NCBI GenBank assembly: GCA_022799115.1
Contig: JAAWNT010000002.1
Coordinates: forward strand, 1 to 64,000
Direction: 5' to 3'
Source of the DNA: Clostridiales bacterium
GTDB lineage: Bacteria; Bacillota; Clostridia; Oscillospirales; Acutalibacteraceae
DNA length: 64,000 nucleotides
Shown: positions 1-64,000 of the stretch, piece by piece
Numbering within the stretch: position 1 is the first letter of the stretch
Layout: each line of letters opens with the position of its first letter
Notes under the pieces: model-generated
The model's input: only the letters and a program-made list of their open reading frames with translations
What the model was told of the DNA's origin: nothing
The model's database searches: none
Made by a program: the position numbers and the translations under genes

Positions 1-47
1 TTCAGGGGTTCTCCAAGGGGGTGAAACCCACTTGGACGCACTCTTTG

Positions 48-77
48 CGTACTTTCTCTTGCGCGAGAGAAAGTACG
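48..77. repeat. Palindromic intergenic element
   Basis: Arms GTACTTTCTCT (49-59) and AGAGAAAGTAC (66-76) form a perfect stem closed by C48-G77 with a 6-base loop. A second small hairpin (CCCGC/GCGGG) follows at about 83-100. There is no T-run, so it reads more like a dispersed palindromic repeat than a terminator. The rest of 1-196 shows no gene. I saw no second copy in this window. Confidence 0.4.
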
Positions 78-196
78 TGCCCCCGCGGCATGAGCGGGTG
101 CAATAAAACAAAAGGATCTATGTCAAAACAACAAGTCGGGAAACCAACAAAGACGACCAAGTAAATCATAAACCAAACACAAAAAAGATAAAAAAA

Positions 197-254
197 CAGA
201 GGCCGGCAAAAAGTATCTGCGGCGCTTCGCCGCTTCGCTTTTTGCCGGCCTCTG
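197..254 (-). terminator. Intrinsic terminator of the first YfhO gene
   Basis: 17-bp perfect arms (197-213 and 238-254) enclose a smaller nested hairpin (GCGGCG/CGCCGC). Read on the minus strand the stem is followed by a run of seven T. It lies just downstream of the minus-strand gene ending at 280. Confidence 0.85.
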
Positions 255-279
255 CAATAAAAAAGGTTCGCTTTCTATT

Positions 280-2928
280 TTAATAGAAAAAATACACCGC
301 TACGGGAAACAGATACAAAAACGCCAGCACCAAATAAGAGAAAATGAAAAAGGGGATGGAAAGCGCCCGCTCCACCCACTGGGGGAGCTTACGTCCTCTT
401 TGGTACCACAACCATAGGGCGACCAGCAGCAAAAGCCCCGCGCCCGACAGGACCAGGCCGATGTTGAAGCCGGAGGGCCGGAAGCGCAGCTGAATTTCGT
501 TATTCCCCTGCTGGAGAGGAATGGCCATAAAGGCGTCGTTGATCCGGAAAATATCCACTGGACTGCCGTTGCGGGTGGCGGTAAAACCCTCGTCGTAGGG
601 CAGGAACAGGGAGAGGGATTCTCCGTCCTCCCCTTGACAGGAGGCGGTAAGAGTGGATCCGTCCACCAGGATCTCCACTCCCTGAGCCTGATCCACGGCT
701 TTTGAAAGTTTATCCACATCCATACCGAACACACCGAAGCTTTTGGCGGCGATGTCCCGCAGAAGGAACAGCGTGATTTCTACCTGTTCGTCCTCAAATA
801 GGCCCAACTCATAAAGACCGTTGGAGCGCTGGTTGGGATAACTTTTTTCCAGGACGGTTCCGTTTACCATCACCTGTATGGAATCGTTGATGGGCTCCTT
901 GAGCCGATTGCTCAACGCATCGAAGCAGTCAAGATAAAGAACCTGCCGCCCCTGAACCGAGATGGAATAGGTGAGGCTGGATTCCTCGGGCAGGTTGTCC
1001 CGCTGCAAAATGTAGCGCGTGGAGTGGCCGAAGAGCAGATTTTGAGTTTCGCTGGGCTCATAGCGGGTACATAAGCGGCCTTCGCCCCCCAATAGGGTGC
1101 GGTAGAGAGACTCCTGAATGTCCGCGCGCTCCCCGTCGGGAAGGAATTCCATTTGGGACAGATCGCCGTTGATTTTCAGCCCCATAGGCAGGAACAGTTG
1201 ATTTTTGATGATGCTATAGGTGGAATTTTGGTAGACAGATTCCCCCAGCGGCGTCTGCTTATCCCAGGCCGCGATGGTGTATTGGTTGGAAAAGAGCGCG
1301 TCGGTAAGCAGGGTGCCGTTGTTGGAGTTGACCTCCATCCAATAGGAGGAGTAGCCAAGCTTTTTCATGGCGTATAAGTAGTGCTCTGAGTTCAGCGAGG
1401 TGTAATGGGAAAGAGAATTGTAGCCAAGCCCGCCCATCATATTGACGTCAAAGTATTTTTTGTCCGCCTTCACCCGATAAAAACCGTCGTCAGGCAGGCG
1501 GTCCGCCAAATCCACCAGGCGCTGGTAGCCCGCCACGCTTTCGGAGGTGGAGCCAATGTAAACGCCGGCGTTAAACACGCATTCGCCCGCGGTAAGCAGG
1601 CAGAGAACGACAAGAAACAGGGGTTTGGAGATTCTTCGGAATTTATAGAGATAGACCGCCACAAAGTAACACACAAATACCACCAAAAAGGCGATGAGCA
1701 GGTACGTAAACGAGTCCTTGTTCCCCCATAGAGAACGGGAATATTGGGCCATATCGTCCTGATGGGTGGCGGTGAGCAGCAAAAGAGAACCGGCAAACGC
1801 CGCCAGAGTCCCGACCAGCGCCACGGCGACGGGGAGGGTGGGCCGCCGCAGAGGATGGGGTTCGGTTTTTTGAAGCGCGGCGGCGGCGAGGATCAGCCCC
1901 AAAAAAGTGGTGATGTATCCGTAACGCACCGGGAAAGCCTGATAGCTGCCGGTGTGCCAGATTTTGTTGATGGGTTCGATGAAAAAGGGGAGGAGCATCA
2001 GCAAAAACAGAGCCATCACGTATTTGAGATGCCGGGAACGCCGGTGGGTGCGCAAAGCCAGGAAGGGGAGGCAGGCAAAGACGGCGGCGGTGCAGAAAAG
2101 GAAGGGGACCACCGTGAATATATTGGTGACAAACTCGCCGGATGACAGGTTTTGCAACAGATCGTTTCCCCGGGCGGAGGCCAGATACTGCTTGAGGGCG
2201 GGCAGCCATATCACAGCGGTGAGCAAGGCGCTGACCAGGCTGGATGCGGAAAACAGAACGATTCCCGGTTTTCGTTCCTCCCTGGGGAGACAGATCAAGA
2301 TATAAAGGGCCGCCGCCAGCACAGTGAACAGCACCACCATGTAGCTTAAATAGAAATTGACGGTTACCATGGCGGAAAGAACGAGACAATACATCAGCGG
2401 CTTGCGCAGGGTGAGCATGCGCTCAATGCCCAGCAGCAGCAGAGGGAACAGGTACATCATATCCAGCCACACCACATTTTGGTAGAACATCATGGTATAG
2501 CCGCTGAACGCGTACATCACCCCTAAGACGGCGGTAAGTCCCTCGCCAAGCTCCGAAAACCGCTTGCGAAAGAACCAGGAGGCGGTAAAGGCGCACACCA
2601 TCATTTTGAGCGTCACCAGGATATTCATAAAGACCATCATATCCTGTTTGTCCACAAAGGCTACCAGAAAGGAGAACGGGCTGGAGATAAAGAACAGGAA
2701 GACTCCCCAGAAATTCATTCCTCCGGCGTTTCCCATATTGAGCAGAAGATTTCCTTCCCCTGCTAGAATATCCTTGAATTCCAGCAGGATGGGTACCACT
2801 TGCTGGTTCATATCGCACCAGGACAGGGTGTTTTGCGCGAAGGGAAAGAGTTGATACAATAAAAAGACGACGCTCATCAGCAAAAGGACAGCCGATGGCG
2901 CGGCGATCAGAGAGACGCGTTTTTTCAC
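280..2928 (-). CDS. YfhO-family multispanning membrane protein
   Basis: An 882-residue integral membrane protein with about a dozen hydrophobic segments in residues 1-450, a roughly 330-residue extracellular soluble part, and a last helix pair at the C terminus. The early part (NTLSWCDMNQQ, then F..FISSPFSFL and MMFYQNVVWLDMMYLFPLLLLG) fits the YfhO family (PF09586), GT-C-fold-like proteins linked in Firmicutes to glycosylation of lipoteichoic acid or other surface polymers. Known members are of similar length. The start is GTG at 2928 with GAGG about 10 bases upstream. It follows the penicillin-binding protein gene on the same strand after 236 bases, so co-transcription is possible. A second family member lies at 59680-62154. 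The exact substrate cannot be read from the sequence. Confidence 0.8.
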   Translation of the reverse strand: MKKRVSLIAAPSAVLLLMSVVFLLYQLFPFAQNTLSWCDMNQQVVPILLEFKDILAGEGNLLLNMGNAGGMNFWGVFLFFISSPFSFLVAFVDKQDMMVFMNILVTLKMMVCAFTASWFFRKRFSELGEGLTAVLGVMYAFSGYTMMFYQNVVWLDMMYLFPLLLLGIERMLTLRKPLMYCLVLSAMVTVNFYLSYMVVLFTVLAAALYILICLPREERKPGIVLFSASSLVSALLTAVIWLPALKQYLASARGNDLLQNLSSGEFVTNIFTVVPFLFCTAAVFACLPFLALRTHRRSRHLKYVMALFLLMLLPFFIEPINKIWHTGSYQAFPVRYGYITTFLGLILAAAALQKTEPHPLRRPTLPVAVALVGTLAAFAGSLLLLTATHQDDMAQYSRSLWGNKDSFTYLLIAFLVVFVCYFVAVYLYKFRRISKPLFLVVLCLLTAGECVFNAGVYIGSTSESVAGYQRLVDLADRLPDDGFYRVKADKKYFDVNMMGGLGYNSLSHYTSLNSEHYLYAMKKLGYSSYWMEVNSNNGTLLTDALFSNQYTIAAWDKQTPLGESVYQNSTYSIIKNQLFLPMGLKINGDLSQMEFLPDGERADIQESLYRTLLGGEGRLCTRYEPSETQNLLFGHSTRYILQRDNLPEESSLTYSISVQGRQVLYLDCFDALSNRLKEPINDSIQVMVNGTVLEKSYPNQRSNGLYELGLFEDEQVEITLFLLRDIAAKSFGVFGMDVDKLSKAVDQAQGVEILVDGSTLTASCQGEDGESLSLFLPYDEGFTATRNGSPVDIFRINDAFMAIPLQQGNNEIQLRFRPSGFNIGLVLSGAGLLLLVALWLWYQRGRKLPQWVERALSIPFFIFSYLVLAFLYLFPVAVYFFY

Positions 2929-3164
2929 AGGAGGGAAACCTCGCTTTCCTTTGGTTTTGGCGGGGAAAAATCTGTTTGCGCCGGTGCGTGGAGAAGGGGG
3001 GAGCCCTTGCGCCTGTCTGATCCCCCGCGGTCATAACGGAAGGGGAATTTCCTTGGGAGGATTAAAGTCCCAATCGTTTGCCGAAGAGCTCCAGACAACA
3101 GAAATACCGCTCCCGGCCAAATGGACGGCCGGGATTGCGGTAAAGAACGGGTTTAAAAGAGGGA

Positions 3165-4550
3165 TTACCCGCGCACGGATTTCGCGGCCGCCTGAAGCAC
3201 GGCCTGGACCACCGGACCGGCGGAGGAGATGCCGTAGCCGCCGTTTTCCACCACCACGGCAAAGGCCAGGGGGCAGTCGGCGTCGGTGGTGTAGCCCACC
3301 ATCCAGCCGTTGGGCTGTTTGCCCTCGCCAACCTCTGCGGTGCCGGTTTTGGCGCAAACGGTAAGGCCGGGGAATCGGCTGTCTCCATAGTTGTTTTTTA
3401 CCGTGTAACGCATGATGTCCGACAGGGCGTTGGCGGTGCCCTCGGTCATCAGCCGGTCGCCGGGATTCCCCATCCCCATATGGGAGGGAATGCCCAAGGG
3501 AGTGGAAACCTGGCTGATGTAGTAGGGGGTGACCGGCTGTCCGCCGTTTGCGATGGCTCCCATCAAAATCATCATGTGCATGGGATTTGCCAAATTGGTG
3601 TGCTGACCGATGCCCGACCAGCCCAGCGCAGCCTCGTCCGCGGAAGAGACGTCGTAGACGCTTTTGGCGGTGGAGATGCCTTCCACAGAAAAGGAGCGGT
3701 TAAAGCCAAGCTTTTCCGCCTCTGCGGTCATCTTCTCCCTGCCCAGCTGCATGGCGATCTGGGCGAAAGCCACGTTGCAGGACTGAGACATGGCCTGCTG
3801 GAACCCGATGGTTCCATGATGAGAGAGACAGGTGATCTTTTGTCCGTTCACCGTAATGGAACCGTTACAGGTAAAGGTTTGGCTGTTGATGTCCGACAGA
3901 TAATCAATGGCGGCGGCACAGGTGATTACCTTAAAGGTGGAGCCGGGGGTGAAGGTGGAACTGAGCGCGTTGTTCAGATATACGCCGTCGTATTGGCCGG
4001 ACTTGTCGTTTTCGATGTCCGGGGGATTTGTGGGATCGTAGGTGGGGGTGCTCACCATGCACAGCACTTCTCCGGTTTTATAGTTATACACCGCTACCGC
4101 TCCTTTGCGGCCCGCCATGGCCTGGTAGGCGGTGCGGCACACGCCGCTGTCCAGGGTTAAGGTGATGTCGCTTCCCTTGCCGGTAATTTGGGACAGCGTA
4201 ATTCCGGTAAAAAAGTTGTAGCCCGCCAAATCGGAGCGCTGGGCGTTCTGCACGGCGGTGGAAATAAAGCGGTTGCTGTCGCCCACCGTATGCAGCAGAG
4301 CCTTGCGGGTGTCGGCGTCTGAATGATACACCCGGTTTCCGTCCACAGTTTGAGCCAGGATATTCCCGTTGCGGTCTATGACCCGCCCCGCCGCCGACAA
4401 AGAGCCGGAACCGGACAGGTGTTGGTTGACAGAGCTGGTAGCCCAGACCTCGCCATGGAAGACGAGCCGGAAGACGAACAGACCCAAGCCGCAAAGGAAG
4501 GCGGCTGTGAGCAGATAGACGATCATAGAGCGGGCGCGGGTGCTTTTCAT
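3165..4550 (-). CDS. Penicillin-binding transpeptidase, PbpA/FtsI type
   Basis: Cross-links peptidoglycan as a D,D-transpeptidase anchored in the membrane by one N-terminal helix (about residues 9-29). The active-site set is complete: STFK with catalytic Ser204, SCN at 257-259 and KTGT at 401-404. At 461 residues it is short, with only a small domain before the catalytic part, like the PbpA proteins paired with RodA in Actinobacteria. ATG 4550 is preferred over TTG 4556 because AAAGGAGG lies about 10 bases before the ATG and only 4 before the TTG. It lies 104 bases downstream of the FHA-FtsW/RodA gene on the same strand; polymerase and transpeptidase of this kind act as a pair in septal or elongation wall synthesis. 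Which of the two processes is served is not shown by the sequence. Confidence 0.9.
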   Translation of the reverse strand: MKSTRARSMIVYLLTAAFLCGLGLFVFRLVFHGEVWATSSVNQHLSGSGSLSAAGRVIDRNGNILAQTVDGNRVYHSDADTRKALLHTVGDSNRFISTAVQNAQRSDLAGYNFFTGITLSQITGKGSDITLTLDSGVCRTAYQAMAGRKGAVAVYNYKTGEVLCMVSTPTYDPTNPPDIENDKSGQYDGVYLNNALSSTFTPGSTFKVITCAAAIDYLSDINSQTFTCNGSITVNGQKITCLSHHGTIGFQQAMSQSCNVAFAQIAMQLGREKMTAEAEKLGFNRSFSVEGISTAKSVYDVSSADEAALGWSGIGQHTNLANPMHMMILMGAIANGGQPVTPYYISQVSTPLGIPSHMGMGNPGDRLMTEGTANALSDIMRYTVKNNYGDSRFPGLTVCAKTGTAEVGEGKQPNGWMVGYTTDADCPLAFAVVVENGGYGISSAGPVVQAVLQAAAKSVRG

Positions 4551-4654
4551 GGGCAAAGCCCCTCCTTTCTCTGTGTTGCAGGCGCTTGCAAGGTTCGGGT
4601 GGGCGTTGCCCGGTAAACTCTAAAGGGCAACGCGATGAAAATAGTTTCCTTTTG

Positions 4655-6340
4655 TCAGGCCTTGCGTCTTCGGGCGGCATAGGTGCGTTCATCGGACGCT
4701 TTGATAAAGGCCAGAAGTCCCCACACCGCCATCAGGCTGGATCCCCCCATGCTTACAAAGGGCAGAGTAACGCCGGTGAGAGGCAGGATATCGGTAGCGC
4801 CAAAGATATTGAGACAGGCCTGGAACACCATCATGCCCGCCGCCGAGCAGGATGCAATGGAATACAGGGTGGAACGGCTGCGGGAACTGACGGTGACGGC
4901 GTACAACGCCAGAGCGGCCAAAGAGCCGGCGATGACAAGGGCGCACAGCACCCCCATTTCCTCACACAGCATGCCGAACACCAGGTCGCTGGAGGAAGCC
5001 GCCACATATTTTAGATTCCCTTTGCCAAGGCCCATACCAAACAGGCCGCCGCTGGCGGAATAGGACAGCACCCGGGTCTGCTGATAACCCAGGCTGTCGG
5101 AAAATTCCCACACCTTGCCCCAGGCGGCGAAGCGGTTGGCGATGTAGGGCTTGAGCTGAAGGATCACGAATACTCCCAGCGCCGCCGCCGACAGCACGAA
5201 GATGATGGTGCGAATGCTGCCGGAACGGATAAAGGCAATAATCAGGAAGGTCAAAAAGAAGATACAAGCGGTGCCGTAATCCCCCATCAAAAACAGGGCG
5301 CCGATGCACAGCGCGGAAAAGACGATGAACTCGGTCAGGTTCTTACCAGTTTGCAGGCGGTTGAGGGTAGAGGTGCCCACCAGAATCATGGCGATCTTGA
5401 CGAATTCCGAAGGCTGGATGGAAAACGGGCCGATATAAATCCAATTTTGAGAACCATTGACCACGGTGCCCAGGATCAGATTGGCGGCCAGCAGGCCCAG
5501 CCCCGCGATGGCGATGGGAAGACGCCATTTCATCACCCGGTCGGGATTGCCGATGAACCACAGCAGCACACAGAAGAGAACCATGCCGATCACCATGGCC
5601 GCAACCTGGGTGACGGTGTTTTTGAGATTGACTCCTGAGATCAAGGAAACCCCGATGCCGGAAAGAAAGATAGCCAAGGTTTCCAGTTCAAAGCTGACCC
5701 GGTGAAACACCGATTTGGTGAGGACAAACAGGATCCATGCCGCGGCGGTGACGCCGGCGAAGGGAAGCAGCGGTTCAAAAGAGAAGGACTGCCCCGCAAA
5801 ACAAACCTGCAGCGCGCACACCAGGTGGAAAAAAGATACCAGAAAAAGCAGCAGAGCCGGGGATATGGAGGGCTTTTTCCGCCTGTCAAAGAACCAGGAC
5901 CCCCTGCGCTTCACCGGACGGTCCGCCTTACGGAGCACCAGGGTGGTGGCGCCCAGCTTGATCTGGTCCCCCACGTGGACGGTAGCCCGCTTGTCGATCC
6001 TTTTTCCGTTTAACAAAACGCCGGATTTGGAGGCGGTGTCGGCCACGATCCAGCCTTCCTCCCGGCGGTAGAGCACCGCGTGGTCCCGGGAGACCGTTTG
6101 GTCTGCCAGCAGAATATCGGAGGTTTTGCTGCGGCCGATGGAGTTTTCCCAGTACATCACCGGGATACGGTCCCGTGTGAGTAGATTGTCCAGCACAATG
6201 AGGGGCTGTTCCTCCCGGCGGTGGTTGCGCATTGAGGTAAAAATATGATAGACAATGAGAAGAGCGAAAAACGGTTGCAGAACCCGTACAATAAACATGA
6301 CCAGGTTGAGCAGCACGTTGGGTGAGGAGAGATCAGGCAC
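4655..6340 (-). CDS. FHA domain fused to FtsW/RodA/SpoVE glycosyltransferase
   Basis: A 561-residue SEDS protein with an unusual front end. Residues 10-33 form a membrane helix. An FHA domain follows at about 55-137, with the phosphothreonine-binding signature intact (GRS at 69-71, SRDH at 84-87, NG at 111-112). From about residue 155 come some ten further helices with SEDS motifs (GSQNWIYIGPFSIQPSEFVK; later GSSLMAVWG). SEDS proteins polymerise lipid II into glycan strands together with a class B PBP, and such a PBP is encoded next. FHA domains dock to phosphothreonine, so Ser/Thr kinase signalling could address this wall synthase directly. Actinobacteria have separate fha, rodA and pbpA genes in a similar order. 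The start is GTG 6340 with a GGGGG-type ribosome site about 7 bases upstream. Confidence 0.9.
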   Translation of the reverse strand: MPDLSSPNVLLNLVMFIVRVLQPFFALLIVYHIFTSMRNHRREEQPLIVLDNLLTRDRIPVMYWENSIGRSKTSDILLADQTVSRDHAVLYRREEGWIVADTASKSGVLLNGKRIDKRATVHVGDQIKLGATTLVLRKADRPVKRRGSWFFDRRKKPSISPALLLFLVSFFHLVCALQVCFAGQSFSFEPLLPFAGVTAAAWILFVLTKSVFHRVSFELETLAIFLSGIGVSLISGVNLKNTVTQVAAMVIGMVLFCVLLWFIGNPDRVMKWRLPIAIAGLGLLAANLILGTVVNGSQNWIYIGPFSIQPSEFVKIAMILVGTSTLNRLQTGKNLTEFIVFSALCIGALFLMGDYGTACIFFLTFLIIAFIRSGSIRTIIFVLSAAALGVFVILQLKPYIANRFAAWGKVWEFSDSLGYQQTRVLSYSASGGLFGMGLGKGNLKYVAASSSDLVFGMLCEEMGVLCALVIAGSLAALALYAVTVSSRSRSTLYSIASCSAAGMMVFQACLNIFGATDILPLTGVTLPFVSMGGSSLMAVWGLLAFIKASDERTYAARRRKA

Positions 6341-6680
6341 CGCAGCGCCCCCTTTCTAAAATAATGTGGAGGAAAAAACGGGCGTCCGGCTGATTTGGCC
6401 AACGCCGTTTGATGCAATGTTGTCCCTCATAGAAGACCTGTTTGAAAAAGAAGCCGCGGGCGGGATCCTTACATACAGGCCCCCGCTGTTTGCGGAAAAA
6501 GGCGCGGATAAAGACCGCGTGCAGATCGGGAATTCTTCCGCCCTGTTTTCCTAGCTTCGACAAGAGGATCTATCGTGTCCCCTTTATACACGCAGGAAGA
6601 GTGAGTCTGAACACAGCCAACCTCAACGGCGACGGTTCGATTTGCTCCAACCGTCTGCGCCGATGTGACAAGGACTCAAT

Positions 6681-6735
6681 TCTTACAAAATGATAGTACG
6701 GGGAAACGCAAAAGTCAAATTGCAATTTTGTAAGA
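6681..6735. promoter_or_regulatory. Inverted repeat bracketing a promoter
   Basis: TCTTACAAAAT (6681-6691) recurs as its reverse complement at 6725-6735, an 11-bp perfect match. One arm overlaps the -10 box and the other lies just upstream of the -35 box, an arrangement expected for an operator that loops or blocks a promoter. The bound regulator is unknown. Confidence 0.45.
6690..6718 (-). promoter_or_regulatory. Sigma-A promoter of the FHA-FtsW/RodA operon
   Basis: On the minus strand TTGACT (6718-6713) and TATCAT (6695-6690) are separated by 17 bp. Transcription would begin near 6683, giving a leader of about 340 nt before the GTG at 6340. The rest of the 6341-7134 gap holds the mltG terminator and no gene that I can support. 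Confidence 0.6.
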
Positions 6736-6847
6736 TTCTGGTTTTCCTTCTTATACTTTGGCATTGTTTGTAATCAATTATACCAAAATCAGGAACCCTT
6801 TTTGTGAACACGGAGGAAACAGGAGGAAAGCGTTTGCGTTCTTACAA

Positions 6848-6893
6848 TAAAAAGCACCCCTCCGACCTATTGGTACGAAAGGGTGCGCCGATG
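6848..6893 (-). terminator. Probable terminator of the MltG-like gene
   Basis: GCACCC and GGGTGC arms with a long loop. On the minus strand the stem is followed by TTTTTATT. It lies about 240 bases downstream of the mltG-like stop codon. Confidence 0.5.
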
Positions 6894-7134
6894 TTTTTAC
6901 TGAAAAGTTTCCGTTGCCGTGTTTGGCGGTTGATAAGAAGTTCTTCCTTCGTTGAGAGAACACTCACCGGAAACGGGACGCGGAATATGACTGGTAGGAC
7001 AAGAGCAACAGGGAAGAGAAGCGCGCGGAGTAGAAGAAGCGGAGTTTTCCATCCATCAGGCGTATGGCGAAAATTACGGGACTCCTGCTTTGGCGGCTTC
7101 CCATATCACAGTATGGGTACGGCGGGCGTTCCAA

Positions 7135-8151
7135 TTAGGAGATGGGGAACCCCGCCTTTTCGCAATTTGCCTTGTGCTCCTTATAAGTACTGGCGAAATA
7201 GTAGTTGCCGTGCTTGTCGTTGACAAAGTAAAGATAATCGGTATCCGCCGGGTACAGGGCAGCGGTGATCCACTGTTTCCCCGGGTTGCAGATGGGGCCC
7301 GCCGGCAGCCCGGAACATTTATAGGTATTATAATAGGAATTGTAGCGGTTTTTGTCTCCAGTGATATAGGGCTTGATGGAACGTTCCACATAGTTGATGC
7401 TGGCATCCATTTGCAGCTTCATACCCGCTTTGAGGCGGTTATGGATCACCGACGATACCTTTTTGATCTGATCCGGGTTTCCCGCTTCCCCTTGGATGAG
7501 GGAGGCGATGGTGAGGATCTGGTCCATGGAATACCCCAACTGGGCCGCGCGGTTCCGATCCTCTTGGGTGATGCGCTGTTCGCTGGCCCGCAGAAATTTT
7601 CCCAATACGTCCTGGGGTTTCATATCGGTGTAAAACTCATAGGTGGCTGGAAAGAGATAGCCCTCCAGGCGGAAACAGCGGTGGGCGTTGCCGGGCTGGG
7701 CGGCGATTAAGGGATAATAGCTGTAGTCATAACTGTTGACGGTATCCAGCAGTTGTTGTTTGGTGCAAACTCCCTTCGCCTCCAGCATTTCCGCCATTTG
7801 GGCAAAGGTTTTGCCTTCCGGAAAGGTGATTTTGACAATTTTCCTGGAAGATTCAGAGGAAGAAGACGGAGCCGGCGCTTCGGAGGAGGATGGGGCCGAA
7901 GATTTTGAAGAGGAGGTAGAGACGTCGGTTTGAGAATGATTTTCCGCTGAGGAGGCTTCCGCAGCATGGGAGGAATTGGCGGCGGAGGAACCATCTACGT
8001 CCGGCTTGGGCGGAGGCAGATCGTCCACCAGACGGGACTGGGCTTCCTCTGTCCGGGAGGAATTCTCCTCCGGCGGAGCCTCGGACTGCCGGCAGGAGGC
8101 GATGGTCAGACATAACAGCAGACAGAGCGCTGCACACAGAAATCGTTTCAA
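7135..8151 (-). CDS. mltG: MltG/YceG-like endolytic transglycosylase lipoprotein
   Basis: A 338-residue exported lipoprotein: signal peptide with lipobox ending IASC (Cys20), a Ser/Ala/Glu-rich linker at about 25-102, then the YceG domain at about 103-338. Family landmarks are LEGYLFPATY (162-171), ASLIQGEAG with the expected catalytic Glu222, and VIHNRL (235-240). MltG cuts nascent glycan strands and so sets their length; this fits a neighbourhood of wall-synthesis genes. The canonical enzyme has a transmembrane helix, whereas this one would be tethered by a lipid anchor and a long flexible linker. The start is TTG 8151, supported by AGGAG 9-10 bases upstream. Confidence 0.85.
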   Translation of the reverse strand: MKRFLCAALCLLLCLTIASCRQSEAPPEENSSRTEEAQSRLVDDLPPPKPDVDGSSAANSSHAAEASSAENHSQTDVSTSSSKSSAPSSSEAPAPSSSSESSRKIVKITFPEGKTFAQMAEMLEAKGVCTKQQLLDTVNSYDYSYYPLIAAQPGNAHRCFRLEGYLFPATYEFYTDMKPQDVLGKFLRASEQRITQEDRNRAAQLGYSMDQILTIASLIQGEAGNPDQIKKVSSVIHNRLKAGMKLQMDASINYVERSIKPYITGDKNRYNSYYNTYKCSGLPAGPICNPGKQWITAALYPADTDYLYFVNDKHGNYYFASTYKEHKANCEKAGFPIS

Positions 8152-8493
8152 TACAGGGTTCTCCTTTTCATGGTATTTGCTCTATTTTATCGGACTTAAA
8201 AGAAAAATACAAGCTTGTTGCAGAGCAACTGCGGAAAACGCAGGGGAGAAACTTATGGAAAGAAAACAGGGAGGTGAATTAAAATCACTTATGTTTGCTT
8301 AGGGGCAGACTGGCGGTCCATCTGCGTTATTAGTTATGCAAACGGCTGGGAACACGAACGTTCACGTTTCGTGGTGTGACGTTGTTTCTCAATGGACGCT
8401 GGCGACGGGGTGTGACGAAGTTTTGGGGCTGGCGGTACCGTTTGGTAGATTCTCTTGGCGGAAGAGGAGTGTGGGGTGAAAAAATAAAGTTAC

Positions 8494-8522
8494 TTGACAA
8501 ATTAAAGGTTATTGCATATACT
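8494..8522 (+). promoter_or_regulatory. Sigma-A promoter of the hxlR-trxA operon
   Basis: Perfect TTGACA (8494-8499), 17-bp spacer, TATACT (8517-8522). A start near 8529 leaves a leader of only about 25 nt before the TTG of the HxlR gene. Upstream, GGTGTGACG occurs twice (near 8371 and 8408), a possible but unproven binding repeat. Nothing else is visible in 8152-8493. Confidence 0.8.
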
Positions 8523-8553
8523 GTGATTAGACTAAGGCAAAGGAGGCGGCCCA

Positions 8554-9000
8554 TTGAAAAATCAATATCAGCTGCCCTGCAATATCGCCCAGACCTTGAA
8601 TCTAATTGGAGACAGGTGGTCTTTGCTGATTCTGCACCGTTTGCTGATGGGATGTGGAACCTATAAGGAGCTGCAAGAAAGCCTGGAGGGGATTCCCACC
8701 AATCTGCTCTCGGAACGGCTGAAAACCTTAGAAGGGGACGGCTTGCTGCAAAGCCGGTTGTATCAGGAACATCCGCCCCGTTATCAGTATGAGCTTACTC
8801 CTCCCGGCAAAGACCTGAGCGACGTTTTTAACAGCCTGATCCTATGGGGGGAAAAACATCTGCATACCTGTTATAAACAGCTGGTACATCAGCCCTGTGG
8901 TCACCGGGTGGTCGCTCAATATTACTGCGCCCACTGTGGGAAGGCGGTTTCAGCCAAGGATCTGGCGTTGCAGGAGCCACCCGCGGAACAACACGAATAA
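8554..9000 (+). CDS. HxlR-family transcriptional regulator
   Basis: A 148-residue winged helix-turn-helix protein. GDRWSLLILHRLL, the recognition region IPTNLLSERLKTLEGDGLL and the wing PPRYQYELTPPGKDL are typical of HxlR. Members often sense electrophiles or oxidants through a conserved N-terminal Cys, here Cys9. Unusually, the C terminus carries more cysteines, including PCGH and CAHCGK, which looks like a small zinc-binding or redox knuckle. TTG 8554 is the start, with AGGAGG about 8 bases upstream. It directly precedes thioredoxin (46 bases), suggesting a thiol-stress operon that it may autoregulate. Confidence 0.9.
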   Translation: MKNQYQLPCNIAQTLNLIGDRWSLLILHRLLMGCGTYKELQESLEGIPTNLLSERLKTLEGDGLLQSRLYQEHPPRYQYELTPPGKDLSDVFNSLILWGEKHLHTCYKQLVHQPCGHRVVAQYYCAHCGKAVSAKDLALQEPPAEQHE

Positions 9001-9046
9001 TTGATGAAAAATCGGCATATTTAATGAAACAAAAGGAGAGATGGTT

Positions 9047-9382
9047 ATGGCAAATCATGTGTTACATCCCAATAAGTCGGAATTGGAGGCTTTGCTTCAG
9101 AGAGAACGTTTGGTGCTGGTGGATTTTTGGGCCACTTGGTGCATGCCCTGCAAGATGCTGGCCCCGGTCATCGAACAAATCGCCGGCGAGTATGCGGGCA
9201 AAGCGGTGGTCGTCAAGGTAGACATCGACGAGCATGAGGATCTGGCGATGCAATACGGCATTCAAAGCATCCCCACAGTGCTGCTGTTTGAAGACGGGCG
9301 CTTGGTGGAGCGGGAAGTGGGAGTGAAACCCGTCTCGGCCTTTACCAGCATGCTGGACAGCAGATTGGCGGTTGCAAAATAG
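9047..9382 (+). CDS. trxA: Thioredoxin
   Basis: A 111-residue cytosolic thioredoxin. The active site is WCMPC (Cys32, Cys35; the usual form is WCGPC, so the residue after the first Cys is Met instead of Gly). The cis-proline loop SIPTV is present. It reduces protein disulphides using thioredoxin reductase, which is not encoded here. ATG 9047 is chosen over ATG 9041 because the AGGAG at 9034-9038 is 8 bases from the former and only 2 from the latter. It is the second gene of an operon with the HxlR regulator and is followed by a strong terminator. Confidence 0.95.
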   Translation: MANHVLHPNKSELEALLQRERLVLVDFWATWCMPCKMLAPVIEQIAGEYAGKAVVVKVDIDEHEDLAMQYGIQSIPTVLLFEDGRLVEREVGVKPVSAFTSMLDSRLAVAK

Positions 9383-9393
9383 CGATACGAATC

Positions 9394-9429
9394 AAAAAGG
9401 CGGAAGGAGAGTTTCCTTCCGCCTTTTTT
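9394..9429 (+). terminator. Intrinsic terminator after trxA
   Basis: AAAAAGGCGGAAGGA pairs with TCCTTCCGCCTTTTT, loop GAGTT, and ends in a T-run. It also has an A-run on the left side, so it could work in both directions. Between it and 9593 I see no gene. Confidence 0.9.
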
Positions 9430-9593
9430 GTATGGCGTTTATTAAATTTAAGGGGGGAGGAAGAAAACGCTTGTGCCATGAAATCAATCGTCTGAGTGAG
9501 ATATTGTTCACCGGCTATGTGATTGGGAGCGTGACTGCTTCAATAAGAGCCGGCGCTCTGTGGACAGAGCCGCACGCAGGCGGGATGAATAAA

Positions 9594-9632
9594 AAGGAGA
9601 TCTTACCAATATGATAATGGTAAGATCTCCTT
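9594..9632 (-). terminator. Terminator downstream of lexA
   Basis: A 15-bp perfect stem (AAGGAGATCTTACCA at 9594-9608 against 9618-9632). On the minus strand it runs into TTTTTATT, so it most likely ends lexA transcription, about 145 bases after the stop codon. Confidence 0.75.
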
Positions 9633-9777
9633 GTGCGCAGGCGGCTCCCATGGTTATAACGCGATGGGATACCCGCATCTTCCGGATTATCTTTCGTATT
9701 GCCGTACATTGGGCGGCCGCAGTTTCCTTTTGCATGCGGAGGGTCGGCGGATTATGCAGCGTTGTTTTGCAGGTCGT

Positions 9778-10368
9778 TTAGCCGTAATACCGCATCACCG
9801 ATATTACTTTACCAAGCACCGTTACATCGTTGGAAAGGATGGGCTCGAAATCCGGGTTCTCCGGTTGCAGGCGCACATGGCCGTTCTCCCGATACAGGCG
9901 CTTTACCGTGGCTTCCTCTTCCAGCATGGCAACCACGATTTCTCCGTTTTCGGCGGATGGGGTTTTATGACATACCACAATATCGCCGTCCAGAATGCCG
10001 GCGTATTTCATGCTTTCTCCCACCACCCGCAGGGCGAAAAGTTCCCGTCCCCGGCGCTGCGTCTCACTGAAGGGAATGTATCCCTGGATGTCTTCAAACG
10101 CAAGAATAGGAAGTCCGGCGGTAACTCTGCCCAGAATAGGAATCTGCGCGCTGCGTTCCTCTCCTGTAATATGAATGGCGCGGTTTAGGCCGGCTTCCCG
10201 GGAGATGTAGCCGTTTTCCTCCAGAGTTTTTAAGTGGGCGTGAACGGTGGATGTGGACTTGAGCCCCGTAGCGCTGCAAATTTCACGCACCGAAGGGGGC
10301 AGGCCGTCCTGCGCGCGTTCCTTCAGATAATTAAGAATTTTTTGCTGGCTTGCGGATAACTTTTTCAT
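9778..10368 (-). CDS. lexA: LexA repressor, SOS regulator
   Basis: A 196-residue LexA. The N-terminal winged helix is at 1-65 and the S24 autoprotease domain follows. The self-cleavage bond Ala84-Gly85 is in RVTAGLP, the catalytic Ser119 is in VVGESMK and Lys156 is in EEEATVKRLY, so the protein should be cleavable on RecA activation. The ATG at 10368 has GGAGGCG 7 bases upstream. A promoter with an operator-like palindrome overlapping its -35 box lies at 10503-10540, as expected for autorepression. Confidence 0.97.
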   Translation of the reverse strand: MKKLSASQQKILNYLKERAQDGLPPSVREICSATGLKSTSTVHAHLKTLEENGYISREAGLNRAIHITGEERSAQIPILGRVTAGLPILAFEDIQGYIPFSETQRRGRELFALRVVGESMKYAGILDGDIVVCHKTPSAENGEIVVAMLEEEATVKRLYRENGHVRLQPENPDFEPILSNDVTVLGKVISVMRYYG

Positions 10369-10502
10369 TGGAATCGCCTCCGTCTGTTTAATCAGGAAAA
10401 CCGAAAAATCGCTGCCCGGAATAAATGGCGCCTTCAGTAAACTGGGCGTATGATCGAATCGTCAAAATGCTTCTGCTGGTATGCAACGGTTTTGTTATTT
10501 TT

Positions 10503-10540
10503 ATTATAGCACAAGATAAAGTAAAATCAAACAAATGTTT
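10503..10540 (-). promoter_or_regulatory. lexA promoter with overlapping operator-like palindrome
   Basis: On the minus strand TTGATT (10530-10525) and TATAAT (10508-10503) are 16 bp apart. The palindrome AAAC-N4-GTTT occupies 10529-10540 and overlaps the -35 box. It resembles the Gram-positive SOS box GAAC-N4-GTTC with weaker outer bases. A larger inverted repeat (AAAGTAAAA/TTTTACTTT, 10518-10526 and 10538-10546) surrounds it. Confidence 0.6.
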
Positions 10541-10633
10541 TACTTTGGATGTTTACAAAATTCCTATGGATTATTCAAGGAATATTCACAGCGTCTTAAC
10601 AACTCATTCCCGCCCCCATATTATAATAAGTGC

Positions 10634-10745
10634 GTACTCAAAGAGATGGAGCCGCACCATCCGAGTACATGTTCTACCCTCCTCAATGTACCCCTCAAGC
10701 TAATGAGAAAAAGCCGAATCCTTTTATGGGATTCGGCTTTTTCTC
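10634..10745 (+). ncRNA. Putative small RNA ending in a strong terminator
   Basis: lexA and the SpoIIQ-like gene diverge from this gap, so neither needs a terminator here, yet one is present at 10705-10745. A TATAAT lies at 10622-10627 (no good -35). The predicted RNA would start near 10634 and be about 112 nt. It can form a GTACAT (10665-10670)/ATGTAC (10688-10693) hairpin exposing a C-rich loop with CCCTCC, the kind of motif by which some Gram-positive sRNAs cover ribosome binding sites. No known RNA family is recognised. Confidence 0.35.
10705..10745 (+). terminator. Orphan intrinsic terminator
   Basis: A 17-bp perfect stem (10705-10721 with 10729-10745), loop TTTTATG, flanked by A-run and T-run so it can act in both directions. 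It lies between two divergent genes. Confidence 0.8.
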
Positions 10746-10870
10746 GTTTAAAAATGAATTTTTTGCCCATACTTCTACTAGAAACAGCGCCGGCTTTTTT
10801 ACTGGATAAAAATTTTTTTTCACAGCATAACCCAGTAAAAAGAAGGCAACAATATAGGCGAGGTGAAGAT

Positions 10871-11650
10871 ATGAGTAAGATGCATTTTGAAAAGACAAAG
10901 AAAAAAGGTTCCAAAACTTCAAAAGGCTTTTATATAGCATTGGGCGTGTGCTTGATTGCTATCGGCGCGGCGGCCTGGACTACTTACGACGGGGTAAAGA
11001 ACTATATGAATCCCACTCCTCTTTCAGGGGAAAGCAGTTCCACGGCGTCCTCCTCCAAGGATCGGCAAGCCGGCCATACCATGAGCGGTATATTCGCGGA
11101 GTCCTCGGAAATAAGCTCCCGGCCGGAAAGCGGTTCTTCAAAGGCTTCCTCCAAACCACAGGATCCGGTTTCCTCACAAGCCAAGGAGCCTTCATCGGCG
11201 CCCGCCTCCTCCAGCGCCCCCGCTTCATCGGGAAACGACGGGGTGAATATCTATCCCAGCGGGCAAAAGGTTACTAAGGAATTCAGCGGGAAGGATCCCA
11301 TCTATTCGCAGACTCTCAACGACTGGCGGGTGCATGAGGGCGTTGATTTCAGCGCGGAAAAAGGCAGTATGGTGAAAGCGGTTTCCGACGGTACGGTAAA
11401 AGATGTGTATGAGGATCCCATGTTGGGCACTACCATTGTGATTACTCACAAGGATTTCGAGGCTTATTACTGCGGGTTGGGAAGCACCACTCTGGTGAAA
11501 AAGGGAGATGCGGTCAAGCTGGGGCAGGATATCGGTTCCATCAATGTGGTTCCCAGCGAGAGCGTGGAGGAAAACCATCTTCATTTTGGAATCAAACAAA
11601 ACGACCAGTGGGTCAATCCTCTGGACTTTTTAAAGGGTTCCAATTCCTGA
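10871..11650 (+). CDS. SpoIIQ-like membrane-anchored M23 (LytM) protein
   Basis: 259 residues: basic cytoplasmic tail, one transmembrane helix (about 20-37), a Ser/Pro-rich linker (50-125) and an M23 domain (125-259). The zinc ligands HxxxD (His155, Asp159) and HxH (His236, His238) are present. The His usually found in the YxHL motif is replaced (YYCGL, Cys201), so hydrolase activity is uncertain. In Firmicutes SpoIIQ is made in the forespore and pairs with SpoIIIAH across the septum; the clostridial form keeps zinc ligands. The spoIIQ-spoIIID neighbourhood is common in spore formers, and here spoIIID remains lie 1 kb away, which supports the call. Start ATG 10871 has GAGGTG 6-8 bases upstream; a longer in-frame reading to 10535 has no ribosome site and crosses a terminator. 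Confidence 0.7.
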   Translation: MSKMHFEKTKKKGSKTSKGFYIALGVCLIAIGAAAWTTYDGVKNYMNPTPLSGESSSTASSSKDRQAGHTMSGIFAESSEISSRPESGSSKASSKPQDPVSSQAKEPSSAPASSSAPASSGNDGVNIYPSGQKVTKEFSGKDPIYSQTLNDWRVHEGVDFSAEKGSMVKAVSDGTVKDVYEDPMLGTTIVITHKDFEAYYCGLGSTTLVKKGDAVKLGQDIGSINVVPSESVEENHLHFGIKQNDQWVNPLDFLKGSNS

Positions 11651-11704
11651 CCATCAGGGAGCGGCTTGCCCTCGGCAATCGTTTCAGGGGCATACAACAG
11701 AATA

Positions 11705-11772
11705 GGGCGTAAAATCAGTACGCCCTTTACATAGAAAGAGGCGGAGAAAAGACGGTCCGCCTCTTTTCTTTT
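11705..11772 (+). terminator. Two tandem terminators after the SpoIIQ-like gene
   Basis: First hairpin GGGCGTA/TACGCCC (11705-11725) followed by TTTAC; second GAAAGAGGCGGA/TCCGCCTCTTTTC (11734-11768) followed by TTTTT. From 11773 to 12050 I see no supported gene. Confidence 0.8.
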
Positions 11773-12071
11773 TGGGAAACAACCCGTCTGCCGACCGATA
11801 GGGCGAGAACTTTCACAATGGAAAACAGCGGTTGGAGGGAACGGTCAAAGGGATAGCGGACCGATACGGTTTTGCGACCCGGAAGTTCGGCGGCTCCCAT
11901 TGGTTATTTGCTGAGAAAAAGGAACGTCCGCGCCCGCATCCGGTTTATAGGGGAAGATTTCGACAAAAGCGCCAATACAAAGTTCATAAAAAAGACATTT
12001 CCCGTTACTATGTTTGCCACAAAGATTACCTATACTAAGCTTGTAATCCAAAAGAGACAGGAGGCGTAACA

Positions 12072-12512
12072 GTGAGCAAACAGAAAAAGGCATCCGTATT
12101 GGTGTGCGTTACAGGGCGGCGGGACTGCGACCGTCTGATCCTTGTGGGAAAAAAATTATCGAAGCTGCATAATGTGCCGCTCCAGGTTCTGTGCGTACAG
12201 CCGATGAATCACGGTTTCTGTGCAAAAAGCGACGAGATCGAGCATTTGTATCAGGTGACCAAGGATGCCGGGGCCGAGATGACAATATTTTTCCACGACG
12301 AGGCGGCGTTGATTACAGCGGGCTTTGTCAAACAGGTGGGAGCCAAGCATATTGTTACCGGAATGCCGGACGGCAGGGCCAATGGATTTGTTGAAATGAT
12401 TCACCGGCTGATACCGATGGTTCCCATCTCTATGGTATCGGAAGAAGGACAAATATATAATATGTATCCCTCAATTGCGTTTGCAAGAGCTCAAGTTTCC
12501 GCCATGGGTTAA
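12072..12512 (+). CDS. Small Usp/KdpD-like nucleotide-binding-fold protein
   Basis: 146 residues. The start ASVLVCVTGRRDCDRLI, then HNVPLQVLCVQP and a C-terminal VGAKHIVTGMPDG, match the Usp-like domain found in universal stress proteins and in the sensor KdpD. The usual G-2x-G-9x-G(S/T) ATP motif is only partly visible (VTGMPDGRANGF), so ATP binding is uncertain. Start GTG 12072 with AGGAGG about 9 bases upstream. It stands alone between terminators. No specific role can be given. Confidence 0.6.
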   Translation: MSKQKKASVLVCVTGRRDCDRLILVGKKLSKLHNVPLQVLCVQPMNHGFCAKSDEIEHLYQVTKDAGAEMTIFFHDEAALITAGFVKQVGAKHIVTGMPDGRANGFVEMIHRLIPMVPISMVSEEGQIYNMYPSIAFARAQVSAMG

Positions 12513-12523
12513 AGATAAGAGGA

Positions 12524-12563
12524 AACGGACGACCGCCGGGTTTACTCCCCCGGCGGCCGTTTG
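12524..12563 (+). terminator. Terminator after the Usp-like gene
   Basis: AAACGG and CCGCCGGG pair with CCCGGCGGCCGTTT, with a small bulge. It lies 12 bases after the stop codon; the T-run is weak. Confidence 0.6.
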
Positions 12564-12656
12564 CGTTTGGAGCGCTCCGGAATGCGGGAGCGCGGGGATC
12601 TATATCCAAACCCAATTTTCATCGTGCGGTTGGCAACCGTTTCTCTTTCAATATAA

Positions 12657-12692
12657 CAGGGCCGCTCAAGAAAGAGCGGCCCTGATTTTTTA
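12657..12692. terminator. Terminator between usp-like and spoIIID 3' half
   Basis: CAGGGCCGCTC (12657-12667) pairs with GAGCGGCCCTG (12674-12684), followed by six T on the plus strand. It sits between converging reading directions; on the minus strand, after the spoIIID stop codon, the T-run is missing. Confidence 0.75.
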
Positions 12693-12701
12693 TCCCATTG
12701 G

Positions 12702-12850
12702 CTAACGGCGTTCCAAATACTTTTTCCGGGTGGCCAGTCCCCCACGGATATGCCGCTGCGCCTTGTTGACCTCCAACACACTTTTTACCTCTTTGTATAA
12801 TTGAGGGTCTACATACTTTAATCGTTCGGCTACGTCTTTATGTACCGTTG
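12702..12850 (-). pseudogene. spoIIID: spoIIID, 3' half (separated from its 5' half by a 21.5-kb element)
   Basis: Read on the minus strand in the spoIIID frame, this encodes TVHKDVAERL, then a helical stretch, RHIRGGLATRKKY and ends LERR-stop. The STVHKD..ERL and RHIRGG.AT..KY blocks are the conserved core and C-terminal part of SpoIIID (PF12116), the small DNA-binding regulator active in the mother cell under sigma-E. There is no start codon with a ribosome site; the only in-frame start-like codon (GTG 12887) lies inside the recombinase gene and has none. The frame is open and the conserved residues are intact, as expected if it is still used after joining to 34287-34436. It overlaps the last codons of the recombinase in another frame. 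Confidence 0.9.
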
Positions 12851-14373
12851 GAAGATAACAGAACAGATTGCTCCAGCCCGATTTCACTCAGGAGCTTCAG
12901 ATAAACGTCTATCTGTCCATGCTCGTCCACCTCGATGCGCTCAATGATGCGGGAGAGCAGGCCGTTGGACAGATTCCCGGCGGAAAGGACGCTCTCCAAG
13001 TCCCGGAACGTTTCCTTAAGCGCCCCGGCAAGCAGATCGCTTTTGCTGATGTTGTTCTGAATGAGGCGCAGTTCCTCGCTCAGGCGGTCGATGGTTTGAT
13101 TTAAGTTCTGGGTTTTGGCCTTGAGCTCCTGCATATCGATGATTTCGTTTTCATACATCTCCAGGTAACGCTGCTTGGAGCGTTTGGCCTTCTGAAGAGC
13201 CGATGACAGTTCCTGTTCGGTGAGCATGTTTTCATCCTTTGCCTTGAACTGGCGGTGAAACTCCGCGCGGATCCGTTCGATTACCCCCGGTTTGTCCTCC
13301 AGTATGGAGGCGAAATAGTCCCGGATGGAGGCGAGCAGCTCCGTCTCGTCAATCTTTGTTTTGTTGGGGCAGTAGTCCGCGCCGTTTGCGTTTCGGCCAG
13401 TGCATACCCAGTATACGCTGCGCTTTTGGGTTTTGCGTTCCACCCGGCGGAAGGAAGCGCCGCAGCAGGTGCACCGGATAAGCTTGCTGAAGATATGCCG
13501 TTGACTGCGGCGCTCCCCGGAGGCCTTGAAGGTTTCCCGGTTCTGTTGCAGAATTCGTTGCGCCTGATCGAACAGATCCCGCTCGATCAGGGCCAGCTCC
13601 GGGCGCTCCACCACCAGCCACTGCTCCGCCGGTTTATCGCCCCGTCGGCTGGTGAGGAAGTCCTCCACCTCCTGCTTGCCGTTTATCACCCTGCCGATGT
13701 ACAGCGGATTGCTGAGGATGCGGGAAACGGCGTTCTGGCTCCAGTTGCTGCCCCGTTTGGTTTTGACGCCCAGACGGTTGAGCTCCATGGCGATCTTATT
13801 GGCGCCCATATTTTGATTGCAGTACCAATCAAAAATCCGGCGCACCACTTTGGCTTCCTCTGGATTTTCGTGCAGTGTAAAGTACTCGCCGGGAATTTTG
13901 TCGTAGCCAAAGACGAGATTGGGCACCTTGCCCTGCTCGGCGTTGATCTTTTTGCCGAACTTGATGCGCTTACTGGTATTGGCGCTTTCCTCCTGGGCCA
14001 TGGCGGAGAGAAGGGTGAGCATGAATTCCGAGCTTTCCGAGGAGGTTTGGTCGTAGTTGACAAAGATGACTTTGATCCCCAATGCCTTGAGCTTGCGGAT
14101 GCTGGTGAGAAAGTCCAGGGTGTTTCTTGCCAGACGTGAGACGTCCTTGATGAGCACCATGTCAAATTCCCCGCGCCCCGCGTCGGATAGCATCCGCAAA
14201 AGCTGGGTGCGGTTTTTCATTTTGGTGCCGCTTTTTCCCTCGTCGGCGTAGATGTGTACCAGACGGTATCCGTTTTTTTTGGCGTACTCCGCAAAAAAGG
14301 TTTGCTGCGCTTCCAGACTGTCCAACTGCTCGTTCTTATTGGTGGAGACGCGGCAATAGGCGACGACCCGCAT
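12838..14373 (-). CDS. Large serine recombinase of the spoIIID element
   Basis: A 511-residue site-specific recombinase. Resolvase catalytic domain at 1-145 with YCRVS (Arg8, nucleophile Ser10) and DVSRLAR (Arg80, Arg83); recombinase domain about 165-270; zinc ribbon with Cys301, Cys303/304, Cys324 and Cys335; coiled coil about 385-445. This is the family of phage integrases and of SpoIVCA-type skin recombinases. It reads in the same direction as spoIIID and lies at the very edge of the insert: its stop codon TAA is partly formed by the 12-bp core. In the excised circle the stop becomes TAC and the frame stays open for 78 more codons (to 34087). The ATG at 14373 has GGAAAGG upstream; a TATAAT at 14416-14421 has no clear -35. 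No phage structural genes accompany it. Confidence 0.95.
   Translation of the reverse strand: MRVVAYCRVSTNKNEQLDSLEAQQTFFAEYAKKNGYRLVHIYADEGKSGTKMKNRTQLLRMLSDAGRGEFDMVLIKDVSRLARNTLDFLTSIRKLKALGIKVIFVNYDQTSSESSEFMLTLLSAMAQEESANTSKRIKFGKKINAEQGKVPNLVFGYDKIPGEYFTLHENPEEAKVVRRIFDWYCNQNMGANKIAMELNRLGVKTKRGSNWSQNAVSRILSNPLYIGRVINGKQEVEDFLTSRRGDKPAEQWLVVERPELALIERDLFDQAQRILQQNRETFKASGERRSQRHIFSKLIRCTCCGASFRRVERKTQKRSVYWVCTGRNANGADYCPNKTKIDETELLASIRDYFASILEDKPGVIERIRAEFHRQFKAKDENMLTEQELSSALQKAKRSKQRYLEMYENEIIDMQELKAKTQNLNQTIDRLSEELRLIQNNISKSDLLAGALKETFRDLESVLSAGNLSNGLLSRIIERIEVDEHGQIDVYLKLLSEIGLEQSVLLSSNGT
12839..12850. repeat. Attachment core, left end of the spoIIID element
   Basis: TATGTACCGTTG, identical and in the same orientation to 34322-34333; the bases on both sides differ, so the shared core is exactly 12 bp. 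Here it joins the recombinase 3' end to the spoIIID 3' half. On its inner side the sequence GTTG-N10-GAAC (12847-12864) forms one half of the predicted attP site. Confidence 0.85.
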
Positions 14374-14460
14374 TGTTTAATCATCCTTTCCTTTCGTTGC
14401 TTTGAACAATTGGTCATTATAAACAGGCGGAGGAATTCCGCTGTTGCGATGAATCAACGA

Positions 14461-14516
14461 AAAGAGCAGGGCGCCGTCCTTTTCTTATGTAAAAAAGAAA
14501 GGCCTCCTGCTCTTGC
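14461..14516 (-). terminator. Imperfect long hairpin between the 64-residue gene and the recombinase
   Basis: AAGAGCAGG/CCTGCTCTT outer arms and CCTTTTCTT/AAGAAAGG inner arms; on the minus strand the right-hand outer arm runs into TTTTCG. It could separate transcription of the small gene from that of the recombinase. Confidence 0.5.
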
Positions 14517-14542
14517 GTTGGCTAGCGGCGGTTATATGCCGC

Positions 14543-14737
14543 CTATGGATTCAAAGACTGCGGTATGTAATTGCTTTGAAGCTGGTTTTGCTCCTGCTTG
14601 AGCCGTGTTTGTTCCGCGGCGACAGAGGTTTTGATCTGCTCGCTGATGCCGCAGCCCAGCACTTGGATCATATAATTCCCCATTCGTCCCGGGGGATTGG
14701 GGTCGTGGAAAGTAATAGCAAGCGGTTTTCTTTCCAA
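14543..14737 (-). CDS. Small protein upstream of the recombinase, candidate directionality factor
   Basis: 64 residues beginning MERKPLAITFHDPNPPGRM, then a helical Gln/Glu-rich tail (SEQIKTSVAAEQTRLKQEQN). I do not recognise a named family. Reality is supported by the ribosome site AAGGGAGG placed 10 bases before the TTG start and by its position 170 bases upstream of, and on the same strand as, the recombinase. Skin-type and phage serine recombinases need a small partner protein to excise; such partners are unrelated in sequence and often encoded inside the element, so this is the best candidate here. That role is inference. It could instead be an unrelated small element protein. Confidence 0.6.
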   Translation of the reverse strand: MERKPLAITFHDPNPPGRMGNYMIQVLGCGISEQIKTSVAAEQTRLKQEQNQLQSNYIPQSLNP

Positions 14738-15181
14738 GCGGTGGACGCCTCCCTTCCCAAATGAATTCCTTTGCTAAATGGTTATGAAAGGAGGGGGTGT
14801 GTTATGACAGCATGTCCGGATTCTTTGGAAGGGGGGATTGCGTTGCGGCGCGCGCCTATGAGGGGAGAGGGATGAGAAGAAAGGCGGGAACATCAGAAAA
14901 CAATAGAAGAGGACCGGATGTATAAAATTCCCCGGAAATGGATGAATAACGAAAATAGAAAGGATTCCAAGCCGAGGATATGGAAGGTACTCCGATTTGC
15001 GGCTGTCAGGGCGGTTGGTCCGATGTGACGGATGTACTGTGCATGGTGATACAAGTATTTTCCAGTGGGAAAGAATGGGGGACCGTTTGCGCTGTTTTTT
15101 TACCGACCTCAGCTATTTTCCTCAATCTTCGAATTTTGTAGGCCAAATCCTGTAAAACAGTGCTGAAAAGGGGAGAATACG

Positions 15182-15210
15182 TTGACTTATAGTGGGGAAA
15201 AAATTATAAT
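15182..15210 (+). promoter_or_regulatory. Sigma-A promoter of the exopolysaccharide operon
   Basis: TTGACT (15182-15187), 17-bp spacer, perfect TATAAT (15205-15210). Expected start near 15217, leader about 60 nt. No other promoter is evident before 34106. The region 14738-15181 otherwise shows no supported gene. Confidence 0.8.
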
Positions 15211-15278
15211 AGATGCAGTTATTATGGGATTTTAAAGAAACTTGCGGGCGCTTTTTGTGAAAGTGAGGGGGACTTAAT

Positions 15279-16481
15279 ATGGTACACATTCCTTTCTCTC
15301 CTCCTGATATTGGAGAAGACGAAATTGCGGAAGTGGTTGACACTTTGCGTTCAGGGTGGATTACCACTGGACCGAAAACCAAGAAGTTTGAACAGGAGCT
15401 GACTGCTTTTTGCGGGACGGATCATACGGTATGTTTGAATTCCGCGACGGCGGCTCTGGAATTGACTCTTCGTATGCTGGGGATTGGTCCCGGTGATGAA
15501 GTGGTTACTTCTGCATATACTTACACAGCCTCAGCGAGTGTTGTATGTCATGTGGGAGCAACATTGGTATTGGTTGATACCGCGCCGGACTCTTTTGAAA
15601 TGGATTATGAAAAGCTGGCCGACGTCATTACGGAAAAGACCAAGGCGGTAATCCCTGTTGATTTGGCTGGAGTAATGTGCGATTATGACCGCATCTTTTC
15701 CGTGTTGGATGAGAAAAAGGGGCTGTTTCAACCCGCCAACAAACTTCAGGAGGCCATTGGCAGAGTTGCGGTGGTAACGGACGGCGCGCATGCGCTTGGC
15801 GCCCAGCGGCAAGGAAAGCGTTGCGGTCAGATTGCGGATTTTACCACGTTTTCTTTTCATGCTGTTAAAAACTTAACAACTGGTGAGGGCGGCGCTGTCA
15901 CCTGGAACGACATAGTTGGTATTGATAGCGGCGAACTCTATCGGCAGTACCAGCTTTTTTCTCTGCATGGACAATCCAAGGACGCGCTGGCAAAAACCAA
16001 AATAGGAGCGTGGGAATACGACATCCTGGCCCCTTATTACAAATGTAATATGACGGATATTATGGCGGCCCTGGGATTGGCGCAGCTGCGGCGGTATCAA
16101 GAGATGCTTCAGCGCAGACATTCGGTGATCGCGCGATATGACGAAAGCATCCGGGAACTTGGACTGGCTAGTCTCGCGCATTCCGGACCGGACTTTTGCT
16201 CAAGCGGGCATTTGTATTTAATGCGGCTGCCCGGGAGAAACGAAGAGCAGAGAAATCGCTTTATTGTGAACATGGCGGAAAAGGGAATCGCCACCAATGT
16301 TCACTATAAGCCGCTGCCTATGCATACCGCATATCAGAACTTAGGGTTTTGCAGGGAGGATTTCCCCCAGGCATATCGGATGTATCAAAATGAGGTTACT
16401 CTTCCTCTGCATACATGCCTTTCGGACGATCAGGTCAGTGTGATCATACAAACAATAAAAGAAATTGTGAAAGGTTCTTGA
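15279..16481 (+). CDS. DegT/DnrJ/EryC1/StrS sugar aminotransferase
   Basis: A 400-residue PLP enzyme of fold type I that transfers an amino group to a UDP- or dTDP-linked keto sugar. Seen: SGWITTGPKTKKFE near the N terminus, the phosphate-binding region NSATAALELTLRMLGIGPGDEVVT, cofactor-binding DGAHALGA (Asp168, His171) and the Schiff-base Lys197 in SFHAVKNLTTGEGG. It is the first gene of the operon, followed by the initiating transferase, which suggests that it makes the amino sugar loaded first. The 4,6-dehydratase for a typical 4-keto substrate is not obvious in the cluster, because CapE belongs to the L-FucNAc route; it may be elsewhere. Ribosome site GAGGGGG, start ATG 15279. Confidence 0.9.
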   Translation: MVHIPFSPPDIGEDEIAEVVDTLRSGWITTGPKTKKFEQELTAFCGTDHTVCLNSATAALELTLRMLGIGPGDEVVTSAYTYTASASVVCHVGATLVLVDTAPDSFEMDYEKLADVITEKTKAVIPVDLAGVMCDYDRIFSVLDEKKGLFQPANKLQEAIGRVAVVTDGAHALGAQRQGKRCGQIADFTTFSFHAVKNLTTGEGGAVTWNDIVGIDSGELYRQYQLFSLHGQSKDALAKTKIGAWEYDILAPYYKCNMTDIMAALGLAQLRRYQEMLQRRHSVIARYDESIRELGLASLAHSGPDFCSSGHLYLMRLPGRNEEQRNRFIVNMAEKGIATNVHYKPLPMHTAYQNLGFCREDFPQAYRMYQNEVTLPLHTCLSDDQVSVIIQTIKEIVKGS

Positions 16482-16484
16482 GAA

Positions 16485-17147
16485 ATGTACCGACTTTTTT
16501 TCAAGCGTTTTCTGGATATTGTGATTGCTCTCATTGGGCTGCCGGTTTTGGGAGTAATTGCTCTTTTTGCCGCGCCTGCAATCTATTTTACGGATCGCGG
16601 ACCGATCTTTTATAATGCGCAGCGGATTGGTAAGGACGGACGGCTGTTTAAAATGTATAAATTCCGCTCAATGAGGGTTAACGCGCCCGACATCCGACTG
16701 GCCGACGGATCGACCTACAACGGGGAGGATGACCCCAGGGTAACGAAGATCGGGAAGTTCCTGAGAAAAACTTCTCTGGACGAGGCTCCTCAGATTTTGA
16801 ATGTTTTAAGGGGCGATATGAGCTTAATCGGCCCCAGGCCCGACCCGCCGGATTGGCTTGAACGGTATCCCGAAGAGGTTAGGGTGTTTTTGACCATGAG
16901 ACCGGGAATTACCGGCTATAACCAGGCTTATTTCCGCAACTCCGCGGATGGACTGCAAAAGATGGAAAACGATGTTTATTACGCGGAGCATTGTTCGTTT
17001 ATACTGGATGTAAAGGTGTTTTTTAAGACCATCGCTTCGGTTTTGTTACATAAAAATATGTTTAAAGAAACGGGCTCCGAGGAAATACAGGGGGAACTGA
17101 TCGGCTCGGAGGAGGTAAAGGAGCAGGAAAGTGCAAACATACGCTAA
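16485..17147 (+). CDS. Initiating phosphoglycosyl transferase, PglC/WcaJ catalytic type
   Basis: Moves a sugar phosphate from a UDP-sugar to undecaprenyl phosphate, the first membrane step of polysaccharide assembly. At 220 residues it is the short monotopic form: one re-entrant hydrophobic helix (about 10-34), then RIGKDGRLFKMYKFRSM, the catalytic pair Asp99-Glu100 in KTSLDEAPQ, IGPRP at 115-119 and PGITGYNQ. The size matches PglC-like enzymes, which prefer diacetamido or amino-dideoxy sugars, and the preceding aminotransferase agrees with that. The acidic C-terminal tail (EETGSEEIQGELIGSEE-like) is an addition. It starts 3 bases after the aminotransferase stop. Confidence 0.92.
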   Translation: MYRLFFKRFLDIVIALIGLPVLGVIALFAAPAIYFTDRGPIFYNAQRIGKDGRLFKMYKFRSMRVNAPDIRLADGSTYNGEDDPRVTKIGKFLRKTSLDEAPQILNVLRGDMSLIGPRPDPPDWLERYPEEVRVFLTMRPGITGYNQAYFRNSADGLQKMENDVYYAEHCSFILDVKVFFKTIASVLLHKNMFKETGSEEIQGELIGSEEVKEQESANIR

Positions 17148-18207
17148 GGAAGTAGGCAGTGAATTCGACTGGGATTCTAATATCCCTTATCAAAGACAAC
17201 AGGACTGTCCGCCGGGCTTAAAAAACGGAATCGTATATTACCGGAGCGGACGGGACGCCCTGAGGGCGATTGCCTGCCGCTATCGAAAAACACATCGAAG
17301 GGTCCTGCTGCCGGCGCTGTGCTGTGAATCCATGGTGACGCCTTTTCTGGATACCGGCTATGAGGCGGCGTTTTATTCGCTTAACCGGGAGGATTTGACG
17401 GCGGACGCCGGGCGGATTCTGTCCGACCTGGACGAAGAAACCGTGTTTCTTTGGATGGACTATTTCGGTGTGACCTCCCTTTCACAGGATGCGTTACGGA
17501 CAATCCGGGAGCGGGTTCCAGGGGCGATTTTTGTCAAGGACAGAACCCATGATCTGTTGGAGAAAAAGAACGAGGGCGTGTTTGATTACCTTGTGGCGAG
17601 CGTCAGAAAATGGCTGGCGATCCCTGACGGGGGGGTGCTGTATTCAAAACATGAAATGCCGCCTCCTGGTGATGGCGATCCGTTGTTCAGCCAACTTAGA
17701 AGCGAGGCTATGAAGGAAAAGAGCCGGTATTTAGAGGCTGGAAATCCAGAGATGAAGCAACGCTTTCGTGAAAAATTGGGACTGGCTACGAAATGCATCG
17801 ATGATGCGAAGGAGGTAGCGGGAATGTCTCAAGACGCCAAAAAGATGCTGTCTGCCATTGATTTCTTAAAAATTGCGGCTGTTCGGAAAGAGAATGTGAA
17901 CGCCTTGGAACAAGCGGTGCAGGGGATCAAAGGAGTGGAGCTGTTGCCCGGTCAAACAGAGCGCAGCGGGCTTTATTATCCGGTGATGATCCGGTCGAAC
18001 CGTGACAGGGTACAGTCCGGGTTAGCCGAAAGGGGCATTTACTGCCCGGTGATTTGGCCGGAGCCGGAGCAGGCCAGGGGAGTCTGTCCGACGGCCTCTT
18101 ATATCGCCGGCCATATGCTGGCCTTGCCTTGTGATCAGCGATATGGGAGCGCGGATATGCATCGAATTGGTAAAGCGTTGGCAAATGTTGTGGGGAGTAT
18201 GGAATGA
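17131..18207 (+). CDS. Divergent PLP-fold aminotransferase-like protein
   Basis: 358 residues with the outline of a DegT-type fold I enzyme: YYRSGRDALRAI near residue 40 resembles the phosphate-binding start, DRTHDLL (about 137-143) takes the place of the D-x-A-H cofactor motif, and Lys160 in ASVRKWLAIPDGG is where the Schiff-base lysine is expected. Other family motifs are weak, so activity and substrate are open. It overlaps the previous gene by 17 bases and the ATP-grasp gene by 4, so it is translationally coupled to the latter. The pairing with an ATP-grasp ligase suggests a shared step, for example adding an amino acid or other acyl group to an amino sugar; this is inference. Start GTG 17131. 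Confidence 0.6.
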   Translation: MQTYAKEVGSEFDWDSNIPYQRQQDCPPGLKNGIVYYRSGRDALRAIACRYRKTHRRVLLPALCCESMVTPFLDTGYEAAFYSLNREDLTADAGRILSDLDEETVFLWMDYFGVTSLSQDALRTIRERVPGAIFVKDRTHDLLEKKNEGVFDYLVASVRKWLAIPDGGVLYSKHEMPPPGDGDPLFSQLRSEAMKEKSRYLEAGNPEMKQRFREKLGLATKCIDDAKEVAGMSQDAKKMLSAIDFLKIAAVRKENVNALEQAVQGIKGVELLPGQTERSGLYYPVMIRSNRDRVQSGLAERGIYCPVIWPEPEQARGVCPTASYIAGHMLALPCDQRYGSADMHRIGKALANVVGSME

Positions 18208-19403
18208 AAACGATTGTAATATTAGGAGCTAGTATTTTACAGCTGCCTGCCATAGAAAAAGCGAAAGAGCTGGGGCTGCGGGTGATTGCCGTGGATATGA
18301 ACCCAAACGCCGTTGGTTTTGAAAAGGCGGACGTCTGTCTGCCGGTGAGCACCATAGACATCCCGGGGGTGTTGGAGGGGCTGCGGCCCTATTCCATCGA
18401 CGCGGTGATGACATTGGCAAGCGATATGCCGATGCGCACCGTGGCTGCGGTTGCAAAACAATATGGATTGATTGGAATTGATGAGGATACCGCCCGAAAG
18501 GCCACCGACAAAGGGGAAATGCGCAACGCGTTGTTTGCCCATAGCGTACCGGTTCCGCGCTTTTATCATGCAAAGAACAAGGAAGAATATTTGGATGCAG
18601 TCCGCCGGTTTTCCAAACAGTGTATTGTGAAACCGGCGGATAATTCCGGCAGCCGGGGGATTTATCTGCTCAAGGACGTCAGCAATTCGGCGGATGTGGA
18701 CCATGCCTTTTCCTACAGTATGTCGTATACCCGCAACGGGGTGATCCTGGTAGAGGAATGGATGGAGGGACCCGAAGTAAGCGTGGAATCACTAAGCATA
18801 GACGGGAACGTCCATGTGGTGGCCATTACGGATAAACTGACTACGGGAGCTCCTCATTTTGTGGAGATGGGCCATTCCCAACCTTCGCGGCTGCCCGCTG
18901 CGGTACAGGAACAGATCAGGAAGGTGGCCGCTGAGGCGGTGCGGGCGATCGGAATCCAAAACGGCCCAGCGCATACCGAGATCATTGTGACGCAGGAGGG
19001 ACCCAAGGTGGTGGAATTGGGAGCCAGACTGGGCGGAGATAACATTACCACACACCTGACACCGTTATCCACCGGGATTGATATGGTCAAGCGCTGTATT
19101 GAGATTGCGTTGGGAGAAAAGCCCGATGTTTCCAGCGTAGAATCGCATGGGTCTGCCATCCGCTATTTTGACAGTCCGGCCGGAGCGCTGAAACGAATTC
19201 GAGGACTCGATGAGGCCCGGGCGCTTGCCGGAGTAAAACAGATTTCTTTTGTCAAAGAACCTGGTGAGACGATTGGGCGGATTCAAAACAGCACCGACCG
19301 GATCGGATTTGTCATTGCGCAGGCGGATACCGCCGAGAAAGCGGTGGATTGCTGCAATCAGGCGATGAATGCTGTAAAAATAGAGGTGGAGGGAGACAAA
19401 TGA
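18204..19403 (+). CDS. ATP-grasp ligase
   Basis: 399 residues. N-terminal nucleotide-fold domain (TIVILGASILQLPAIEKAKELG, DMNP), then an ATP-grasp domain with CIVKPADNSGSRGIY (glycine-rich lid), VEEWMEGPEVSVES and the metal-binding region HTEIIV...VVELGARLGGD. Such enzymes activate a carboxylate with ATP and join it to an amine; the architecture is that of the PurK/CarB-like amino acid ligases. In a polysaccharide operon it could form an amide on an amino sugar. It overlaps its neighbours on both sides by 4 bases (ATGA), so the block is tightly coupled. The substrate cannot be read from the sequence. Confidence 0.85.
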   Translation: MKTIVILGASILQLPAIEKAKELGLRVIAVDMNPNAVGFEKADVCLPVSTIDIPGVLEGLRPYSIDAVMTLASDMPMRTVAAVAKQYGLIGIDEDTARKATDKGEMRNALFAHSVPVPRFYHAKNKEEYLDAVRRFSKQCIVKPADNSGSRGIYLLKDVSNSADVDHAFSYSMSYTRNGVILVEEWMEGPEVSVESLSIDGNVHVVAITDKLTTGAPHFVEMGHSQPSRLPAAVQEQIRKVAAEAVRAIGIQNGPAHTEIIVTQEGPKVVELGARLGGDNITTHLTPLSTGIDMVKRCIEIALGEKPDVSSVESHGSAIRYFDSPAGALKRIRGLDEARALAGVKQISFVKEPGETIGRIQNSTDRIGFVIAQADTAEKAVDCCNQAMNAVKIEVEGDK

Positions 19404-20593
19404 AGATCATTGTCGCCACTCCGATCCTTTACGATCCTACCAGCCCCTTCAACCATCTGTTCCGGGACATATTACAGGGATTCCTGGACGCCGGGCACTC
19501 TGTCACCAGAATTGCGGCGGTGGAGAAAGGCGGTCAGAAGGAATATCGGCTGGGGATCGATCATCCGGAAATGGAGTATATAGAGGTTCAGCGTAAAAAG
19601 ACGCAGAAACAGAGCGTCATCAAGCGCTATTTGGCCGATAACCTGACCAATATTAAGATGGCCTGGAAGATATGGAGAGCCAAAAAAGGGGATGTGCTTT
19701 TTGAGGATGTCTCTTATTCTTCCATATGGAGCGTTTGGGCCGCCAGGGCCCGGCGTATTCGGGTGGTTTCCATGATTCAGGACGTCTGGCCGGACAATGC
19801 GGTGGAAAGCGGCTTGCTCTCCCGGGGATCCATGGTTTATCGTTTCTTTGATTGCATACAGAAAAAAGTGTATCGAAAATCAGAGAAGATTATTTGTATC
19901 TCTGACGACATCAAGGCGTTTATCGCTTCCAAGGGCGTGCCGGCGGATCGCATAGACGTGATCTACAACTGGGGTTATCAGGACGATCTCATCAAGATAG
20001 ACTGGAATGAAAACAAGTTTGTCCAAAAATATCGCTTGAGCCCGGATCTGTTTTATGCGGTGTATGCCGGAAACATTGGGAAGATGCAAAATGTGGATTT
20101 GATTGTGGACGCCGCCCGTCGGTTAAAGGATCAAAAACACATCCGTTTTTTGATCGTGGGAGGCGGCGTGCGCCGCGATGAGATTGAAGAGAAAATCAAC
20201 AGGGACGAGTGCTCGAACGTCACCATGCTGCCCATGCAGCCCAGCGAGCTGGCGACCCATATTTATTCCATGGCGGACGTGAATTTGATCCCCTTGGTCA
20301 AGGGCGGCATTAAAACCGCGCTGCCCAGCAAGACGGGTGTGTGCCTATCCTGCGGCAGGCCCATTGTAGCCTGTGTGGACGCGGACGCGTTGTTTGCAAA
20401 GGCGGTTCTCGCAGAGGGCGCAGGCTATGTGGTGGAGCCCGACGATTCCAAGGGACTTTCGGACCTGCTTTTGCGTCTGGCTGAAAAGGACAGGGAAGAG
20501 AGTTGCGAAGGGGCGTATGGCTGTTTTCAGCGGTTATTCCGCCGCAAGGATAACGTAGACAAATATGTAAAGGCGATTGCGAAAGGGAAATAA
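19400..20593 (+). CDS. GT4-family glycosyltransferase
   Basis: 397 residues with two Rossmann domains of the GT-B fold: N-terminal IIVATPILYDPTSPFNHLFRDILQGF and C-terminal YAVYAGNIGKMQNVDLIVDAARRL, then PLVKGGIKTALPSKTGVCLSCGRPIVA, where the usual E-x7-E motif is degenerate. It resembles WbuB-like transferases that add aminosugars such as FucNAc; that specificity is only suggestive, although the operon does make UDP-L-FucNAc. ATG 19400 overlaps the ATP-grasp stop codon as ATGA. It acts at the cytoplasmic membrane face on the undecaprenyl-linked intermediate. Confidence 0.88.
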   Translation: MKIIVATPILYDPTSPFNHLFRDILQGFLDAGHSVTRIAAVEKGGQKEYRLGIDHPEMEYIEVQRKKTQKQSVIKRYLADNLTNIKMAWKIWRAKKGDVLFEDVSYSSIWSVWAARARRIRVVSMIQDVWPDNAVESGLLSRGSMVYRFFDCIQKKVYRKSEKIICISDDIKAFIASKGVPADRIDVIYNWGYQDDLIKIDWNENKFVQKYRLSPDLFYAVYAGNIGKMQNVDLIVDAARRLKDQKHIRFLIVGGGVRRDEIEEKINRDECSNVTMLPMQPSELATHIYSMADVNLIPLVKGGIKTALPSKTGVCLSCGRPIVACVDADALFAKAVLAEGAGYVVEPDDSKGLSDLLLRLAEKDREESCEGAYGCFQRLFRRKDNVDKYVKAIAKGK

Positions 20594-20603
20594 CAGGAGT
20601 TTT

Positions 20604-21803
20604 ATGAAGGTATTATTGATCAACACAGTATGTGGAAAAGGAAGCACCGGCAGAATTGTGACCGACATCTATTCCGCCTTGGAGCAACAGGGCGACCAGT
20701 GCCTGATTGCTTATGGCAGAGGGAATGCCCCGGAAAACGTCCGGTCTTACCGGATTGGCAGCGACGCGGGGGTTTATTGGCATGCGGCTCTTTCCCGATT
20801 AACCGACCGGGCGGGGTTTTATTCCCGCAGGGCGACCTTGGCCCTGATTGAGCAAATCAAGGCGTTCTCCCCGGATTTGATCCACCTTCATAACCTGCAC
20901 GGTTATTATCTGCATGTGGGGGCGCTGCTGGACTTTTTAAAGCGATATGACAGACCGGTGATTTTTACCCTGCATGATTGCTGGGCGTTTACCGGACACT
21001 GCACCCACTTTAGTTTTGCCGGATGCGATAAATGGAAGTCCGAGTGCGGCGATTGCCCGGAAAAGGGACGGTATCCCGCCAGCCTGTTTGCCGATCGTTC
21101 CAGACGGAATTTTGCGGAGAAAAAATCTGCGTTTTGCGGGCTAAACCAGGGGGTTGTCCTTACGGTTTCCGATTGGCTCAAGCGCATGGCCGAGCAATCC
21201 TATCTGGGAGAATATCCGGTGAAAAGAATCTATAATGGAATTGATTTGTCCTTGTTCCGCCCGGTGGAAAGTTCCATCAAGCAGGAATTGGGAATCGCCG
21301 GAAAACGGATGATTCTCAGCGTTTCCGACGGATGGGATGAGCGCAAGGGCCTTTCAGATATCCTGGAAGCCTCTAAGTCGGCTGGGCCGGACACAGTCTT
21401 TGTGGTGGTTGGCCTATCTCCAAAACAGATTGCCCGGATGCCGGACAACGTATTGGGCATGGAGCGCACCTGGAATCTGGAACAGCTTATCAAACTGTAT
21501 AGCGCGGCGGACCTATTTCTTAATCCGTCCAAAGAGGAAACCTTTGGCATGGTGACCGCAGAGGCGTTGGCCTGCGGGACGCCCGCGGTCGTGTACGACC
21601 GCACGGCCTGTCCGGAAGTGGTGGACGGCAGCTGCGGAGTAGTGGCCAGAAACCGGGAAGAGCTGATCCGGGCGATTGACCGGACGGACCTGAAGCGGGA
21701 GGACGCGGTGAAGCGCGCGGCTCTGTTCGAGCGGTCCGGACGTATGCGGGAGCTGTTGCAGGTTTATGAAACCTTGGGCCAGAAACATGGGGGGGAAGTA
21801 TGA
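20604..21803 (+). CDS. GT4-family glycosyltransferase
   Basis: 399 residues, GT-B fold. KGSTGRIVTDIYSALEQQG and HLHNLHGYYLHVGALL, then FTLHDCWAFTGHCTHF and a cysteine-rich insert (CDKWKSECGDCPEKGRYP) mark the subgroup near the colanic-acid transferase WcaC. The donor-binding E-x7-E motif is intact (KEETFGMVTAEALACGTP). ATG 20604 has AGGAG 5-6 bases upstream. It overlaps the polymerase gene by 4 bases. Confidence 0.9.
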   Translation: MKVLLINTVCGKGSTGRIVTDIYSALEQQGDQCLIAYGRGNAPENVRSYRIGSDAGVYWHAALSRLTDRAGFYSRRATLALIEQIKAFSPDLIHLHNLHGYYLHVGALLDFLKRYDRPVIFTLHDCWAFTGHCTHFSFAGCDKWKSECGDCPEKGRYPASLFADRSRRNFAEKKSAFCGLNQGVVLTVSDWLKRMAEQSYLGEYPVKRIYNGIDLSLFRPVESSIKQELGIAGKRMILSVSDGWDERKGLSDILEASKSAGPDTVFVVVGLSPKQIARMPDNVLGMERTWNLEQLIKLYSAADLFLNPSKEETFGMVTAEALACGTPAVVYDRTACPEVVDGSCGVVARNREELIRAIDRTDLKREDAVKRAALFERSGRMRELLQVYETLGQKHGGEV

Positions 21804-23041
21804 ATAAGCTGTTTACTTTTCTGATTGTCCTGTTTCCGGTGTTTTCCATTTACGGATCCTTTCTTCCGGGCGTGGATTTCGGAACATTCTGTCTGATTGG
21901 GCTTACCCCCTTTTTGTTGTTTCAGCTGATTAAGCGAAAAGGGAGGGTGTCGTTTCCCGCATTCCTGATGCTTTTGCTGATTTACAGCGTGGTGCTAACC
22001 CTGATACGGCTGTTTATGGGAACCCCAATGAACACCACTTCCTTTTCCATTTTGATGCGCATGTTCCGTTTTGTATATGTGCTGGGCGTTGTGTTCATTG
22101 GTTATCGCTCCTTTTTTGATTTCTCCTTTGGAATCCGGCTGCTGCGCTGGGTCACAATTTTGGCGACCACCTATCTGCTGATTCAGTCTGTGGTGTTCAG
22201 CCTCACCGGATTTGTCCTGCCCAGCTTTATTCCGGGAATCACCAAACTGGAGGGATTGACTGTTTCCACAACGCTGTCCCAGTACGCGGAGTTTTACCGG
22301 CCCCCCTCATTCTTTGCGGAACCATCCAGTTATGTCTACTTTGTCACCCTGTTCCTCACCTATTGCCTGTTTAGCGGGGACGGATATTTTTCGTTCCAAC
22401 AGCGCATCGTTACCGCCGTGTATATCACAATCGGCGTGCTTGTGTCTACGTCTGGACAGGGAATGCTGGTGATTACGGTGCTGTGGCTTGTTTACTTTAT
22501 GCGGCTGCTGTTCCAAAAGGCGGAGGGAAGCCGCAAAGTGGCGAATTTGCTGATTGTTCTGCTGATAGCGGTGGCGGTCCTTCCGTTTTTATTCCGCTCT
22601 ACGCTGGTGGAAAATACGTTAGGGCGGGTGTTTAGCCCCGACGACGGCATGTCGGCGATTGACGCCAGGGACGGCGGGTATGAGATGTTCTTCCGGTTGC
22701 CTTTGCTGGATCAGATTTTTGGAATGGGATTTGGAAACCTGCCGGACAGCATATATTTCAGCAGCATTGCGGATATTGGATATACCATGGGGTTTGTGGG
22801 TCTGTTTCTGGTGCTGTTATTGTATCTTACCATATTCCGGCGCGGTTGTTTTTATCAAAGAATGCTTTGTATTTCCAGCGTTTTGTTGATGTTGGGCGGA
22901 GGACTGTTCACCGCCACTTATCTGGCTTTGTATCTGTCGTTTATGTTTTACCGGAACGCAAGTGAAGCGCCCGCCGAGGTTCCGGCCGAGAGCAAGGCGC
23001 AAAGGGAAAGACGGCAATCCCAATTTATTCGACAGCGATAG
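21800..23041 (+). CDS. Wzy-like polysaccharide polymerase
   Basis: A 413-residue membrane protein with about ten to twelve hydrophobic helices and a larger loop near residues 140-190 (LPSFIPGITKLEGLTVSTT...). Length, topology and place among glycosyltransferases fit an O-antigen-polymerase/Wzy that joins repeat units outside the membrane. Wzy proteins have little sequence conservation, so the call rests on topology and context. The C-terminal tail is charged and cytoplasmic. Confidence 0.75.
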   Translation: MNKLFTFLIVLFPVFSIYGSFLPGVDFGTFCLIGLTPFLLFQLIKRKGRVSFPAFLMLLLIYSVVLTLIRLFMGTPMNTTSFSILMRMFRFVYVLGVVFIGYRSFFDFSFGIRLLRWVTILATTYLLIQSVVFSLTGFVLPSFIPGITKLEGLTVSTTLSQYAEFYRPPSFFAEPSSYVYFVTLFLTYCLFSGDGYFSFQQRIVTAVYITIGVLVSTSGQGMLVITVLWLVYFMRLLFQKAEGSRKVANLLIVLLIAVAVLPFLFRSTLVENTLGRVFSPDDGMSAIDARDGGYEMFFRLPLLDQIFGMGFGNLPDSIYFSSIADIGYTMGFVGLFLVLLLYLTIFRRGCFYQRMLCISSVLLMLGGGLFTATYLALYLSFMFYRNASEAPAEVPAESKAQRERRQSQFIRQR

Positions 23042-23077
23042 TTGCTATATATTGATATACAAGGGGAAGTCCATGGA

Positions 23078-24196
23078 ATGAAAGTGCTTTTTACCACCTG
23101 TTTTATCTCTCCGTATCGAGCCGACTTTTTTAATGAGCTGGGTAAAACCTGCGATTTAACGGTGATCGCGGAGGAACCAATGGAAAAACAAACCCACCGC
23201 AACGCCAAGTGGTTTACCGATACGTTTGAAAACTTTAAGCTGGAGTACCTGAAGCCGCATTATATCCGCAACAAGGTATTTTGTCCGGACATTGTTTCCT
23301 ATGTGAAAAACGGCGACTTTGACTTGGTGGTTGTAGGCGGGTGCAGTACGCTCACCGAGATCTACAGTTTGATCCGGCTAAAAAATAAGGGTCCTGTTTT
23401 GCTGATGAATTCGGACGGGGTGATGGAAACACAGGCGTCGGCTTGGAAAAAGCGCCTGAAGCGTTATCTGTACAACCGGCCGGACTGCCTGCTGAGCACG
23501 GGCGCTTATACGACGGCATATTTTGAAACGCTGGGAGTTGCGCGGGAGAAAGTGGCGTTATACCCGTTTACATCTCTGCGGGAGGCGGATCTCGCAGAAC
23601 GTCCCGCGACCGAGCGGGAGAAACAGGAGCTGCGGCAGCGGCTGAATATTCCGGAACAACAGATGGTTATTTCGGTAGGCCGGTTTATTCCGTCCAAGGG
23701 GTATGATGTAATGCTAGAGGCCTGTCAAGGGTTCCCCAAGAGCACGGGCGTCTATATCATTGGGGGAAAAGCGTCCCGAGAATATGAGGCGCTTAAGGAA
23801 AAGCTGGGGCTGTCGCAGGTGCATTTTGTTGATTTTCAGACAAAAGAGGAGCTGGCCAACTATTACCGGGCCGCCGATTTGTTCGCCCTGCCCACTAGGA
23901 CCGACGTTTGGGGGCTGGTGGTAAACGAGGCCATGGGACAAGGTCTGCCGGTGGTGACCACGGACCACTGCGGCGCCGGCTTGGAGCTGATTGAGGAGGG
24001 CGTGGAAGGCTATGTGGTGCCGGTGGACGACGCGCCGGCGATGTCGAAAGCCATGATGCGCATCCTCAGCGATCCCCAACGCAGGGAAAGCATGTCTCGG
24101 AAAAGCCTCAGTCGAATCAGGCATTACACCATTGAGCAGATGGCCCGCAGACATATGGAGATATTTGAACACCTGACCAGAGAAAATAGGAGATAG
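23078..24196 (+). CDS. GT4-family glycosyltransferase
   Basis: 372 residues, GT-B fold. N-terminal VLFTTCFISPYRADFFNELGKTCDLTVIAEEP, and a conserved C-terminal domain with ISVGRFIPSKGYDVMLEAC and DVWGLVVNEAMGQGLPVVTTDHCGAG, which has the donor-binding Glu pair region. ATG 23078 is 8 bases after the ribosome site AAGGGGAAG; a longer frame from TTG 23042 has none. The acetyltransferase gene follows after 2 bases. Confidence 0.9.
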   Translation: MKVLFTTCFISPYRADFFNELGKTCDLTVIAEEPMEKQTHRNAKWFTDTFENFKLEYLKPHYIRNKVFCPDIVSYVKNGDFDLVVVGGCSTLTEIYSLIRLKNKGPVLLMNSDGVMETQASAWKKRLKRYLYNRPDCLLSTGAYTTAYFETLGVAREKVALYPFTSLREADLAERPATEREKQELRQRLNIPEQQMVISVGRFIPSKGYDVMLEACQGFPKSTGVYIIGGKASREYEALKEKLGLSQVHFVDFQTKEELANYYRAADLFALPTRTDVWGLVVNEAMGQGLPVVTTDHCGAGLELIEEGVEGYVVPVDDAPAMSKAMMRILSDPQRRESMSRKSLSRIRHYTIEQMARRHMEIFEHLTRENRR

Positions 24197-24198
24197 CC

Positions 24199-24738
24199 AT
24201 GAGTTTTTTTCAAAGGAATATCCGTTCTGTTTGTATCTTTTTTATCAATCACTTTTTTACAGGGACCCATTTTTGGGGAATCAAACGCACGCTGCTTCGC
24301 TGGGGAGGAATCCAATGCGGCAAAACAGTGAAGGTGGTGGGCCCCTTTTTTGTGAGCAAATGCAGCCAGGTGGACCTTGGTGACGATAATTGGATCGGCG
24401 CCCATTTTGCCATCCGGGGGGACGGTTCGTTTCGGATGGGAAACTGCTGCGACATCGCGCCGGACGTCACCGTGGTGACCGGCTCTCATAAATTAGGCTC
24501 CGCACAGCGGAGAGCCGGGGAGGGAATTTCCCTTTCGGTTTCGGTGGGGAACGGCTGTTGGATTGGCGCAAGAGCCACGCTGCTGGGGAATCTTTCCCTG
24601 GACAATGGGTGCGTTGTTGGAGCGGGAGCCTTAGTCAACAAATCGTTTGGGGAAAACGTACTGCTGGCGGGAGTGCCCGCCCGTGCCATCCGCCGGCTGG
24701 AAGAGAATGTGGAAGGAGTGCAAGCCCATGGATGTTAA
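24199..24738 (+). CDS. Left-handed beta-helix O-acetyltransferase
   Basis: 179 residues made mainly of hexapeptide repeats (VDLGDD-NWIGAH, VSVGNGCWIGARATLLGNLSL in parts), with the family His in TGSHKLG and a C-terminal LAGVPARAIRRL as in WcaF/Maa-type sugar acetyltransferases. It would transfer acetyl from acetyl-CoA to the polymer or its precursor as a trimer. It overlaps the start of the pyruvyltransferase gene by 11 bases, within the operon. Confidence 0.88.
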   Translation: MSFFQRNIRSVCIFFINHFFTGTHFWGIKRTLLRWGGIQCGKTVKVVGPFFVSKCSQVDLGDDNWIGAHFAIRGDGSFRMGNCCDIAPDVTVVTGSHKLGSAQRRAGEGISLSVSVGNGCWIGARATLLGNLSLDNGCVVGAGALVNKSFGENVLLAGVPARAIRRLEENVEGVQAHGC

Positions 24739-25777
24739 TCTGGTGACCCCCCACGCGGTGTATAATTACGGGGCGCTGTTGCAGGCATACGGACTGCGGG
24801 AATGCCTGACCGGGATGGGATATGACGTGAGCGTTTATGATTTTCCCCTTCGGAAAGAATCCCGTCCCCATGGGCTGCATGAATGGATGCATGTGGTTCT
24901 TTCCAAGTGTTGCAGAGCGCTGCACCGCAAAAGCCTGCGGGAAGGGGACCGGGCTTTTGACCGTTTTATTGAGCAGTTTCCCTTGAATCAGGAAGCCAAT
25001 AGTCCGCTCTATCTGGTGGGAAGCGATCAGGTATGGAATCCGTATAACATTGATTCCGTATTTTCCCTGGAATTTACAGCGCCGGAAAGCCGGCGCGCCT
25101 CCTATGCGGCCAGCATGGGAATCAGCCGCATTCCAGAGGAGTTTCACAGCAGATTTTCCTCTTTTTTGGCCGGGATCGAGTCGCTTTCCGTGCGGGAGCC
25201 GGAGGCGGCCAAGGCCATCCGGGAACTGACCGGACGGGATTGCGGCGTGCATATTGACCCTTCGTTTTTGCTTTCCGCCCAACAGTGGCGAAGCGTGGAG
25301 CAACCGCTCCCTATTGAGGAACCGTATATCCTGGTTTACGCGCTGCACATGCCCAAACACCTCAATCAGGTGGTAAAGGAATGTAAAAAGAAATATGGCT
25401 GTAAAGTGGTGTTGATCGACCGCCGGGGATATCTCAACCATTTGATCGCCTGCGATATTGCCGTGCGCAACGCGGGCCCCCGGGAGTTTTTGTGGCTGAT
25501 CGACCATGCCCGCTGCGTGGTGACCACCTCGTTCCACGGTACCGCGTTTTCCACCATTTTTCATAAGGAATTCTTCTCTTTGGTGAATCCCGCGGCCCCC
25601 AGCAGAATCAATAATCTGTTAAACATTCTTCAGCTGTCTCAGCGGGGCTTGGGGGGAGCCGAGGTCCCTGACCTGCCGGAGATCTCCTATCAGACGGTGG
25701 ACGAGAGGATTCGCCGGGAGGTTGACAAAAGCAAACAATACTTACGTAATGTGGCGGGGGAGGTAATGACCCAATGA
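24728..25777 (+). CDS. Polysaccharide pyruvyltransferase-family protein (pair 1)
   Basis: 349 residues, PS_pyruv_trans family (PF04230), GT-B-like. NYGALLQAYGLRECL at the start, YLVGSDQVWNPYN around residue 96, SVREPEAAKAIREL and TTSFHGTAFS near 262 are the family landmarks. Members such as CsaB put a pyruvate ketal on a sugar using phosphoenolpyruvate. ATG 24728 has GGAAGGAG 8 bases upstream; in-frame codons before it lack one. It overlaps the FrhB-like gene by 4 bases, so the two proteins are made together; this pairing appears three times in the window. Confidence 0.88.
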   Translation: MDVNLVTPHAVYNYGALLQAYGLRECLTGMGYDVSVYDFPLRKESRPHGLHEWMHVVLSKCCRALHRKSLREGDRAFDRFIEQFPLNQEANSPLYLVGSDQVWNPYNIDSVFSLEFTAPESRRASYAASMGISRIPEEFHSRFSSFLAGIESLSVREPEAAKAIRELTGRDCGVHIDPSFLLSAQQWRSVEQPLPIEEPYILVYALHMPKHLNQVVKECKKKYGCKVVLIDRRGYLNHLIACDIAVRNAGPREFLWLIDHARCVVTTSFHGTAFSTIFHKEFFSLVNPAAPSRINNLLNILQLSQRGLGGAEVPDLPEISYQTVDERIRREVDKSKQYLRNVAGEVMTQ

Positions 25778-26913
25778 CAATTGAAACCGTGGGAAACGCT
25801 TGTGTGGGCTGCTCGGCCTGCGCAGCTTCCTGTCCGACTGAGGCCATTGAGTGGAAACTGGACCGGAACGGCTTTTACGCGCCCTTCATCAAAAAGGATC
25901 TGTGTACCGATTGCGGCGCATGCACCAGGGTTTGTCCCGCTCTGCAAGAGCCTACGAAGCAAATCAGTAAGGAGTGCTTTTATGGCTGGCACAATGACCC
26001 GGAGATCTCAATGAAAAGCTCCTCCGGCGGCGCGTTTACCGCGCTGGCCCAGGAGACGCTGAAAAAAGACGGGGTTGTATTTGGATCGGTCTATGCACAG
26101 GACGGCAAAAGCGTAATCGCCGGGGATACCCGGTCCCATTCCCTGGAACAGCTTCGGCGCAGCAAATATGTGGTGTCTGATCCGGGAAATTCCTTTGTTG
26201 AGGTAAAACGGCTGCTCAAACAAGGGGTTCCGGTGCTTTATGTGGGCACCCCCTGCCACATCGCGGGGTTAAACCAGTATTTGAAGGGGAACACGGAGGG
26301 GCTTTTGACCTGTGATTTTATCTGTGGAGGAATCCCCTCCCAGGAGTGCTTCCGTCAGCATATGGAGCATTTGGAAAAATCCTACGGCGCGCCGGTGAAA
26401 TCGGTGAATTTCCGGCCCAAAACCAAGGGCTGGCAGAGACAGCGCCTTTTGGTGGAATTCCAAAATGGAAAGCGCTATCATAAAAATGCGTTTTATGATA
26501 CCTTTTATGCTTGCTTTATGATGAAGCACCTGTCCAGCAAGGACATCTGCGATCAATGTCCATACTGTGAGGCCCATTGCTCGGATCTTACCATCGCCGA
26601 TTTTTGGGGATACCCGGCGGCGGGCGTGCCTTACCTCAAAGAAGGAATTTCGCTTTTGGTTGCCAACACCGAGAAAGGCAAAAGCGCCGTTGCGTCTTTG
26701 AAAGAGAGCATGCATCTGGTTCCGCTTGAAGAAAAGTACGTCGGCTACGCTTATCAAAAACGGGAGCAGACCGAGGAGCAGAAACGGCGCAAAGCGCAGT
26801 TTTTTGACCAGGTCCGCCGGGAAGGGTTTGAGGCAACCGCAGCCCGGTACGCCTCCACAAACTGGTTCAAACACAATTTGTCCGCGCTGAAAAGTCGTAT
26901 TTTAAAGCGATAG
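25774..26913 (+). CDS. Ferredoxin-FrhB (coenzyme F420 hydrogenase beta-like) protein (pair 1)
   Basis: 379 residues. Two 4Fe-4S motifs at the N terminus (Cys10, 13, 16, 20 and Cys44, 47, 50, 54), then the FrhB/FdhB N- and C-terminal domains with SSSGGAFTAL, GTPCHIAGLNQYL and further cysteines CDQCPYCEAHC before DLTIADFWG. FrhB proteins use FAD and iron-sulphur clusters for hydride or electron transfer. F420 itself is not expected in this type of organism, so the electron carrier is probably different. Coupled translation with the pyruvyltransferase suggests a joint redox modification of the polysaccharide; the chemistry is unknown. Confidence 0.88.
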   Translation: MTIETVGNACVGCSACAASCPTEAIEWKLDRNGFYAPFIKKDLCTDCGACTRVCPALQEPTKQISKECFYGWHNDPEISMKSSSGGAFTALAQETLKKDGVVFGSVYAQDGKSVIAGDTRSHSLEQLRRSKYVVSDPGNSFVEVKRLLKQGVPVLYVGTPCHIAGLNQYLKGNTEGLLTCDFICGGIPSQECFRQHMEHLEKSYGAPVKSVNFRPKTKGWQRQRLLVEFQNGKRYHKNAFYDTFYACFMMKHLSSKDICDQCPYCEAHCSDLTIADFWGYPAAGVPYLKEGISLLVANTEKGKSAVASLKESMHLVPLEEKYVGYAYQKREQTEEQKRRKAQFFDQVRREGFEATAARYASTNWFKHNLSALKSRILKR

Positions 26914-26921
26914 GTGAATCT

Positions 26922-28454
26922 ATGTCAATCAACTTAAGATCAAAAAAACTTGCGGTTACGGTATCCTATTTGATGATTCTGTTTAATACGGTCAGCAATT
27001 TAATCCTAACGCCGGTTTATCTGCACAGCTTGGGTACCGACGGGTATGGGTTTTATCAAATGATCTATGCCGTGGCCTCTTACATCCTGGTATTGGATTT
27101 CGGGATTGGAACCACCATGGTGCGGTTCATCTCTGAATACCGGGCCAAAGGCGACAAAAAGGGCGAGGAAAATTTCGCGTTCTACTGCGGCGTATTTGTG
27201 GCGTTTATCGCTGTGGCTGTGGTTTTGGTGGGGTTGGTCATCAACGCGAATTTGGAGCGCATCTATCAGACCTTATCCGCCGAAGATTTTGCGCTGGCCC
27301 ATAAGATGTTTTTGCTGATGCTGGTGGTTTTGGTTTTCACAGTGGTGGAACGGTTCTTTGAAGGCATCGCCATGTCCTATGAATATTTCAGCGTGGCCAA
27401 GCTGATCGGGATTGCCAAGCTTGTGGTGAAGTTTACCCTTGTGCTGCTTTTCCTTTCCGGGGGAATGGGCGTTTTAAGCCTGATCTATGTGGATATCATT
27501 TCTTTGGGATGTTCGCTGGCGCTCTTTTTCTTCTACGATTTCTTCGTTCTCAGGTTCAGGGTTCGTTACCATTATTGGGATTCCGGCATTGTCAAGCCCA
27601 TTGCCACCTTTACCTTGGCGATTCTTTTGCAGTCGGTGGTGGGGTATATCAACAATACCGCGGACAAAACCATTTTGGGGATCATGCTGGGAAAAACCGC
27701 AACGGGAATCTACTCGGTGGCTATGACCTTTATCACAGTCTTTAATATGCTGCCCACGGCCATATCCAATGTGTTTTTGCCCCAAGCCACAAAAATGGTG
27801 GTAAAGGGAACCGGCAACAGGGAAATGACCAATCTGGTGATTCGGCCGGGAAGGATGCAATTTATCATCTGCGGGGGCATTTTGGGCGGCTTTTTGATCC
27901 TGGGAAGGGACTTTATCGCTCTGTGGGCCGGTGACAATGTAATGGAAACCTGGCTTACCGCCTTAATCATCATGGTGCCCAACATGATTCCCTTGATCCA
28001 GAATGTCTGTAATAATATCCTGGACGCCAAAAATAAGCGGATGTTTCGTTCCTTGGTGATGTTGGGGTTATCCGTGTTCAATATTATACTGACGGTAATT
28101 TTAATTCAGCAGATCGGCCTGTTGGGGGCGCCGATTGCGACGGGAATCGCTTATCTGATCGGCTATGTGTTTATTATGAACATTTACTACCGAAAAAAGA
28201 TCGGACTGGAGGTTGGGCGCATGTTCCGGGAGATCTTTTCCGGAATTGCCCCCAGTTTGCTGGTCGCTTGTTTGATCTGCCTGCCGCTGTATTGGTGGAA
28301 GCAAGTGTCTTGGATAACGTTTTTGATAAAGGCGGCCGTATTTTGCTTGGTGTATGCCGCGCTGCTGCTCTGGTTCGGCGTGAATCAACAGGAAAAGGCG
28401 GAGCTGAAACGGGCGCTACAGAAGTTCAAGCCGGTCAGGGGCCGGGGCGCATAA
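26922..28454 (+). CDS. Wzx-like polysaccharide flippase
   Basis: A 510-residue protein of the MOP/polysaccharide-transporter superfamily with about fourteen helices. The start (VTVSYLMILFNTVSNLILTPVYLHSLG..GYGFYQMIYA) and the repeated two-bundle layout are typical. It would move the undecaprenyl-linked repeat unit across the membrane before polymerisation. The gene starts 8 bases after the FrhB stop. The C-terminal 20 residues are basic and cytoplasmic. Confidence 0.9.
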   Translation: MSINLRSKKLAVTVSYLMILFNTVSNLILTPVYLHSLGTDGYGFYQMIYAVASYILVLDFGIGTTMVRFISEYRAKGDKKGEENFAFYCGVFVAFIAVAVVLVGLVINANLERIYQTLSAEDFALAHKMFLLMLVVLVFTVVERFFEGIAMSYEYFSVAKLIGIAKLVVKFTLVLLFLSGGMGVLSLIYVDIISLGCSLALFFFYDFFVLRFRVRYHYWDSGIVKPIATFTLAILLQSVVGYINNTADKTILGIMLGKTATGIYSVAMTFITVFNMLPTAISNVFLPQATKMVVKGTGNREMTNLVIRPGRMQFIICGGILGGFLILGRDFIALWAGDNVMETWLTALIIMVPNMIPLIQNVCNNILDAKNKRMFRSLVMLGLSVFNIILTVILIQQIGLLGAPIATGIAYLIGYVFIMNIYYRKKIGLEVGRMFREIFSGIAPSLLVACLICLPLYWWKQVSWITFLIKAAVFCLVYAALLLWFGVNQQEKAELKRALQKFKPVRGRGA

Positions 28455-28498
28455 AAGGCCGGCGAATCGGTTACGCGTATTGATGAGGTGGTTATGAT

Positions 28499-29614
28499 AT
28501 GAAAATCTTGGTGGTTACCTTGCACCATGTTACAAATTTTGGTTCCATGCTGCAATCCTATGCAACCCAGGCTTATTTGGAATCCCTGGGACACACGGTG
28601 GAATTTGCGGATTTTGTGCCGGAGGGCCTGACCTTTACCCGCGCGTTATTCCCCCGCAATAACAACCGATCTTTTTTGGGGAAATGCATTCGCTTTTTTC
28701 CGGTTCTTGTCTGTAACCTGTTGCAGTACCGAATTGTAAACCGCTTTATCCGCAAGTACATTCACGTCACTCCCAAGCGATACCGGCGCTATCAGGATTT
28801 GCTGGAGGACGTTCCCCAGGCGGATGTTTACATGACGGGCAGCGATCAGATCTGGAATACCCAGAACAGCAATCCGCCGGAGGATTTAAAAGCCTATTAT
28901 TTATGCTTTGCTCCCAAGGGGAAGCGTAAAGTGGCCTATGCGGGCAGCTTTGGAAAAACGGAGTTTACGCCCGAGGAACAAAGCCGGATCGCCGGATATT
29001 TAAAGGAGTACGATTACTTATCGGTGCGCGAGGACACGGCGCTGCAAACCTTGCAGCAGCTGGGAATTCAGACCGGGGTTCACGTTTTGGATCCCAGCTT
29101 TTTGCTGGACGCGAAGCAGTGGAGCCAGTGGATCGCGCAGGAGCCGGTCCCGAAGAAGGGCTATGTATTTGTGTACAACTTGAACCGCAATCAAAAAATC
29201 AAGCAGTGCGCTTTGCGGATCGCTCAGCAAAAGGGATTGCGGATTGTTAATTTTGCCGACACCTTTGAGATGATTAAAGGGGCGCAAAACAGGCTGTCCA
29301 ATACGGCGCGGGATTTTGTGCGGTATCTGTCTCATGCGGATTATGTTGTGACCGATTCGTTTCATGGAACAGCGTTTTCCATTAATTTTTCCCGGCAGTT
29401 TATCTGCTTCCCGGCGCCAAAGTATAACAGCAGGCTGGAAAGCATTCTAAGAGTGACGGGATTGTCCGAACGGCTGATCGAGGAATGGCAGGAGGACATT
29501 GTTTTTAAGGAGATCGATTATCAAGAGGTTGGATCGATCATCGCGCAGGAACGGGAGAAATCGATGCAATTCCTGCAAACGGCATTAAAGGATGTGGATT
29601 ATGAGCATTGCTAA
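28499..29614 (+). CDS. Polysaccharide pyruvyltransferase-family protein (pair 2)
   Basis: 371 residues, same family as 24728-25777: NFGSMLQSYATQAYLESLG at the start, YMTGSDQIWNTQN around 115, SVREDTALQTL and TDSFHGTAFSINF near 285. Identity to pair 1 is confined to family motifs, so it is not a recent duplicate. ATG 28499 follows GAGGTGG. It overlaps its FrhB partner by 14 bases. Confidence 0.88.
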   Translation: MKILVVTLHHVTNFGSMLQSYATQAYLESLGHTVEFADFVPEGLTFTRALFPRNNNRSFLGKCIRFFPVLVCNLLQYRIVNRFIRKYIHVTPKRYRRYQDLLEDVPQADVYMTGSDQIWNTQNSNPPEDLKAYYLCFAPKGKRKVAYAGSFGKTEFTPEEQSRIAGYLKEYDYLSVREDTALQTLQQLGIQTGVHVLDPSFLLDAKQWSQWIAQEPVPKKGYVFVYNLNRNQKIKQCALRIAQQKGLRIVNFADTFEMIKGAQNRLSNTARDFVRYLSHADYVVTDSFHGTAFSINFSRQFICFPAPKYNSRLESILRVTGLSERLIEEWQEDIVFKEIDYQEVGSIIAQEREKSMQFLQTALKDVDYEHC

Positions 29615-30779
29615 AATAGGAATGGACTGCACCGGCTGCGGCGCATGTAAGCTGGCTTGTCCGGTGAATTGCATTGAGTGGAAAGAGAACCGGGAGGGGT
29701 ATTGCTATCCCCTGGTAACCGACCGGTGCATCGAATGCGGAAAGTGCGAGAGGGTATGCCCGGCGCTTACCGTGCCGGTTCACCAAGAGGAAAAGGAGGT
29801 TTACGCCGCCTATCTCAAGGACGAAGGGAAGCTGATGCAAAGTTCCTCCGGAGGAATTTTTACTGCGGTTGCCGAATGGGTATTAAACCAGGGGGGCGCC
29901 GTGTGCGGATGCGCGTTTGATTCCGAGATGAAGCCGGGGCATCGGATCGTAGAGGAGATAAGCCAGCTTGACGCGCTTAAGGGATCCAAATACGTGGAAA
30001 GCGACCTTGGAAACAGCTATTCGGAGGTCAAGCGGTTGTTGCAGCAGGACCGACATGTGTTCTTTGTGGGCACTCCCTGTCAGGTGGCCGGCCTTAAAAA
30101 TTATTTGGGAAAGCAATATGAGAAGCTCTTTACCGCAGACTTGATCTGTCACGGAGTCCCCAGCAGAACGTTGTTTCGTTCCTATCTGGATTGGCGCGAA
30201 AGCAAGCATCAGGGAAAACTGGAGGGGTATCAATTCCGGGACAAACGGAAGCACGGCTGGTCCCTCACCTATTCTTACACCATTTTGAAAAAGGGGAACC
30301 GGAAGAAAAGATATGAGGGGATTGGCTCTTTGTCCCCGTATTATCACGGATTTCTTTCCGGGGTATTCTATCGGGAAAGCTGCTACCGCTGCCGCTATGC
30401 AAGGCCGGAACGGACAGGGGATATCACATTGGGCGATTTTTGGGGCGTGGAAACCCAATGCCCGGACTGTTTTCATGCGGAAGGAGTTTCCGCCATCTTG
30501 GTCAACAGCGAAAAGGGAAAGGCCATGCTGGAGCAGATCGGCCGCGACGTGGTAAGGAACCCGATAACCTTTGATATGGTGGTTTATCAAAACAAGAATT
30601 TGTTGGAACCCACCCGGCGTCCTGCCGTCAGGGAACGTATTTATGAGGAGTTTTCTCAGAAGGGATTTGACTGGGTGGCCAAAACGTATCTCAAGGCGCC
30701 GCATTACTGTTTGGAACAGGTGAAATCCTGGATTCCGAACCGGGTGAGGCAAAAGATAAAGCGTATGCTCAGAAAATAA
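29601..30779 (+). CDS. Ferredoxin-FrhB protein (pair 2)
   Basis: 392 residues. N-terminal clusters DCTGCGACKLACP and RCIECGKCERVCP give two 4Fe-4S sites; then SSSGGIFTAVAEW, GTPCQVAGLKNYL and CYRCRYARPERTGDITLGDFWG define the FrhB domains. ATG 29601 is favoured over 29592 because the AGGATG ribosome site is about 10 bases upstream. Same gene order as in pair 1 (transferase, then FrhB). Confidence 0.88.
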   Translation: MSIAKIGMDCTGCGACKLACPVNCIEWKENREGYCYPLVTDRCIECGKCERVCPALTVPVHQEEKEVYAAYLKDEGKLMQSSSGGIFTAVAEWVLNQGGAVCGCAFDSEMKPGHRIVEEISQLDALKGSKYVESDLGNSYSEVKRLLQQDRHVFFVGTPCQVAGLKNYLGKQYEKLFTADLICHGVPSRTLFRSYLDWRESKHQGKLEGYQFRDKRKHGWSLTYSYTILKKGNRKKRYEGIGSLSPYYHGFLSGVFYRESCYRCRYARPERTGDITLGDFWGVETQCPDCFHAEGVSAILVNSEKGKAMLEQIGRDVVRNPITFDMVVYQNKNLLEPTRRPAVRERIYEEFSQKGFDWVAKTYLKAPHYCLEQVKSWIPNRVRQKIKRMLRK

Positions 30780-30794
30780 GAGGAGGTATGGGCG

Positions 30795-31838
30795 TTGTTT
30801 GATAATAAAGTATTGTTGATTTCGGGCGGAACCGGTTCTTTTGGAAATGCGGTGTTGAATCGGTTTTTGACGACCGATATAAAAGAAATTCGTATTTTCT
30901 CCCGGGATGAAAAAAAGCAGGACGATATGCGTCATGAATATCAGGCGAAATATCCCCAGCTCAGCAGCAAGATCAAGTTTTACATTGGAGATGTGCGCGA
31001 CCTTTCCAGTGTGAAAAACGCCATGCACGGCGTGGATTATATTTTTCACGCGGCGGCTCTCAAGCAGGTGCCATCCTGCGAGTTTTTCCCCATTGAGGCG
31101 GTTAAAACCAATGTGCTCGGCACGGAAAATGTGCTGACCGCCGCCATTGAAGCGGGCGTGAAAAAGGTGATCTGCCTGTCTACGGATAAGGCGGCGTACC
31201 CGGTCAACGCCATGGGTACTTCCAAAGCCATGATGGAAAAAGTGTTTGTGGCCAAATCCCGTACGGTTTCGCCGGATAAGACATTGATTTGCGGAACCCG
31301 GTATGGCAATGTGATGTGTTCCCGCGGCTCGGTAATCCCTCTGTTTATCGAGCAGATCAAAGCGGGCCAGCCCCTTACCGTTACCGAGCCCGCCATGACC
31401 CGTTTCATCATGTCTCTGGAAGAGGCGGTAGAGCTGGTTTTGTTTGCCTTTGAGAACGCGGAGAGCGGGGACATTATGGTGCAGAAGGCGCCGGCATGTA
31501 CGATTGGCGTTCTTGCCCAGGCGGTGAAAGAGCTGTTCCATGCGGAGAATGAGATAAAAGTAATCGGCATTCGGCATGGGGAAAAGATGTATGAGACGCT
31601 TCTCACCAATGAGGAATGCGCCAATGCGATTGATATGGGGAATTTCTACCGGGTGCCTGCGGACAAGCGTGATTTGAATTATGACAAATATTTCAAGGAA
31701 GGCGACGAAGAACGCAATCCGTTGACGGAGTTTAATTCCAACAACACCGAGCTGCTGAGTGTGGAGCAGGTAAAGGAAACGCTTCTTTCCCTGCCGTATA
31801 TCCGTGATGAAATTGCCGCCTGGGAGGCCAGATCATGA
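30795..31838 (+). CDS. capE: UDP-GlcNAc 4,6-dehydratase/5-epimerase, first step to UDP-L-FucNAc
   Basis: 347-residue extended short-chain dehydrogenase. NAD(P) motif GGTGSFG near residue 10 and the catalytic region STDKAAYPVNAMGTSKAMMEK, in which the usual YxxxK is MxxxK, as known for CapE/FnlA/WbjB. The C-terminal half (GTRYGNVMCSRGSVIPLF, RHGEKMYETLL) is also family-typical. It converts UDP-GlcNAc to the 4-keto-6-deoxy-L-arabino form. The next two genes complete the pathway, making this assignment firm. The start is TTG 30795 after AGAGGAGG. Confidence 0.93.
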   Translation: MFDNKVLLISGGTGSFGNAVLNRFLTTDIKEIRIFSRDEKKQDDMRHEYQAKYPQLSSKIKFYIGDVRDLSSVKNAMHGVDYIFHAAALKQVPSCEFFPIEAVKTNVLGTENVLTAAIEAGVKKVICLSTDKAAYPVNAMGTSKAMMEKVFVAKSRTVSPDKTLICGTRYGNVMCSRGSVIPLFIEQIKAGQPLTVTEPAMTRFIMSLEEAVELVLFAFENAESGDIMVQKAPACTIGVLAQAVKELFHAENEIKVIGIRHGEKMYETLLTNEECANAIDMGNFYRVPADKRDLNYDKYFKEGDEERNPLTEFNSNNTELLSVEQVKETLLSLPYIRDEIAAWEARS

Positions 31839-32974
31839 AGATACTCGTCACTGGAGCAAACGGATTTGTTGGAAAAAATCTGGTTGCCCAACTCAAAAAT
31901 ATCCAAGAGGGCAAGGTGAAAAACGACGGGCTTGCTCCTCTTACCATCTATGAATATGATCTTGACACCGCCCCTGAGTTGCTGGACCAATACTGCTCCG
32001 ACTGCGATTTCGTTTTTCATCTGGCCGGCGTGAACCGTCCGAAGGATCAGGATGAATATATGCAGGGGAATTTCGGATTCACCTCGACGCTGCTGGAGAC
32101 GCTCAAAAAGCATCGGAACAACAGCCCGGTGATGCTCTCTTCTTCCACGCAGGCTGCATTGGACAACCCGTACGGTCAGTCAAAAAAAGCAGGAGAAGAG
32201 CTGCTTTTGGAGTATGGGAAAGAAACCGGCGCAAAGGTGCTGATTTATCGGTTTCCCAATGTGTTCGGCAAGTGGTGCCGTCCCAATTATAACAGCGCGG
32301 TGGCGACGTTTTGTCACAACATTGCACACGGACTTCCCATTACCGTCAACGATCCGTCGGTGAATATGACGCTTGTTTACATCGACGACGTGGTGGAGGA
32401 ACTGATTCGTGGGCTGCAAGGCGGAGAGAACCGTCAGGGGCAATTATGCAGCGTGCCGGTGGAGCACTCCCTTACGCTTGGCGCAATCGTAGACCTGATC
32501 TACTCCTTTCAAAAAAGCCGCGAGGAGCGCAGCGTCCCGGATATGTCCGATGGGTTCACTAAAAAGCTTTACGCTACTTATCTGAGCTATCTTCCCGAGG
32601 ACCAGTTCCGCTATCCCCTAAAGATGAACATTGACAATCGGGGATCGTTTACGGAGATCATCCGCACAAAGGACCGCGGGCAGTTTTCCGTCAACATCTC
32701 CAAGCCGGGAATCACCAAGGGCAACCATTGGCATCACACCAAAAATGAAAAATTTGTGGTGGTCAGCGGCAGAGGCGTGATTCGGTTCCGCAAGCCGGAC
32801 AGTGACCAGGTGATTGAATATTTTGTTTCCGGAGATCAGATTGAAGTGGTGGATATTCCCACAGGTTACACCCACAACATTGAAAACTTAGGGGAGACGG
32901 ATATGGTCACCTTTATGTGGTGTAACGAATGCTTTGACCCGGAAAAGCCGGATACCTATTTTTTGGAGGTATAA
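31835..32974 (+). CDS. capF: Bifunctional epimerase/reductase CapF, second step to UDP-L-FucNAc
   Basis: 379 residues in two domains: a short-chain dehydrogenase (1 to about 245; ILVTGANGFVGKNL, SSSTQAALDNPYGQSKKAGEE with Tyr/Lys pair) that reduces the 4-keto group with NADPH, and a C-terminal cupin (about 250-379; GNHWHHTKNEKFVVVSG) that performs the C3 epimerisation and binds metal through its histidines. Exactly the architecture of Staphylococcus CapF (FnlB/WbjC). It overlaps capE by 4 bases. Confidence 0.94.
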   Translation: MKILVTGANGFVGKNLVAQLKNIQEGKVKNDGLAPLTIYEYDLDTAPELLDQYCSDCDFVFHLAGVNRPKDQDEYMQGNFGFTSTLLETLKKHRNNSPVMLSSSTQAALDNPYGQSKKAGEELLLEYGKETGAKVLIYRFPNVFGKWCRPNYNSAVATFCHNIAHGLPITVNDPSVNMTLVYIDDVVEELIRGLQGGENRQGQLCSVPVEHSLTLGAIVDLIYSFQKSREERSVPDMSDGFTKKLYATYLSYLPEDQFRYPLKMNIDNRGSFTEIIRTKDRGQFSVNISKPGITKGNHWHHTKNEKFVVVSGRGVIRFRKPDSDQVIEYFVSGDQIEVVDIPTGYTHNIENLGETDMVTFMWCNECFDPEKPDTYFLEV

Positions 32975-32978
32975 CAAA

Positions 32979-34106
32979 ATGTCCAAATTAAAACTGATGA
33001 CCATCATCGGGACCCGTCCGGAGATTATCCGGCTGAGCGCCGTGATGAAATGCGCCGACAAGTATTTTAATCATATTGTGGTACATACCGGTCAAAACTG
33101 GGATTATACCCTTAACGAGGTGTTTTTTCAGGATTTGGGCCTGCGCGAACCGGACTATTATCTGGACAGCGTGGGAAAGCACTTGGGCGAGACGATGGGG
33201 AACATCATCGCCAAATCCTATGATGTGATGCAAAAAGAGCAGCCGGACGCCCTGCTGGTGCTGGGCGATACCAATTCCGCGCTGTCTGCTGTGAGCGCCA
33301 AACGATTAAAAATACCGATTTTCCATATGGAGGCGGGAAACCGCTGCTGGGACTGGAATGTTCCCGAGATGGTCAACCGCACCATCGTGGATCATATCTC
33401 CGATATCAACATGCCTTATACCGAGCACAGCCGCCGTTATCTTCTCAACGAGGGGGTTGACGGCAAAACCATGTTTGTGACAGGCAGCCCCATGCGGGAG
33501 GTGCTGCGGGATCATGCCGGAAGGATTGAAGAGAGCGACGTGCTCAGCCGTCTTAATTTGGAGCCCAAGAAGTACATCCTGCTTTCCGCCCATCGGGAGG
33601 AGAACATTGACCATGAGGAGCACTTCATGAGCCTGATGACCTCGATTAACCACATCGCGGAAAAATATCAGATGCCGGTTATCTATTCCACCCATCCCCG
33701 CAGCCGCAACATCATAGAGAAACGCGGCTTCCAGTTTCATCCCCTGGTGCAGAGCTTGCAGCCCTTTGGCTTCTTGGATTACAACAAGCTCCAGAAAAAC
33801 GCCTACTGTGTCCTATCGGACAGCGGAACACTGAGCGAGGAGAGCGCAATGCTCCACTTCCCGGCGGTTCTCATCCGTACCTCTACCGAGCGCCCGGAGG
33901 TACTCGATAAGGGCACCATCGTGGTGGGAGGCATTCAGGGCGAGGATGTGGAACAGGCCATGAATCTGGCGGTATCCATGTTCCAAAACGGCGAAGAGGC
34001 GGTTATGGCGGAGGATTACGCCGATACCAATGTATCCGTCAAGGTGATTAAGATCATCCAGAGCTATGCAAAGATTGTGAATATGACTACTTGGAGAAAA
34101 TTTTAA
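32979..34106 (+). CDS. capG: UDP-N-acetyl-L-talosamine 2-epimerase CapG, last step to UDP-L-FucNAc
   Basis: 375 residues, UDP-GlcNAc 2-epimerase fold. MTIIGTRPEIIRLSAVM, HTGQNWDYTLNEVFF, LGDTNSALSAV, FHMEAGNRCWDWNVPEMVNR and LSDSGTLSEES are those of the CapG/FnlC/WbjD group, in which EAGNR..D is characteristic. It inverts C2 to give UDP-L-FucNAc. ATG 32979 has GGAGGT 8 bases upstream; the longer frame from 32934 overlaps capF needlessly. It is the last gene of the operon and lies within 230 bases of the element end. Confidence 0.94.
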   Translation: MSKLKLMTIIGTRPEIIRLSAVMKCADKYFNHIVVHTGQNWDYTLNEVFFQDLGLREPDYYLDSVGKHLGETMGNIIAKSYDVMQKEQPDALLVLGDTNSALSAVSAKRLKIPIFHMEAGNRCWDWNVPEMVNRTIVDHISDINMPYTEHSRRYLLNEGVDGKTMFVTGSPMREVLRDHAGRIEESDVLSRLNLEPKKYILLSAHREENIDHEEHFMSLMTSINHIAEKYQMPVIYSTHPRSRNIIEKRGFQFHPLVQSLQPFGFLDYNKLQKNAYCVLSDSGTLSEESAMLHFPAVLIRTSTERPEVLDKGTIVVGGIQGEDVEQAMNLAVSMFQNGEEAVMAEDYADTNVSVKVIKIIQSYAKIVNMTTWRKF

Positions 34107-34186
34107 TCTGAGACGGCTCTTGGAGAGCGCCGGATGTGGCGATCTCATCGCATGGATAAAGCGAGCCGCTACAGAGAGTAAAATAG

Positions 34187-34236
34187 AAAAGGCCGGATTC
34201 CGACGACTTCTCAAGCCATCGGAATCCGGCCTTTTT
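34187..34236. terminator. Bidirectional terminator of the exopolysaccharide operon
   Basis: A 17-bp perfect stem (34187-34203 with 34219-34235) rich in GGCCGGATTCCGA, with T-runs on both strands (CCTTTTTG on plus, CCTTTTCTATTTT on minus). On the plus strand it ends the operon; on the minus strand it would stop transcription that enters the element from the spoIIID promoter. Confidence 0.88.
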
Positions 34237-34286
34237 GAAAAAAGCGAGTTTGGTCCGGCATGAACGGATTTTTGAACGCTGCCGGA

Positions 34287-34436
34287 TCATCCGAACGATT
34301 TGTTCCAAAATGCTACAACCGTATGTACCGTTGATTTGCTTACACCGAATTTTTTTGCGGCCTTGCGCACCGTAGCCTTACTTTCGATTATATATTCTCC
34401 CAATTCAATGGCGCGCTCTTCAACAATGCCTTTCAC
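34287..34436 (-). pseudogene. spoIIID: spoIIID, 5' half (interrupted at codon 38)
   Basis: GTG start at 34436 with GGGAGGG 8 bases upstream. The first 38 codons encode VKGIVEERAIELGEYIIESK followed by ATVRKAAKKFGVSKSTVH, the N-terminal region and helix-turn-helix of SpoIIID. After the core repeat the frame leaves spoIIID, adds eleven unrelated residues (TVVAFWNKSFG) and stops. The lost part lies at 12702-12850. Joined through the repeat, codon 38 (His) would be followed by KDVAERL, giving 83 residues, close to the size of known SpoIIID. A sigma-E-like promoter precedes it. As it stands the 49-residue product lacks the conserved C-terminal part needed for DNA binding and is presumably inactive. 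Confidence 0.92.
34322..34333. repeat. Attachment core, right end of the spoIIID element
   Basis: TATGTACCGTTG, same sequence and orientation as 12839-12850. It covers the codons for STVH of SpoIIID. On its inner side GTTC-N10-CAAC (34302-34319) mirrors GTTG-N10-GAAC at the other end. The central dinucleotide of the combined site is TG (34324-34325), inside the shared core. Confidence 0.85.
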
Positions 34437-34467
34437 ATATTCGCCCTCCCAGTTTCAAGATCGTTTC

Positions 34468-34496
34468 ATTATATGCGGGCGGCGCGGGGATTATGT
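34468..34496 (-). promoter_or_regulatory. Sigma-E-like promoter of spoIIID
   Basis: On the minus strand ACATAAT (34496-34490), 14-bp spacer, CATATAAT (34475-34468), compared with the sporulation sigma-E pattern KMATATT-N14-CATACAAT. The start would be near 34461, about 25 nt before the GTG. spoIIID is a sigma-E gene in known spore formers. A sigma-A reading of CATATAAT cannot be excluded, but no TTGACA-like box is placed correctly. Confidence 0.6.
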
Positions 34497-34703
34497 TGGA
34501 CGCTGTCTCATAAACGGAATCCCCGAAGGATGGCGGGATCCCGGAGCCGTAAAAATCAGACGGCCGCAGGGATCCGGATTGCTGCCGATGCGTTCTATGC
34601 GGCTTATAGGGATGGAAAATACCGGCTATGATTCCTTCAAAAAAACGGCGAGTAAAAAACTCTAGGAACTTTTCAATTATCTATGGAATCGACAACGCTT
34701 TTT

Positions 34704-34712
34704 TGTTATAAT
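34704..34712 (+). promoter_or_regulatory. Extended -10 promoter of the GH84 gene
   Basis: TGTTATAAT, a perfect extended -10, without a good -35. It lies about 75 bases before the TTG start. The stretch 34497-34703 between this and the spoIIID promoter shows nothing else. Confidence 0.55.
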
Positions 34713-34786
34713 GAATCCTCGAACCAAGCGGTATTTTTAAAAGAATATAAAAATAAGAACAACCGGACAGGAGGTGCGAACAGACC

Positions 34787-37459
34787 TTGGAGAGGATTGC
34801 GGGAAAACCTGCACGCCCGCTGCGGTCTGTTTCAAAAAACATGGGGAAAAACAATATCTTTGATAAGGAATCCGTCAATCTGGCGGCCAATGCGGCGGCA
34901 AGCTGCTCCGCCCAATGTCAGGCGGACTGCGGCGCCGATAAGGCGGTTGACGGGGATATCATGTCCACCCGCTGGATGACGCCGGACGAGAAGCGGGAGC
35001 AATGGATTCAGTTGGACTTGGGAGAAAGCAAAGCGTTTAATCACGTTCGTATGTACTGGGGGGCAATCTATGCCTCCGCTTATGTGCTGGAATGCTCCCA
35101 GGATGGGGAGCAGTGGAGTGTGATTCTGGACGACCGTTACAGCCAGGGAGGCAAGCAGAATCTGCTGCTCAGCAAGGTATATCACGCCCGCTATGTGCGC
35201 CTATGGGTGAAGGAGAGCAGCAATACCGCCGATGCAAAAATGGTGCTGTACGCCCTGGAGCTGTACCTGCGGGATATGGAGCGGATTGCAAACCGGGCGG
35301 CCGATGGGCTGGAGGTTCCCTCACTGATTGGCCGGAATTTTTACCTTCCCATGGAGTGGGACAGAGATGGGGTTTTTTATCGTTGGAGCTCGGATTTCCC
35401 AGCCATTACTGTGGATTCGGAGAAGGCGCAGGCAACGGTGAGAAGAGGGGCCCAGAGACAAACCGGGACGTTAAAGGCGGAGATTACCGCGGGATCCTCC
35501 ACGGTGACCAGGGAGTTTACAGTGGCGGTGCGCGCGCAATCGGACGCGGCGGCGGATTATTGCATTATTCCCACGCCTCAGCATATGGAATGCGGGGAAG
35601 AGGCGGTTGCGCTCACCGGTCCGGTGATTGTGGTAGCGGATAAAGAAGTGGATGAAACCGTGAAACAGCGCGCAAAAGAGGTGTTGCAGCGAGCAGGGCT
35701 TACCTGTGAATGCAGCGAAGCTTCCCGCGAGGGATGCGCTTGTTTGCTGCTGGGAGTGGCGGGCGCCGCAGGAGAAGCCGGCCGCTGCCATGCCGCAGAG
35801 GGAAGCGCCGGATTTTTTGAAACGGCGCAGGAGAAGTTTGACCGTCATTTTCTCAGAGTGGATGAAAACGGCGGCAAGGCGGAGGTGGTAATACTGGGAG
35901 AGACCTCCGACGCGGTTTACTACGGCTTGGCGACTTTGGAGCAGATGCTGGAACAGAGCGCTCCCGGCGCCCTGACGAAAACCACCGTCTACGATTATTC
36001 GGATACCCAATACCGGGGATTTATCGAGGGATTTTACGGATATCCCTGGGATGTGGACGACCGCATCAGCCTGATGGAATACGGAAAGCGGTATAAAATG
36101 AATCTGTTTATCTACGGCCCCAAGTCGGATCCCTATCATCTGGGAAGCTGGAGGGACGATTATCCTGTGGAGATCACCGATAAACAGCGGGAACAAGGAC
36201 AAATCACCCAACAGGATATTCGTCGTTTGGCGGAGGAGGCCAAGAAAAACCACATTAATTTTGTATGGTCGGTGCATCCCGCCATGCAGAATGGAGTGGA
36301 TCTGAGCAGCGAGGAGACGGTGGACCAGGGGGTAGAGGCGGTACTCCGCAAATTCAGCCATCTGTATAGCCTTGGAGTGCGGGGATTTGCTCTGTTTGTG
36401 GACGACATCGATTTACAGGAGGCCTATGTGGGCAGTGAAATGCAGGCGCGCATGGTGGATTTGATCCAGAAAGGGATTAACCGAGCCTATCGTTCCCCCG
36501 ATATGCCGTCCCAGGATCGGGTAACCCCTCTGTTTTATGTGCCTTCCTACTACGCGTTGGACTTTGGCGAAAAGGAGAAAAGAGAGCACAACCTTACCTG
36601 TCTGCAATCGGTGGATCCGGATGTGGTGATTACCATCACAGGAGGCGGATGCTGGTCTATTGTTGAAAATCAAGCGCTCAACACCTACCACGGCCTTCTG
36701 GGACGCAAGCCGCTGATGTGGTGGAATTACCCGGTGAACGATAACATCGACGACACCATGCAGATGGGACTGATGGACTCTGTCTACAGCGTGAGCAACG
36801 ATGTGGACGACCTGTTGGGAATTATGTCCAACCCGATGAATCAGGCGGAAGCCTCAAAAATTTCCCTGTTCGGCCTCGCCGACTACAGCTGGAATACCAA
36901 GGCGTTTGAACCCAGGGACAATTGGGAACGCTCCTTTGCCAGCATGACCGACGACGAGAGTCTGGCCGCCGCCCTGCGGGTGTTTGCGGAAAACAGCTCC
37001 ATTGGGCATGAGCCTACAAGATTGATGAAGCTTTACGACGGCTTTCAGTCCGGTTACCAAAGAGGCGGACAAGCGCCTGACTGCACGGAGCAGCTTCGGA
37101 CGGAAATGGAACGTATCATTGCGGCATGCGATCAGCTGGAGGAGATGGCCGGCGGGCAGGACGAACGTCTGAAAGCGTTGTGGGGCGAGATCAAACCCTG
37201 GGCCTGCAAACTGCGCGCTATGGCGGAAATTGGATTCCTGGGGATAAAGGCGGCCGTCTGCGGGGACGACCGGGAGGCGCAGTGGTGTTCTCTGCTTGCC
37301 AAGGAGAAATACAAGGGGCTGTTGTTGTCCAGGGAATATGAGACTCACTCCATCAAGGGACACGGCACGCAGCTGGAGGAGAAGGATTTCCCGGTTCGGG
37401 TGTCTCAGCGGCGGCTGGGCGAATTTCTCCGATTCCTTATGGATCAGGTTCTGCGCTGA
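34787..37459 (+). CDS. GH84 beta-N-acetylglucosaminidase with N-terminal F5/8C (CBM32-like) domain
   Basis: 890 residues. Residues about 25-165 form an F5/8-type C sugar-binding domain (ADKAVDGDIMSTRWMTP, WIQLDLGESKAFNHVRMYWG, ARYVRLWVKES). About 240-395 is the GH84/GH20 N-terminal beta-alpha domain (IIPTPQHMECG). The GH84 barrel follows from about 400 (YRGFIEGFYGYPWD) with the catalytic Asp pair Asp539-Asp540 in ALFVDDID. GH84 enzymes release N-acetylglucosamine from O-glycosylated proteins or glycans. No signal peptide precedes the binding domain at the chosen start (TTG 34787, AGGAGGT 11 bases upstream), so it may act in the cytoplasm or leave by an unusual route. An internal ATG at 34842 lacks a ribosome site. 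Confidence 0.9.
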   Translation: MERIAGKPARPLRSVSKNMGKNNIFDKESVNLAANAAASCSAQCQADCGADKAVDGDIMSTRWMTPDEKREQWIQLDLGESKAFNHVRMYWGAIYASAYVLECSQDGEQWSVILDDRYSQGGKQNLLLSKVYHARYVRLWVKESSNTADAKMVLYALELYLRDMERIANRAADGLEVPSLIGRNFYLPMEWDRDGVFYRWSSDFPAITVDSEKAQATVRRGAQRQTGTLKAEITAGSSTVTREFTVAVRAQSDAAADYCIIPTPQHMECGEEAVALTGPVIVVADKEVDETVKQRAKEVLQRAGLTCECSEASREGCACLLLGVAGAAGEAGRCHAAEGSAGFFETAQEKFDRHFLRVDENGGKAEVVILGETSDAVYYGLATLEQMLEQSAPGALTKTTVYDYSDTQYRGFIEGFYGYPWDVDDRISLMEYGKRYKMNLFIYGPKSDPYHLGSWRDDYPVEITDKQREQGQITQQDIRRLAEEAKKNHINFVWSVHPAMQNGVDLSSEETVDQGVEAVLRKFSHLYSLGVRGFALFVDDIDLQEAYVGSEMQARMVDLIQKGINRAYRSPDMPSQDRVTPLFYVPSYYALDFGEKEKREHNLTCLQSVDPDVVITITGGGCWSIVENQALNTYHGLLGRKPLMWWNYPVNDNIDDTMQMGLMDSVYSVSNDVDDLLGIMSNPMNQAEASKISLFGLADYSWNTKAFEPRDNWERSFASMTDDESLAAALRVFAENSSIGHEPTRLMKLYDGFQSGYQRGGQAPDCTEQLRTEMERIIAACDQLEEMAGGQDERLKALWGEIKPWACKLRAMAEIGFLGIKAAVCGDDREAQWCSLLAKEKYKGLLLSREYETHSIKGHGTQLEEKDFPVRVSQRRLGEFLRFLMDQVLR

Positions 37460-37540
37460 AGAGTTTCATGCAAACGGGGCCGGGTGGAAACAAAAAACAG
37501 GGTTCTCAAAGAAAATGATAAAGGCGAAACCGCCTTGTTA

Positions 37541-37585
37541 AGAAGAGGAGGATACCGGCAACCAAGGGCCCGGTATCTTCTTTTT
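37541..37585 (+). terminator. Terminator after the GH84 gene
   Basis: GATACCGG (37551-37558) pairs with CCGGTATC (37570-37577), extended by AGAAG/CTTCT, followed by TTTTT. Confidence 0.75.
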
Positions 37586-37698
37586 CCGCCTCTTTCCGCT
37601 GGAACTTTACAAACCGGCGTTCATTTGGTATGATTAACTAGCGATATCGGCGTTTGGAATTGATAAATTTGATGATAATGATGTAGAGGAGGATGCGT

Positions 37699-38577
37699 TT
37701 GTCTCGTCGAGCAAAGAGAATCCGGCGCATCGGATGGCGTTCCCTCATTTCCATAGGCGTGCTGTTGTCGTTGGTTTTATTGACAGTCTTTTTTATTTGC
37801 TTGGCCAATTGTCAGCAAGGGCCTTCGGTGATGGGGCAGCTTAGGCAGATCACCGGGGTTTCGGTCACCATGGGCAAAGAGGAGTCGGAGTTTTACCGGT
37901 CTTTGGCCCAAAAAGAGTTGACGGAACAGGGAGCGGCCGCCCCTTCTTCCGGCAATACGGTACTTTATGCCTCCAAAGTGTACGCCTGTTTTTTGGCGGG
38001 CGAGCGTCTGGGGATAAGCGCCCCCTATTCCTTTGAGGGATTAAAGGCCGATATGGACAAGGAGAATCAGGAACGCCGCGTACAAAAGGAGAAAGGCGAA
38101 AAGCTGGAAGGACCCGAACAATACGAATTGCCGCAGTATCTCAGCCTCCGTCTGGAGCAGGTGAGCCAAGCGATTGTGGAAAAGCTGGCGGAGAATCCCA
38201 GCCGGACCATACGGCAGAACAGCCAGGCCTATTGGGAGGCAAACCGGGATCAATTTGCAGTGGTAAGGGAGATTGCCATTCATCAAAAGCGAGACAAAAC
38301 GGAAAGCAAGACCGTATTCAAAAAGGAGGACCTGAACAAGCTGCGGGACAGTAACCCTCGGTTGTATGACATCTTGTCGAATGCAAAACAGGGACAAACC
38401 TTTGAATATGAATACGATGGGGATATTGAATCAATAGAAATACTTTCAGTAAAAACAGAAACCGCTGATTATGAAGAGGTTACCCAGCAAGCGCTGATTG
38501 CTTATCTATCAAAGGTGGAATATCCCCAATTGATTGATTTGATCGCTCAAAACAATCCGGTCCAGCTGACCGAGTGA
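37699..38577 (+). CDS. Membrane-anchored extracytoplasmic protein of unknown function
   Basis: 292 residues. A basic start (SRRAKRIRRIGWR) and one hydrophobic helix (about 14-36) anchor a soluble, highly charged outer part rich in Lys, Glu and Gln, helical in outline (about 100-190), with a more beta-like end. I do not recognise a family with confidence; the helix-rich outline recalls SurA/PrsA chaperone N-terminal regions, but no PPIase motif is visible. ATG 37693 directly touches AGGAGG, leaving no spacing, whereas TTG 37699 has 6 bases, so TTG is chosen. It is followed at 80 bases by a small membrane protein gene. Confidence 0.7.
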   Translation: MSRRAKRIRRIGWRSLISIGVLLSLVLLTVFFICLANCQQGPSVMGQLRQITGVSVTMGKEESEFYRSLAQKELTEQGAAAPSSGNTVLYASKVYACFLAGERLGISAPYSFEGLKADMDKENQERRVQKEKGEKLEGPEQYELPQYLSLRLEQVSQAIVEKLAENPSRTIRQNSQAYWEANRDQFAVVREIAIHQKRDKTESKTVFKKEDLNKLRDSNPRLYDILSNAKQGQTFEYEYDGDIESIEILSVKTETADYEEVTQQALIAYLSKVEYPQLIDLIAQNNPVQLTE

Positions 38578-38656
38578 TCGTTCCCCGCCTATCAACCGGA
38601 GTTCGGAGGAAACAGTGTTTTTCTCTGAAAATAAAGATAGAAAAGAGGTTGCAGCA

Positions 38657-38863
38657 ATGCGTGTTTTCAAAAAAGGATTCGGTGTTCTATCCAGCGTATT
38701 GACCTTTGTCCTGCTGTTCGCAGGCATCCCTGCCGGGAAAGGAGCGCCGGAAGGATTCGTTCAGACCGGAGACCAGATTCCCTATTTCATTATAGGGGCA
38801 GTGGTTCTGGCCTGTATCGTGGTTGTTTTACTTCTGATCTTCAAAAAGAAACCCAAAGATTGA
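38657..38863 (+). CDS. Small exported protein with C-terminal membrane anchor
   Basis: 68 residues: signal peptide-like start (MRVFKKGFGVLSSVLTFVLLFAG in parts), a short loop with VQTGDQIP, then a second hydrophobic helix (IGAVVLACIVVVLLLIF) and KKKPKD. The order TG motif, helix, positive tail resembles a sortase sorting signal or the tail of such proteins, but the motif is not LPXTG, so a plain two-helix membrane protein is equally possible. A GTG 38615 with GGAGG would add 14 residues. Confidence 0.5.
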   Translation: MRVFKKGFGVLSSVLTFVLLFAGIPAGKGAPEGFVQTGDQIPYFIIGAVVLACIVVVLLLIFKKKPKD

Positions 38864-38867
38864 TGAC

Positions 38868-38905
38868 GAGTCCCCTGATTTCGGTAACATGAAATCAGGG
38901 GACTC
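38868..38905 (+). terminator. Strong hairpin terminator
   Basis: 15-bp perfect stem (GAGTCCCCTGATTTC, 38868-38882, with 38891-38905), loop of 8. T-run is weak (TGTCTAATT). From 38906 to 39250 nothing is visible. Confidence 0.65.
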
Positions 38906-39251
38906 TGTCTAATTACAGGTGTAGCGAAGGAATAAGGATGCTGCCGCAGAAGTGGGAGGGAAAGCGTTCTTTTTGCGGCGTCCGGGGCTTGATGCAAGAC
39001 CGCTGGAAACCCGATAGGGCGAGTTGATTAACGGCTGTATTCAGAAGAAGGAACGGTTGCGCTGTTTTTGATTCATTTGGCGTCCGCCGTTTGGGCGTGT
39101 GAAGCTTTTCCAGTGAGTTCAAGAGGCTTGATTTTTATAAAATGGCAATCCTGTTTGGCTGTATGATGAGATCGCGTTGGGGCAATATTCCCCTTGGGAA
39201 ACAAGTTCACCGATCATATTGTAGAGTTCGGATATCAGAGCGATTCAACGG

Positions 39252-39280
39252 TTGCGCCAAGAGCGGCGACCTGTTATAAT
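39252..39280 (+). promoter_or_regulatory. Promoter of the GT2 gene
   Basis: TTGCGC (39252-39257), 17-bp spacer, TGTTATAAT with perfect extended -10 (TATAAT 39275-39280). Confidence 0.65.
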
Positions 39281-39336
39281 TTTGAAAAAGGGTTGAGCGG
39301 TTGGCTCTGCCCGCGGCGGAAACGGGGGGACAAGTC

Positions 39337-40314
39337 GTGGAACAACCGGTGGTCAGCGTGGCCGTTATCACGTATCGTCAGGAGCGGTATATATCGCAGG
39401 CCATGGAAAGCGTGCTGATGCAGCGGCTGTCCGTTCCCTGGGAGGTGGTGGTGGGAGAGGACGCCTCTCCGGATGCCACCCGGGACATCCTTTTGAACAT
39501 TCAGAAGCGGTGGCCGGACCGAATTCGCCTGTTTCTGCGGGAAAAAAATGTGGGGGCCACCCGTAATCTGTATGAAGTGCTTTTTCATTGCCGGGGCCGC
39601 TATATCGCGCTGCTGGAGGGGGACGATTATTGGACTGATCCCGAAAAGCTGCAAAAGCAGGCAGATTTTTTAGAAAGCCATCCCCAATACATTGCGTGCG
39701 CCCACCGATGCCTGTTTGTGGACCAACAGGGGAACCCGACGCCGGACAAACGGGTGAACGAGTGGTTTTTTGATGGAGAGCGGTACACATATCAGCAGTT
39801 TCAAAACAGAGAGATGCCGGGACAAACCGGTACGCTGATGATGCGAAACCTGTTTCTCAATCCCCGTTTCGACTACCGGATTCTGTATCAGGCCCATCCG
39901 GTGGTGGGAGATCGGACCCTGCATTTGCTGCTGTCCGCCCAAGGGGACGTTTACTGCATGAAAGACGTAATGGGATGCTATCGATTTGTTCAGCAGGAGG
40001 GCGCGCCAAACTGGGTGGCCAGAACGCAGCATCAGAATCTTTTGGACGGCCGCGTTGGCTACCTATGCGCGCTGGAAGAGTATTCCCATAGCGTGCTGAA
40101 GCTCCCATTGTGTTTTGATAAGGTGAAACGAGATTACTATGGGCAGGCGTTTTGCAAGCTGCTTCGCCATCCCACCAGAGATAATCTGTCCGTTGTGCGG
40201 AATATTCTGTTCATGAGTCCCCATAAGATACGGCTGTTTTGTTACGGCGTGGCGCATGCAATCGGCTCTCTGCCAGGGGTTTTTAGAGGGAAAAAGACAA
40301 AGGGTTCCCGGTAA
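39337..40314 (+). CDS. GT2-family glycosyltransferase
   Basis: 325 residues, GT-A fold. VSVAVITYRQERYISQAMESVL, EVVVGEDASPDATRDIL and the metal-binding EGDDYW are canonical. It would add a sugar to a surface polymer or protein in the cytoplasm. GTG 39337 has GGGGGGA 6 bases upstream and is preferred; the frame is open back to TTG 39301. It begins a short group with the FrhB/pyruvyltransferase pair 3, outside the mobile element. Confidence 0.85.
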   Translation: MEQPVVSVAVITYRQERYISQAMESVLMQRLSVPWEVVVGEDASPDATRDILLNIQKRWPDRIRLFLREKNVGATRNLYEVLFHCRGRYIALLEGDDYWTDPEKLQKQADFLESHPQYIACAHRCLFVDQQGNPTPDKRVNEWFFDGERYTYQQFQNREMPGQTGTLMMRNLFLNPRFDYRILYQAHPVVGDRTLHLLLSAQGDVYCMKDVMGCYRFVQQEGAPNWVARTQHQNLLDGRVGYLCALEEYSHSVLKLPLCFDKVKRDYYGQAFCKLLRHPTRDNLSVVRNILFMSPHKIRLFCYGVAHAIGSLPGVFRGKKTKGSR

Positions 40315-40509
40315 CATGGCAAAATGATGACAAGAAAATGTGACTTTTTCGGCGGTTGAATCGAACAATAAATATGGGCCGGACAGAGGGGATCACCGGC
40401 CGGAGATTGTTTGAGGCAGCCGTACCCTCCAGCCTGCTTGGGCCAGAGCAAGCGCTTGAGATGGGAATAGGACGGGGTGCGCGTATCGCCGACAGAGAGG
40501 GGAACTACC

Positions 40510-41652
40510 GTGAAAATATGCGAACAAGGATATTGTATCGAGTGCGGCGTATGCGCCGCGGTTTGCCCGGTTCAATGTATTACCTGGAGGGAGGATCCCT
40601 GGGGAGAACGGACCCCGTTTATTAATAGCGAGCAGTGTATTGGATGCGGACTGTGCGCCAACCGATGCCCGGCTGCCAAAATGCCCCGCGCCATGAGGCC
40701 GCAGGAAGTCTATGCGGCCTATAGCTTGGATTTGGAGGAGCGCAGGCGCTGCTCATCCGGCGGGGCCGCCACCGTGTTTGCCCGGCGGATGGTTTCATCG
40801 GGAGGGGCGGTGTTTGGGGCGTCCTTTGAGAGGGACGGCCAGGTGAGCCACCGGTGTGTAACCGATGAAGAGGGGATTGAGGCGCTGCAAGGCTCCAAAT
40901 ATGTGCGCAGCGACCTGGGGGACAGTTATCACAGGATACATAAAAAGTTGATGCGGGGACAAGAGGTGCTGTTTATCGGTGCCCCCTGCCAGGTGGACGG
41001 CTTGTACGCTTATTTGGAAAACGACTTTGAGAGGCTGACCACCATGGATTTTGTCTGCCATGGAGCGCCGGCCCCCCGTTATTTTCGGGAGCATCTGCAA
41101 TGTTTGGAACAGAAGGCTGGAAGAAAAAGCGACGAGATGGCCTTTCGGGGAGAAAAGGGGTATTGTCTGATTTTATCCCAGGACGGACAACCGTTTTATG
41201 AGCAGGATCGATCACGAGATCTATATTATCGGGCCTTTCTTTCCAATCTTTTGTGCAGGGACTGCTGCATCCGCTGCCCTTATGCCTCGACCGCCCGGGT
41301 TTCCGACATCACGGTGGGGGACTTTTGGGGGCTTGGCGAGGAGAGACCGTTTCTCGGGGATCCGGACGGCGGCGTGTCCGAGGTGTTAATCAATACCCGC
41401 AAGGGGGAACGGCTGCTGGATCTCTGTAAAAAGGAACTATATTTGGAACATAGAACGCTGGAAGAAGCTCGCTTGGGCAACAAACAGCTGCAAGGGCCGC
41501 CGGCGCCTCACCCCATGAGGGAGGCCTTTCGCCGCCGGTATCGCCGCGTGGGATTTGAACGGGCGGCATCGCGCTGCCTGAATTACGATTGGTGGCCCTT
41601 CTCTTTTAACGGGAAGAGAAATCGGAAAAATAAGGAGGGAACGGCTCGGTGA
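40510..41652 (+). CDS. Ferredoxin-FrhB protein (pair 3)
   Basis: 380 residues. Two 4Fe-4S sites (YCIECGVCAAVCP and QCIGCGLCANRCP), then SSGGAATVFARR, GAPCQVDGLYAYL and CIRCPYASTARVSDITVGDFWG. GTG 40510 has AGAGGGGA upstream. Here the FrhB gene comes before its partner, the reverse of pairs 1 and 2. It overlaps the partner by 4 bases. Confidence 0.88.
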   Translation: MKICEQGYCIECGVCAAVCPVQCITWREDPWGERTPFINSEQCIGCGLCANRCPAAKMPRAMRPQEVYAAYSLDLEERRRCSSGGAATVFARRMVSSGGAVFGASFERDGQVSHRCVTDEEGIEALQGSKYVRSDLGDSYHRIHKKLMRGQEVLFIGAPCQVDGLYAYLENDFERLTTMDFVCHGAPAPRYFREHLQCLEQKAGRKSDEMAFRGEKGYCLILSQDGQPFYEQDRSRDLYYRAFLSNLLCRDCCIRCPYASTARVSDITVGDFWGLGEERPFLGDPDGGVSEVLINTRKGERLLDLCKKELYLEHRTLEEARLGNKQLQGPPAPHPMREAFRRRYRRVGFERAASRCLNYDWWPFSFNGKRNRKNKEGTAR

Positions 41653-42752
41653 AGGTGGGCATATTGTCCATGCAGAGAATCTGTAATTACGGATCCTATT
41701 TGCAGGCTTGGGCGCTTAAACATATTCTGATAGAGATGGGGCACGAGGTGAGTTTTGTGGACTATACCCCGGGGCCCCCTTTGCTTATTGAAAAAATTCC
41801 GCTCACCCGCCGGATTCAGGCAAAGCTGTTGTCTCTTTGGCGGTGGAAAAGCCGTTCGGGGCGCGCCGCCCGCAGAAGGGAGCGCAATCTGGATTTTGAA
41901 CGTTGGTTTGAGCGGGAGTGCCTGCCCACTTTGGGCGTTGTGAAACAGCGGAACTGCCGGCCCAAGCTGGATCTCCTCATCATCGGCAGCGACGAGGTTT
42001 TTAACTGTATGCAGACCAACCCGCAGGTGGGCTATTCCAAGGAGCTGTTCGGGGAGGGAAACCGGGCGCAAAAGGTAATTAGCTATGCTGCGTCCTTCGG
42101 GTTTACCACGTTGGAGCAGCTCAAGGAAAAAAAGGTGGACCGAGAGATTGGAGAACTGCTTTCCCGGTTCAACGCGCTGTCGGTGCGGGACCGCAATTCC
42201 CAGGAAATAATCCGCGCCCTTACCGGGCGGACGGCTCCGCTCCATGCGGACCCAGTGTTATTGTATGACTTTACGCCCATGATGCCCCAGCGCACCGTTT
42301 GCAGGAATACCATCTTGGTTTACGCCTATGCCGGAAGAATGCAGCCTGAGGAAATTCAGGCTATTCAGGATTTTGCCAGGAAACATGGGAAAAAATTAGC
42401 GTCGGTGGGAACCTATCAGCCTTTTTGCCAGCAGCATATTCCAACGGCCACACCCTTCGAGCTGCTGGCTTATGTGAGAGATGCAGATTACGTGGTAACT
42501 GATACATTTCATGGATGTATATATTCTATAAAATATTATAAAAGTTTTTGCGTTTTTATGCGTTGTAGCAATCGCCAAAAAATAGAAACGATATTGGAGC
42601 TATTTCGTCAGAGGGACAGGAGTGTAGAAAAAATAGACGATTTTGAGAAGATTTTAGTGCGAAATTCCGATATTTTCGTCAAAAACCAGATTTTAGATGA
42701 GATAATTTGTAAATCAATGAAATATCTGGAAGACGAGACGAAAACGTTGTGA
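41649..42752 (+). CDS. Polysaccharide pyruvyltransferase-family protein (pair 3)
   Basis: 367 residues of the PF04230 family: NYGSYLQAWALKHILIEMG, LIIGSDEVFNCMQT, SVRDRNSQEII and TDTFHGCIYSIKYY. GTG 41649 has AAGGAGG about 9 bases upstream. From about 42480 to the end, and on to 42860, the DNA becomes clearly AT-rich compared with the rest of the gene, which suggests a different origin for the 3' end or relaxed constraint; the reading frame is intact. Confidence 0.87.
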   Translation: MKVGILSMQRICNYGSYLQAWALKHILIEMGHEVSFVDYTPGPPLLIEKIPLTRRIQAKLLSLWRWKSRSGRAARRRERNLDFERWFERECLPTLGVVKQRNCRPKLDLLIIGSDEVFNCMQTNPQVGYSKELFGEGNRAQKVISYAASFGFTTLEQLKEKKVDREIGELLSRFNALSVRDRNSQEIIRALTGRTAPLHADPVLLYDFTPMMPQRTVCRNTILVYAYAGRMQPEEIQAIQDFARKHGKKLASVGTYQPFCQQHIPTATPFELLAYVRDADYVVTDTFHGCIYSIKYYKSFCVFMRCSNRQKIETILELFRQRDRSVEKIDDFEKILVRNSDIFVKNQILDEIICKSMKYLEDETKTL

Positions 42753-42869
42753 TTTATTTTTCATTTTCGATACTGTTTTGTGATTATAGTAGGATTGCGA
42801 AATGGAAAAATAAAGGTATAATTATTAAATATAAGCAGACATGAATTGTAAAGGGAAAGGAAGGGAAGC

Positions 42870-45800
42870 ATGAAAACGGCAAAGCGTATGATTAGCCTGC
42901 TGTTATGCTGTGTGCTTTTAGTAACCGTATTTGGGGGCGCCGGCCAGGATGCGCACGCGCAGACGGAAAGCACACTATCAATAGACAGCATCGTAACGGA
43001 TTTAAGTTCTCCGCAGCCGGCGGGAGCTGCTCTTACCATCACAGCCAAGGGCAGCGGCGGCACCGGAGGATTGCAGTATAAGTTTTCTTACGAAAAGGAC
43101 GGCGCCTGGGTACGCATCCAGGATTATTCCAAGTCCGACACCGCGCGCTTTAGACCTCCTGTGGCGGGCGATTACACGCTGACCGTGTTCGTCAAGGATA
43201 CCTCCGGCGCGGAAATCGCGAAGGGGATCCCCTTCGCCGCCAAAGAGGCGGTCCCAGTGACAGCGAGCCCTTTAAGCGTGGGTCCGTCCGAATCCCAGCC
43301 TGTGGGTTCGGTGGTTTCTCTGAAAACCTCGGCCGGCGGCGGTCAGGGGGACTTCGAGTATAAGTTTTCCTATGAAAAGGATGGAAATTGGGTTCGCATC
43401 CAGGATTACTCTCCCTCTTCGGAGGCGCTTTGGGTTCCTTCCGAGACGGGCAATTACACTTTGGTGGCCTTTGTCAGGGACGCTGCCGGAACAGAAGTTG
43501 TAAGTTCCGCCCCGTTCCAGGTTACCGCTCCGCCCAAGATTTCGGTGGACTTTATCTCTGCGGTTCCTTCTTCCGGCCAGCAGGTGGGCGATACGGTGGC
43601 CCTGTCCGCCAAGGGCAGCGGGGGAGTGGGCCAGCTGCAATACAAATTCTCCTATGAAAAGGACGGCGTCTGGGTTCGCATCCAGGACTATTCCTCCTCC
43701 AACACGGCCCAGTGGGTGCCTCAGCAGCCGGGCGATTACACGCTTACGGTATTCATCAGAGACGCAAACGGAACCGAGATCGCCAAGGGAACTCCCTTTC
43801 GTGTGGAGGCGGGGGATCCGCCTGTAATCACTGAGCTTTCGGTGGATAAGCCGTCTCCCCAGCACGCGGGCAACTCGCTTCAGCTTTCCGCTCAGGCAAG
43901 CAAAGGCGTGGGCCAGCTGCAATATAAGTTCTCTTATGAAAAGGACGGCGTTTGGGTGCGTATTCAGGATTATTCCTCCTCCCAAACCGCCACATGGACC
44001 CCGGAACAGCCCGGCGACTATCAGTTGGTGGTGTTTGTCAAAGACAGCCAGGGCGTCGAGGTAACGAAGGGAATGCCTTACCGGGTAACCGAATCCATTC
44101 CGCTTAGGATACGTTCCTTTACAGCGGACATACCTTCCCCTCAATACACCGGCTCCTCCATTCGCCTGACCGCCGAAGGAGAGGGCGAGGGGAAATTACA
44201 GTATCAATTCCTCTGCCGGATCGACGGAGTGTGGGAGGAAATCCAGGGCTATTCTGACAAAAGCTCCGCGGTGTGGGAGCCTGCGATTGCAGGGAACTAC
44301 GCTCTGGCGGTTTATGTAAAGAACTCCCAGGGACAGGAGACCAGCAAGATCCTTACTTATGAGATCAAAGCCAAAAAGCCCATTGTCATCGCCAGCTTCC
44401 AGGCAGAGAAGAGTTCGCCGCAGCTGGTGGGAACCCAGATTAAACTCACCGCCAGCGCAAGCGGCGGCGAGGGAGCGCTGCAATACCGCTTCGCCTATCA
44501 AAAAGACGGCCAGTGGATGACCTTGAGAGACTACTCCGCACAAGGCGCCGCGACCTGGACTCCGATCACCGCAGGGACCTATACCTTGGGAGTGTTTGTC
44601 AAGGATTCGTCGGGGACCGAGGAGCTCAAGACCATGTCCTTCCAGATTCGCACTCCCGACCCCATTGTAGTGACCGCACTGCTGGCTTCCCCCAACGACA
44701 GCCAGATGCTGGGCAGCGAGGTTGCCCTGGCGGCTTCGGCCAGGGGAGGCGAGGGAGAGCTTCGTTACCGCTTTGCTTACCGCAAGGGCGAAGTCAATTG
44801 GACAACCATCCAGGATTATTCCTCTCAGCAGGCGATACGCTGGACGCCTAGAGAGGCGGGAGAATATCAGGTTGCCGTATTCGTCAAGGACGCGATGGGC
44901 AATGAAGAACAAAAATCTCTTTCTTATGTTGTGAATCAGCCGGATCCTGTGGAAGTGACCAAATTTACCATGGATCTTCCCTCTCCTCAGCAGCCTGGAA
45001 CCACCGTTTATTTGTCGGCTTCGGCTAAGGGCGGCGTGGGAGACTATCAATATCGCTTTGCGTACAAAGAGGGCGCCAACTGGGTATATCTGGGGGATTA
45101 TTCCTCTAGAAACTATGCTACCTGGACGCCGTCGAAGCCTGGCGTCTATACCCTTGGCGCGTTTGTCAGGGATCGCTTGGGGGCCGAGGGACAAAAGACC
45201 GCTTCGTTTACCATTGAACAGAAAGACGAGCCGTTGGAGATCACCGGATTTTCGACGGATAAAGCGTCTCCCCAATTGGAGGGCGCTTCCATAAAGCTGA
45301 CCGCGCAGGCAAAGGGGGGCAGTGGATCTTTGGAATACCGTTTCTCCTACCAGCAGGCGGGAGGAAGCTGGACCACAATCCGGGACTATGGCTCCAACAG
45401 CGCCACTTGGACGCCCCAGCAGGCGGGATTGTATACCCTGCGGGTGACGGTACGCAGCGGAAACAAGGAGATCAGCCGGGACGTCAGTTATGTGGTCAAC
45501 CGATATATCGCCGCCGATACGGGGGGAATCACCCTGTCCGGCACGAAGGGAACCGTTCCGGCGGGCAAGAATCTCTATGTGAAGGCCACTGGTTCCAGTA
45601 AGATCAAATGGACCACGGACAATCCCTCAATCGCAACGGTTTCTGAGGAAGGCTATATCCTGGGCGTGAATCCGGGACAGGCCAGAATCGTGGCTTATGA
45701 CGACGCGGGGCGCAGGGTATCCTGTATCGTTACGGTAGAAAAGGCGGCCCCTGTTAAATTTGCCTATACCTCCCCGAACATCGTGCCAAAAACCGGAGAG

Positions 45801-46895
45801 GTCACTCTGGTGGCCATTACGGATCTGACCCGTACCGAGGTGGAGTTCGACGTTCAGCAGGGAAGCGGGTCCAAAACCGTCAAAGCCACGCAAAAGGTGA
45901 AAGACGGGAATACATACAAGTGGACGGTTAAGATCAGCGCCACCAGCGCGGGAGTCTTTAACGTGAAAGCCTACTCCAAAGCGGGAGGCGGCGGCTGGGA
46001 AACCTGTGACGACGGAAAAACCAGTATGTTTGTTACCAGCTCTACCGACGTAATGACCACCCGGGTGGAGGAACGCCGGGCCAGCGACCGCTGCCTGGAC
46101 TTTATTGCCACCTGCGAGGGTTTTTCCTCTCAAGTCTATCCGGATACGTTGGCGGGAAACATCCCCACCATTGCTTATGGATATGTGTTCTATCCGGGAC
46201 AGACTTTTTACAACAACCTGACCAGAGACGAGGGCTGGGCCTTGTTGGTACAGGAGACCAACCGTGGGGGATATACCTCCTCGGTGAACCAATTCCTCAC
46301 CGGTAACTCCATTCGCTGCAATCAACAGCAGTTTGATTCTTTGGTTTCTTTTTCCTATAATGTGGGGACCGGATGGATTACCAGCAGCAACACCAAGGAT
46401 TTGCGCAATATCCTGCTGCGCGCCCGTTCTACCGTCGGTAATGGCGGCAGCGGCGTCACCATTACCACAGGCATCGTCAGCGGCGGCGGAGAGGGAATCA
46501 ATGTGCGCTCCGGTCCGGGGACCAATTATCCGGTAAAATATGCCCTGAGCGACGGAACCGTGGTGGCCTTAATCGATCAGACCAAATACAATGGCGCTTG
46601 GTATAAATTGAAAACCAACGACGGAAGCGCGGCTTACTGTCATTCGGATTATATTGTCAATGTGGTGACGACGGGAGATTCTTCAGGCGGAAGCTCCGGG
46701 GGGCTGGATCTTAATTGCGTGGATAAAGACGCTTTGATTATGGAGATGGCCTCGTGGCACCACGCCGGAGGAAAGTGTGTGTTAGGCTTGCTGACCCGCC
46801 GGTTTGACGAGCTGGAGATTTTCCTGTACGGAGAGTATGGCCGCGGCTATCGCCTTAGTGACCATAAATTTCCCATTCCCTCCTGTTATCAATAA
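42870..46895 (+). CDS. Secreted GH24 lysozyme with nine repeats and an inserted SH3b domain
   Basis: 1341 residues. Signal peptide 1 to about 30 (cleavage near AHA-Q). Nine copies of a module of about 93 residues follow to about 880; each has a Y(K/R)F(S/A)Y core, RIQDYS-like block and AGDYTL.VFVKD block, like Y_Y_Y/triple-tyrosine or Ig-like folds. A BIG2 domain is at about 890-965. A GH24 muramidase begins at about 1070 (CEGF with Glu1083, then PTIAYGYVF and FDSLVSFSYNVG). An SH3b domain (GINVRSGPGTNYPV..) sits at about 1205-1270, and after it the end of the lysozyme fold resumes (WHHAGGKCVLGLLTRRFDELEIFL). The protein should bind the cell surface and cut peptidoglycan glycan. It may remodel the host wall or attack competitors. 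Confidence 0.88.
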   Translation: MKTAKRMISLLLCCVLLVTVFGGAGQDAHAQTESTLSIDSIVTDLSSPQPAGAALTITAKGSGGTGGLQYKFSYEKDGAWVRIQDYSKSDTARFRPPVAGDYTLTVFVKDTSGAEIAKGIPFAAKEAVPVTASPLSVGPSESQPVGSVVSLKTSAGGGQGDFEYKFSYEKDGNWVRIQDYSPSSEALWVPSETGNYTLVAFVRDAAGTEVVSSAPFQVTAPPKISVDFISAVPSSGQQVGDTVALSAKGSGGVGQLQYKFSYEKDGVWVRIQDYSSSNTAQWVPQQPGDYTLTVFIRDANGTEIAKGTPFRVEAGDPPVITELSVDKPSPQHAGNSLQLSAQASKGVGQLQYKFSYEKDGVWVRIQDYSSSQTATWTPEQPGDYQLVVFVKDSQGVEVTKGMPYRVTESIPLRIRSFTADIPSPQYTGSSIRLTAEGEGEGKLQYQFLCRIDGVWEEIQGYSDKSSAVWEPAIAGNYALAVYVKNSQGQETSKILTYEIKAKKPIVIASFQAEKSSPQLVGTQIKLTASASGGEGALQYRFAYQKDGQWMTLRDYSAQGAATWTPITAGTYTLGVFVKDSSGTEELKTMSFQIRTPDPIVVTALLASPNDSQMLGSEVALAASARGGEGELRYRFAYRKGEVNWTTIQDYSSQQAIRWTPREAGEYQVAVFVKDAMGNEEQKSLSYVVNQPDPVEVTKFTMDLPSPQQPGTTVYLSASAKGGVGDYQYRFAYKEGANWVYLGDYSSRNYATWTPSKPGVYTLGAFVRDRLGAEGQKTASFTIEQKDEPLEITGFSTDKASPQLEGASIKLTAQAKGGSGSLEYRFSYQQAGGSWTTIRDYGSNSATWTPQQAGLYTLRVTVRSGNKEISRDVSYVVNRYIAADTGGITLSGTKGTVPAGKNLYVKATGSSKIKWTTDNPSIATVSEEGYILGVNPGQARIVAYDDAGRRVSCIVTVEKAAPVKFAYTSPNIVPKTGEVTLVAITDLTRTEVEFDVQQGSGSKTVKATQKVKDGNTYKWTVKISATSAGVFNVKAYSKAGGGGWETCDDGKTSMFVTSSTDVMTTRVEERRASDRCLDFIATCEGFSSQVYPDTLAGNIPTIAYGYVFYPGQTFYNNLTRDEGWALLVQETNRGGYTSSVNQFLTGNSIRCNQQQFDSLVSFSYNVGTGWITSSNTKDLRNILLRARSTVGNGGSGVTITTGIVSGGGEGINVRSGPGTNYPVKYALSDGTVVALIDQTKYNGAWYKLKTNDGSAAYCHSDYIVNVVTTGDSSGGSSGGLDLNCVDKDALIMEMASWHHAGGKCVLGLLTRRFDELEIFLYGEYGRGYRLSDHKFPIPSCYQ
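42975..45510 (+). repeat. Nine tandem 280-bp coding repeats
   Basis: Nine copies of a module of about 93 codons. Copies 1-4 are very alike (KFSYEKDG.WVRIQDYS in each); copies 5-9 are more diverged. This points to recent duplication of the first four and could allow copy-number change by recombination. Confidence 0.85.
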
Positions 46896-46910
46896 ACAGT
46901 GACAAGCATA

Positions 46911-46953
46911 AGAGCTATGCGGACCGCTTTTCGGTATCGCATAGCTCTTTTTT
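46911..46953 (+). terminator. Terminator after the GH24 gene
   Basis: AGAGCTATGCG pairs with GCATAGCTCT around an inner CCG/CGG, followed by six T. It lies about 16 bases after the stop codon. Confidence 0.85.
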
Positions 46954-47040
46954 ATGTACTGGGGGTTGATGGAGGTTCATGCATAAGGGGATGAAAACAG
47001 CTTCGGGATCAAAGTTGATGAAGCGTTAAACGGTTTGCTT

Positions 47041-49284
47041 TTATCGAAGCTTTACCACTGTAATGGAGGTGTTGGAGAAACATATTGACACCCCGGAGCC
47101 GTTCAGCAGCCCAATGGAAAGATCCGCGTCAGGGCTGGATAGAATAGCGGCGCCTCCTAAGTTGGTGTCTACCAGTCCCCAGGCGATGGCGTCCGCTGCG
47201 CCGCCCGGATAGAGAGAGCCGTTCACCTCCAATTCCACCCGGATTCCTTGGTATTGACAGGCGCACTGGCAGCAGGCTGTGGTGCGATAATTCACAAGAT
47301 AATCGCCGGCAGGCAGAAGGATTCTCTGATCTCCAGGTCGGTGAACGATCCCATCCCCGCTGAGAATTACATTTTCCTGAAGTGGCAGAAGATCATGGAA
47401 GGCTACTTCATACCGCGGCGTGGTTGCGATATGGGCGTATTGGGAAGACCATTCGCCGGATGGACCGGTTGCTCCAGTCGGGCCAGTAGGACCGGTGGGG
47501 CCGGTTGCTCCTGTTCCGGTGGGCCCAGTCGGGCCGGTGGGTCCCGCTGCTCCGGCAGCGCCGGGTTGCCCTGCGGGTCCTGTGGGGCCGGCGGGAATGG
47601 TAAATAAAAGCTGTGCGCCGTCCTCCGTGGGGATCTTGCTGACATTGGCCTGGCTGCCGGGGTCGCCGGTGACTGTTCCAATGACGGTAATGACTGGGGT
47701 TGCCCCTGGGGATCCCGTAGGTCCAGCGTCGCCGGGAGAACCATCCGCTCCGGCGGGTCCTGTGGGGCCTGTCGGTCCAGTGGGCCCGGTTGGGCCAGTG
47801 GGACAGGTAGGACACTGAGTACGGATCACCACAGTTTCCACCGTATTGCTGTCGGAAGAGGCGGATCGGTCGGCGCCTGTTTCATCCGTGAAATGATAGG
47901 AGATTTCCCCTTGATTGGATAGGATAGAAAAATTCTCCAATGTGTCCTCCGCCCGCACCTGAAAGGTGATTTCCACGGTTTCTCCTACTGCTACCGCGTC
48001 CAGGGGAATTCCGGCGTCCAGTTGGCTGTCATCCCGGCGGACCTCATTGACCGCCAGACTGCCGGGAACCAGGACGACGCCCTCCGGGATGCTGTCGCGA
48101 ACCACAATTTGGGTTACTCCACTGGGACCGCTGTTGGAAAAAGTCAGCCGATAGGTGATGATTTCTCCCGGGCCTACCGCCATAACGTCGGCGCTTTTTG
48201 TAAAATCGGTGACAGGGGCTTGTTGCAGCTGATAGAGGGAAATGTCATCCACAATAAAGTCGTTTCCATTGCCCGCTTCTCCCTGGCTGTAAAAGGACAC
48301 GGTAAGGGCGTTGGTGTTTCCGCTGTTGATGGTATCCCCAATTTGATTCCAGGTGGGGATGACGGTTGTGGAGAGGTCGCCGTCCAGATTCTGATCAAAC
48401 AGCAGCTCTCGGGCCGCGTTTTCAACGGTTACCCGCAATCGGGGAGGCATGTCTCCGGGGCGGGAATCCAGGTTGGAGATCCAGACGGAAAAGACGTATT
48501 CCGTGTTGGGCTGGACGGCGACTGTTTCCGCATAAAATTGTTCTCCGGGAAAATCGCCGTTTATAATGAGCATACGTCCGGTTTCCATGCCTGTGGTATG
48601 ATCGGATAGGTTGTGCCAGGTTCCGTCAAAATTGCCGTTGGTGATGGTATTGGATACGGAATAATACCCGTCCGATGGGGCGTACCAGGAGTAGGGGGCA
48701 TATTGAAAGCTGGTGTTCAGGGGAAACGGAGGGGTGGCTGGACTGGTCTGAACCGGCGTTCCATTGGGCAGGAAGCCCACGGTGCCGAAGTCGGCTCCCT
48801 GAAACAGGTTTTGTCCCACCGTGACATAGGCGTTGAGCTCCAGGGGTTCCTCCCGGTTGGGGGCGTCCAGAAAATACAGGCCTGTGCGGTCGCTGGTAAG
48901 ATTGGTAAGGAAAAGGGTATTGGGGGAAAGGGAATTGACTCGATTGCTCCCTTCCGGTGGATTGGGGACGGAGGCGGAATCCGGATCCGCCGGAAGCGCT
49001 GTAATTACAGCGGCCGCGGCCTGATAGTCCACCGTTCCCTGAATGGCGTTGGGATATCCCCAGGCCTCCACTACCCGATAGGAGCCCTCCGGGACGTTGG
49101 TAAAGCGGAACGCGCCGGTTTGGTCGGTGAGGGCAACCGCGCCCACGCCGGTGGTTGCCCCCAAAACAGAGGGATCTCCCTGCTCCTGAAGCGCGATAGG
49201 AACATTGGATATGGGCCGGTTGGCCCCGTCATACTGGTTGGCGCTGCTTGTAGGATTGAATAATACGGTACCGGATACAATCAT
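47041..49284 (-). CDS. Collagen-like surface protein with SdrD-B, DUF11 and BclA-like C-terminal domains
   Basis: 747 residues. 1-100 resembles an SdrD B-like/CnaB repeat ([26 protein letters not shown]). About 185-350 is a jelly-roll carbohydrate-binding-like domain ([18 protein letters not shown]). About 355-480 is a DUF11 repeat ([22 protein letters not shown]). Two Gly-X-Y collagen tracts of GPTGPT type follow (about 495-535 and 560-605), then a cysteine-containing C-terminal domain (about 610-747) like the trimerising head of BclA-type spore proteins. No signal peptide and no membrane anchor are present, which fits a mother-cell-made spore-surface filament better than a secreted adhesin; this is inference. 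ATG 49284 has GAGGAG 9 bases upstream. Confidence 0.8.
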
Positions 49285-49620
49285 GTCCGATCACTCCTCT
49301 ATGGATAATTCCTTTGCGGCCTTACATATTCCTATGCGCAACAGGAAGCATTGAGCACTTCAAATGAAACGGGGAGCTCAAAGAGGATGGACAATCTCAC
49401 AAGAAGTTATATAATAAAAAACGAAAAGGTCGCCTCAAAAGAGAGAATCGGAATGGCGCGGCAAAATCAAGAGGCGGCGTCAATCACTGAGCGGCTTCGC
49501 AACGGCAAGCTGATAGGAGAAGCAATTTCGCCGCTTGCCAATGGTCAAATATCGGTCGCCTCCTCTGAGAAGGCGAAGGCGGTATAATTTATAACCAAAT
49601 CATGAAAGGAAGAATGTTTT

Positions 49621-50100
49621 ATGAGGGAAATGAGAAGGAAAGACAAGCTCCAGGGAGAAGAGGCGGCGCTTCGGCTGTTGGAACGCTGCGAATATGCGGT
49701 GCTCGCCACAGTCAATGAAGACGGTACCCCTTACTGTATCCCCATCAATCCCGTCTTAATAGAGGGAAATGTGTATTTCCATTGCGCGCGACAGGGACAG
49801 AAGAACGACAATCTTCAGCGTCAAAACGATGTATGTCTGACCTGCGTGGGGGAAACCCGCAGGGTTCCCCTGGAGTTTACCATGGAATATCAGTCGGCGG
49901 TGGCGTTCGGCAAGGCCTGTATGGTGGAGGATACCCAGGAAAAAGTAAAAGCCTTGCGGTTGCTTTGTGAAAAATATGCGGCAAGCAATCTTTCTCATTT
50001 TGAGGAGGAACTGAATCGTTCGTTGAAACACACGGGCGTTTATAAAATCGCCCTTACCAAGGTAACGGGAAAGGGGAGGATTCTGCCCGATAACGGCTGA
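49621..50100 (+). CDS. Pyridoxamine 5'-phosphate oxidase-like (Nim-type) flavoprotein
   Basis: 159 residues with the split beta-barrel of the PNPOx-like superfamily: CEYAVLATVNEDGTPYCIPINPVLIEGNVYFHCARQGQKNDNL is the FMN-binding front of Nim-related proteins. Such proteins bind FMN or haem and have been linked to nitroimidazole reduction, but a specific substrate cannot be inferred. The preceding 49285-49620 stretch has a possible TATAAT at 49583-49588 and no convincing gene. Confidence 0.82.
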   Translation: MREMRRKDKLQGEEAALRLLERCEYAVLATVNEDGTPYCIPINPVLIEGNVYFHCARQGQKNDNLQRQNDVCLTCVGETRRVPLEFTMEYQSAVAFGKACMVEDTQEKVKALRLLCEKYAASNLSHFEEELNRSLKHTGVYKIALTKVTGKGRILPDNG

Positions 50101-50387
50101 CCAATCCCGTAGACGATGGATTTAGCGGTTACATTGGCGATTGCCGCCCTCTGTTCGACCGATGCCGGGAGGATATGCCGGCATCGGTTACGGGATGAGG
50201 CCGTACATTCTCTGTGAAACAGGCCTTCAGAGCATCTGAAATCCCTGAGCTTGGGATGAAAACGGGAAGCCCCTCCCCGCGAAAAGCATGCGGTATCTGG
50301 ACTCAATATGAACGCGCAAAAACCGGATGGAACCGCTTTTTTTGCGGAAGAAGCCCGCAGCCCATCCAGAATTCCTGGGAACAGAAA

Positions 50388-50425
50388 AAACACCGTTGAC
50401 GAAAGCTAGTCCGACAACGGTGTTT
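50388..50425 (-). terminator. Terminator of the trkA pair
   Basis: AAACACCGTTG (50388-50398) pairs with CAACGGTGTTT (50415-50425); on the minus strand it runs into TTTTTT. The rest of 50101-50387 holds a palindrome (ACCGATGCCGG/CCGGCATCGGT, about 50159-50189) after the flavoprotein gene and no gene. Confidence 0.8.
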
Positions 50426-50454
50426 ATTTATTGTATTAATAAAAACAAATAATA

Positions 50455-51108
50455 CTATTTGAAAAGTTTGACCAATTCTTTTTGGCTATTGCCATCGCAA
50501 ACAGCCACAATTTCATCCCCGGAAAACATGATGGTGTTACCTTGGGGAATGATGAGGCGTTCGCCCCGCACCAGGGAAATAATGAGGGAGGATTTGGGCA
50601 TGGGCACGTCCTTTAACGCCATATTGTTGAGAGAAGAGCGTTCCGGGATGATAAAGGTACAGATCGAGGCCTTGCCTTTGTTCAGGCTGGCCAGCAGATG
50701 CATGCCGACGCTTTCCACCTGCTGTTCAATCATACGGGTGATGATCTCGGTGCTGCTCACCGCGTTATCCGCGCCCAGCCGGCGAAGCGCCTCCAGGTTG
50801 CGGGGGTTGTTGGCCCTGGCGATCACTTTGTTCACCAAAAACTTCTTTTTGGCCAACTGAGACGCCACAAGGTTGTCCTGATCGTTGCCGGTAACCGCGA
50901 TAAAGTAATCCGCACGGCCTGCCCCGGCCCGCGCCAGCACCTCGATTTCCGTGCCGTCGCCGTTGATGACTTCAGCGTCCAGCTCGTTGGCGATGTGAAG
51001 ACAACGCAGCTTATCCCGCTCGATCAAAATCACGGTGTAATCCCGGTCTAGCATATTGCGCGCCAGGTGATAGCCCAGCTTGCCGCCGCCCACAATTACT
51101 ATTTTCAT
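50455..51108 (-). CDS. TrkA-type potassium-channel regulatory subunit
   Basis: 217 residues: RCK/TrkA-N Rossmann domain (IVIVGGGKLGYHLARNML; acidic residue ending beta-2 in VILIERD) and TrkA-C domain from about 135. These cytosolic proteins gate TrkH/KtrB-type K+ transporters in response to NAD(H), ATP or c-di-AMP. No transporter subunit is encoded next to it. It is 13 bases downstream of a second TrkA gene. Confidence 0.9.
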   Translation of the reverse strand: MKIVIVGGGKLGYHLARNMLDRDYTVILIERDKLRCLHIANELDAEVINGDGTEIEVLARAGAGRADYFIAVTGNDQDNLVASQLAKKKFLVNKVIARANNPRNLEALRRLGADNAVSSTEIITRMIEQQVESVGMHLLASLNKGKASICTFIIPERSSLNNMALKDVPMPKSSLIISLVRGERLIIPQGNTIMFSGDEIVAVCDGNSQKELVKLFK

Positions 51109-51121
51109 CGGTATCTCCCCC

Positions 51122-51745
51122 TCAATCGCACAGGTATGTGTAAATAATCCGGTCGTCCGGCTGCAAAGAGATCTTCTGGCGGCCGTCGTATAAGGTGGTG
51201 GACCCGTTGCCGTGGAGCACGCCGGTGATGATTTCTCCGGCCCGCATGGGCACCGTATCCAAGGTGCGCCCCACCAGCATGGATTCTACCTTTTGCACCC
51301 GGAAGGCCATGGTGCAGGTTTCAAAGGTGATCTGTTTTTCTTCCCAGGGCTGGGTGAGGGCTGTGACGATAGCGCTGGTGGTCAGTTTGGTGGAACAGAT
51401 GGTCTTAAGCCCGAAGTGGTGGAACACGGTTTCTCTGGCGGGGTCGCTGATCCGGGTGACCACATTTTGTACGCCGAAAAATTCCTTGACTATCTGGGAC
51501 ACCGTAATGTTCAGATTATCGTCCGAGGTAACTACCGCAACCGCGTCGCAAGCTTCCACGCCCGCGCTGCGCAGCACGGTCATATCCATAGGCATGCCGG
51601 TGACCGTCAGCCCGTCAAAATCGTCGCTAAGCCGGAAAAAGTTATCCGCGTTTCCGTCCACAATGGAAACATTGTGTCCGAAATGGCTGAGGACTTCGGC
51701 CAGCCGGGTGCCGACCTTTCCGCAGCCGATTACCAAAACGTTCAT
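51122..51745 (-). CDS. TrkA-type potassium-channel regulatory subunit
   Basis: 207 residues with the same two-domain plan: VLVIGCGKVGTRLAEVL, VSIVDGN, and a TrkA-C domain from about 130. Two single-unit TrkA genes in tandem (as in actinobacterial ceoB/ceoC) probably form a mixed gating ring, unlike the fused double protein of enterobacteria. It is the first gene of the pair. Confidence 0.9.
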   Translation of the reverse strand: MNVLVIGCGKVGTRLAEVLSHFGHNVSIVDGNADNFFRLSDDFDGLTVTGMPMDMTVLRSAGVEACDAVAVVTSDDNLNITVSQIVKEFFGVQNVVTRISDPARETVFHHFGLKTICSTKLTTSAIVTALTQPWEEKQITFETCTMAFRVQKVESMLVGRTLDTVPMRAGEIITGVLHGNGSTTLYDGRQKISLQPDDRIIYTYLCD

Positions 51746-52072
51746 GTAAACGCCTCCATTTGTTGTATCCCCAGTTCATGAATGGGCCGCCGGCCCCGTT
51801 CCTCTTAACGAATAAGAAGCTGAGGCTCCCTGTTTTCAATAAAATGGAAAAACTCCGGGGATCGTTCGGAGCCTTCTCCGATTATAGTCCATATCATGCC
51901 GGTATGCAACGTTTTTTCCCATTTGAATGAGGAAAATCCAGGGAATGAAAAAACCAGGAGGCGGGGAAGGACTTTGCGCAGCCAAAGAATGGACGGCTAG
52001 ATACGCGGAGGATATCGTCAAAACCGCCCGTTCCCACAGGATAGCAGGGGAGTAAAATTACAATATCCCACC

Positions 52073-52116
52073 AAACAAAAGCAGAGGCCGTGATGAGTCG
52101 GCCTCTGCTTTTGTTT
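52073..52116. terminator. Orphan 18-bp perfect hairpin, bidirectional terminator
   Basis: AAACAAAAGCAGAGGCCG (52073-52090) pairs perfectly with 52099-52116, loop TGATGAGT. It stands about 330 bases from trkA (which reads away) and 500 bases from exoA (which reads away), so the transcript it ends is unknown. The 51746-52620 gap otherwise shows no gene I can support. Confidence 0.65.
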
Positions 52117-52589
52117 AAGAAAGGTTAAGAAAGAATAGGATAAAAAGGGAAGCAATTGTCCCGTCGTAAGAAAAATGAGAAGGAAACGCCTTCCAGATGT
52201 TTTGGAAAACCGCCGTCATGGATGGAGTGACTGCCGGTTGCCACAAAATCTTTTTGATAGCCTGTTGCAAAAACCTCTTGGCAGTGCGGATGTTGCCATG
52301 CCAATCCCTCTTAATTGGTCAAGGATATAAAAATAATCGAAAGTTTTATATGGAAAAGTATTGAATTTGATTGTTAAACTTGTATCAATCTTTTGCTGCT
52401 GTTATCATACCATTGGCCGTGCTGTTTTGCAACTGTATGATTAAACAAATATTTATGGTATATTTTGTTGGTTTTTGGGTGAGGTTGGAAAATGCATGGG
52501 GTCAGCAAGAGAAGAAGGAGGAGGATGCAATTTCCGAAAATTCCTAATCCGTATTCGAAGGTATTTCCAGGGCGCGGCGGTAAAAAGTA

Positions 52590-52598
52590 TGTTATAAT
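52590..52598 (+). promoter_or_regulatory. Extended -10 promoter of exoA
   Basis: TGTTATAAT with no clear -35; start near 52605 gives a leader of about 28 nt. Confidence 0.55.
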
Positions 52599-52632
52599 AC
52601 TTTTAAATTCCAAAACAAAAGGAGCGATGCAG

Positions 52633-53388
52633 TTGAAACTCATCTCTTGGAATGTCAATGGCCTGCGGGCCTGTTTAGGAAAGGGATTCACGGAATACTT
52701 TGAAAGCCAGCAGGCAGACTTTTTCTGCGTGCAGGAGACTAAGATGCAGCAGGGACAGGCGGAAGTGGAATTGCCGGGCTATTATCAATATTGGAACAGC
52801 GCACAGAAAAAGGGATACTCCGGTACCGCGATCTTTTCCAAACAGGAACCGCTCTCGGCGGTTTATGGGATCGGCGTGGAAGAGCACGCCACGGAAGGAA
52901 GGGTCATCACCCTGGAGATGAAGGATTTTTTTCTGGTTACGGTGTATACCCCTAACTCTCAGGACAAGCTGGCCCGCATTGACTACCGGATGCGCTGGGA
53001 GGACGATTTCCGTGAATACCTGCTTTCTTTGGATCAAAAAAAGCCCGTGATCGTATGCGGGGACATGAACGTAGCCCATGAGGAGATTGATCTGAAAAAT
53101 CCGAAAACCAATCGGAACAACGCCGGATTCTCCGACCAGGAGCGCGCCAAGATGACCGAACTGCTGAAGGCGGGATTTGTGGATACCTTCCGGGCGCTTC
53201 ACCCGGAGCAGGAGGGCGTCTATTCCTGGTGGTCCTACCGCTTTAACGCCAGGAAGAACAATGCGGGGTGGCGTATTGACTATTTTTTGGTATCTCAGCG
53301 GCTGAAGGATCGAGTGCAGGACGCCTTTATTCATACCCAGGTGCTGGGCAGCGACCACTGTCCGGTGGGGCTTAGCATTGATCTGTAA
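52633..53388 (+). CDS. exoA: Exodeoxyribonuclease III / AP endonuclease
   Basis: 251 residues, the usual ExoA length. LISWNVNGLRA, the catalytic Glu in VQETKMQ, GDMNVAH, the YSWWSYR loop and SDHCPVGL are all present. It cuts DNA at abasic sites in base excision repair. TTG 52633 is chosen because AAAGGAG is 8 bases upstream; ATG 52627 is only 2 bases from it. The resulting start MKLISWNVNGL is the family's usual one. Confidence 0.95.
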   Translation: MKLISWNVNGLRACLGKGFTEYFESQQADFFCVQETKMQQGQAEVELPGYYQYWNSAQKKGYSGTAIFSKQEPLSAVYGIGVEEHATEGRVITLEMKDFFLVTVYTPNSQDKLARIDYRMRWEDDFREYLLSLDQKKPVIVCGDMNVAHEEIDLKNPKTNRNNAGFSDQERAKMTELLKAGFVDTFRALHPEQEGVYSWWSYRFNARKNNAGWRIDYFLVSQRLKDRVQDAFIHTQVLGSDHCPVGLSIDL

Positions 53389-53571
53389 GGAACGGGAGCG
53401 GGGATACCCAGCGGGTTTGGCGATCACACACGGCCCCTTGCAAGGCAGTGGGATCTGTGAAATTTTATAAAGATAAGGGAAGAAAATCGCTGGGTTTTGT
53501 TGACTTTTTCTTCCCTTTTATGATATTTTAAAAAAGCTATGCCACTTGTGAGCCGGAAGGGAGGGGAAACA

Positions 53572-53889
53572 ATGACCAATACGGCAAAAGCGGTGTTGTC
53601 CTATGTGTTTGGATTTATCTCCGGAATCATCTTTTTAGCGGTGGAGAAGGATAATGAGTTTGTCCGCAAATGCGCGGCGCAGTCCTTTGTGTTCAGTCTT
53701 TTATGGGGAGTAGTGACCACCGTCCTGCGATGGGTGCCCATTATAGGATGGCTGTTCAGCTCGTTGGCGGGGCTTGCCTGTTTCGGCGTGTGGATTTTGC
53801 TGATCGTTAAAGCTTCGGGGAATACCTATTTCCGGCTGCCCGGCGTCAGCGAGTTATCGGAGCGCTACGTGATTGATTGGTTCCGGTGA
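53572..53889 (+). CDS. Small membrane protein, DUF4870/Tic20-like
   Basis: 105 residues with three or four hydrophobic helices. AVLSYVFGFISGIIFLAVEKDNEFVRKCAAQSFVF is characteristic of the DUF4870-type family (helix, short charged loop with FVR..A.QS). Function unknown. ATG 53572 has GGAGGGGAA upstream. The following 53890-54295 gap contains a near-perfect hairpin (54094-54133) and a tandem ATTGTGTGAA (near 53936 and 53949) but no gene. Confidence 0.75.
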   Translation: MTNTAKAVLSYVFGFISGIIFLAVEKDNEFVRKCAAQSFVFSLLWGVVTTVLRWVPIIGWLFSSLAGLACFGVWILLIVKASGNTYFRLPGVSELSERYVIDWFR

Positions 53890-54295
53890 GGGAGGGGGAA
53901 TTTCCTTTGCCGTACACCGTGTATCGTATGTGAGGATTGTGTGAAAATTGTGTGAAGTCATAAAGAATTCCCGGTGAAAGAAATGAAAATTTAGAGAAAA
54001 TCGCTATGAAAATTGGAATATTCATATTTTATTAACATTTTTAAGAGATCTTTCGTCTAAGATGTTAAGGGTAATACATACGGTCGAAAGAGAAAAGTCC
54101 GTCTGCGTTGTATGGGAGCGCAGATTCGGATTTCATCCAAGAAATGAGCGATGCGCAGCCGACAGCGCATGCGGCGGGATGGTTCCAGCCTAATCGATGG
54201 ATCCTGTCCAGAGCGCTTCGCAAAGCGCCAAGCTTCGGCGTGTTTTTATACCGCGCTCTCTGGGGCCGGTAACCTTTAGTGAGGAGTGAAAGCAA

Positions 54296-55315
54296 ATGAT
54301 AGAGGTAAAAAACCTCGTAAAACAGTACGGCGACAAGCTGGCGGTGGACCACATCAGCTTTACCGTGCAAAATGGAGAAATCCTGGGTTTTCTAGGGCCC
54401 AACGGCGCTGGTAAATCCACCACTATGAACATCATTACGGGATACTTGTCTTCCACCGAGGGCACCGTTACCATCGACGGCTGTGAGATCCTGAATGATC
54501 CCATCGGCGCAAAATCCAAAATTGGGTATCTGCCGGAAATTCCGCCCCTTTATATGGATATGACGGTGAAAAAGTATCTGAATTTCATGTATGACCTGAA
54601 AAAAGTGACCCTGCCCCGAAAAGCCCATATCAAGGATGTGTGCGACCTGGTGAAGATTACCCATGTGTACGACCGGGTGATTAAGAACCTGTCCAAAGGT
54701 TATAAACAGCGCGTGGGCCTGGCTCAAGCCCTGTTGGGCAACCCGCCCCTGTTGATTTTGGACGAGCCCACCGTAGGCCTCGATCCCAAGCAGATCATCG
54801 AGATCCGCAATCTGATAAAAAGCCTGGGCAAAAAGCACACCGTTATCCTGTCCTCTCACGTGCTGCCGGAGGTGCAGGCTACCTGCGACCGTGTTATCGT
54901 AATCAACAACGGCAAGATTGTGGCAGACGACACCGAGGAGAACCTCTCCAAGAATCTGACCGGCGAACACCGTCTGTTGGCGCGCATCGAAGGAAGAGAG
55001 CAGAATGTAATGAATATCCTGCGTTCCATTGAGGGCATTCGGAAGGTGTCTAAGAGGGGACAAAAAGAAGAGGGCGTCTTTGAATACGTGCTGGAGGCCG
55101 ACACGGACACGGACATCCGCAGGCCTCTGTTCCGTGCGCTTTCCCAAAACAATTGTCCCTTGCTTGGGCTGCAGAGCGCAGAGCTTACCCTGGAGGACAT
55201 CTTCCTGCAACTGACTGACGACCGCAAGCCCCGCCGTGCGGTCAGAGCCAAAGAGATCCTGAGCCAGAGCAGTCAACCGGCACAGGATGGACAAACGAAC
55301 GGAGGCGAGCAATAA
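54296..55315 (+). CDS. ABC transporter ATPase, GldA-like
   Basis: 339 residues. Walker A GPNGAGKST, signature LSKGYKQRVGLAQAL (LSKGY instead of LSGGQ, usual for this group) and Walker B LLILDEPTVGLD. A C-terminal extension of about 100 residues follows the ATPase domain, as in GldA and ABC-2 exporters. First gene of a four-gene operon with overlapping or closely spaced genes. Confidence 0.92.
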   Translation: MIEVKNLVKQYGDKLAVDHISFTVQNGEILGFLGPNGAGKSTTMNIITGYLSSTEGTVTIDGCEILNDPIGAKSKIGYLPEIPPLYMDMTVKKYLNFMYDLKKVTLPRKAHIKDVCDLVKITHVYDRVIKNLSKGYKQRVGLAQALLGNPPLLILDEPTVGLDPKQIIEIRNLIKSLGKKHTVILSSHVLPEVQATCDRVIVINNGKIVADDTEENLSKNLTGEHRLLARIEGREQNVMNILRSIEGIRKVSKRGQKEEGVFEYVLEADTDTDIRRPLFRALSQNNCPLLGLQSAELTLEDIFLQLTDDRKPRRAVRAKEILSQSSQPAQDGQTNGGEQ

Positions 55316-56019
55316 TGTGGGCGATTATTAAGAGAGAAATTTCTTCCTATTTTACATCCGCCATTGGATGGGTGTTCTTGGCGGCGTTTTACGCGTTCGC
55401 CGGCTGGTATTTTTATGCGTATTGCCTGATGGGACAGACCTCCAGCATGACCTATGCGTTTGCGTCCATGTTCACCATTACCATGTTCTTGGTTCCCATT
55501 CTCACCATGAGAATTTGGAGTGAAGAGAAAAAGCAGCGCACGGATCAAGCGTTGTTTACCGCGCCCGTTAAGCTGCTGCCCATCACTCTGGGAAAATATT
55601 TCGCCGCTTTGGCCATTTATGCCATCAGCCTGGCCTCAATGCTGGTGTTTGCCTTGATCCTCACGTTCTTCGGATCTCCCGACTGGACGGTAATTATCGG
55701 CAATCTGATCGGATTGTTCCTGCTGGGCGCCGCGTTGATCGCCATTGGTATGTTTATCTCGGCGCTGACTGAAAATCAGGTGATCGCCGCCATCGGCGGT
55801 TTTGTGGTGGCCATCTTCGTTACCCTGATCGATACCATCGCGAACGCGATTCCCGTTGCCTTTATCAGCAAGATTATAGCAAGCATGTCCTTTAACGCCC
55901 ATTACAACAACTTTACCGTAGGAATTCTTGATTTATCCGGCGTGGTGTTTTTCCTCAGCGTAATCGCTCTGTTTGTATTCCTCACCACCAGAATATTCGA
56001 GAAGAAAAGATGGAGCTAA
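55315..56019 (+). CDS. ABC-2 permease, GldF-like
   Basis: 234 residues with six hydrophobic helices. IIKREISSYFTSAIGWVFLAAFYAF at the start is typical of GldF/ABC-2 subunits. It overlaps the ATPase gene by one base. Together they would form a membrane exporter or a complex that acts on cell-surface polymers or attachment; the substrate is unknown in Firmicutes. Confidence 0.9.
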   Translation: MWAIIKREISSYFTSAIGWVFLAAFYAFAGWYFYAYCLMGQTSSMTYAFASMFTITMFLVPILTMRIWSEEKKQRTDQALFTAPVKLLPITLGKYFAALAIYAISLASMLVFALILTFFGSPDWTVIIGNLIGLFLLGAALIAIGMFISALTENQVIAAIGGFVVAIFVTLIDTIANAIPVAFISKIIASMSFNAHYNNFTVGILDLSGVVFFLSVIALFVFLTTRIFEKKRWS

Positions 56020-56034
56020 GGAAGGGTGTGCACA

Positions 56035-57561
56035 ATGAAAATAAATAAAGATTCGCTGAAGTCTGCCTTCAGCAAGGAAACATTAACCAGCCGCAAGTTT
56101 AAGCACGGCGGCTTGGCGGTTATCATCTTGATTTTCTTCCTGGTGGCGGTGGTAATCGTCAACATGATCGCCGGCCTGCTCACGGATAAATATCCGTTTT
56201 TCAGTGTGGATTTGACGCGGGATCAAACCTTTAACATGACCCAGGAATCCATTGATTATGTAAAGGGCTTGGATAAGGATATCTCTATCACGGTATTGAA
56301 CGATGAAGACGCCTTTGCCGGAGGCAATCAATATTTTGTACAGGCGAACAACATCATCAAACAATATCCCCAGTATAACAGCCGCATTACGCTCAACTAC
56401 GTCAACGTGAATAAGAATCCCGCCTATCTCAACAGCCTGACCGAGGATACCAAGGCTGCTTTGAACGACATCATCGTGGAGTGCGAGGGCCGGCAGAGGG
56501 TGATTGCCTCCATCGACCTGTTTAACACCCAGCAGTCCGCCAATTCGACCACCGGCCAGATGGATACATACATTGTGTCCTCCAAGGCGGAGCAAACCAT
56601 GACCTCCGCGCTGCTGTACATCACCAGCGATAACCCAGTGCAGATTTCGCTGTTGACCGGATTCGGCGAGAGCGAGGATATGTATCAGAATCTGGTTTCC
56701 ATGCTGGAAAACAACAACTTTAAAATTAAGGTGCAGAACATTATGACGGAGGAGGAAGTGGATCCGGAATCCAAGATTGCCGTCATCTTTGCACCGGCCA
56801 TCGATTACACCGAGGACGCCACGAAAAAAGTGGAGAAGTTTTTGAACAATGACGGAAACCTGGGAAAATCGGCGGTTTACTTTGTAAATATGGAAAAGCC
56901 CCAAACCCCCAACCTGGACAACCTGCTCAAGCAGTGGGACATCGCGGTGGGCGACGGTATGGTAGCGGAAACCAACTACAATCTGGTGGTCGGCCGCAAC
57001 CCCTATTTTGCCTACAACGAGTATGTGGACGAGGAATATACCAAAACCCTGAAGAATGTCAATCTTCCCACTGTGGTGCCCTTTAGCTATGAACTGATGG
57101 ATCTTGGCGGCAACCGCACCGAGGAAGGCGTGAAGGTGCTGCTGCAATCCTCTTCTTCCGCGGCGGTCAGCCCCAGCAAGCCCAGCACCGAATGGACACC
57201 CACCAAGGACGACATTGTGGGCAACGTTCCCACCGTACTGGTTTCCACCGACGCCACTTATGTGGACGATATCGATTATGTAAAGGGTAACTTTGCTGTG
57301 GTTGGTTCCTATTCCGCAGTCATTCCCGGTATCACCCAAGCAAATACCTATAATAACTCCGCATATTTTGTCAACATGTTCAACGTGCTCAGCGAGCGTG
57401 AAAACGCCGGCATTACCATTCAAGACAAAGTGGTGGGCGCCGCCGAGCTGAGCATAACCTCCGGACCCGCCAATGTGATTGGCGTAATTACCATCGTCAT
57501 TGTTCCGGTGGCTATTCTGGTTGTCGGCCTGGTCATTTGGATCCGCAGGAGGAATCGCTAA
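56035..57561 (+). CDS. GldG-like ABC-associated membrane protein
   Basis: 508 residues: N-terminal helix (about 28-51), a large outer domain (about 60-475; VDLTRDQTFNMTQESIDYVKGLDKDISITVLND is the GldG/ABC_transp_aux start) and a C-terminal helix followed by RRRNR. These proteins accompany GldF as auxiliary subunits. ATG 56035 is preferred over the earlier in-frame TGT-preceded codon. It overlaps the next gene by one base (TAATG). Confidence 0.88.
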   Translation: MKINKDSLKSAFSKETLTSRKFKHGGLAVIILIFFLVAVVIVNMIAGLLTDKYPFFSVDLTRDQTFNMTQESIDYVKGLDKDISITVLNDEDAFAGGNQYFVQANNIIKQYPQYNSRITLNYVNVNKNPAYLNSLTEDTKAALNDIIVECEGRQRVIASIDLFNTQQSANSTTGQMDTYIVSSKAEQTMTSALLYITSDNPVQISLLTGFGESEDMYQNLVSMLENNNFKIKVQNIMTEEEVDPESKIAVIFAPAIDYTEDATKKVEKFLNNDGNLGKSAVYFVNMEKPQTPNLDNLLKQWDIAVGDGMVAETNYNLVVGRNPYFAYNEYVDEEYTKTLKNVNLPTVVPFSYELMDLGGNRTEEGVKVLLQSSSSAAVSPSKPSTEWTPTKDDIVGNVPTVLVSTDATYVDDIDYVKGNFAVVGSYSAVIPGITQANTYNNSAYFVNMFNVLSERENAGITIQDKVVGAAELSITSGPANVIGVITIVIVPVAILVVGLVIWIRRRNR

Positions 57562-58985
57562 TGAACAAAAAAATCAAAGGATTGATTATCGGCGGGGCCG
57601 CCGTGGTGGTGTTGGTGGCTATGCTGCTGATTTTAATGAACCTCCCCACCGGGGAAGACGATACCGCCTCTTCAGACGCCGCCTCTTCCAGCCGATCAAT
57701 TGTGATTAATGAACAAGCAGCTTCTGACGTGAAGACAGTGAAGGTTGTGCTGGAGGATGAGGAATATACCCTCACCACCGGCGGCGACAAGGCTTATTCC
57801 ATGACAGGGATGGACGACGCGCCGGCCTCCAACGCCATTTATGCCAGCCTGGCCAGTGATGCGGCTGCCATAAAAGCCGCCGAGCTGATTAGCGAGGATA
57901 CCTCTTCCCTTAAGGATTTCGGCCTGGATAAGCCCCGTTCCGAAGTGGAAATCACCTATGCGGACGGCTCTGGGATCAAGCTTTTGGTGGGAAACGACGC
58001 TCCTTCCGGCTCCGGCGTTTATGTGATGGTGGACGGAAAGATCTACCTCTTTGAAGCCAGCCGTGTGGATACCTTCTTGTATCACAAGGTGGATTACATC
58101 AGCAAAACCATTACCAAGACAGCCGATACAGGGGACGATGCTCCGGTGCTCAAAAAGATCACCCTGGAGGGGACGCTGCGTCCCAAGCCCATCGTGCTGG
58201 AGGTTTCTCAGGAAACCGTTAATTCCACTACGACGAATCTTTACGAGATGTCCGCGCCCAGAAAACATGATGTGGATAGCGCCAACGCCGCCTCTACGGG
58301 CAATAAGATATTCGGCTTGTCGGCCAGTAAGGTGATCGCCTTTGAGCTCACCGACGAGATATTGGAGAAATATGGATTGAAGGATCCTTATTCCAAGGTT
58401 ACAGCGGATTATGCGGACCAAACCATTACTCTGATGAGCTCCAAACCGGACGAAAACGGCATGGCGTATGTGATGAACTCCACATTGGACGTTATTTTCC
58501 AGGTGAATGTATCTGAATTGGGCTGGGTAACGACCACCTATGAAGACCTGGTCAACAAGCTGGTGATCGCGCCTATGGTTAGCGAATTGAGTAAGATTAC
58601 GGTGATGACGCCCAGCAAAACCTATGCGTTCGACGTGAAAACCGTTCCGAAAGAGGATGATGAGACCTCCACGACTACGACGTTTTCCTATAACGGTAAA
58701 GAGCTGACCGCGGCCAATTTCCGCAAGTTCTACCGAAATATGATGAACGCCAAGCACCAAGAGTTTACTGAGAAACAGCCTTCCGGCGATGTGATTTTGA
58801 CCTTTAAGTATGAATATACCGATGGAAGAACCCCAAATGTGGTGGAATTCTTCAAGGGCGAAAATCGTATGGTATATATCTCTCTCAATGGGGACTGCGA
58901 ATCTCTGGAGAATGAATCCTATGTGGAGAAGATCCTTGAGGATGTAGAGAAAGTGGTCAATAACGAGGAAGTGAAGGAGTTCTAA
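57561..58985 (+). CDS. DUF4340 membrane-anchored protein
   Basis: 474 residues: one N-terminal helix (about 7-28), a short Ser/Asp-rich linker, then two or three repeats of the DUF4340 fold (KTVKVVLEDEEYTLT..; FGLDKPRSEVEITYADGSGIKLLVGNDAPSGSGVYVMVDG; a second copy near LKDPYSKVTADYADQTITLMSSKPDENGMAYVM). DUF4340 proteins are regular neighbours of GldFG-like ABC genes. GGAGGAATCGCTA gives the ribosome site. The function is unknown, but the outer location is clear. Confidence 0.85.
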   Translation: MNKKIKGLIIGGAAVVVLVAMLLILMNLPTGEDDTASSDAASSSRSIVINEQAASDVKTVKVVLEDEEYTLTTGGDKAYSMTGMDDAPASNAIYASLASDAAAIKAAELISEDTSSLKDFGLDKPRSEVEITYADGSGIKLLVGNDAPSGSGVYVMVDGKIYLFEASRVDTFLYHKVDYISKTITKTADTGDDAPVLKKITLEGTLRPKPIVLEVSQETVNSTTTNLYEMSAPRKHDVDSANAASTGNKIFGLSASKVIAFELTDEILEKYGLKDPYSKVTADYADQTITLMSSKPDENGMAYVMNSTLDVIFQVNVSELGWVTTTYEDLVNKLVIAPMVSELSKITVMTPSKTYAFDVKTVPKEDDETSTTTTFSYNGKELTAANFRKFYRNMMNAKHQEFTEKQPSGDVILTFKYEYTDGRTPNVVEFFKGENRMVYISLNGDCESLENESYVEKILEDVEKVVNNEEVKEF

Positions 58986-59020
58986 TTCTCCTGAAAAAGC
59001 GATTTTTACACTGGAAATAG

Positions 59021-59065
59021 AAGCCGGGCGTGTGTTCTGAATGGAACGCACGCCCGGCTTTTTTG
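59021..59065 (+). terminator. Terminator of the Gld-like operon
   Basis: AAGCCGGGCGTGTGTTC pairs with GAACGCACGCCCGGCTT (one mismatch), followed by TTTTTT. Confidence 0.9.
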
Positions 59066-59174
59066 TTAGGCTCTCCTTAGGGATAAGATTCTGTATTACT
59101 ACTGATAGAGACGTTCCAGCCTCTGCTTTTAAGACAGGCCGCCGCCTTTCTCAGTACTGTTTGAGTGAATGGAT

Positions 59175-59480
59175 TTATTGCCGGTGGGTTTTAAAATAGT
59201 CGATGAGATGGGATAAAATTTTTCTTTGATCTTTGGATAAGCCTTCGACGGACAATGACGACGGCGCTTTGATTCCCATGAGTTCATCAAGAGATACCCG
59301 GTAGATCAGGGCCATGCGCCGAAGAGTGCTCACCTTTGGCGATTTTATACCGCACTCGTAAGCGCTGATGCTGGAACTGGCGAGTTCCAGCTTGCGGGCG
59401 GCCTGCTGCTGGGAAAGCCGGGCGTTACGTCTTGCCTGCTGGAGATATCGCCCGAAATCATAAGGAACGGATCCATCCAA
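59175..59480 (-). CDS. XRE-family transcriptional regulator
   Basis: 101 residues. A Cro/CI helix-turn-helix at about 8-66 (LQQARRNARLSQQQAARKLELASSSISAYECGIKSP) and a short C-terminal helix. No sensor domain is visible. TTG 59480 is the start; AGGAGGGG lies 13 bases upstream, rather far. It stands alone; possible targets include its own promoter and the Gld-like operon beside it. Confidence 0.8.
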   Translation of the reverse strand: MDGSVPYDFGRYLQQARRNARLSQQQAARKLELASSSISAYECGIKSPKVSTLRRMALIYRVSLDELMGIKAPSSLSVEGLSKDQRKILSHLIDYFKTHRQ

Positions 59481-59617
59481 AATCGTTGCAACCCCTCCTT
59501 TTATTGAAGAAAAATCAGTGCACTCAAAAATAGAATCCCATATAGAAAGCCTGCTTATATCATAATGGAAAAACGTTCATATCGTATAGTGCTCATAATC
59601 ACTAGAATAATAGATAT

Positions 59618-59658
59618 AGAGAAACGACTGACCTTTTGGCTGGGTCAGTCGTTTCTCT
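59618..59658 (-). terminator. Terminator of the second YfhO gene
   Basis: A 16-bp stem (59618-59633 with 59643-59658; AGAGAAACGACTGACC). It lies 21 bases after the minus-strand stop at 59680; the minus-strand T-run is poor (TCTATATC). Confidence 0.7.
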
Positions 59659-59679
59659 CATAGCAATGCTTTTTACTTG

Positions 59680-62154
59680 TTAGGGGAGCTGATCTTGCTT
59701 GTCATCTGGAACGGAATCCTCCGGGAGGACCGGCTGCGCGTCCACCACCCGGTAGAGTTTGCGGCCGGAATCCAGGCGTTCGTGGGCCAGAGGCTTGCGC
59801 TTCCGGAAGAGGAGCAGATAGCCCCCGAAAATTATCAGGCAGCCCAATGTGACGAAAAGCCCAGGGAGCAATCCGGGGGTCATGTAGTCAAAGCGGATGG
59901 TGCTGGTCTGGCCCGCCGGTACCCGCACGGCCATAAATCCCACGTTGGCCTTCTCAATGACGGCCTCCTGTCCGTTGACGGTGGCGCTCCAGCCGCTTTC
60001 ATAGGGAACGCTGAAGAAGACCAATTGGTCTTTTCCTTCGGGCACGGTGATTTCGCCGGTAAACCCAGTGTTATCCCGGGAAAAGGAGGAACAGGTCAGT
60101 TCCCGGCGGTTTAGACAATCTTTGAAATAGCTCTCTTGGTCAAAATAGAGGTCCTTGGGATCCTCCACATGTTCCAGAATATCGGCGTTGCGGGCGGCCC
60201 CTGCCTCGTCCAGCACAATTGTTTTCAGAAGAAGCAGATTTCTGTTTGATTCCACAACTCCGTCGTACTGATCCCGGGTGATGTAGGAGTCATAGGTGAA
60301 TCCATAGGGAATGTAGTATTGGTTTTCCCAGATGTCAAAACCATTTTGGGTATCGTAATAGGTCCAGCCGGGCATGGCGGGGTTGGGATATTCTTCGGTT
60401 CCATTGTTAAAGGTTTTATCGTCCCCCGCGTAATCAAAGAGCCAGCGGCAGGAGGTGAGCCCCCTCAGACCGTAGGTGCTGGTATCGGGCCGGGAACCCA
60501 CGTCCCGCTGGACCCCGATGGAGGGATAAAACTCCATGATGGAACCCGGAACAATGGAATGGAAGGCTTGTATGGTGGGAATCTGCCAGAACATGGCCTG
60601 GTTGTCCATGCCGTTGTAAATATCAATCCGGCAATTTTCAGTGTCGGGCAGATTGATGTCGTTTCCACCTTTGAGGCTGTAGGGAATGATGAAATTGTGG
60701 GTGCTGTAGGACTGGGATTTTCCCAGCCCAATGATATAAGCGGAGTATAATATGGTGACGGCGGCGCACCCGGCGGCAGCAAGGCGTATAAACCGCTTTT
60801 TGTCCTTTTTGAGAAAGCCGATCAGGATGCCGAGCATTACCAAGCTGACCATGGAGATGGCGACATAGATCCAGAAGCGGTCGGGATAGGTCATAAGGCC
60901 GATTTGCGTTTCCTTTCCGCCATTCATGCTTTTAGGCATAAAGCCGATGGGAAGCGCGATGGCCAGGGTGATTCCCGCCGTCCATTTAATGGCCCGTTTC
61001 CAATCCACTCTGGTGTTTTCCAAAGACATGAGGGTGGCAAGACTGAGCATCAGGGTGAGCATATAGAACCACCGGGCGTAGTAAGAGGAATTGAACAGCT
61101 GGAAGGCGCTGTTGAGAATGGGTACCATCGCCATCAGGAAAAGAATGAGCAAAAGACGTTTGAGCCAGTGACGGCGTTTTGTCTGGAACCAGGCAATGAC
61201 CCCGGTCATGCTGAACAAGGGCAGCCAAGCGCCCAGGGAAGCCCACTTGGCCTCGGAATCCGGCGTGAAATTGGGGCGGGCGGGAATGTCCGGCGGGAAG
61301 AACAAACTTTGCAGGATGTGTAAATAGCGCTGTTCCCAGCCATAAAGCAGAGCGCCCCAGCCTTGGGGGGGATTGTCCACCCGGGGGTTTTGCGTGACGG
61401 TAAGGATGGTGGGAAACAGCAGCACCGCGGTGCCGGCCACTCCGAGCACCGACTCGAACAACAGCCAGAAGAAATCTTTTGCGGTGATTTTCCAGCTTTT
61501 TGCAAACATGCGGACGAACCAATAGATGATAACAAAGACGACCTGTCCGACAAAAAAGTAATAGTTAAACAGACAGCTGGCGAACACCGCGGCGGCAAAC
61601 ACCCCGCGGCGGCGGGTGTACATATACTCGTCCAAGGCCGCCAGCACCAGGGGGAAGATGATAATTGCTTCATGAAAGTGGTTGAAAAAGATGTTATACA
61701 CCGAAAAGCCGGAGAATGCGTACAGCATGCCGCCAATGAGGCCATACCCCTGGTTGCGCACATACCGCCGAAGATAGATATAGCCGGTGAGAGAGGCGCA
61801 GCCAAACTTTAAAATAAGCAGCGGACCCATCAGATAAGGAACCGCCTCGCTGGGGAAAGGCAGCGTCAGCCAGAAAAAGGGGCTGCCCATCAGATAAAAG
61901 GAATAAGATCCAATGGTATTGGCTCCCAGATCGGTGGTCCAGCTCCAAAAAATATTCCCGCTCCGTATGGAATCGTGAATCATTTGATAAAAGGGAACCT
62001 GCTGGACGTTAAAATCCCCATAATACAAAAAATACCCCTGGTCGTAGATGATAAAGGGGATAAAAAACAGGAACGATACCCCGATACCCAACAGAAACGC
62101 CTTGAGGAAGTATCGATTCTTATAATTGGAGCTTTGCAGTCTTGTTTGCGTCAC
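59680..62154 (-). CDS. YfhO-family multispanning membrane protein, second copy
   Basis: 824 residues with the same plan as 280-2928: about twelve helices to residue 490 (YGDFNVQQVPFYQMIHDSIRSG, GSPFFWLTLPFPSE, YAFSGFSVYNIFFNHFHEAIIIFPLVLAALD), an outer domain of about 300 residues (VPEGKDQLVFFSVPYESGWSATVNG), a final helix and a charged tail. The two copies are clearly diverged, so they may serve different polymers. A sigma-A promoter lies at 62436-62464, giving a leader of about 275 nt. Confidence 0.85.
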   Translation of the reverse strand: MTQTRLQSSNYKNRYFLKAFLLGIGVSFLFFIPFIIYDQGYFLYYGDFNVQQVPFYQMIHDSIRSGNIFWSWTTDLGANTIGSYSFYLMGSPFFWLTLPFPSEAVPYLMGPLLILKFGCASLTGYIYLRRYVRNQGYGLIGGMLYAFSGFSVYNIFFNHFHEAIIIFPLVLAALDEYMYTRRRGVFAAAVFASCLFNYYFFVGQVVFVIIYWFVRMFAKSWKITAKDFFWLLFESVLGVAGTAVLLFPTILTVTQNPRVDNPPQGWGALLYGWEQRYLHILQSLFFPPDIPARPNFTPDSEAKWASLGAWLPLFSMTGVIAWFQTKRRHWLKRLLLILFLMAMVPILNSAFQLFNSSYYARWFYMLTLMLSLATLMSLENTRVDWKRAIKWTAGITLAIALPIGFMPKSMNGGKETQIGLMTYPDRFWIYVAISMVSLVMLGILIGFLKKDKKRFIRLAAAGCAAVTILYSAYIIGLGKSQSYSTHNFIIPYSLKGGNDINLPDTENCRIDIYNGMDNQAMFWQIPTIQAFHSIVPGSIMEFYPSIGVQRDVGSRPDTSTYGLRGLTSCRWLFDYAGDDKTFNNGTEEYPNPAMPGWTYYDTQNGFDIWENQYYIPYGFTYDSYITRDQYDGVVESNRNLLLLKTIVLDEAGAARNADILEHVEDPKDLYFDQESYFKDCLNRRELTCSSFSRDNTGFTGEITVPEGKDQLVFFSVPYESGWSATVNGQEAVIEKANVGFMAVRVPAGQTSTIRFDYMTPGLLPGLFVTLGCLIIFGGYLLLFRKRKPLAHERLDSGRKLYRVVDAQPVLPEDSVPDDKQDQLP

Positions 62155-62435
62155 ACGTTACGCCTCCTCTTTTTTGGCCAATGGCTTGCGGTCCTATACC
62201 GCCGCGGCTCTCTCCTGCTGCGGAAGTCAAGTCCGCGGGGAAAATCGTTTAAAAAGCAGGTTCCATCTGTGGGAGATGTCCTCCTTGCCGCTGTTCAAAC
62301 GATAGGAAAAGACTCCCCGTAAACGCCTGCGTGCGGTAAGGAAACTGGAAAAACAGTTATCGGGGAGAGGGCAATAGGTCAGCCGATGGATTGAACGCCA
62401 TACAGTAGGATTCTACAATCGCCTTTTCTGTATGT

Positions 62436-62464
62436 ATTATATCATGCAGGATCGGTGCAGGCAA
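62436..62464 (-). promoter_or_regulatory. Sigma-A promoter of the second YfhO gene
   Basis: On the minus strand TTGCCT (62464-62459), 17-bp spacer, TATAAT (62441-62436). The long leader to 62154 has no recognised riboswitch. Confidence 0.65.
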
Positions 62465-62677
62465 TTATAAAACCGGTTTGATTGGCAAAATGTTGGAAGC
62501 CTTTCTAAGAAGAGGAGATTATTGCAGGAAGAATTAAGCATGGAAATGGGAGGAAAACAGGGAGATATGGCTGTTTTTTTCCTTTGCAAGAGGGTAAGAA
62601 AGGGAATTTTTACACAATCTCACTACTTTTACAGAGGATTCGACAAACAAAATCTGCATTTTCGGTATTATAAGAAT

Positions 62678-62706
62678 ATGACAATGCCGCAGACTTGTAT
62701 TATAAT
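62678..62706 (+). promoter_or_regulatory. Sigma-A promoter of the YfbR-like gene
   Basis: ATGACA (62678-62683), 17-bp spacer, TATAAT (62701-62706). Confidence 0.7.
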
Positions 62707-62753
62707 GAAGGTTATGAAAAAAGAGCGCCTGGAAAGAAAGGAGAAGGATGATA

Positions 62754-63332
62754 ATGGAAGGAAGCCATTTTTTTGCCATTCTCTCCAGAATGAAATACAT
62801 CAACCGCTGGGGGCTGATGCGTAATACCCGCAATGAAAACATCAGCGAGCACAGCTTGGACGTGGCGGTGCTGTCCCATGCTTTGGCGGTGCTGCGCAAC
62901 CGAAGATTTGGAGGAACGGTAAATCCCGAGCGCGCCGCGCTGCTGGGATTGTATCACGACGCCACAGAGATTTTTACTGGAGATCTGCCCACTCCGGTGA
63001 AATATGAGAATCCAAAGATCCGCGACGCCTATAAAGAGGTGGAAGGCGCGGCCAGAGAGAAACTGCTTTCCCTTCTGCCGGAGGATTTAAGGCCGGATTA
63101 TGCAAGCCTGTTCGGGGACAGCGAGCCGGAGCTTATGGCGCTTGTAAAGGCGGCGGATAAGCTATCCGCCCTGATTAAATGCGTGGAGGAGCGGCGGATG
63201 GGAAACAGGGAGTTTATGAAGGCGGAGCATTCGCTGCGAACAGCGATAGCCGATATGCATTTGCCCGAGGCAGAATGCTTTCTGGAGCAGTTCCTGCCTT
63301 CTTACAGCCTGACATTGGATGAGCAGGACTGA
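62754..63332 (+). CDS. YfbR-like HD-domain 5'-deoxynucleotidase
   Basis: 192 residues. SHFFAILSRMKYINRWGLMRNTRNENISEHSL at the front, then LYHDATEIFTGDLPTPVKY, with His of SEHS, the HD pair and a later Asp (KAADKLSAL) as metal ligands. This is the signature of YfbR-type nucleotidases, which remove phosphate from deoxynucleoside 5'-monophosphates. ATG 62754 is favoured because AAGGAG is about 10 bases upstream; ATG 62748 would touch the ribosome site. Confidence 0.9.
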   Translation: MEGSHFFAILSRMKYINRWGLMRNTRNENISEHSLDVAVLSHALAVLRNRRFGGTVNPERAALLGLYHDATEIFTGDLPTPVKYENPKIRDAYKEVEGAAREKLLSLLPEDLRPDYASLFGDSEPELMALVKAADKLSALIKCVEERRMGNREFMKAEHSLRTAIADMHLPEAECFLEQFLPSYSLTLDEQD

Positions 63333-63443
63333 TTGGAAAGCCAGAAGAGGGCATAAGCCCGAAATAAACGCCCCGCCGCAAACGATTGGAAAGAGAAACC
63401 AGAGCGGGGACCGATCCGGAGAACCGGAAAGGAGCGTGAGCAT

Positions 63444-64000
63444 ATGGGAATTAAACGTTGGAGAACAGCCAGGAAAGAAAAAACAGCGGAACAACAGAAG
63501 AAGTATTTTCGCAAAAAGATGATACTTTCTTCCGTTGGGGTGTTTTTATTGCTGTGCGGTGTGGTGACCGGCGGATTGACTTATGGATATCAGGTTTGGA
63601 AGAGCATGTACAAGCCGCTTCCGGACGCGCCTGTGGTGAATACGCAGTCCTCGGCATTGCAGACAGAGCCGCCCTTGGCCTTTGCGCAGGGAAAGCAGCC
63701 GGAGATGAATTTGATTAAACCAGCCGCGATACCGCCCAAGTATCGGGATCAATACACCAATATCTTATTGATTTTATCCGATGGGTTCGGCGCTTGCGAC
63801 CTGATGCTGCTTACCATAGACCAGGCGCACGAGCAGCTGAAGCTGACCTCTTTTTTAAAGGAAATCTGGGTCAAGATTCCCGGTTTGGATAGGGAGTCCC
63901 GATTGGACGCGGCCTATGCTGCGGGAGGGGCCAAGCTGGCGGCCCAAACGTTAGAACAAAATTTTGGAGTGACGATAGACCGGTATATAGAGGTGGACTT
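63444..64000 (+). CDS. LytR-CpsA-Psr (LCP) family protein, partial, with altered active-site residues
   Basis: The reading frame is open to the window edge (185 residues seen). A basic tail (1-27), one helix (about 28-50) and a linker precede an LCP-like domain from about 108: TNILLILSDGFGACDLMLLTIDQAHEQLKLTSF, IPGL, then RLDAAYAAGGAKLAAQTLEQNF and TIDRYIEVDF. LCP enzymes attach wall teichoic acid or capsule to peptidoglycan. The Arg residues normally found in the GSDxR, RSDTMML and PRD motifs are not present here, so this member may be inactive or regulatory. ATG 63444 has AAAGGAG 9 bases upstream. The 3' end lies beyond the window. Confidence 0.75.
   Translation, partial: MGIKRWRTARKEKTAEQQKKYFRKKMILSSVGVFLLLCGVVTGGLTYGYQVWKSMYKPLPDAPVVNTQSSALQTEPPLAFAQGKQPEMNLIKPAAIPPKYRDQYTNILLILSDGFGACDLMLLTIDQAHEQLKLTSFLKEIWVKIPGLDRESRLDAAYAAGGAKLAAQTLEQNFGVTIDRYIEVD

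Follow-up and report, generated by a model that had tools for sequence, protein, structure and literature searches.

A 21.5-kb site-specific element interrupts spoIIID in a Clostridiales genome and likely leaves the chromosome during sporulation

In the window, by which we mean the whole 64,000-nucleotide stretch analysed here, part of one contig, spoIIID is present as two parts on the minus strand, broken between V and H of the residues S-K-S-T-V-H by a 21,483-bp element. The 5' part (34322..34436) comprises 38 codons from a GTG at 34436 together with a 12-bp core, and the 3' part (12702..12850) comprises the core and 45 codons ending in a TAG (12702-12704). The core, CAACGGTACATA, is the longest run common to both spoIIID flanks and lies on the minus strand at 34322-34333 (5' junction, attL side) and at 12839-12850 (3' junction, attR side). 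As judged from the cores of other elements, the likely crossover dinucleotide is CA, at 34324-34325 and 12841-12842, respectively. Joining the parts through the core yields one open frame of 83 codons in which SKSTVH-KDVAERL and RHIRGG.AT are whole. The split is real: when the coordinates were derived again, the identical cores 21,483 bp apart and the exact in-frame rejoining to 83 residues came out as an earlier note on this DNA had given them.

The Pfam SpoIIID family (PF12116) matches the 5' part over positions 2-40 (E 1.3e-15) and the 3' part over positions 35-80 (E 7.1e-21). There is no third match, and hence no other spoIIID copy, anywhere in the window's genome, a draft of 71 contigs that is 99.99% complete. 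The identity of the gene is supported, as the earlier note had argued, by a SpoIIQ-like neighbour, an M23 peptidase at 10535..11650 on the plus strand (PF01551, E 2.5e-19), which agrees with the clostridial spoIIQ-spoIIID neighbourhood described in PMC3533761.

The intervening element, computed from the crossover positions, occupies 12842..34325 in minus-strand orientation. Its large serine recombinase (511 aa, 12838..14373, minus strand) had already been noticed at one of the cores and has the three domains expected of this class, Resolvase (PF00239), Recombinase (PF07508) and zinc ribbon (PF13408); it also matches a PHROG integrase family and belongs to a spoIIID-linked group described below. 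Its TAA stop (12840-12838) sits on the core, a detail absent from the earlier note. In the reconstructed attP, the left arm (34294..34323) and the right arm (12843..12872), which overlaps the end of the recombinase gene, both on the minus strand, are symmetric at 19 of 30 positions (shuffle mean 7.9). Such a palindrome was found in all 17 elements that were fetched whole, with a mean of 18.6 symmetric positions out of 30 versus 7.9 in shuffled sequence. The cargo (15279..34106, plus strand) is a polysaccharide biosynthesis and export cluster, as indicated by the Pfam matches of 15 of the 17 ORFs scanned, and includes an aminotransferase, a sugar transferase, glycosyltransferases, a flippase-type protein, pyruvyl transferases and a nucleotide-sugar epimerase-type protein.

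Upstream of the recombinase lies a small ORF of 64 aa with an FHDPN motif (14543..14737, minus strand). It has no match in Pfam or NCBIfam, and its predicted structure is a single helix at low confidence. The family was detected in 22 of the order's 395 sampled genomes, 19 of which have a split spoIIID, and accompanies 19 of the 20 recombinases of the group in that sample; one genome (G106) has the recombinase and lacks the small ORF, and in one genus (G240, G251, G311) a member of the family lies near a spoIIID without a split. By guilt by association, we consider it a candidate recombination directionality factor. It is preceded by a predicted sigma-E-like promoter (14779..14807, minus strand; TCATAAC, 14 nt, CATAACCA), and a similar one is predicted before spoIIID itself (34468..34496, minus strand; ACATAAT, 14 nt, CATATAAT). 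Using a pattern that was fixed only after the upstream sequences had been inspected, and in sets of 28 mutually related sequences, such promoters were found before 21 small ORFs (shuffle mean 2.7, maximum 7), before only 4 recombinases (shuffle mean 3.0) and before 27 of the intact spoIIID genes of relatives (shuffle mean 4.5).

The split is not confined to one strain. About 6% of the order's sampled genomes (25 of 395) have half-genes only, and 21 of these have both halves; where the halves share a contig (15 of the 21), their order and strand are always those required for excision. L038 shows a reversed arrangement. Other orders also carry a split spoIIID, and altogether 35 further genomes that have both halves are split at the same codon, including one atypical and doubtful case (G431) with two spoIIID pieces, a 3' side that lacks the core, and no group recombinase found. 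The joined frame is open in all 36 pairs of halves examined, with a start codon inside the stretch used for 34 of them. A class sample of 258 genomes gave 192 with a match; in 12 of them the best match is only as long as a half-gene, and the inspection covered these 12 apart from G542, G640 and G697. G303 was struck from the count, since its spoIIID is cut by a contig end.

Recombinases of the window's group occur in 20 of the 395 genomes, every one with a split or half spoIIID, and 18 of the 20 end within about 30 bp of the spoIIID 3' half. Outside the order, the group was found in 8 genomes of a 393-genome class sample, 7 of them with a split or half gene. These counts are minima because only three candidates were scored per genome. 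The recombinases ranking next (E 1e-121 to 1e-103) come from seven genomes, in all of which spoIIID is whole. The group is not firmly a single clade in our tree (support 0.72, with G791 outside it at support 0.35). The same spoIIID codon has been occupied by recombinases of at least two lineages.

A relative of the same genus has an uninterrupted spoIIID, the homology of the two flanks meeting exactly at the core, so that the uninterrupted gene sought in relatives does exist. This empty site and the recurrence at one codon in 35 further genomes argue that the split did not arise by chance. In two pairs of congeners with sister recombinases, the halves have changed little at the protein level (G198/G286, dN about 0.04 and dS 0.7-2.9; G553/G486, dN 0.08 and dS 1.8 or saturated); G162/G271 were left out because their recombinases are not sisters. 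The split in both pairs appears to be inherited, with both halves still conserved, and such purifying selection in relatives supports the view that intact halves mean continued use and not decay.

In the host, sigK is intact (G000:C13:96134-96811, above the family cut-off), so the element is not in sigK. The sporulation gene spoIVA is present as well, and was found in all 18 genomes searched. Split sigK genes with an internal recombinase occur in three related genomes (G198, G116 and G333); an apparent split sigK in a congener (G001) was dropped, as the match runs to the contig end (22,232 of 22,234).

Traces of a rejoined gene were sought in databases. In a search of 5.8 billion proteins (90% clusters), the window's joined SpoIIID found a best hit of 98% identity; two residues differ, and it is thus not the window's allele. 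For Agathobaculum, whose genome has the split gene, two ENA contigs (719 and 713 bp) encode a joined SpoIIID at 98%, with differences that resemble indel errors, and this fits excised DNA and element-free strains alike. No relative of the window recombinase was found among the viral contigs searched, and seven stretches returned by an attP-pattern search, none with a recombinase, were taken as chance. The recombinase matches 577 phage records, nearly all distantly (of the 12 listed, the best at 47% and the rest at 29-33%); the 47% match, MT838016.1 (6.4 kb), is not a phage, being the end of an integrated element with a spoIIID 3' half.

The recurrence, the empty site, the palindromic attP, the open joined frames, purifying selection on inherited-looking halves and the sigma-E-like promoter of the companion ORF together strongly support an excisable intervening element whose large serine recombinase would restore spoIIID. 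From these sequence comparisons, we consider it likely that the 21.5-kb element exits the chromosome during sporulation. We propose that integration of the element at the spoIIID attB requires only the recombinase, with crossover at the CA inside GTACAT. Once active in the mother cell, sigma-E would transcribe the small FHDPN/FHNPN ORF, whose product may act as a directionality factor and switch the recombinase towards excision (attL x attR). Sigma-E would also transcribe the now continuous spoIIID, and SpoIIID would then switch on its regulon, sigK included. The element would stay in the forespore and be passed on through spores, while its family moves horizontally with spoIIID as a tolerated address. 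This logic has a precedent in the skin element of C. difficile, where a constitutive recombinase is combined with a directionality factor under sigma-E and SpoIIID control (PMC5025042).

A plain mobile element at a conserved site, excised occasionally without any tie to the mother cell and carried mostly by spore-negative strains or poor sporulators, would account for recombinases that are 92-96% identical among the nearest neighbours listed although their hosts belong to different families and one other order. Such identity indicates recent transfer, and some of the insertions may be so young that selection has not yet tested them. Likewise, G498 has a 96%-identical recombinase and an element end, yet no spoIIID match anywhere in its genome. 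The carrier G044 may be Ethanoligenens harbinense YUAN-3, a strain counted among non-spore-formers in PMC3533761. We nevertheless regard this explanation as unlikely, as the sigma-E-like promoter stands before the companion ORF and not before the recombinase, every joined frame is open, two congener pairs show low dN relative to dS in each half, and spoIVA is retained wherever it was searched for. Less probable still is a dead insertion, in which spoIIID is a pseudogene whose halves look intact only because the event is recent. Mostly silent differences between the window halves and the intact congener gene would fit this too, but the window retains an undamaged recombinase, small ORF, core and pair of arms, and the split in genera g66 and g226 seems to predate the species, with the halves conserved nonetheless. 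With no second intact spoIIID and with sigK and spoIVA present, the genome gives no sign of the dead insertion that the earlier note had held out as the failure of its reading. An assembly artefact or chimeric contig, conceivable for one of 71 draft contigs, is for practical purposes refuted: 14 other genomes of the order, including the single-contig G044, have the same one-contig arrangement, as do the single-contig genomes G008 and G553, and misassembly cannot yield a precise core and attP symmetry.

A broader form of the excisable-element reading seems to us evenly balanced. It holds that a mobile family made spoIIID an earlier mother-cell DNA lock across Clostridia, driven by sigma-E through a new type of FHNPN directionality factor, with the sigK element as a second lock in series in some species and the cargo, here a capsule-type cluster, lost from the mother cell and kept in the spore. 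SpoIIID is required for sigK transcription in C. difficile (PMC5025042), and a spoIIID rearrangement would therefore control the mother-cell cascade one step ahead of skin. If excision occurs as predicted, the spore programme would have an extra on-switch earlier than that of sigK, one that would also operate in Agathobaculum butyriciproducens (cultured as DSM 100391, with a split spoIIID), which one survey detected in 49 of 51 people (PMC10688793). More practically, automatic gene calling may register spoIIID as absent from split genomes, and the recombinase, att sites and candidate directionality factor are a ready-made set for testing. Overall, the earlier interpretation is partly supported, and the palindromic attP, the conserved small ORF, its sigma-E-like promoter and the recurrence in many genomes go beyond it.

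In the literature searched, which excludes most subscription journals, we found no element described in spoIIID. The skin element in sigK of Bacillus subtilis and Clostridioides difficile carries a large serine recombinase, and its excision produces an in-frame gene. The spoIIID element resembles it in having its own large serine recombinase, a split mother-cell regulator gene and a predicted in-frame restoration, and differs in its target, one step earlier than sigK. The label "skin-like" holds for the way of working and not for kinship: the window recombinase is only about 25% identical to those inside the split sigK of G198, G116 and G333, the three sigK-borne recombinases compared, and, unlike in a prophage, Pfam found no phage structural or lysis family among the 18 element ORFs scanned, recombinase included, or in the small companion ORF. 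The C. difficile switch is a small directionality factor controlled by sigma-E (PMC5025042), and the counterpart here would be the small candidate ORF with its sigma-E-like promoter. Other sporulation genes are interrupted by the SP-beta prophage (spsM), vfbin (spoVFB), an element in spoVR and yin (yabG), and excision restores them where studied (PMC6957869 and PMC10747680); none of these targets spoIIID, and SP-beta is an active phage. The gin element in gerE of Bacillus cereus ATCC10987 also splits a small DNA-binding regulator, contains no phage genes and pairs recombinase with helper (GirC, GirX; PMC5595907), as the spoIIID element pairs its recombinase with a candidate helper ORF. Gin, however, interrupts another gene with three recombinase genes in one B. 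cereus strain, whereas the spoIIID element has a single recombinase and is found in many genera.

On the minus strand of the window, spoIIID starts at a GTG (34436) and runs for 38 codons into a 12-bp core, CAACGGTACATA, at 34333-34322, and its 3' half takes up at an identical core (12850-12839) and ends at a TAG at 12702. The earlier note held that the halves can be rejoined in frame across the intervening 21,483-bp element, and this was borne out, as joining through the core yields an open frame of 83 codons. The Pfam SpoIIID profile matches both pieces, and a check for another spoIIID in the whole 99.99%-complete genome returned no further match to this profile. The alignment with the solved structure of Bacillus subtilis SpoIIID (2L0K) spans residues 3-80 and places the split inside the SKSTVHKD stretch; given what is established for helix-turn-helix proteins, the 5' half by itself should thus be unable to bind DNA. 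The uninterrupted counterpart sought at the same place in relatives exists in G001, a genome of the window's genus, in which homology to the 5' flank ends, and to the 3' flank begins, at the core, with an overlap of 10 bases. Between these two genomes, the 5' half differs by 13 silent and no replacement codons (37 compared) and the 3' part by 20 silent and three replacement codons (45 compared).

The split recurs. A SpoIIID match is present in 357 of 395 Oscillospirales genomes with a completeness of 90% or more. The best match lies in the half-gene range in 26, or 25 after rejection of G303, where spoIIID is cut by a contig end. Both halves were found in 21 of the 25 (the atypical G431 among them), on one contig and strand with the 5' half upstream in 15, including the window's genome, and on different contigs in six. 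Assembly gaps could be another cause of the four single-half cases (G053, G054, G114, and G215), although the recombinase is present in G053 and the left arm of the element lies at the break in G114 and G215. Two further cases, G008 and G013, came from 60 relatives drawn separately, and outside the order both halves occur in G553, G486, G788, G676, G772, G791, G488, G691, and G476, and one half in G628. The joined frame is open in all 36 pairs, and 34 of them have a start codon inside the stretch searched for one (G355 and G399 are the exceptions). G131 has an additional match to the 5' half (C23:82140-82256) beside its split gene. The 17 elements fetched whole measure 3,037 to 34,876 bp, and about 65 kb separates the halves in G553. 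The window's cargo (15279-34106) is a polysaccharide biosynthesis cluster; the G008 element holds one glycosyltransferase-like ORF plus the recombinase, the sole larger gene widely common to the elements.

This large serine recombinase (12838-14373, minus strand) was matched at 1e-60 or better in 63 of the 395 genomes, with three candidates scored per genome, and at 1e-128 or better in 20, at 45-61% identity with the window itself excepted. Eighteen of these 20, the window's included, end no more than ~30 bp from the 3' half of spoIIID; the others lie at the opposite end (G106) or ~12 kb away on the contig bearing the 3' half (G387). The next seven matches (1e-121 to 1e-103) come from genomes with whole spoIIID. 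In another collection, nine of ten recombinase loci adjoin the 3' half; three of the ten repeat surveyed genomes (G241, G420, and G180), and one is from an isolate, Agathobaculum butyriciproducens DSM 100391. The tenth locus, L038 (G065), has its recombinase end next to a 5' half in reversed sense, reflecting an inverted element or an assembly error. GenBank MT838016.1 (L259), labelled Bacteriophage sp., looks like bacterial chromosome because the spoIIID 3' half accompanies its group recombinase.

A class sample of 393 genomes placed the group in eight outside the order (G498, G788, G676, G772, G628, G486, G791, and G553), seven of which have a split or half spoIIID. The exception, G498 (L181), a single contig without any spoIIID match, carries an element end and a recombinase 96% identical to spoIIID-linked ones. 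The recombinases of G053, G424, G162, G271, G116, and G498 are 92-96% identical to their nearest neighbours listed within that set, and their hosts belong to different families and one other order, which shows recent horizontal transfer. Sister pairs within single genera (G198/G286, 92%; G553/G486, 75%) look vertically inherited, and both of their spoIIID halves have few replacements and many silent changes, the hallmark of a gene product that remains in use. The codon is also occupied, with other arms, by a second lineage (G488, G691, and G476; 33-38% identity), which brings the recombinase lineages that settled there to two or more. G208 has arms in common with G691, and a search there for a recombinase found none.

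When junction pairs were aligned on their H codons, CA was common to both junctions in every pair except G431, and little else was in examples such as G062 and G106. Reconstruction of attP gives an inverted repeat centred on CA, of which ACCGTTC...GACAACCGTA-CA-TACGG..GTAAC...GAACGGT is typical; its symmetry exceeds shuffles in 17/17 whole elements (p at most 0.004 each), with a mean of 18.6 of 30 against 7.9 shuffled and 9.6 for attB. The recombinase stop, TAA, is supplied by the spoIIID 3' half on the core (stop and core together span 12838-12850); in an excised circle the frame would run past the core. For several elements the predicted read-through tails are similar, at ~12-14 residues, such as TYGSNKTERFVWAVN, and integration would therefore shorten the recombinase. 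The stop precedes the core in G008, G180, and G355. The left attP arm of many elements (G420, G050, and G676 among them) reads GTAACAA, like the C. difficile SpoIIID box, KRTAACARK in the available text of PMC5025042. It is possible that SpoIIID feeds back on its own att site, or that the likeness is coincidental.

A companion ORF of ~50-80 residues (window 14543-14737, minus strand, 64 aa) lies upstream of the recombinase on the same strand, usually no more than ~1.6 kb away; the distance is 5.4 kb in G333 and about 20 kb in G013. Its motif, L....FHxPN, has an invariant L, H, P, and N in the 18 proteins aligned, though not in all relatives, since N replaces H in G123. Of the 395 genomes, 22 carry the ORF: all members of the recombinase group of 20 but G106, making 19, and three from a single genus whose spoIIID is whole (G251, G240, and G311; L261, L262, and L263). 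These three have a small FHNPN ORF just upstream of spoIIID or near by, with a second copy ~8 kb away in G251, and no recombinase at 1e-60 among three candidates per genome. Three companion proteins scanned had no Pfam match, and NCBIfam and PHROG gave insignificant matches only; the named proteins among 120 of the family's 3,398 matches at 1e-3 are hypothetical, and an AlphaFold model is a single low-confidence helix.

Scored against the sigma-E consensus, companion ORF upstream regions reached 13.5 (11.5 shuffled) and those of the recombinase 12.8 (12.8). A sigma-E-type pattern written after this scoring was seen (AT-rich -35, 13-18 nt, CATA) is in agreement: it precedes the companion ORF in 21/28 elements (dinucleotide shuffles 2.7), the recombinase in 4/28 (3.0), and intact spoIIID in 27/28 (4.5). 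Given the post hoc choice of pattern and the relatedness of the elements, how the ORF differs from the recombinase outweighs the counts themselves. The layout of these predicted promoters is the same as that of C. difficile skin, where, in the available text of PMC5025042, the recombinase is constitutive and the directionality factor is under sigma-E.

Anatomy, recurrence, and promoter contrast form the computed part of the case. We infer that the recombinase would integrate the element, sigma-E would drive synthesis of the small protein, and the element would be excised in the mother cell, with SpoIIID made after excision and sigK later. DNA in the excised state did not turn up. spoIVA was found in 18/18 genomes searched. 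Among 17 split-spoIIID genomes, sigK is near full length in eight (the window's genome alone passing the family cut-off), in two pieces in four (G333, G106, G116, and G198), and ambiguous in five. In three of those four fetched (G333, G116, and G198; L148, L149, and L150), the sigK gap holds its own recombinase, unrelated to the spoIIID one, so some species would possibly need two rearrangements in series.

Passages of PMC6957869, PMC10747680, and PMC5595907 list sigK, spsM, spoVFB (spoIVFB once), spoVR, gerE, and yabG among sporulation genes with such interruptions and do not mention spoIIID, and the accessible portions of the literature searched held no report of spoIIID as a target. We rate as new the target gene, the candidate directionality factor family, the broad distribution, and recombinases unlike those found in sigK.
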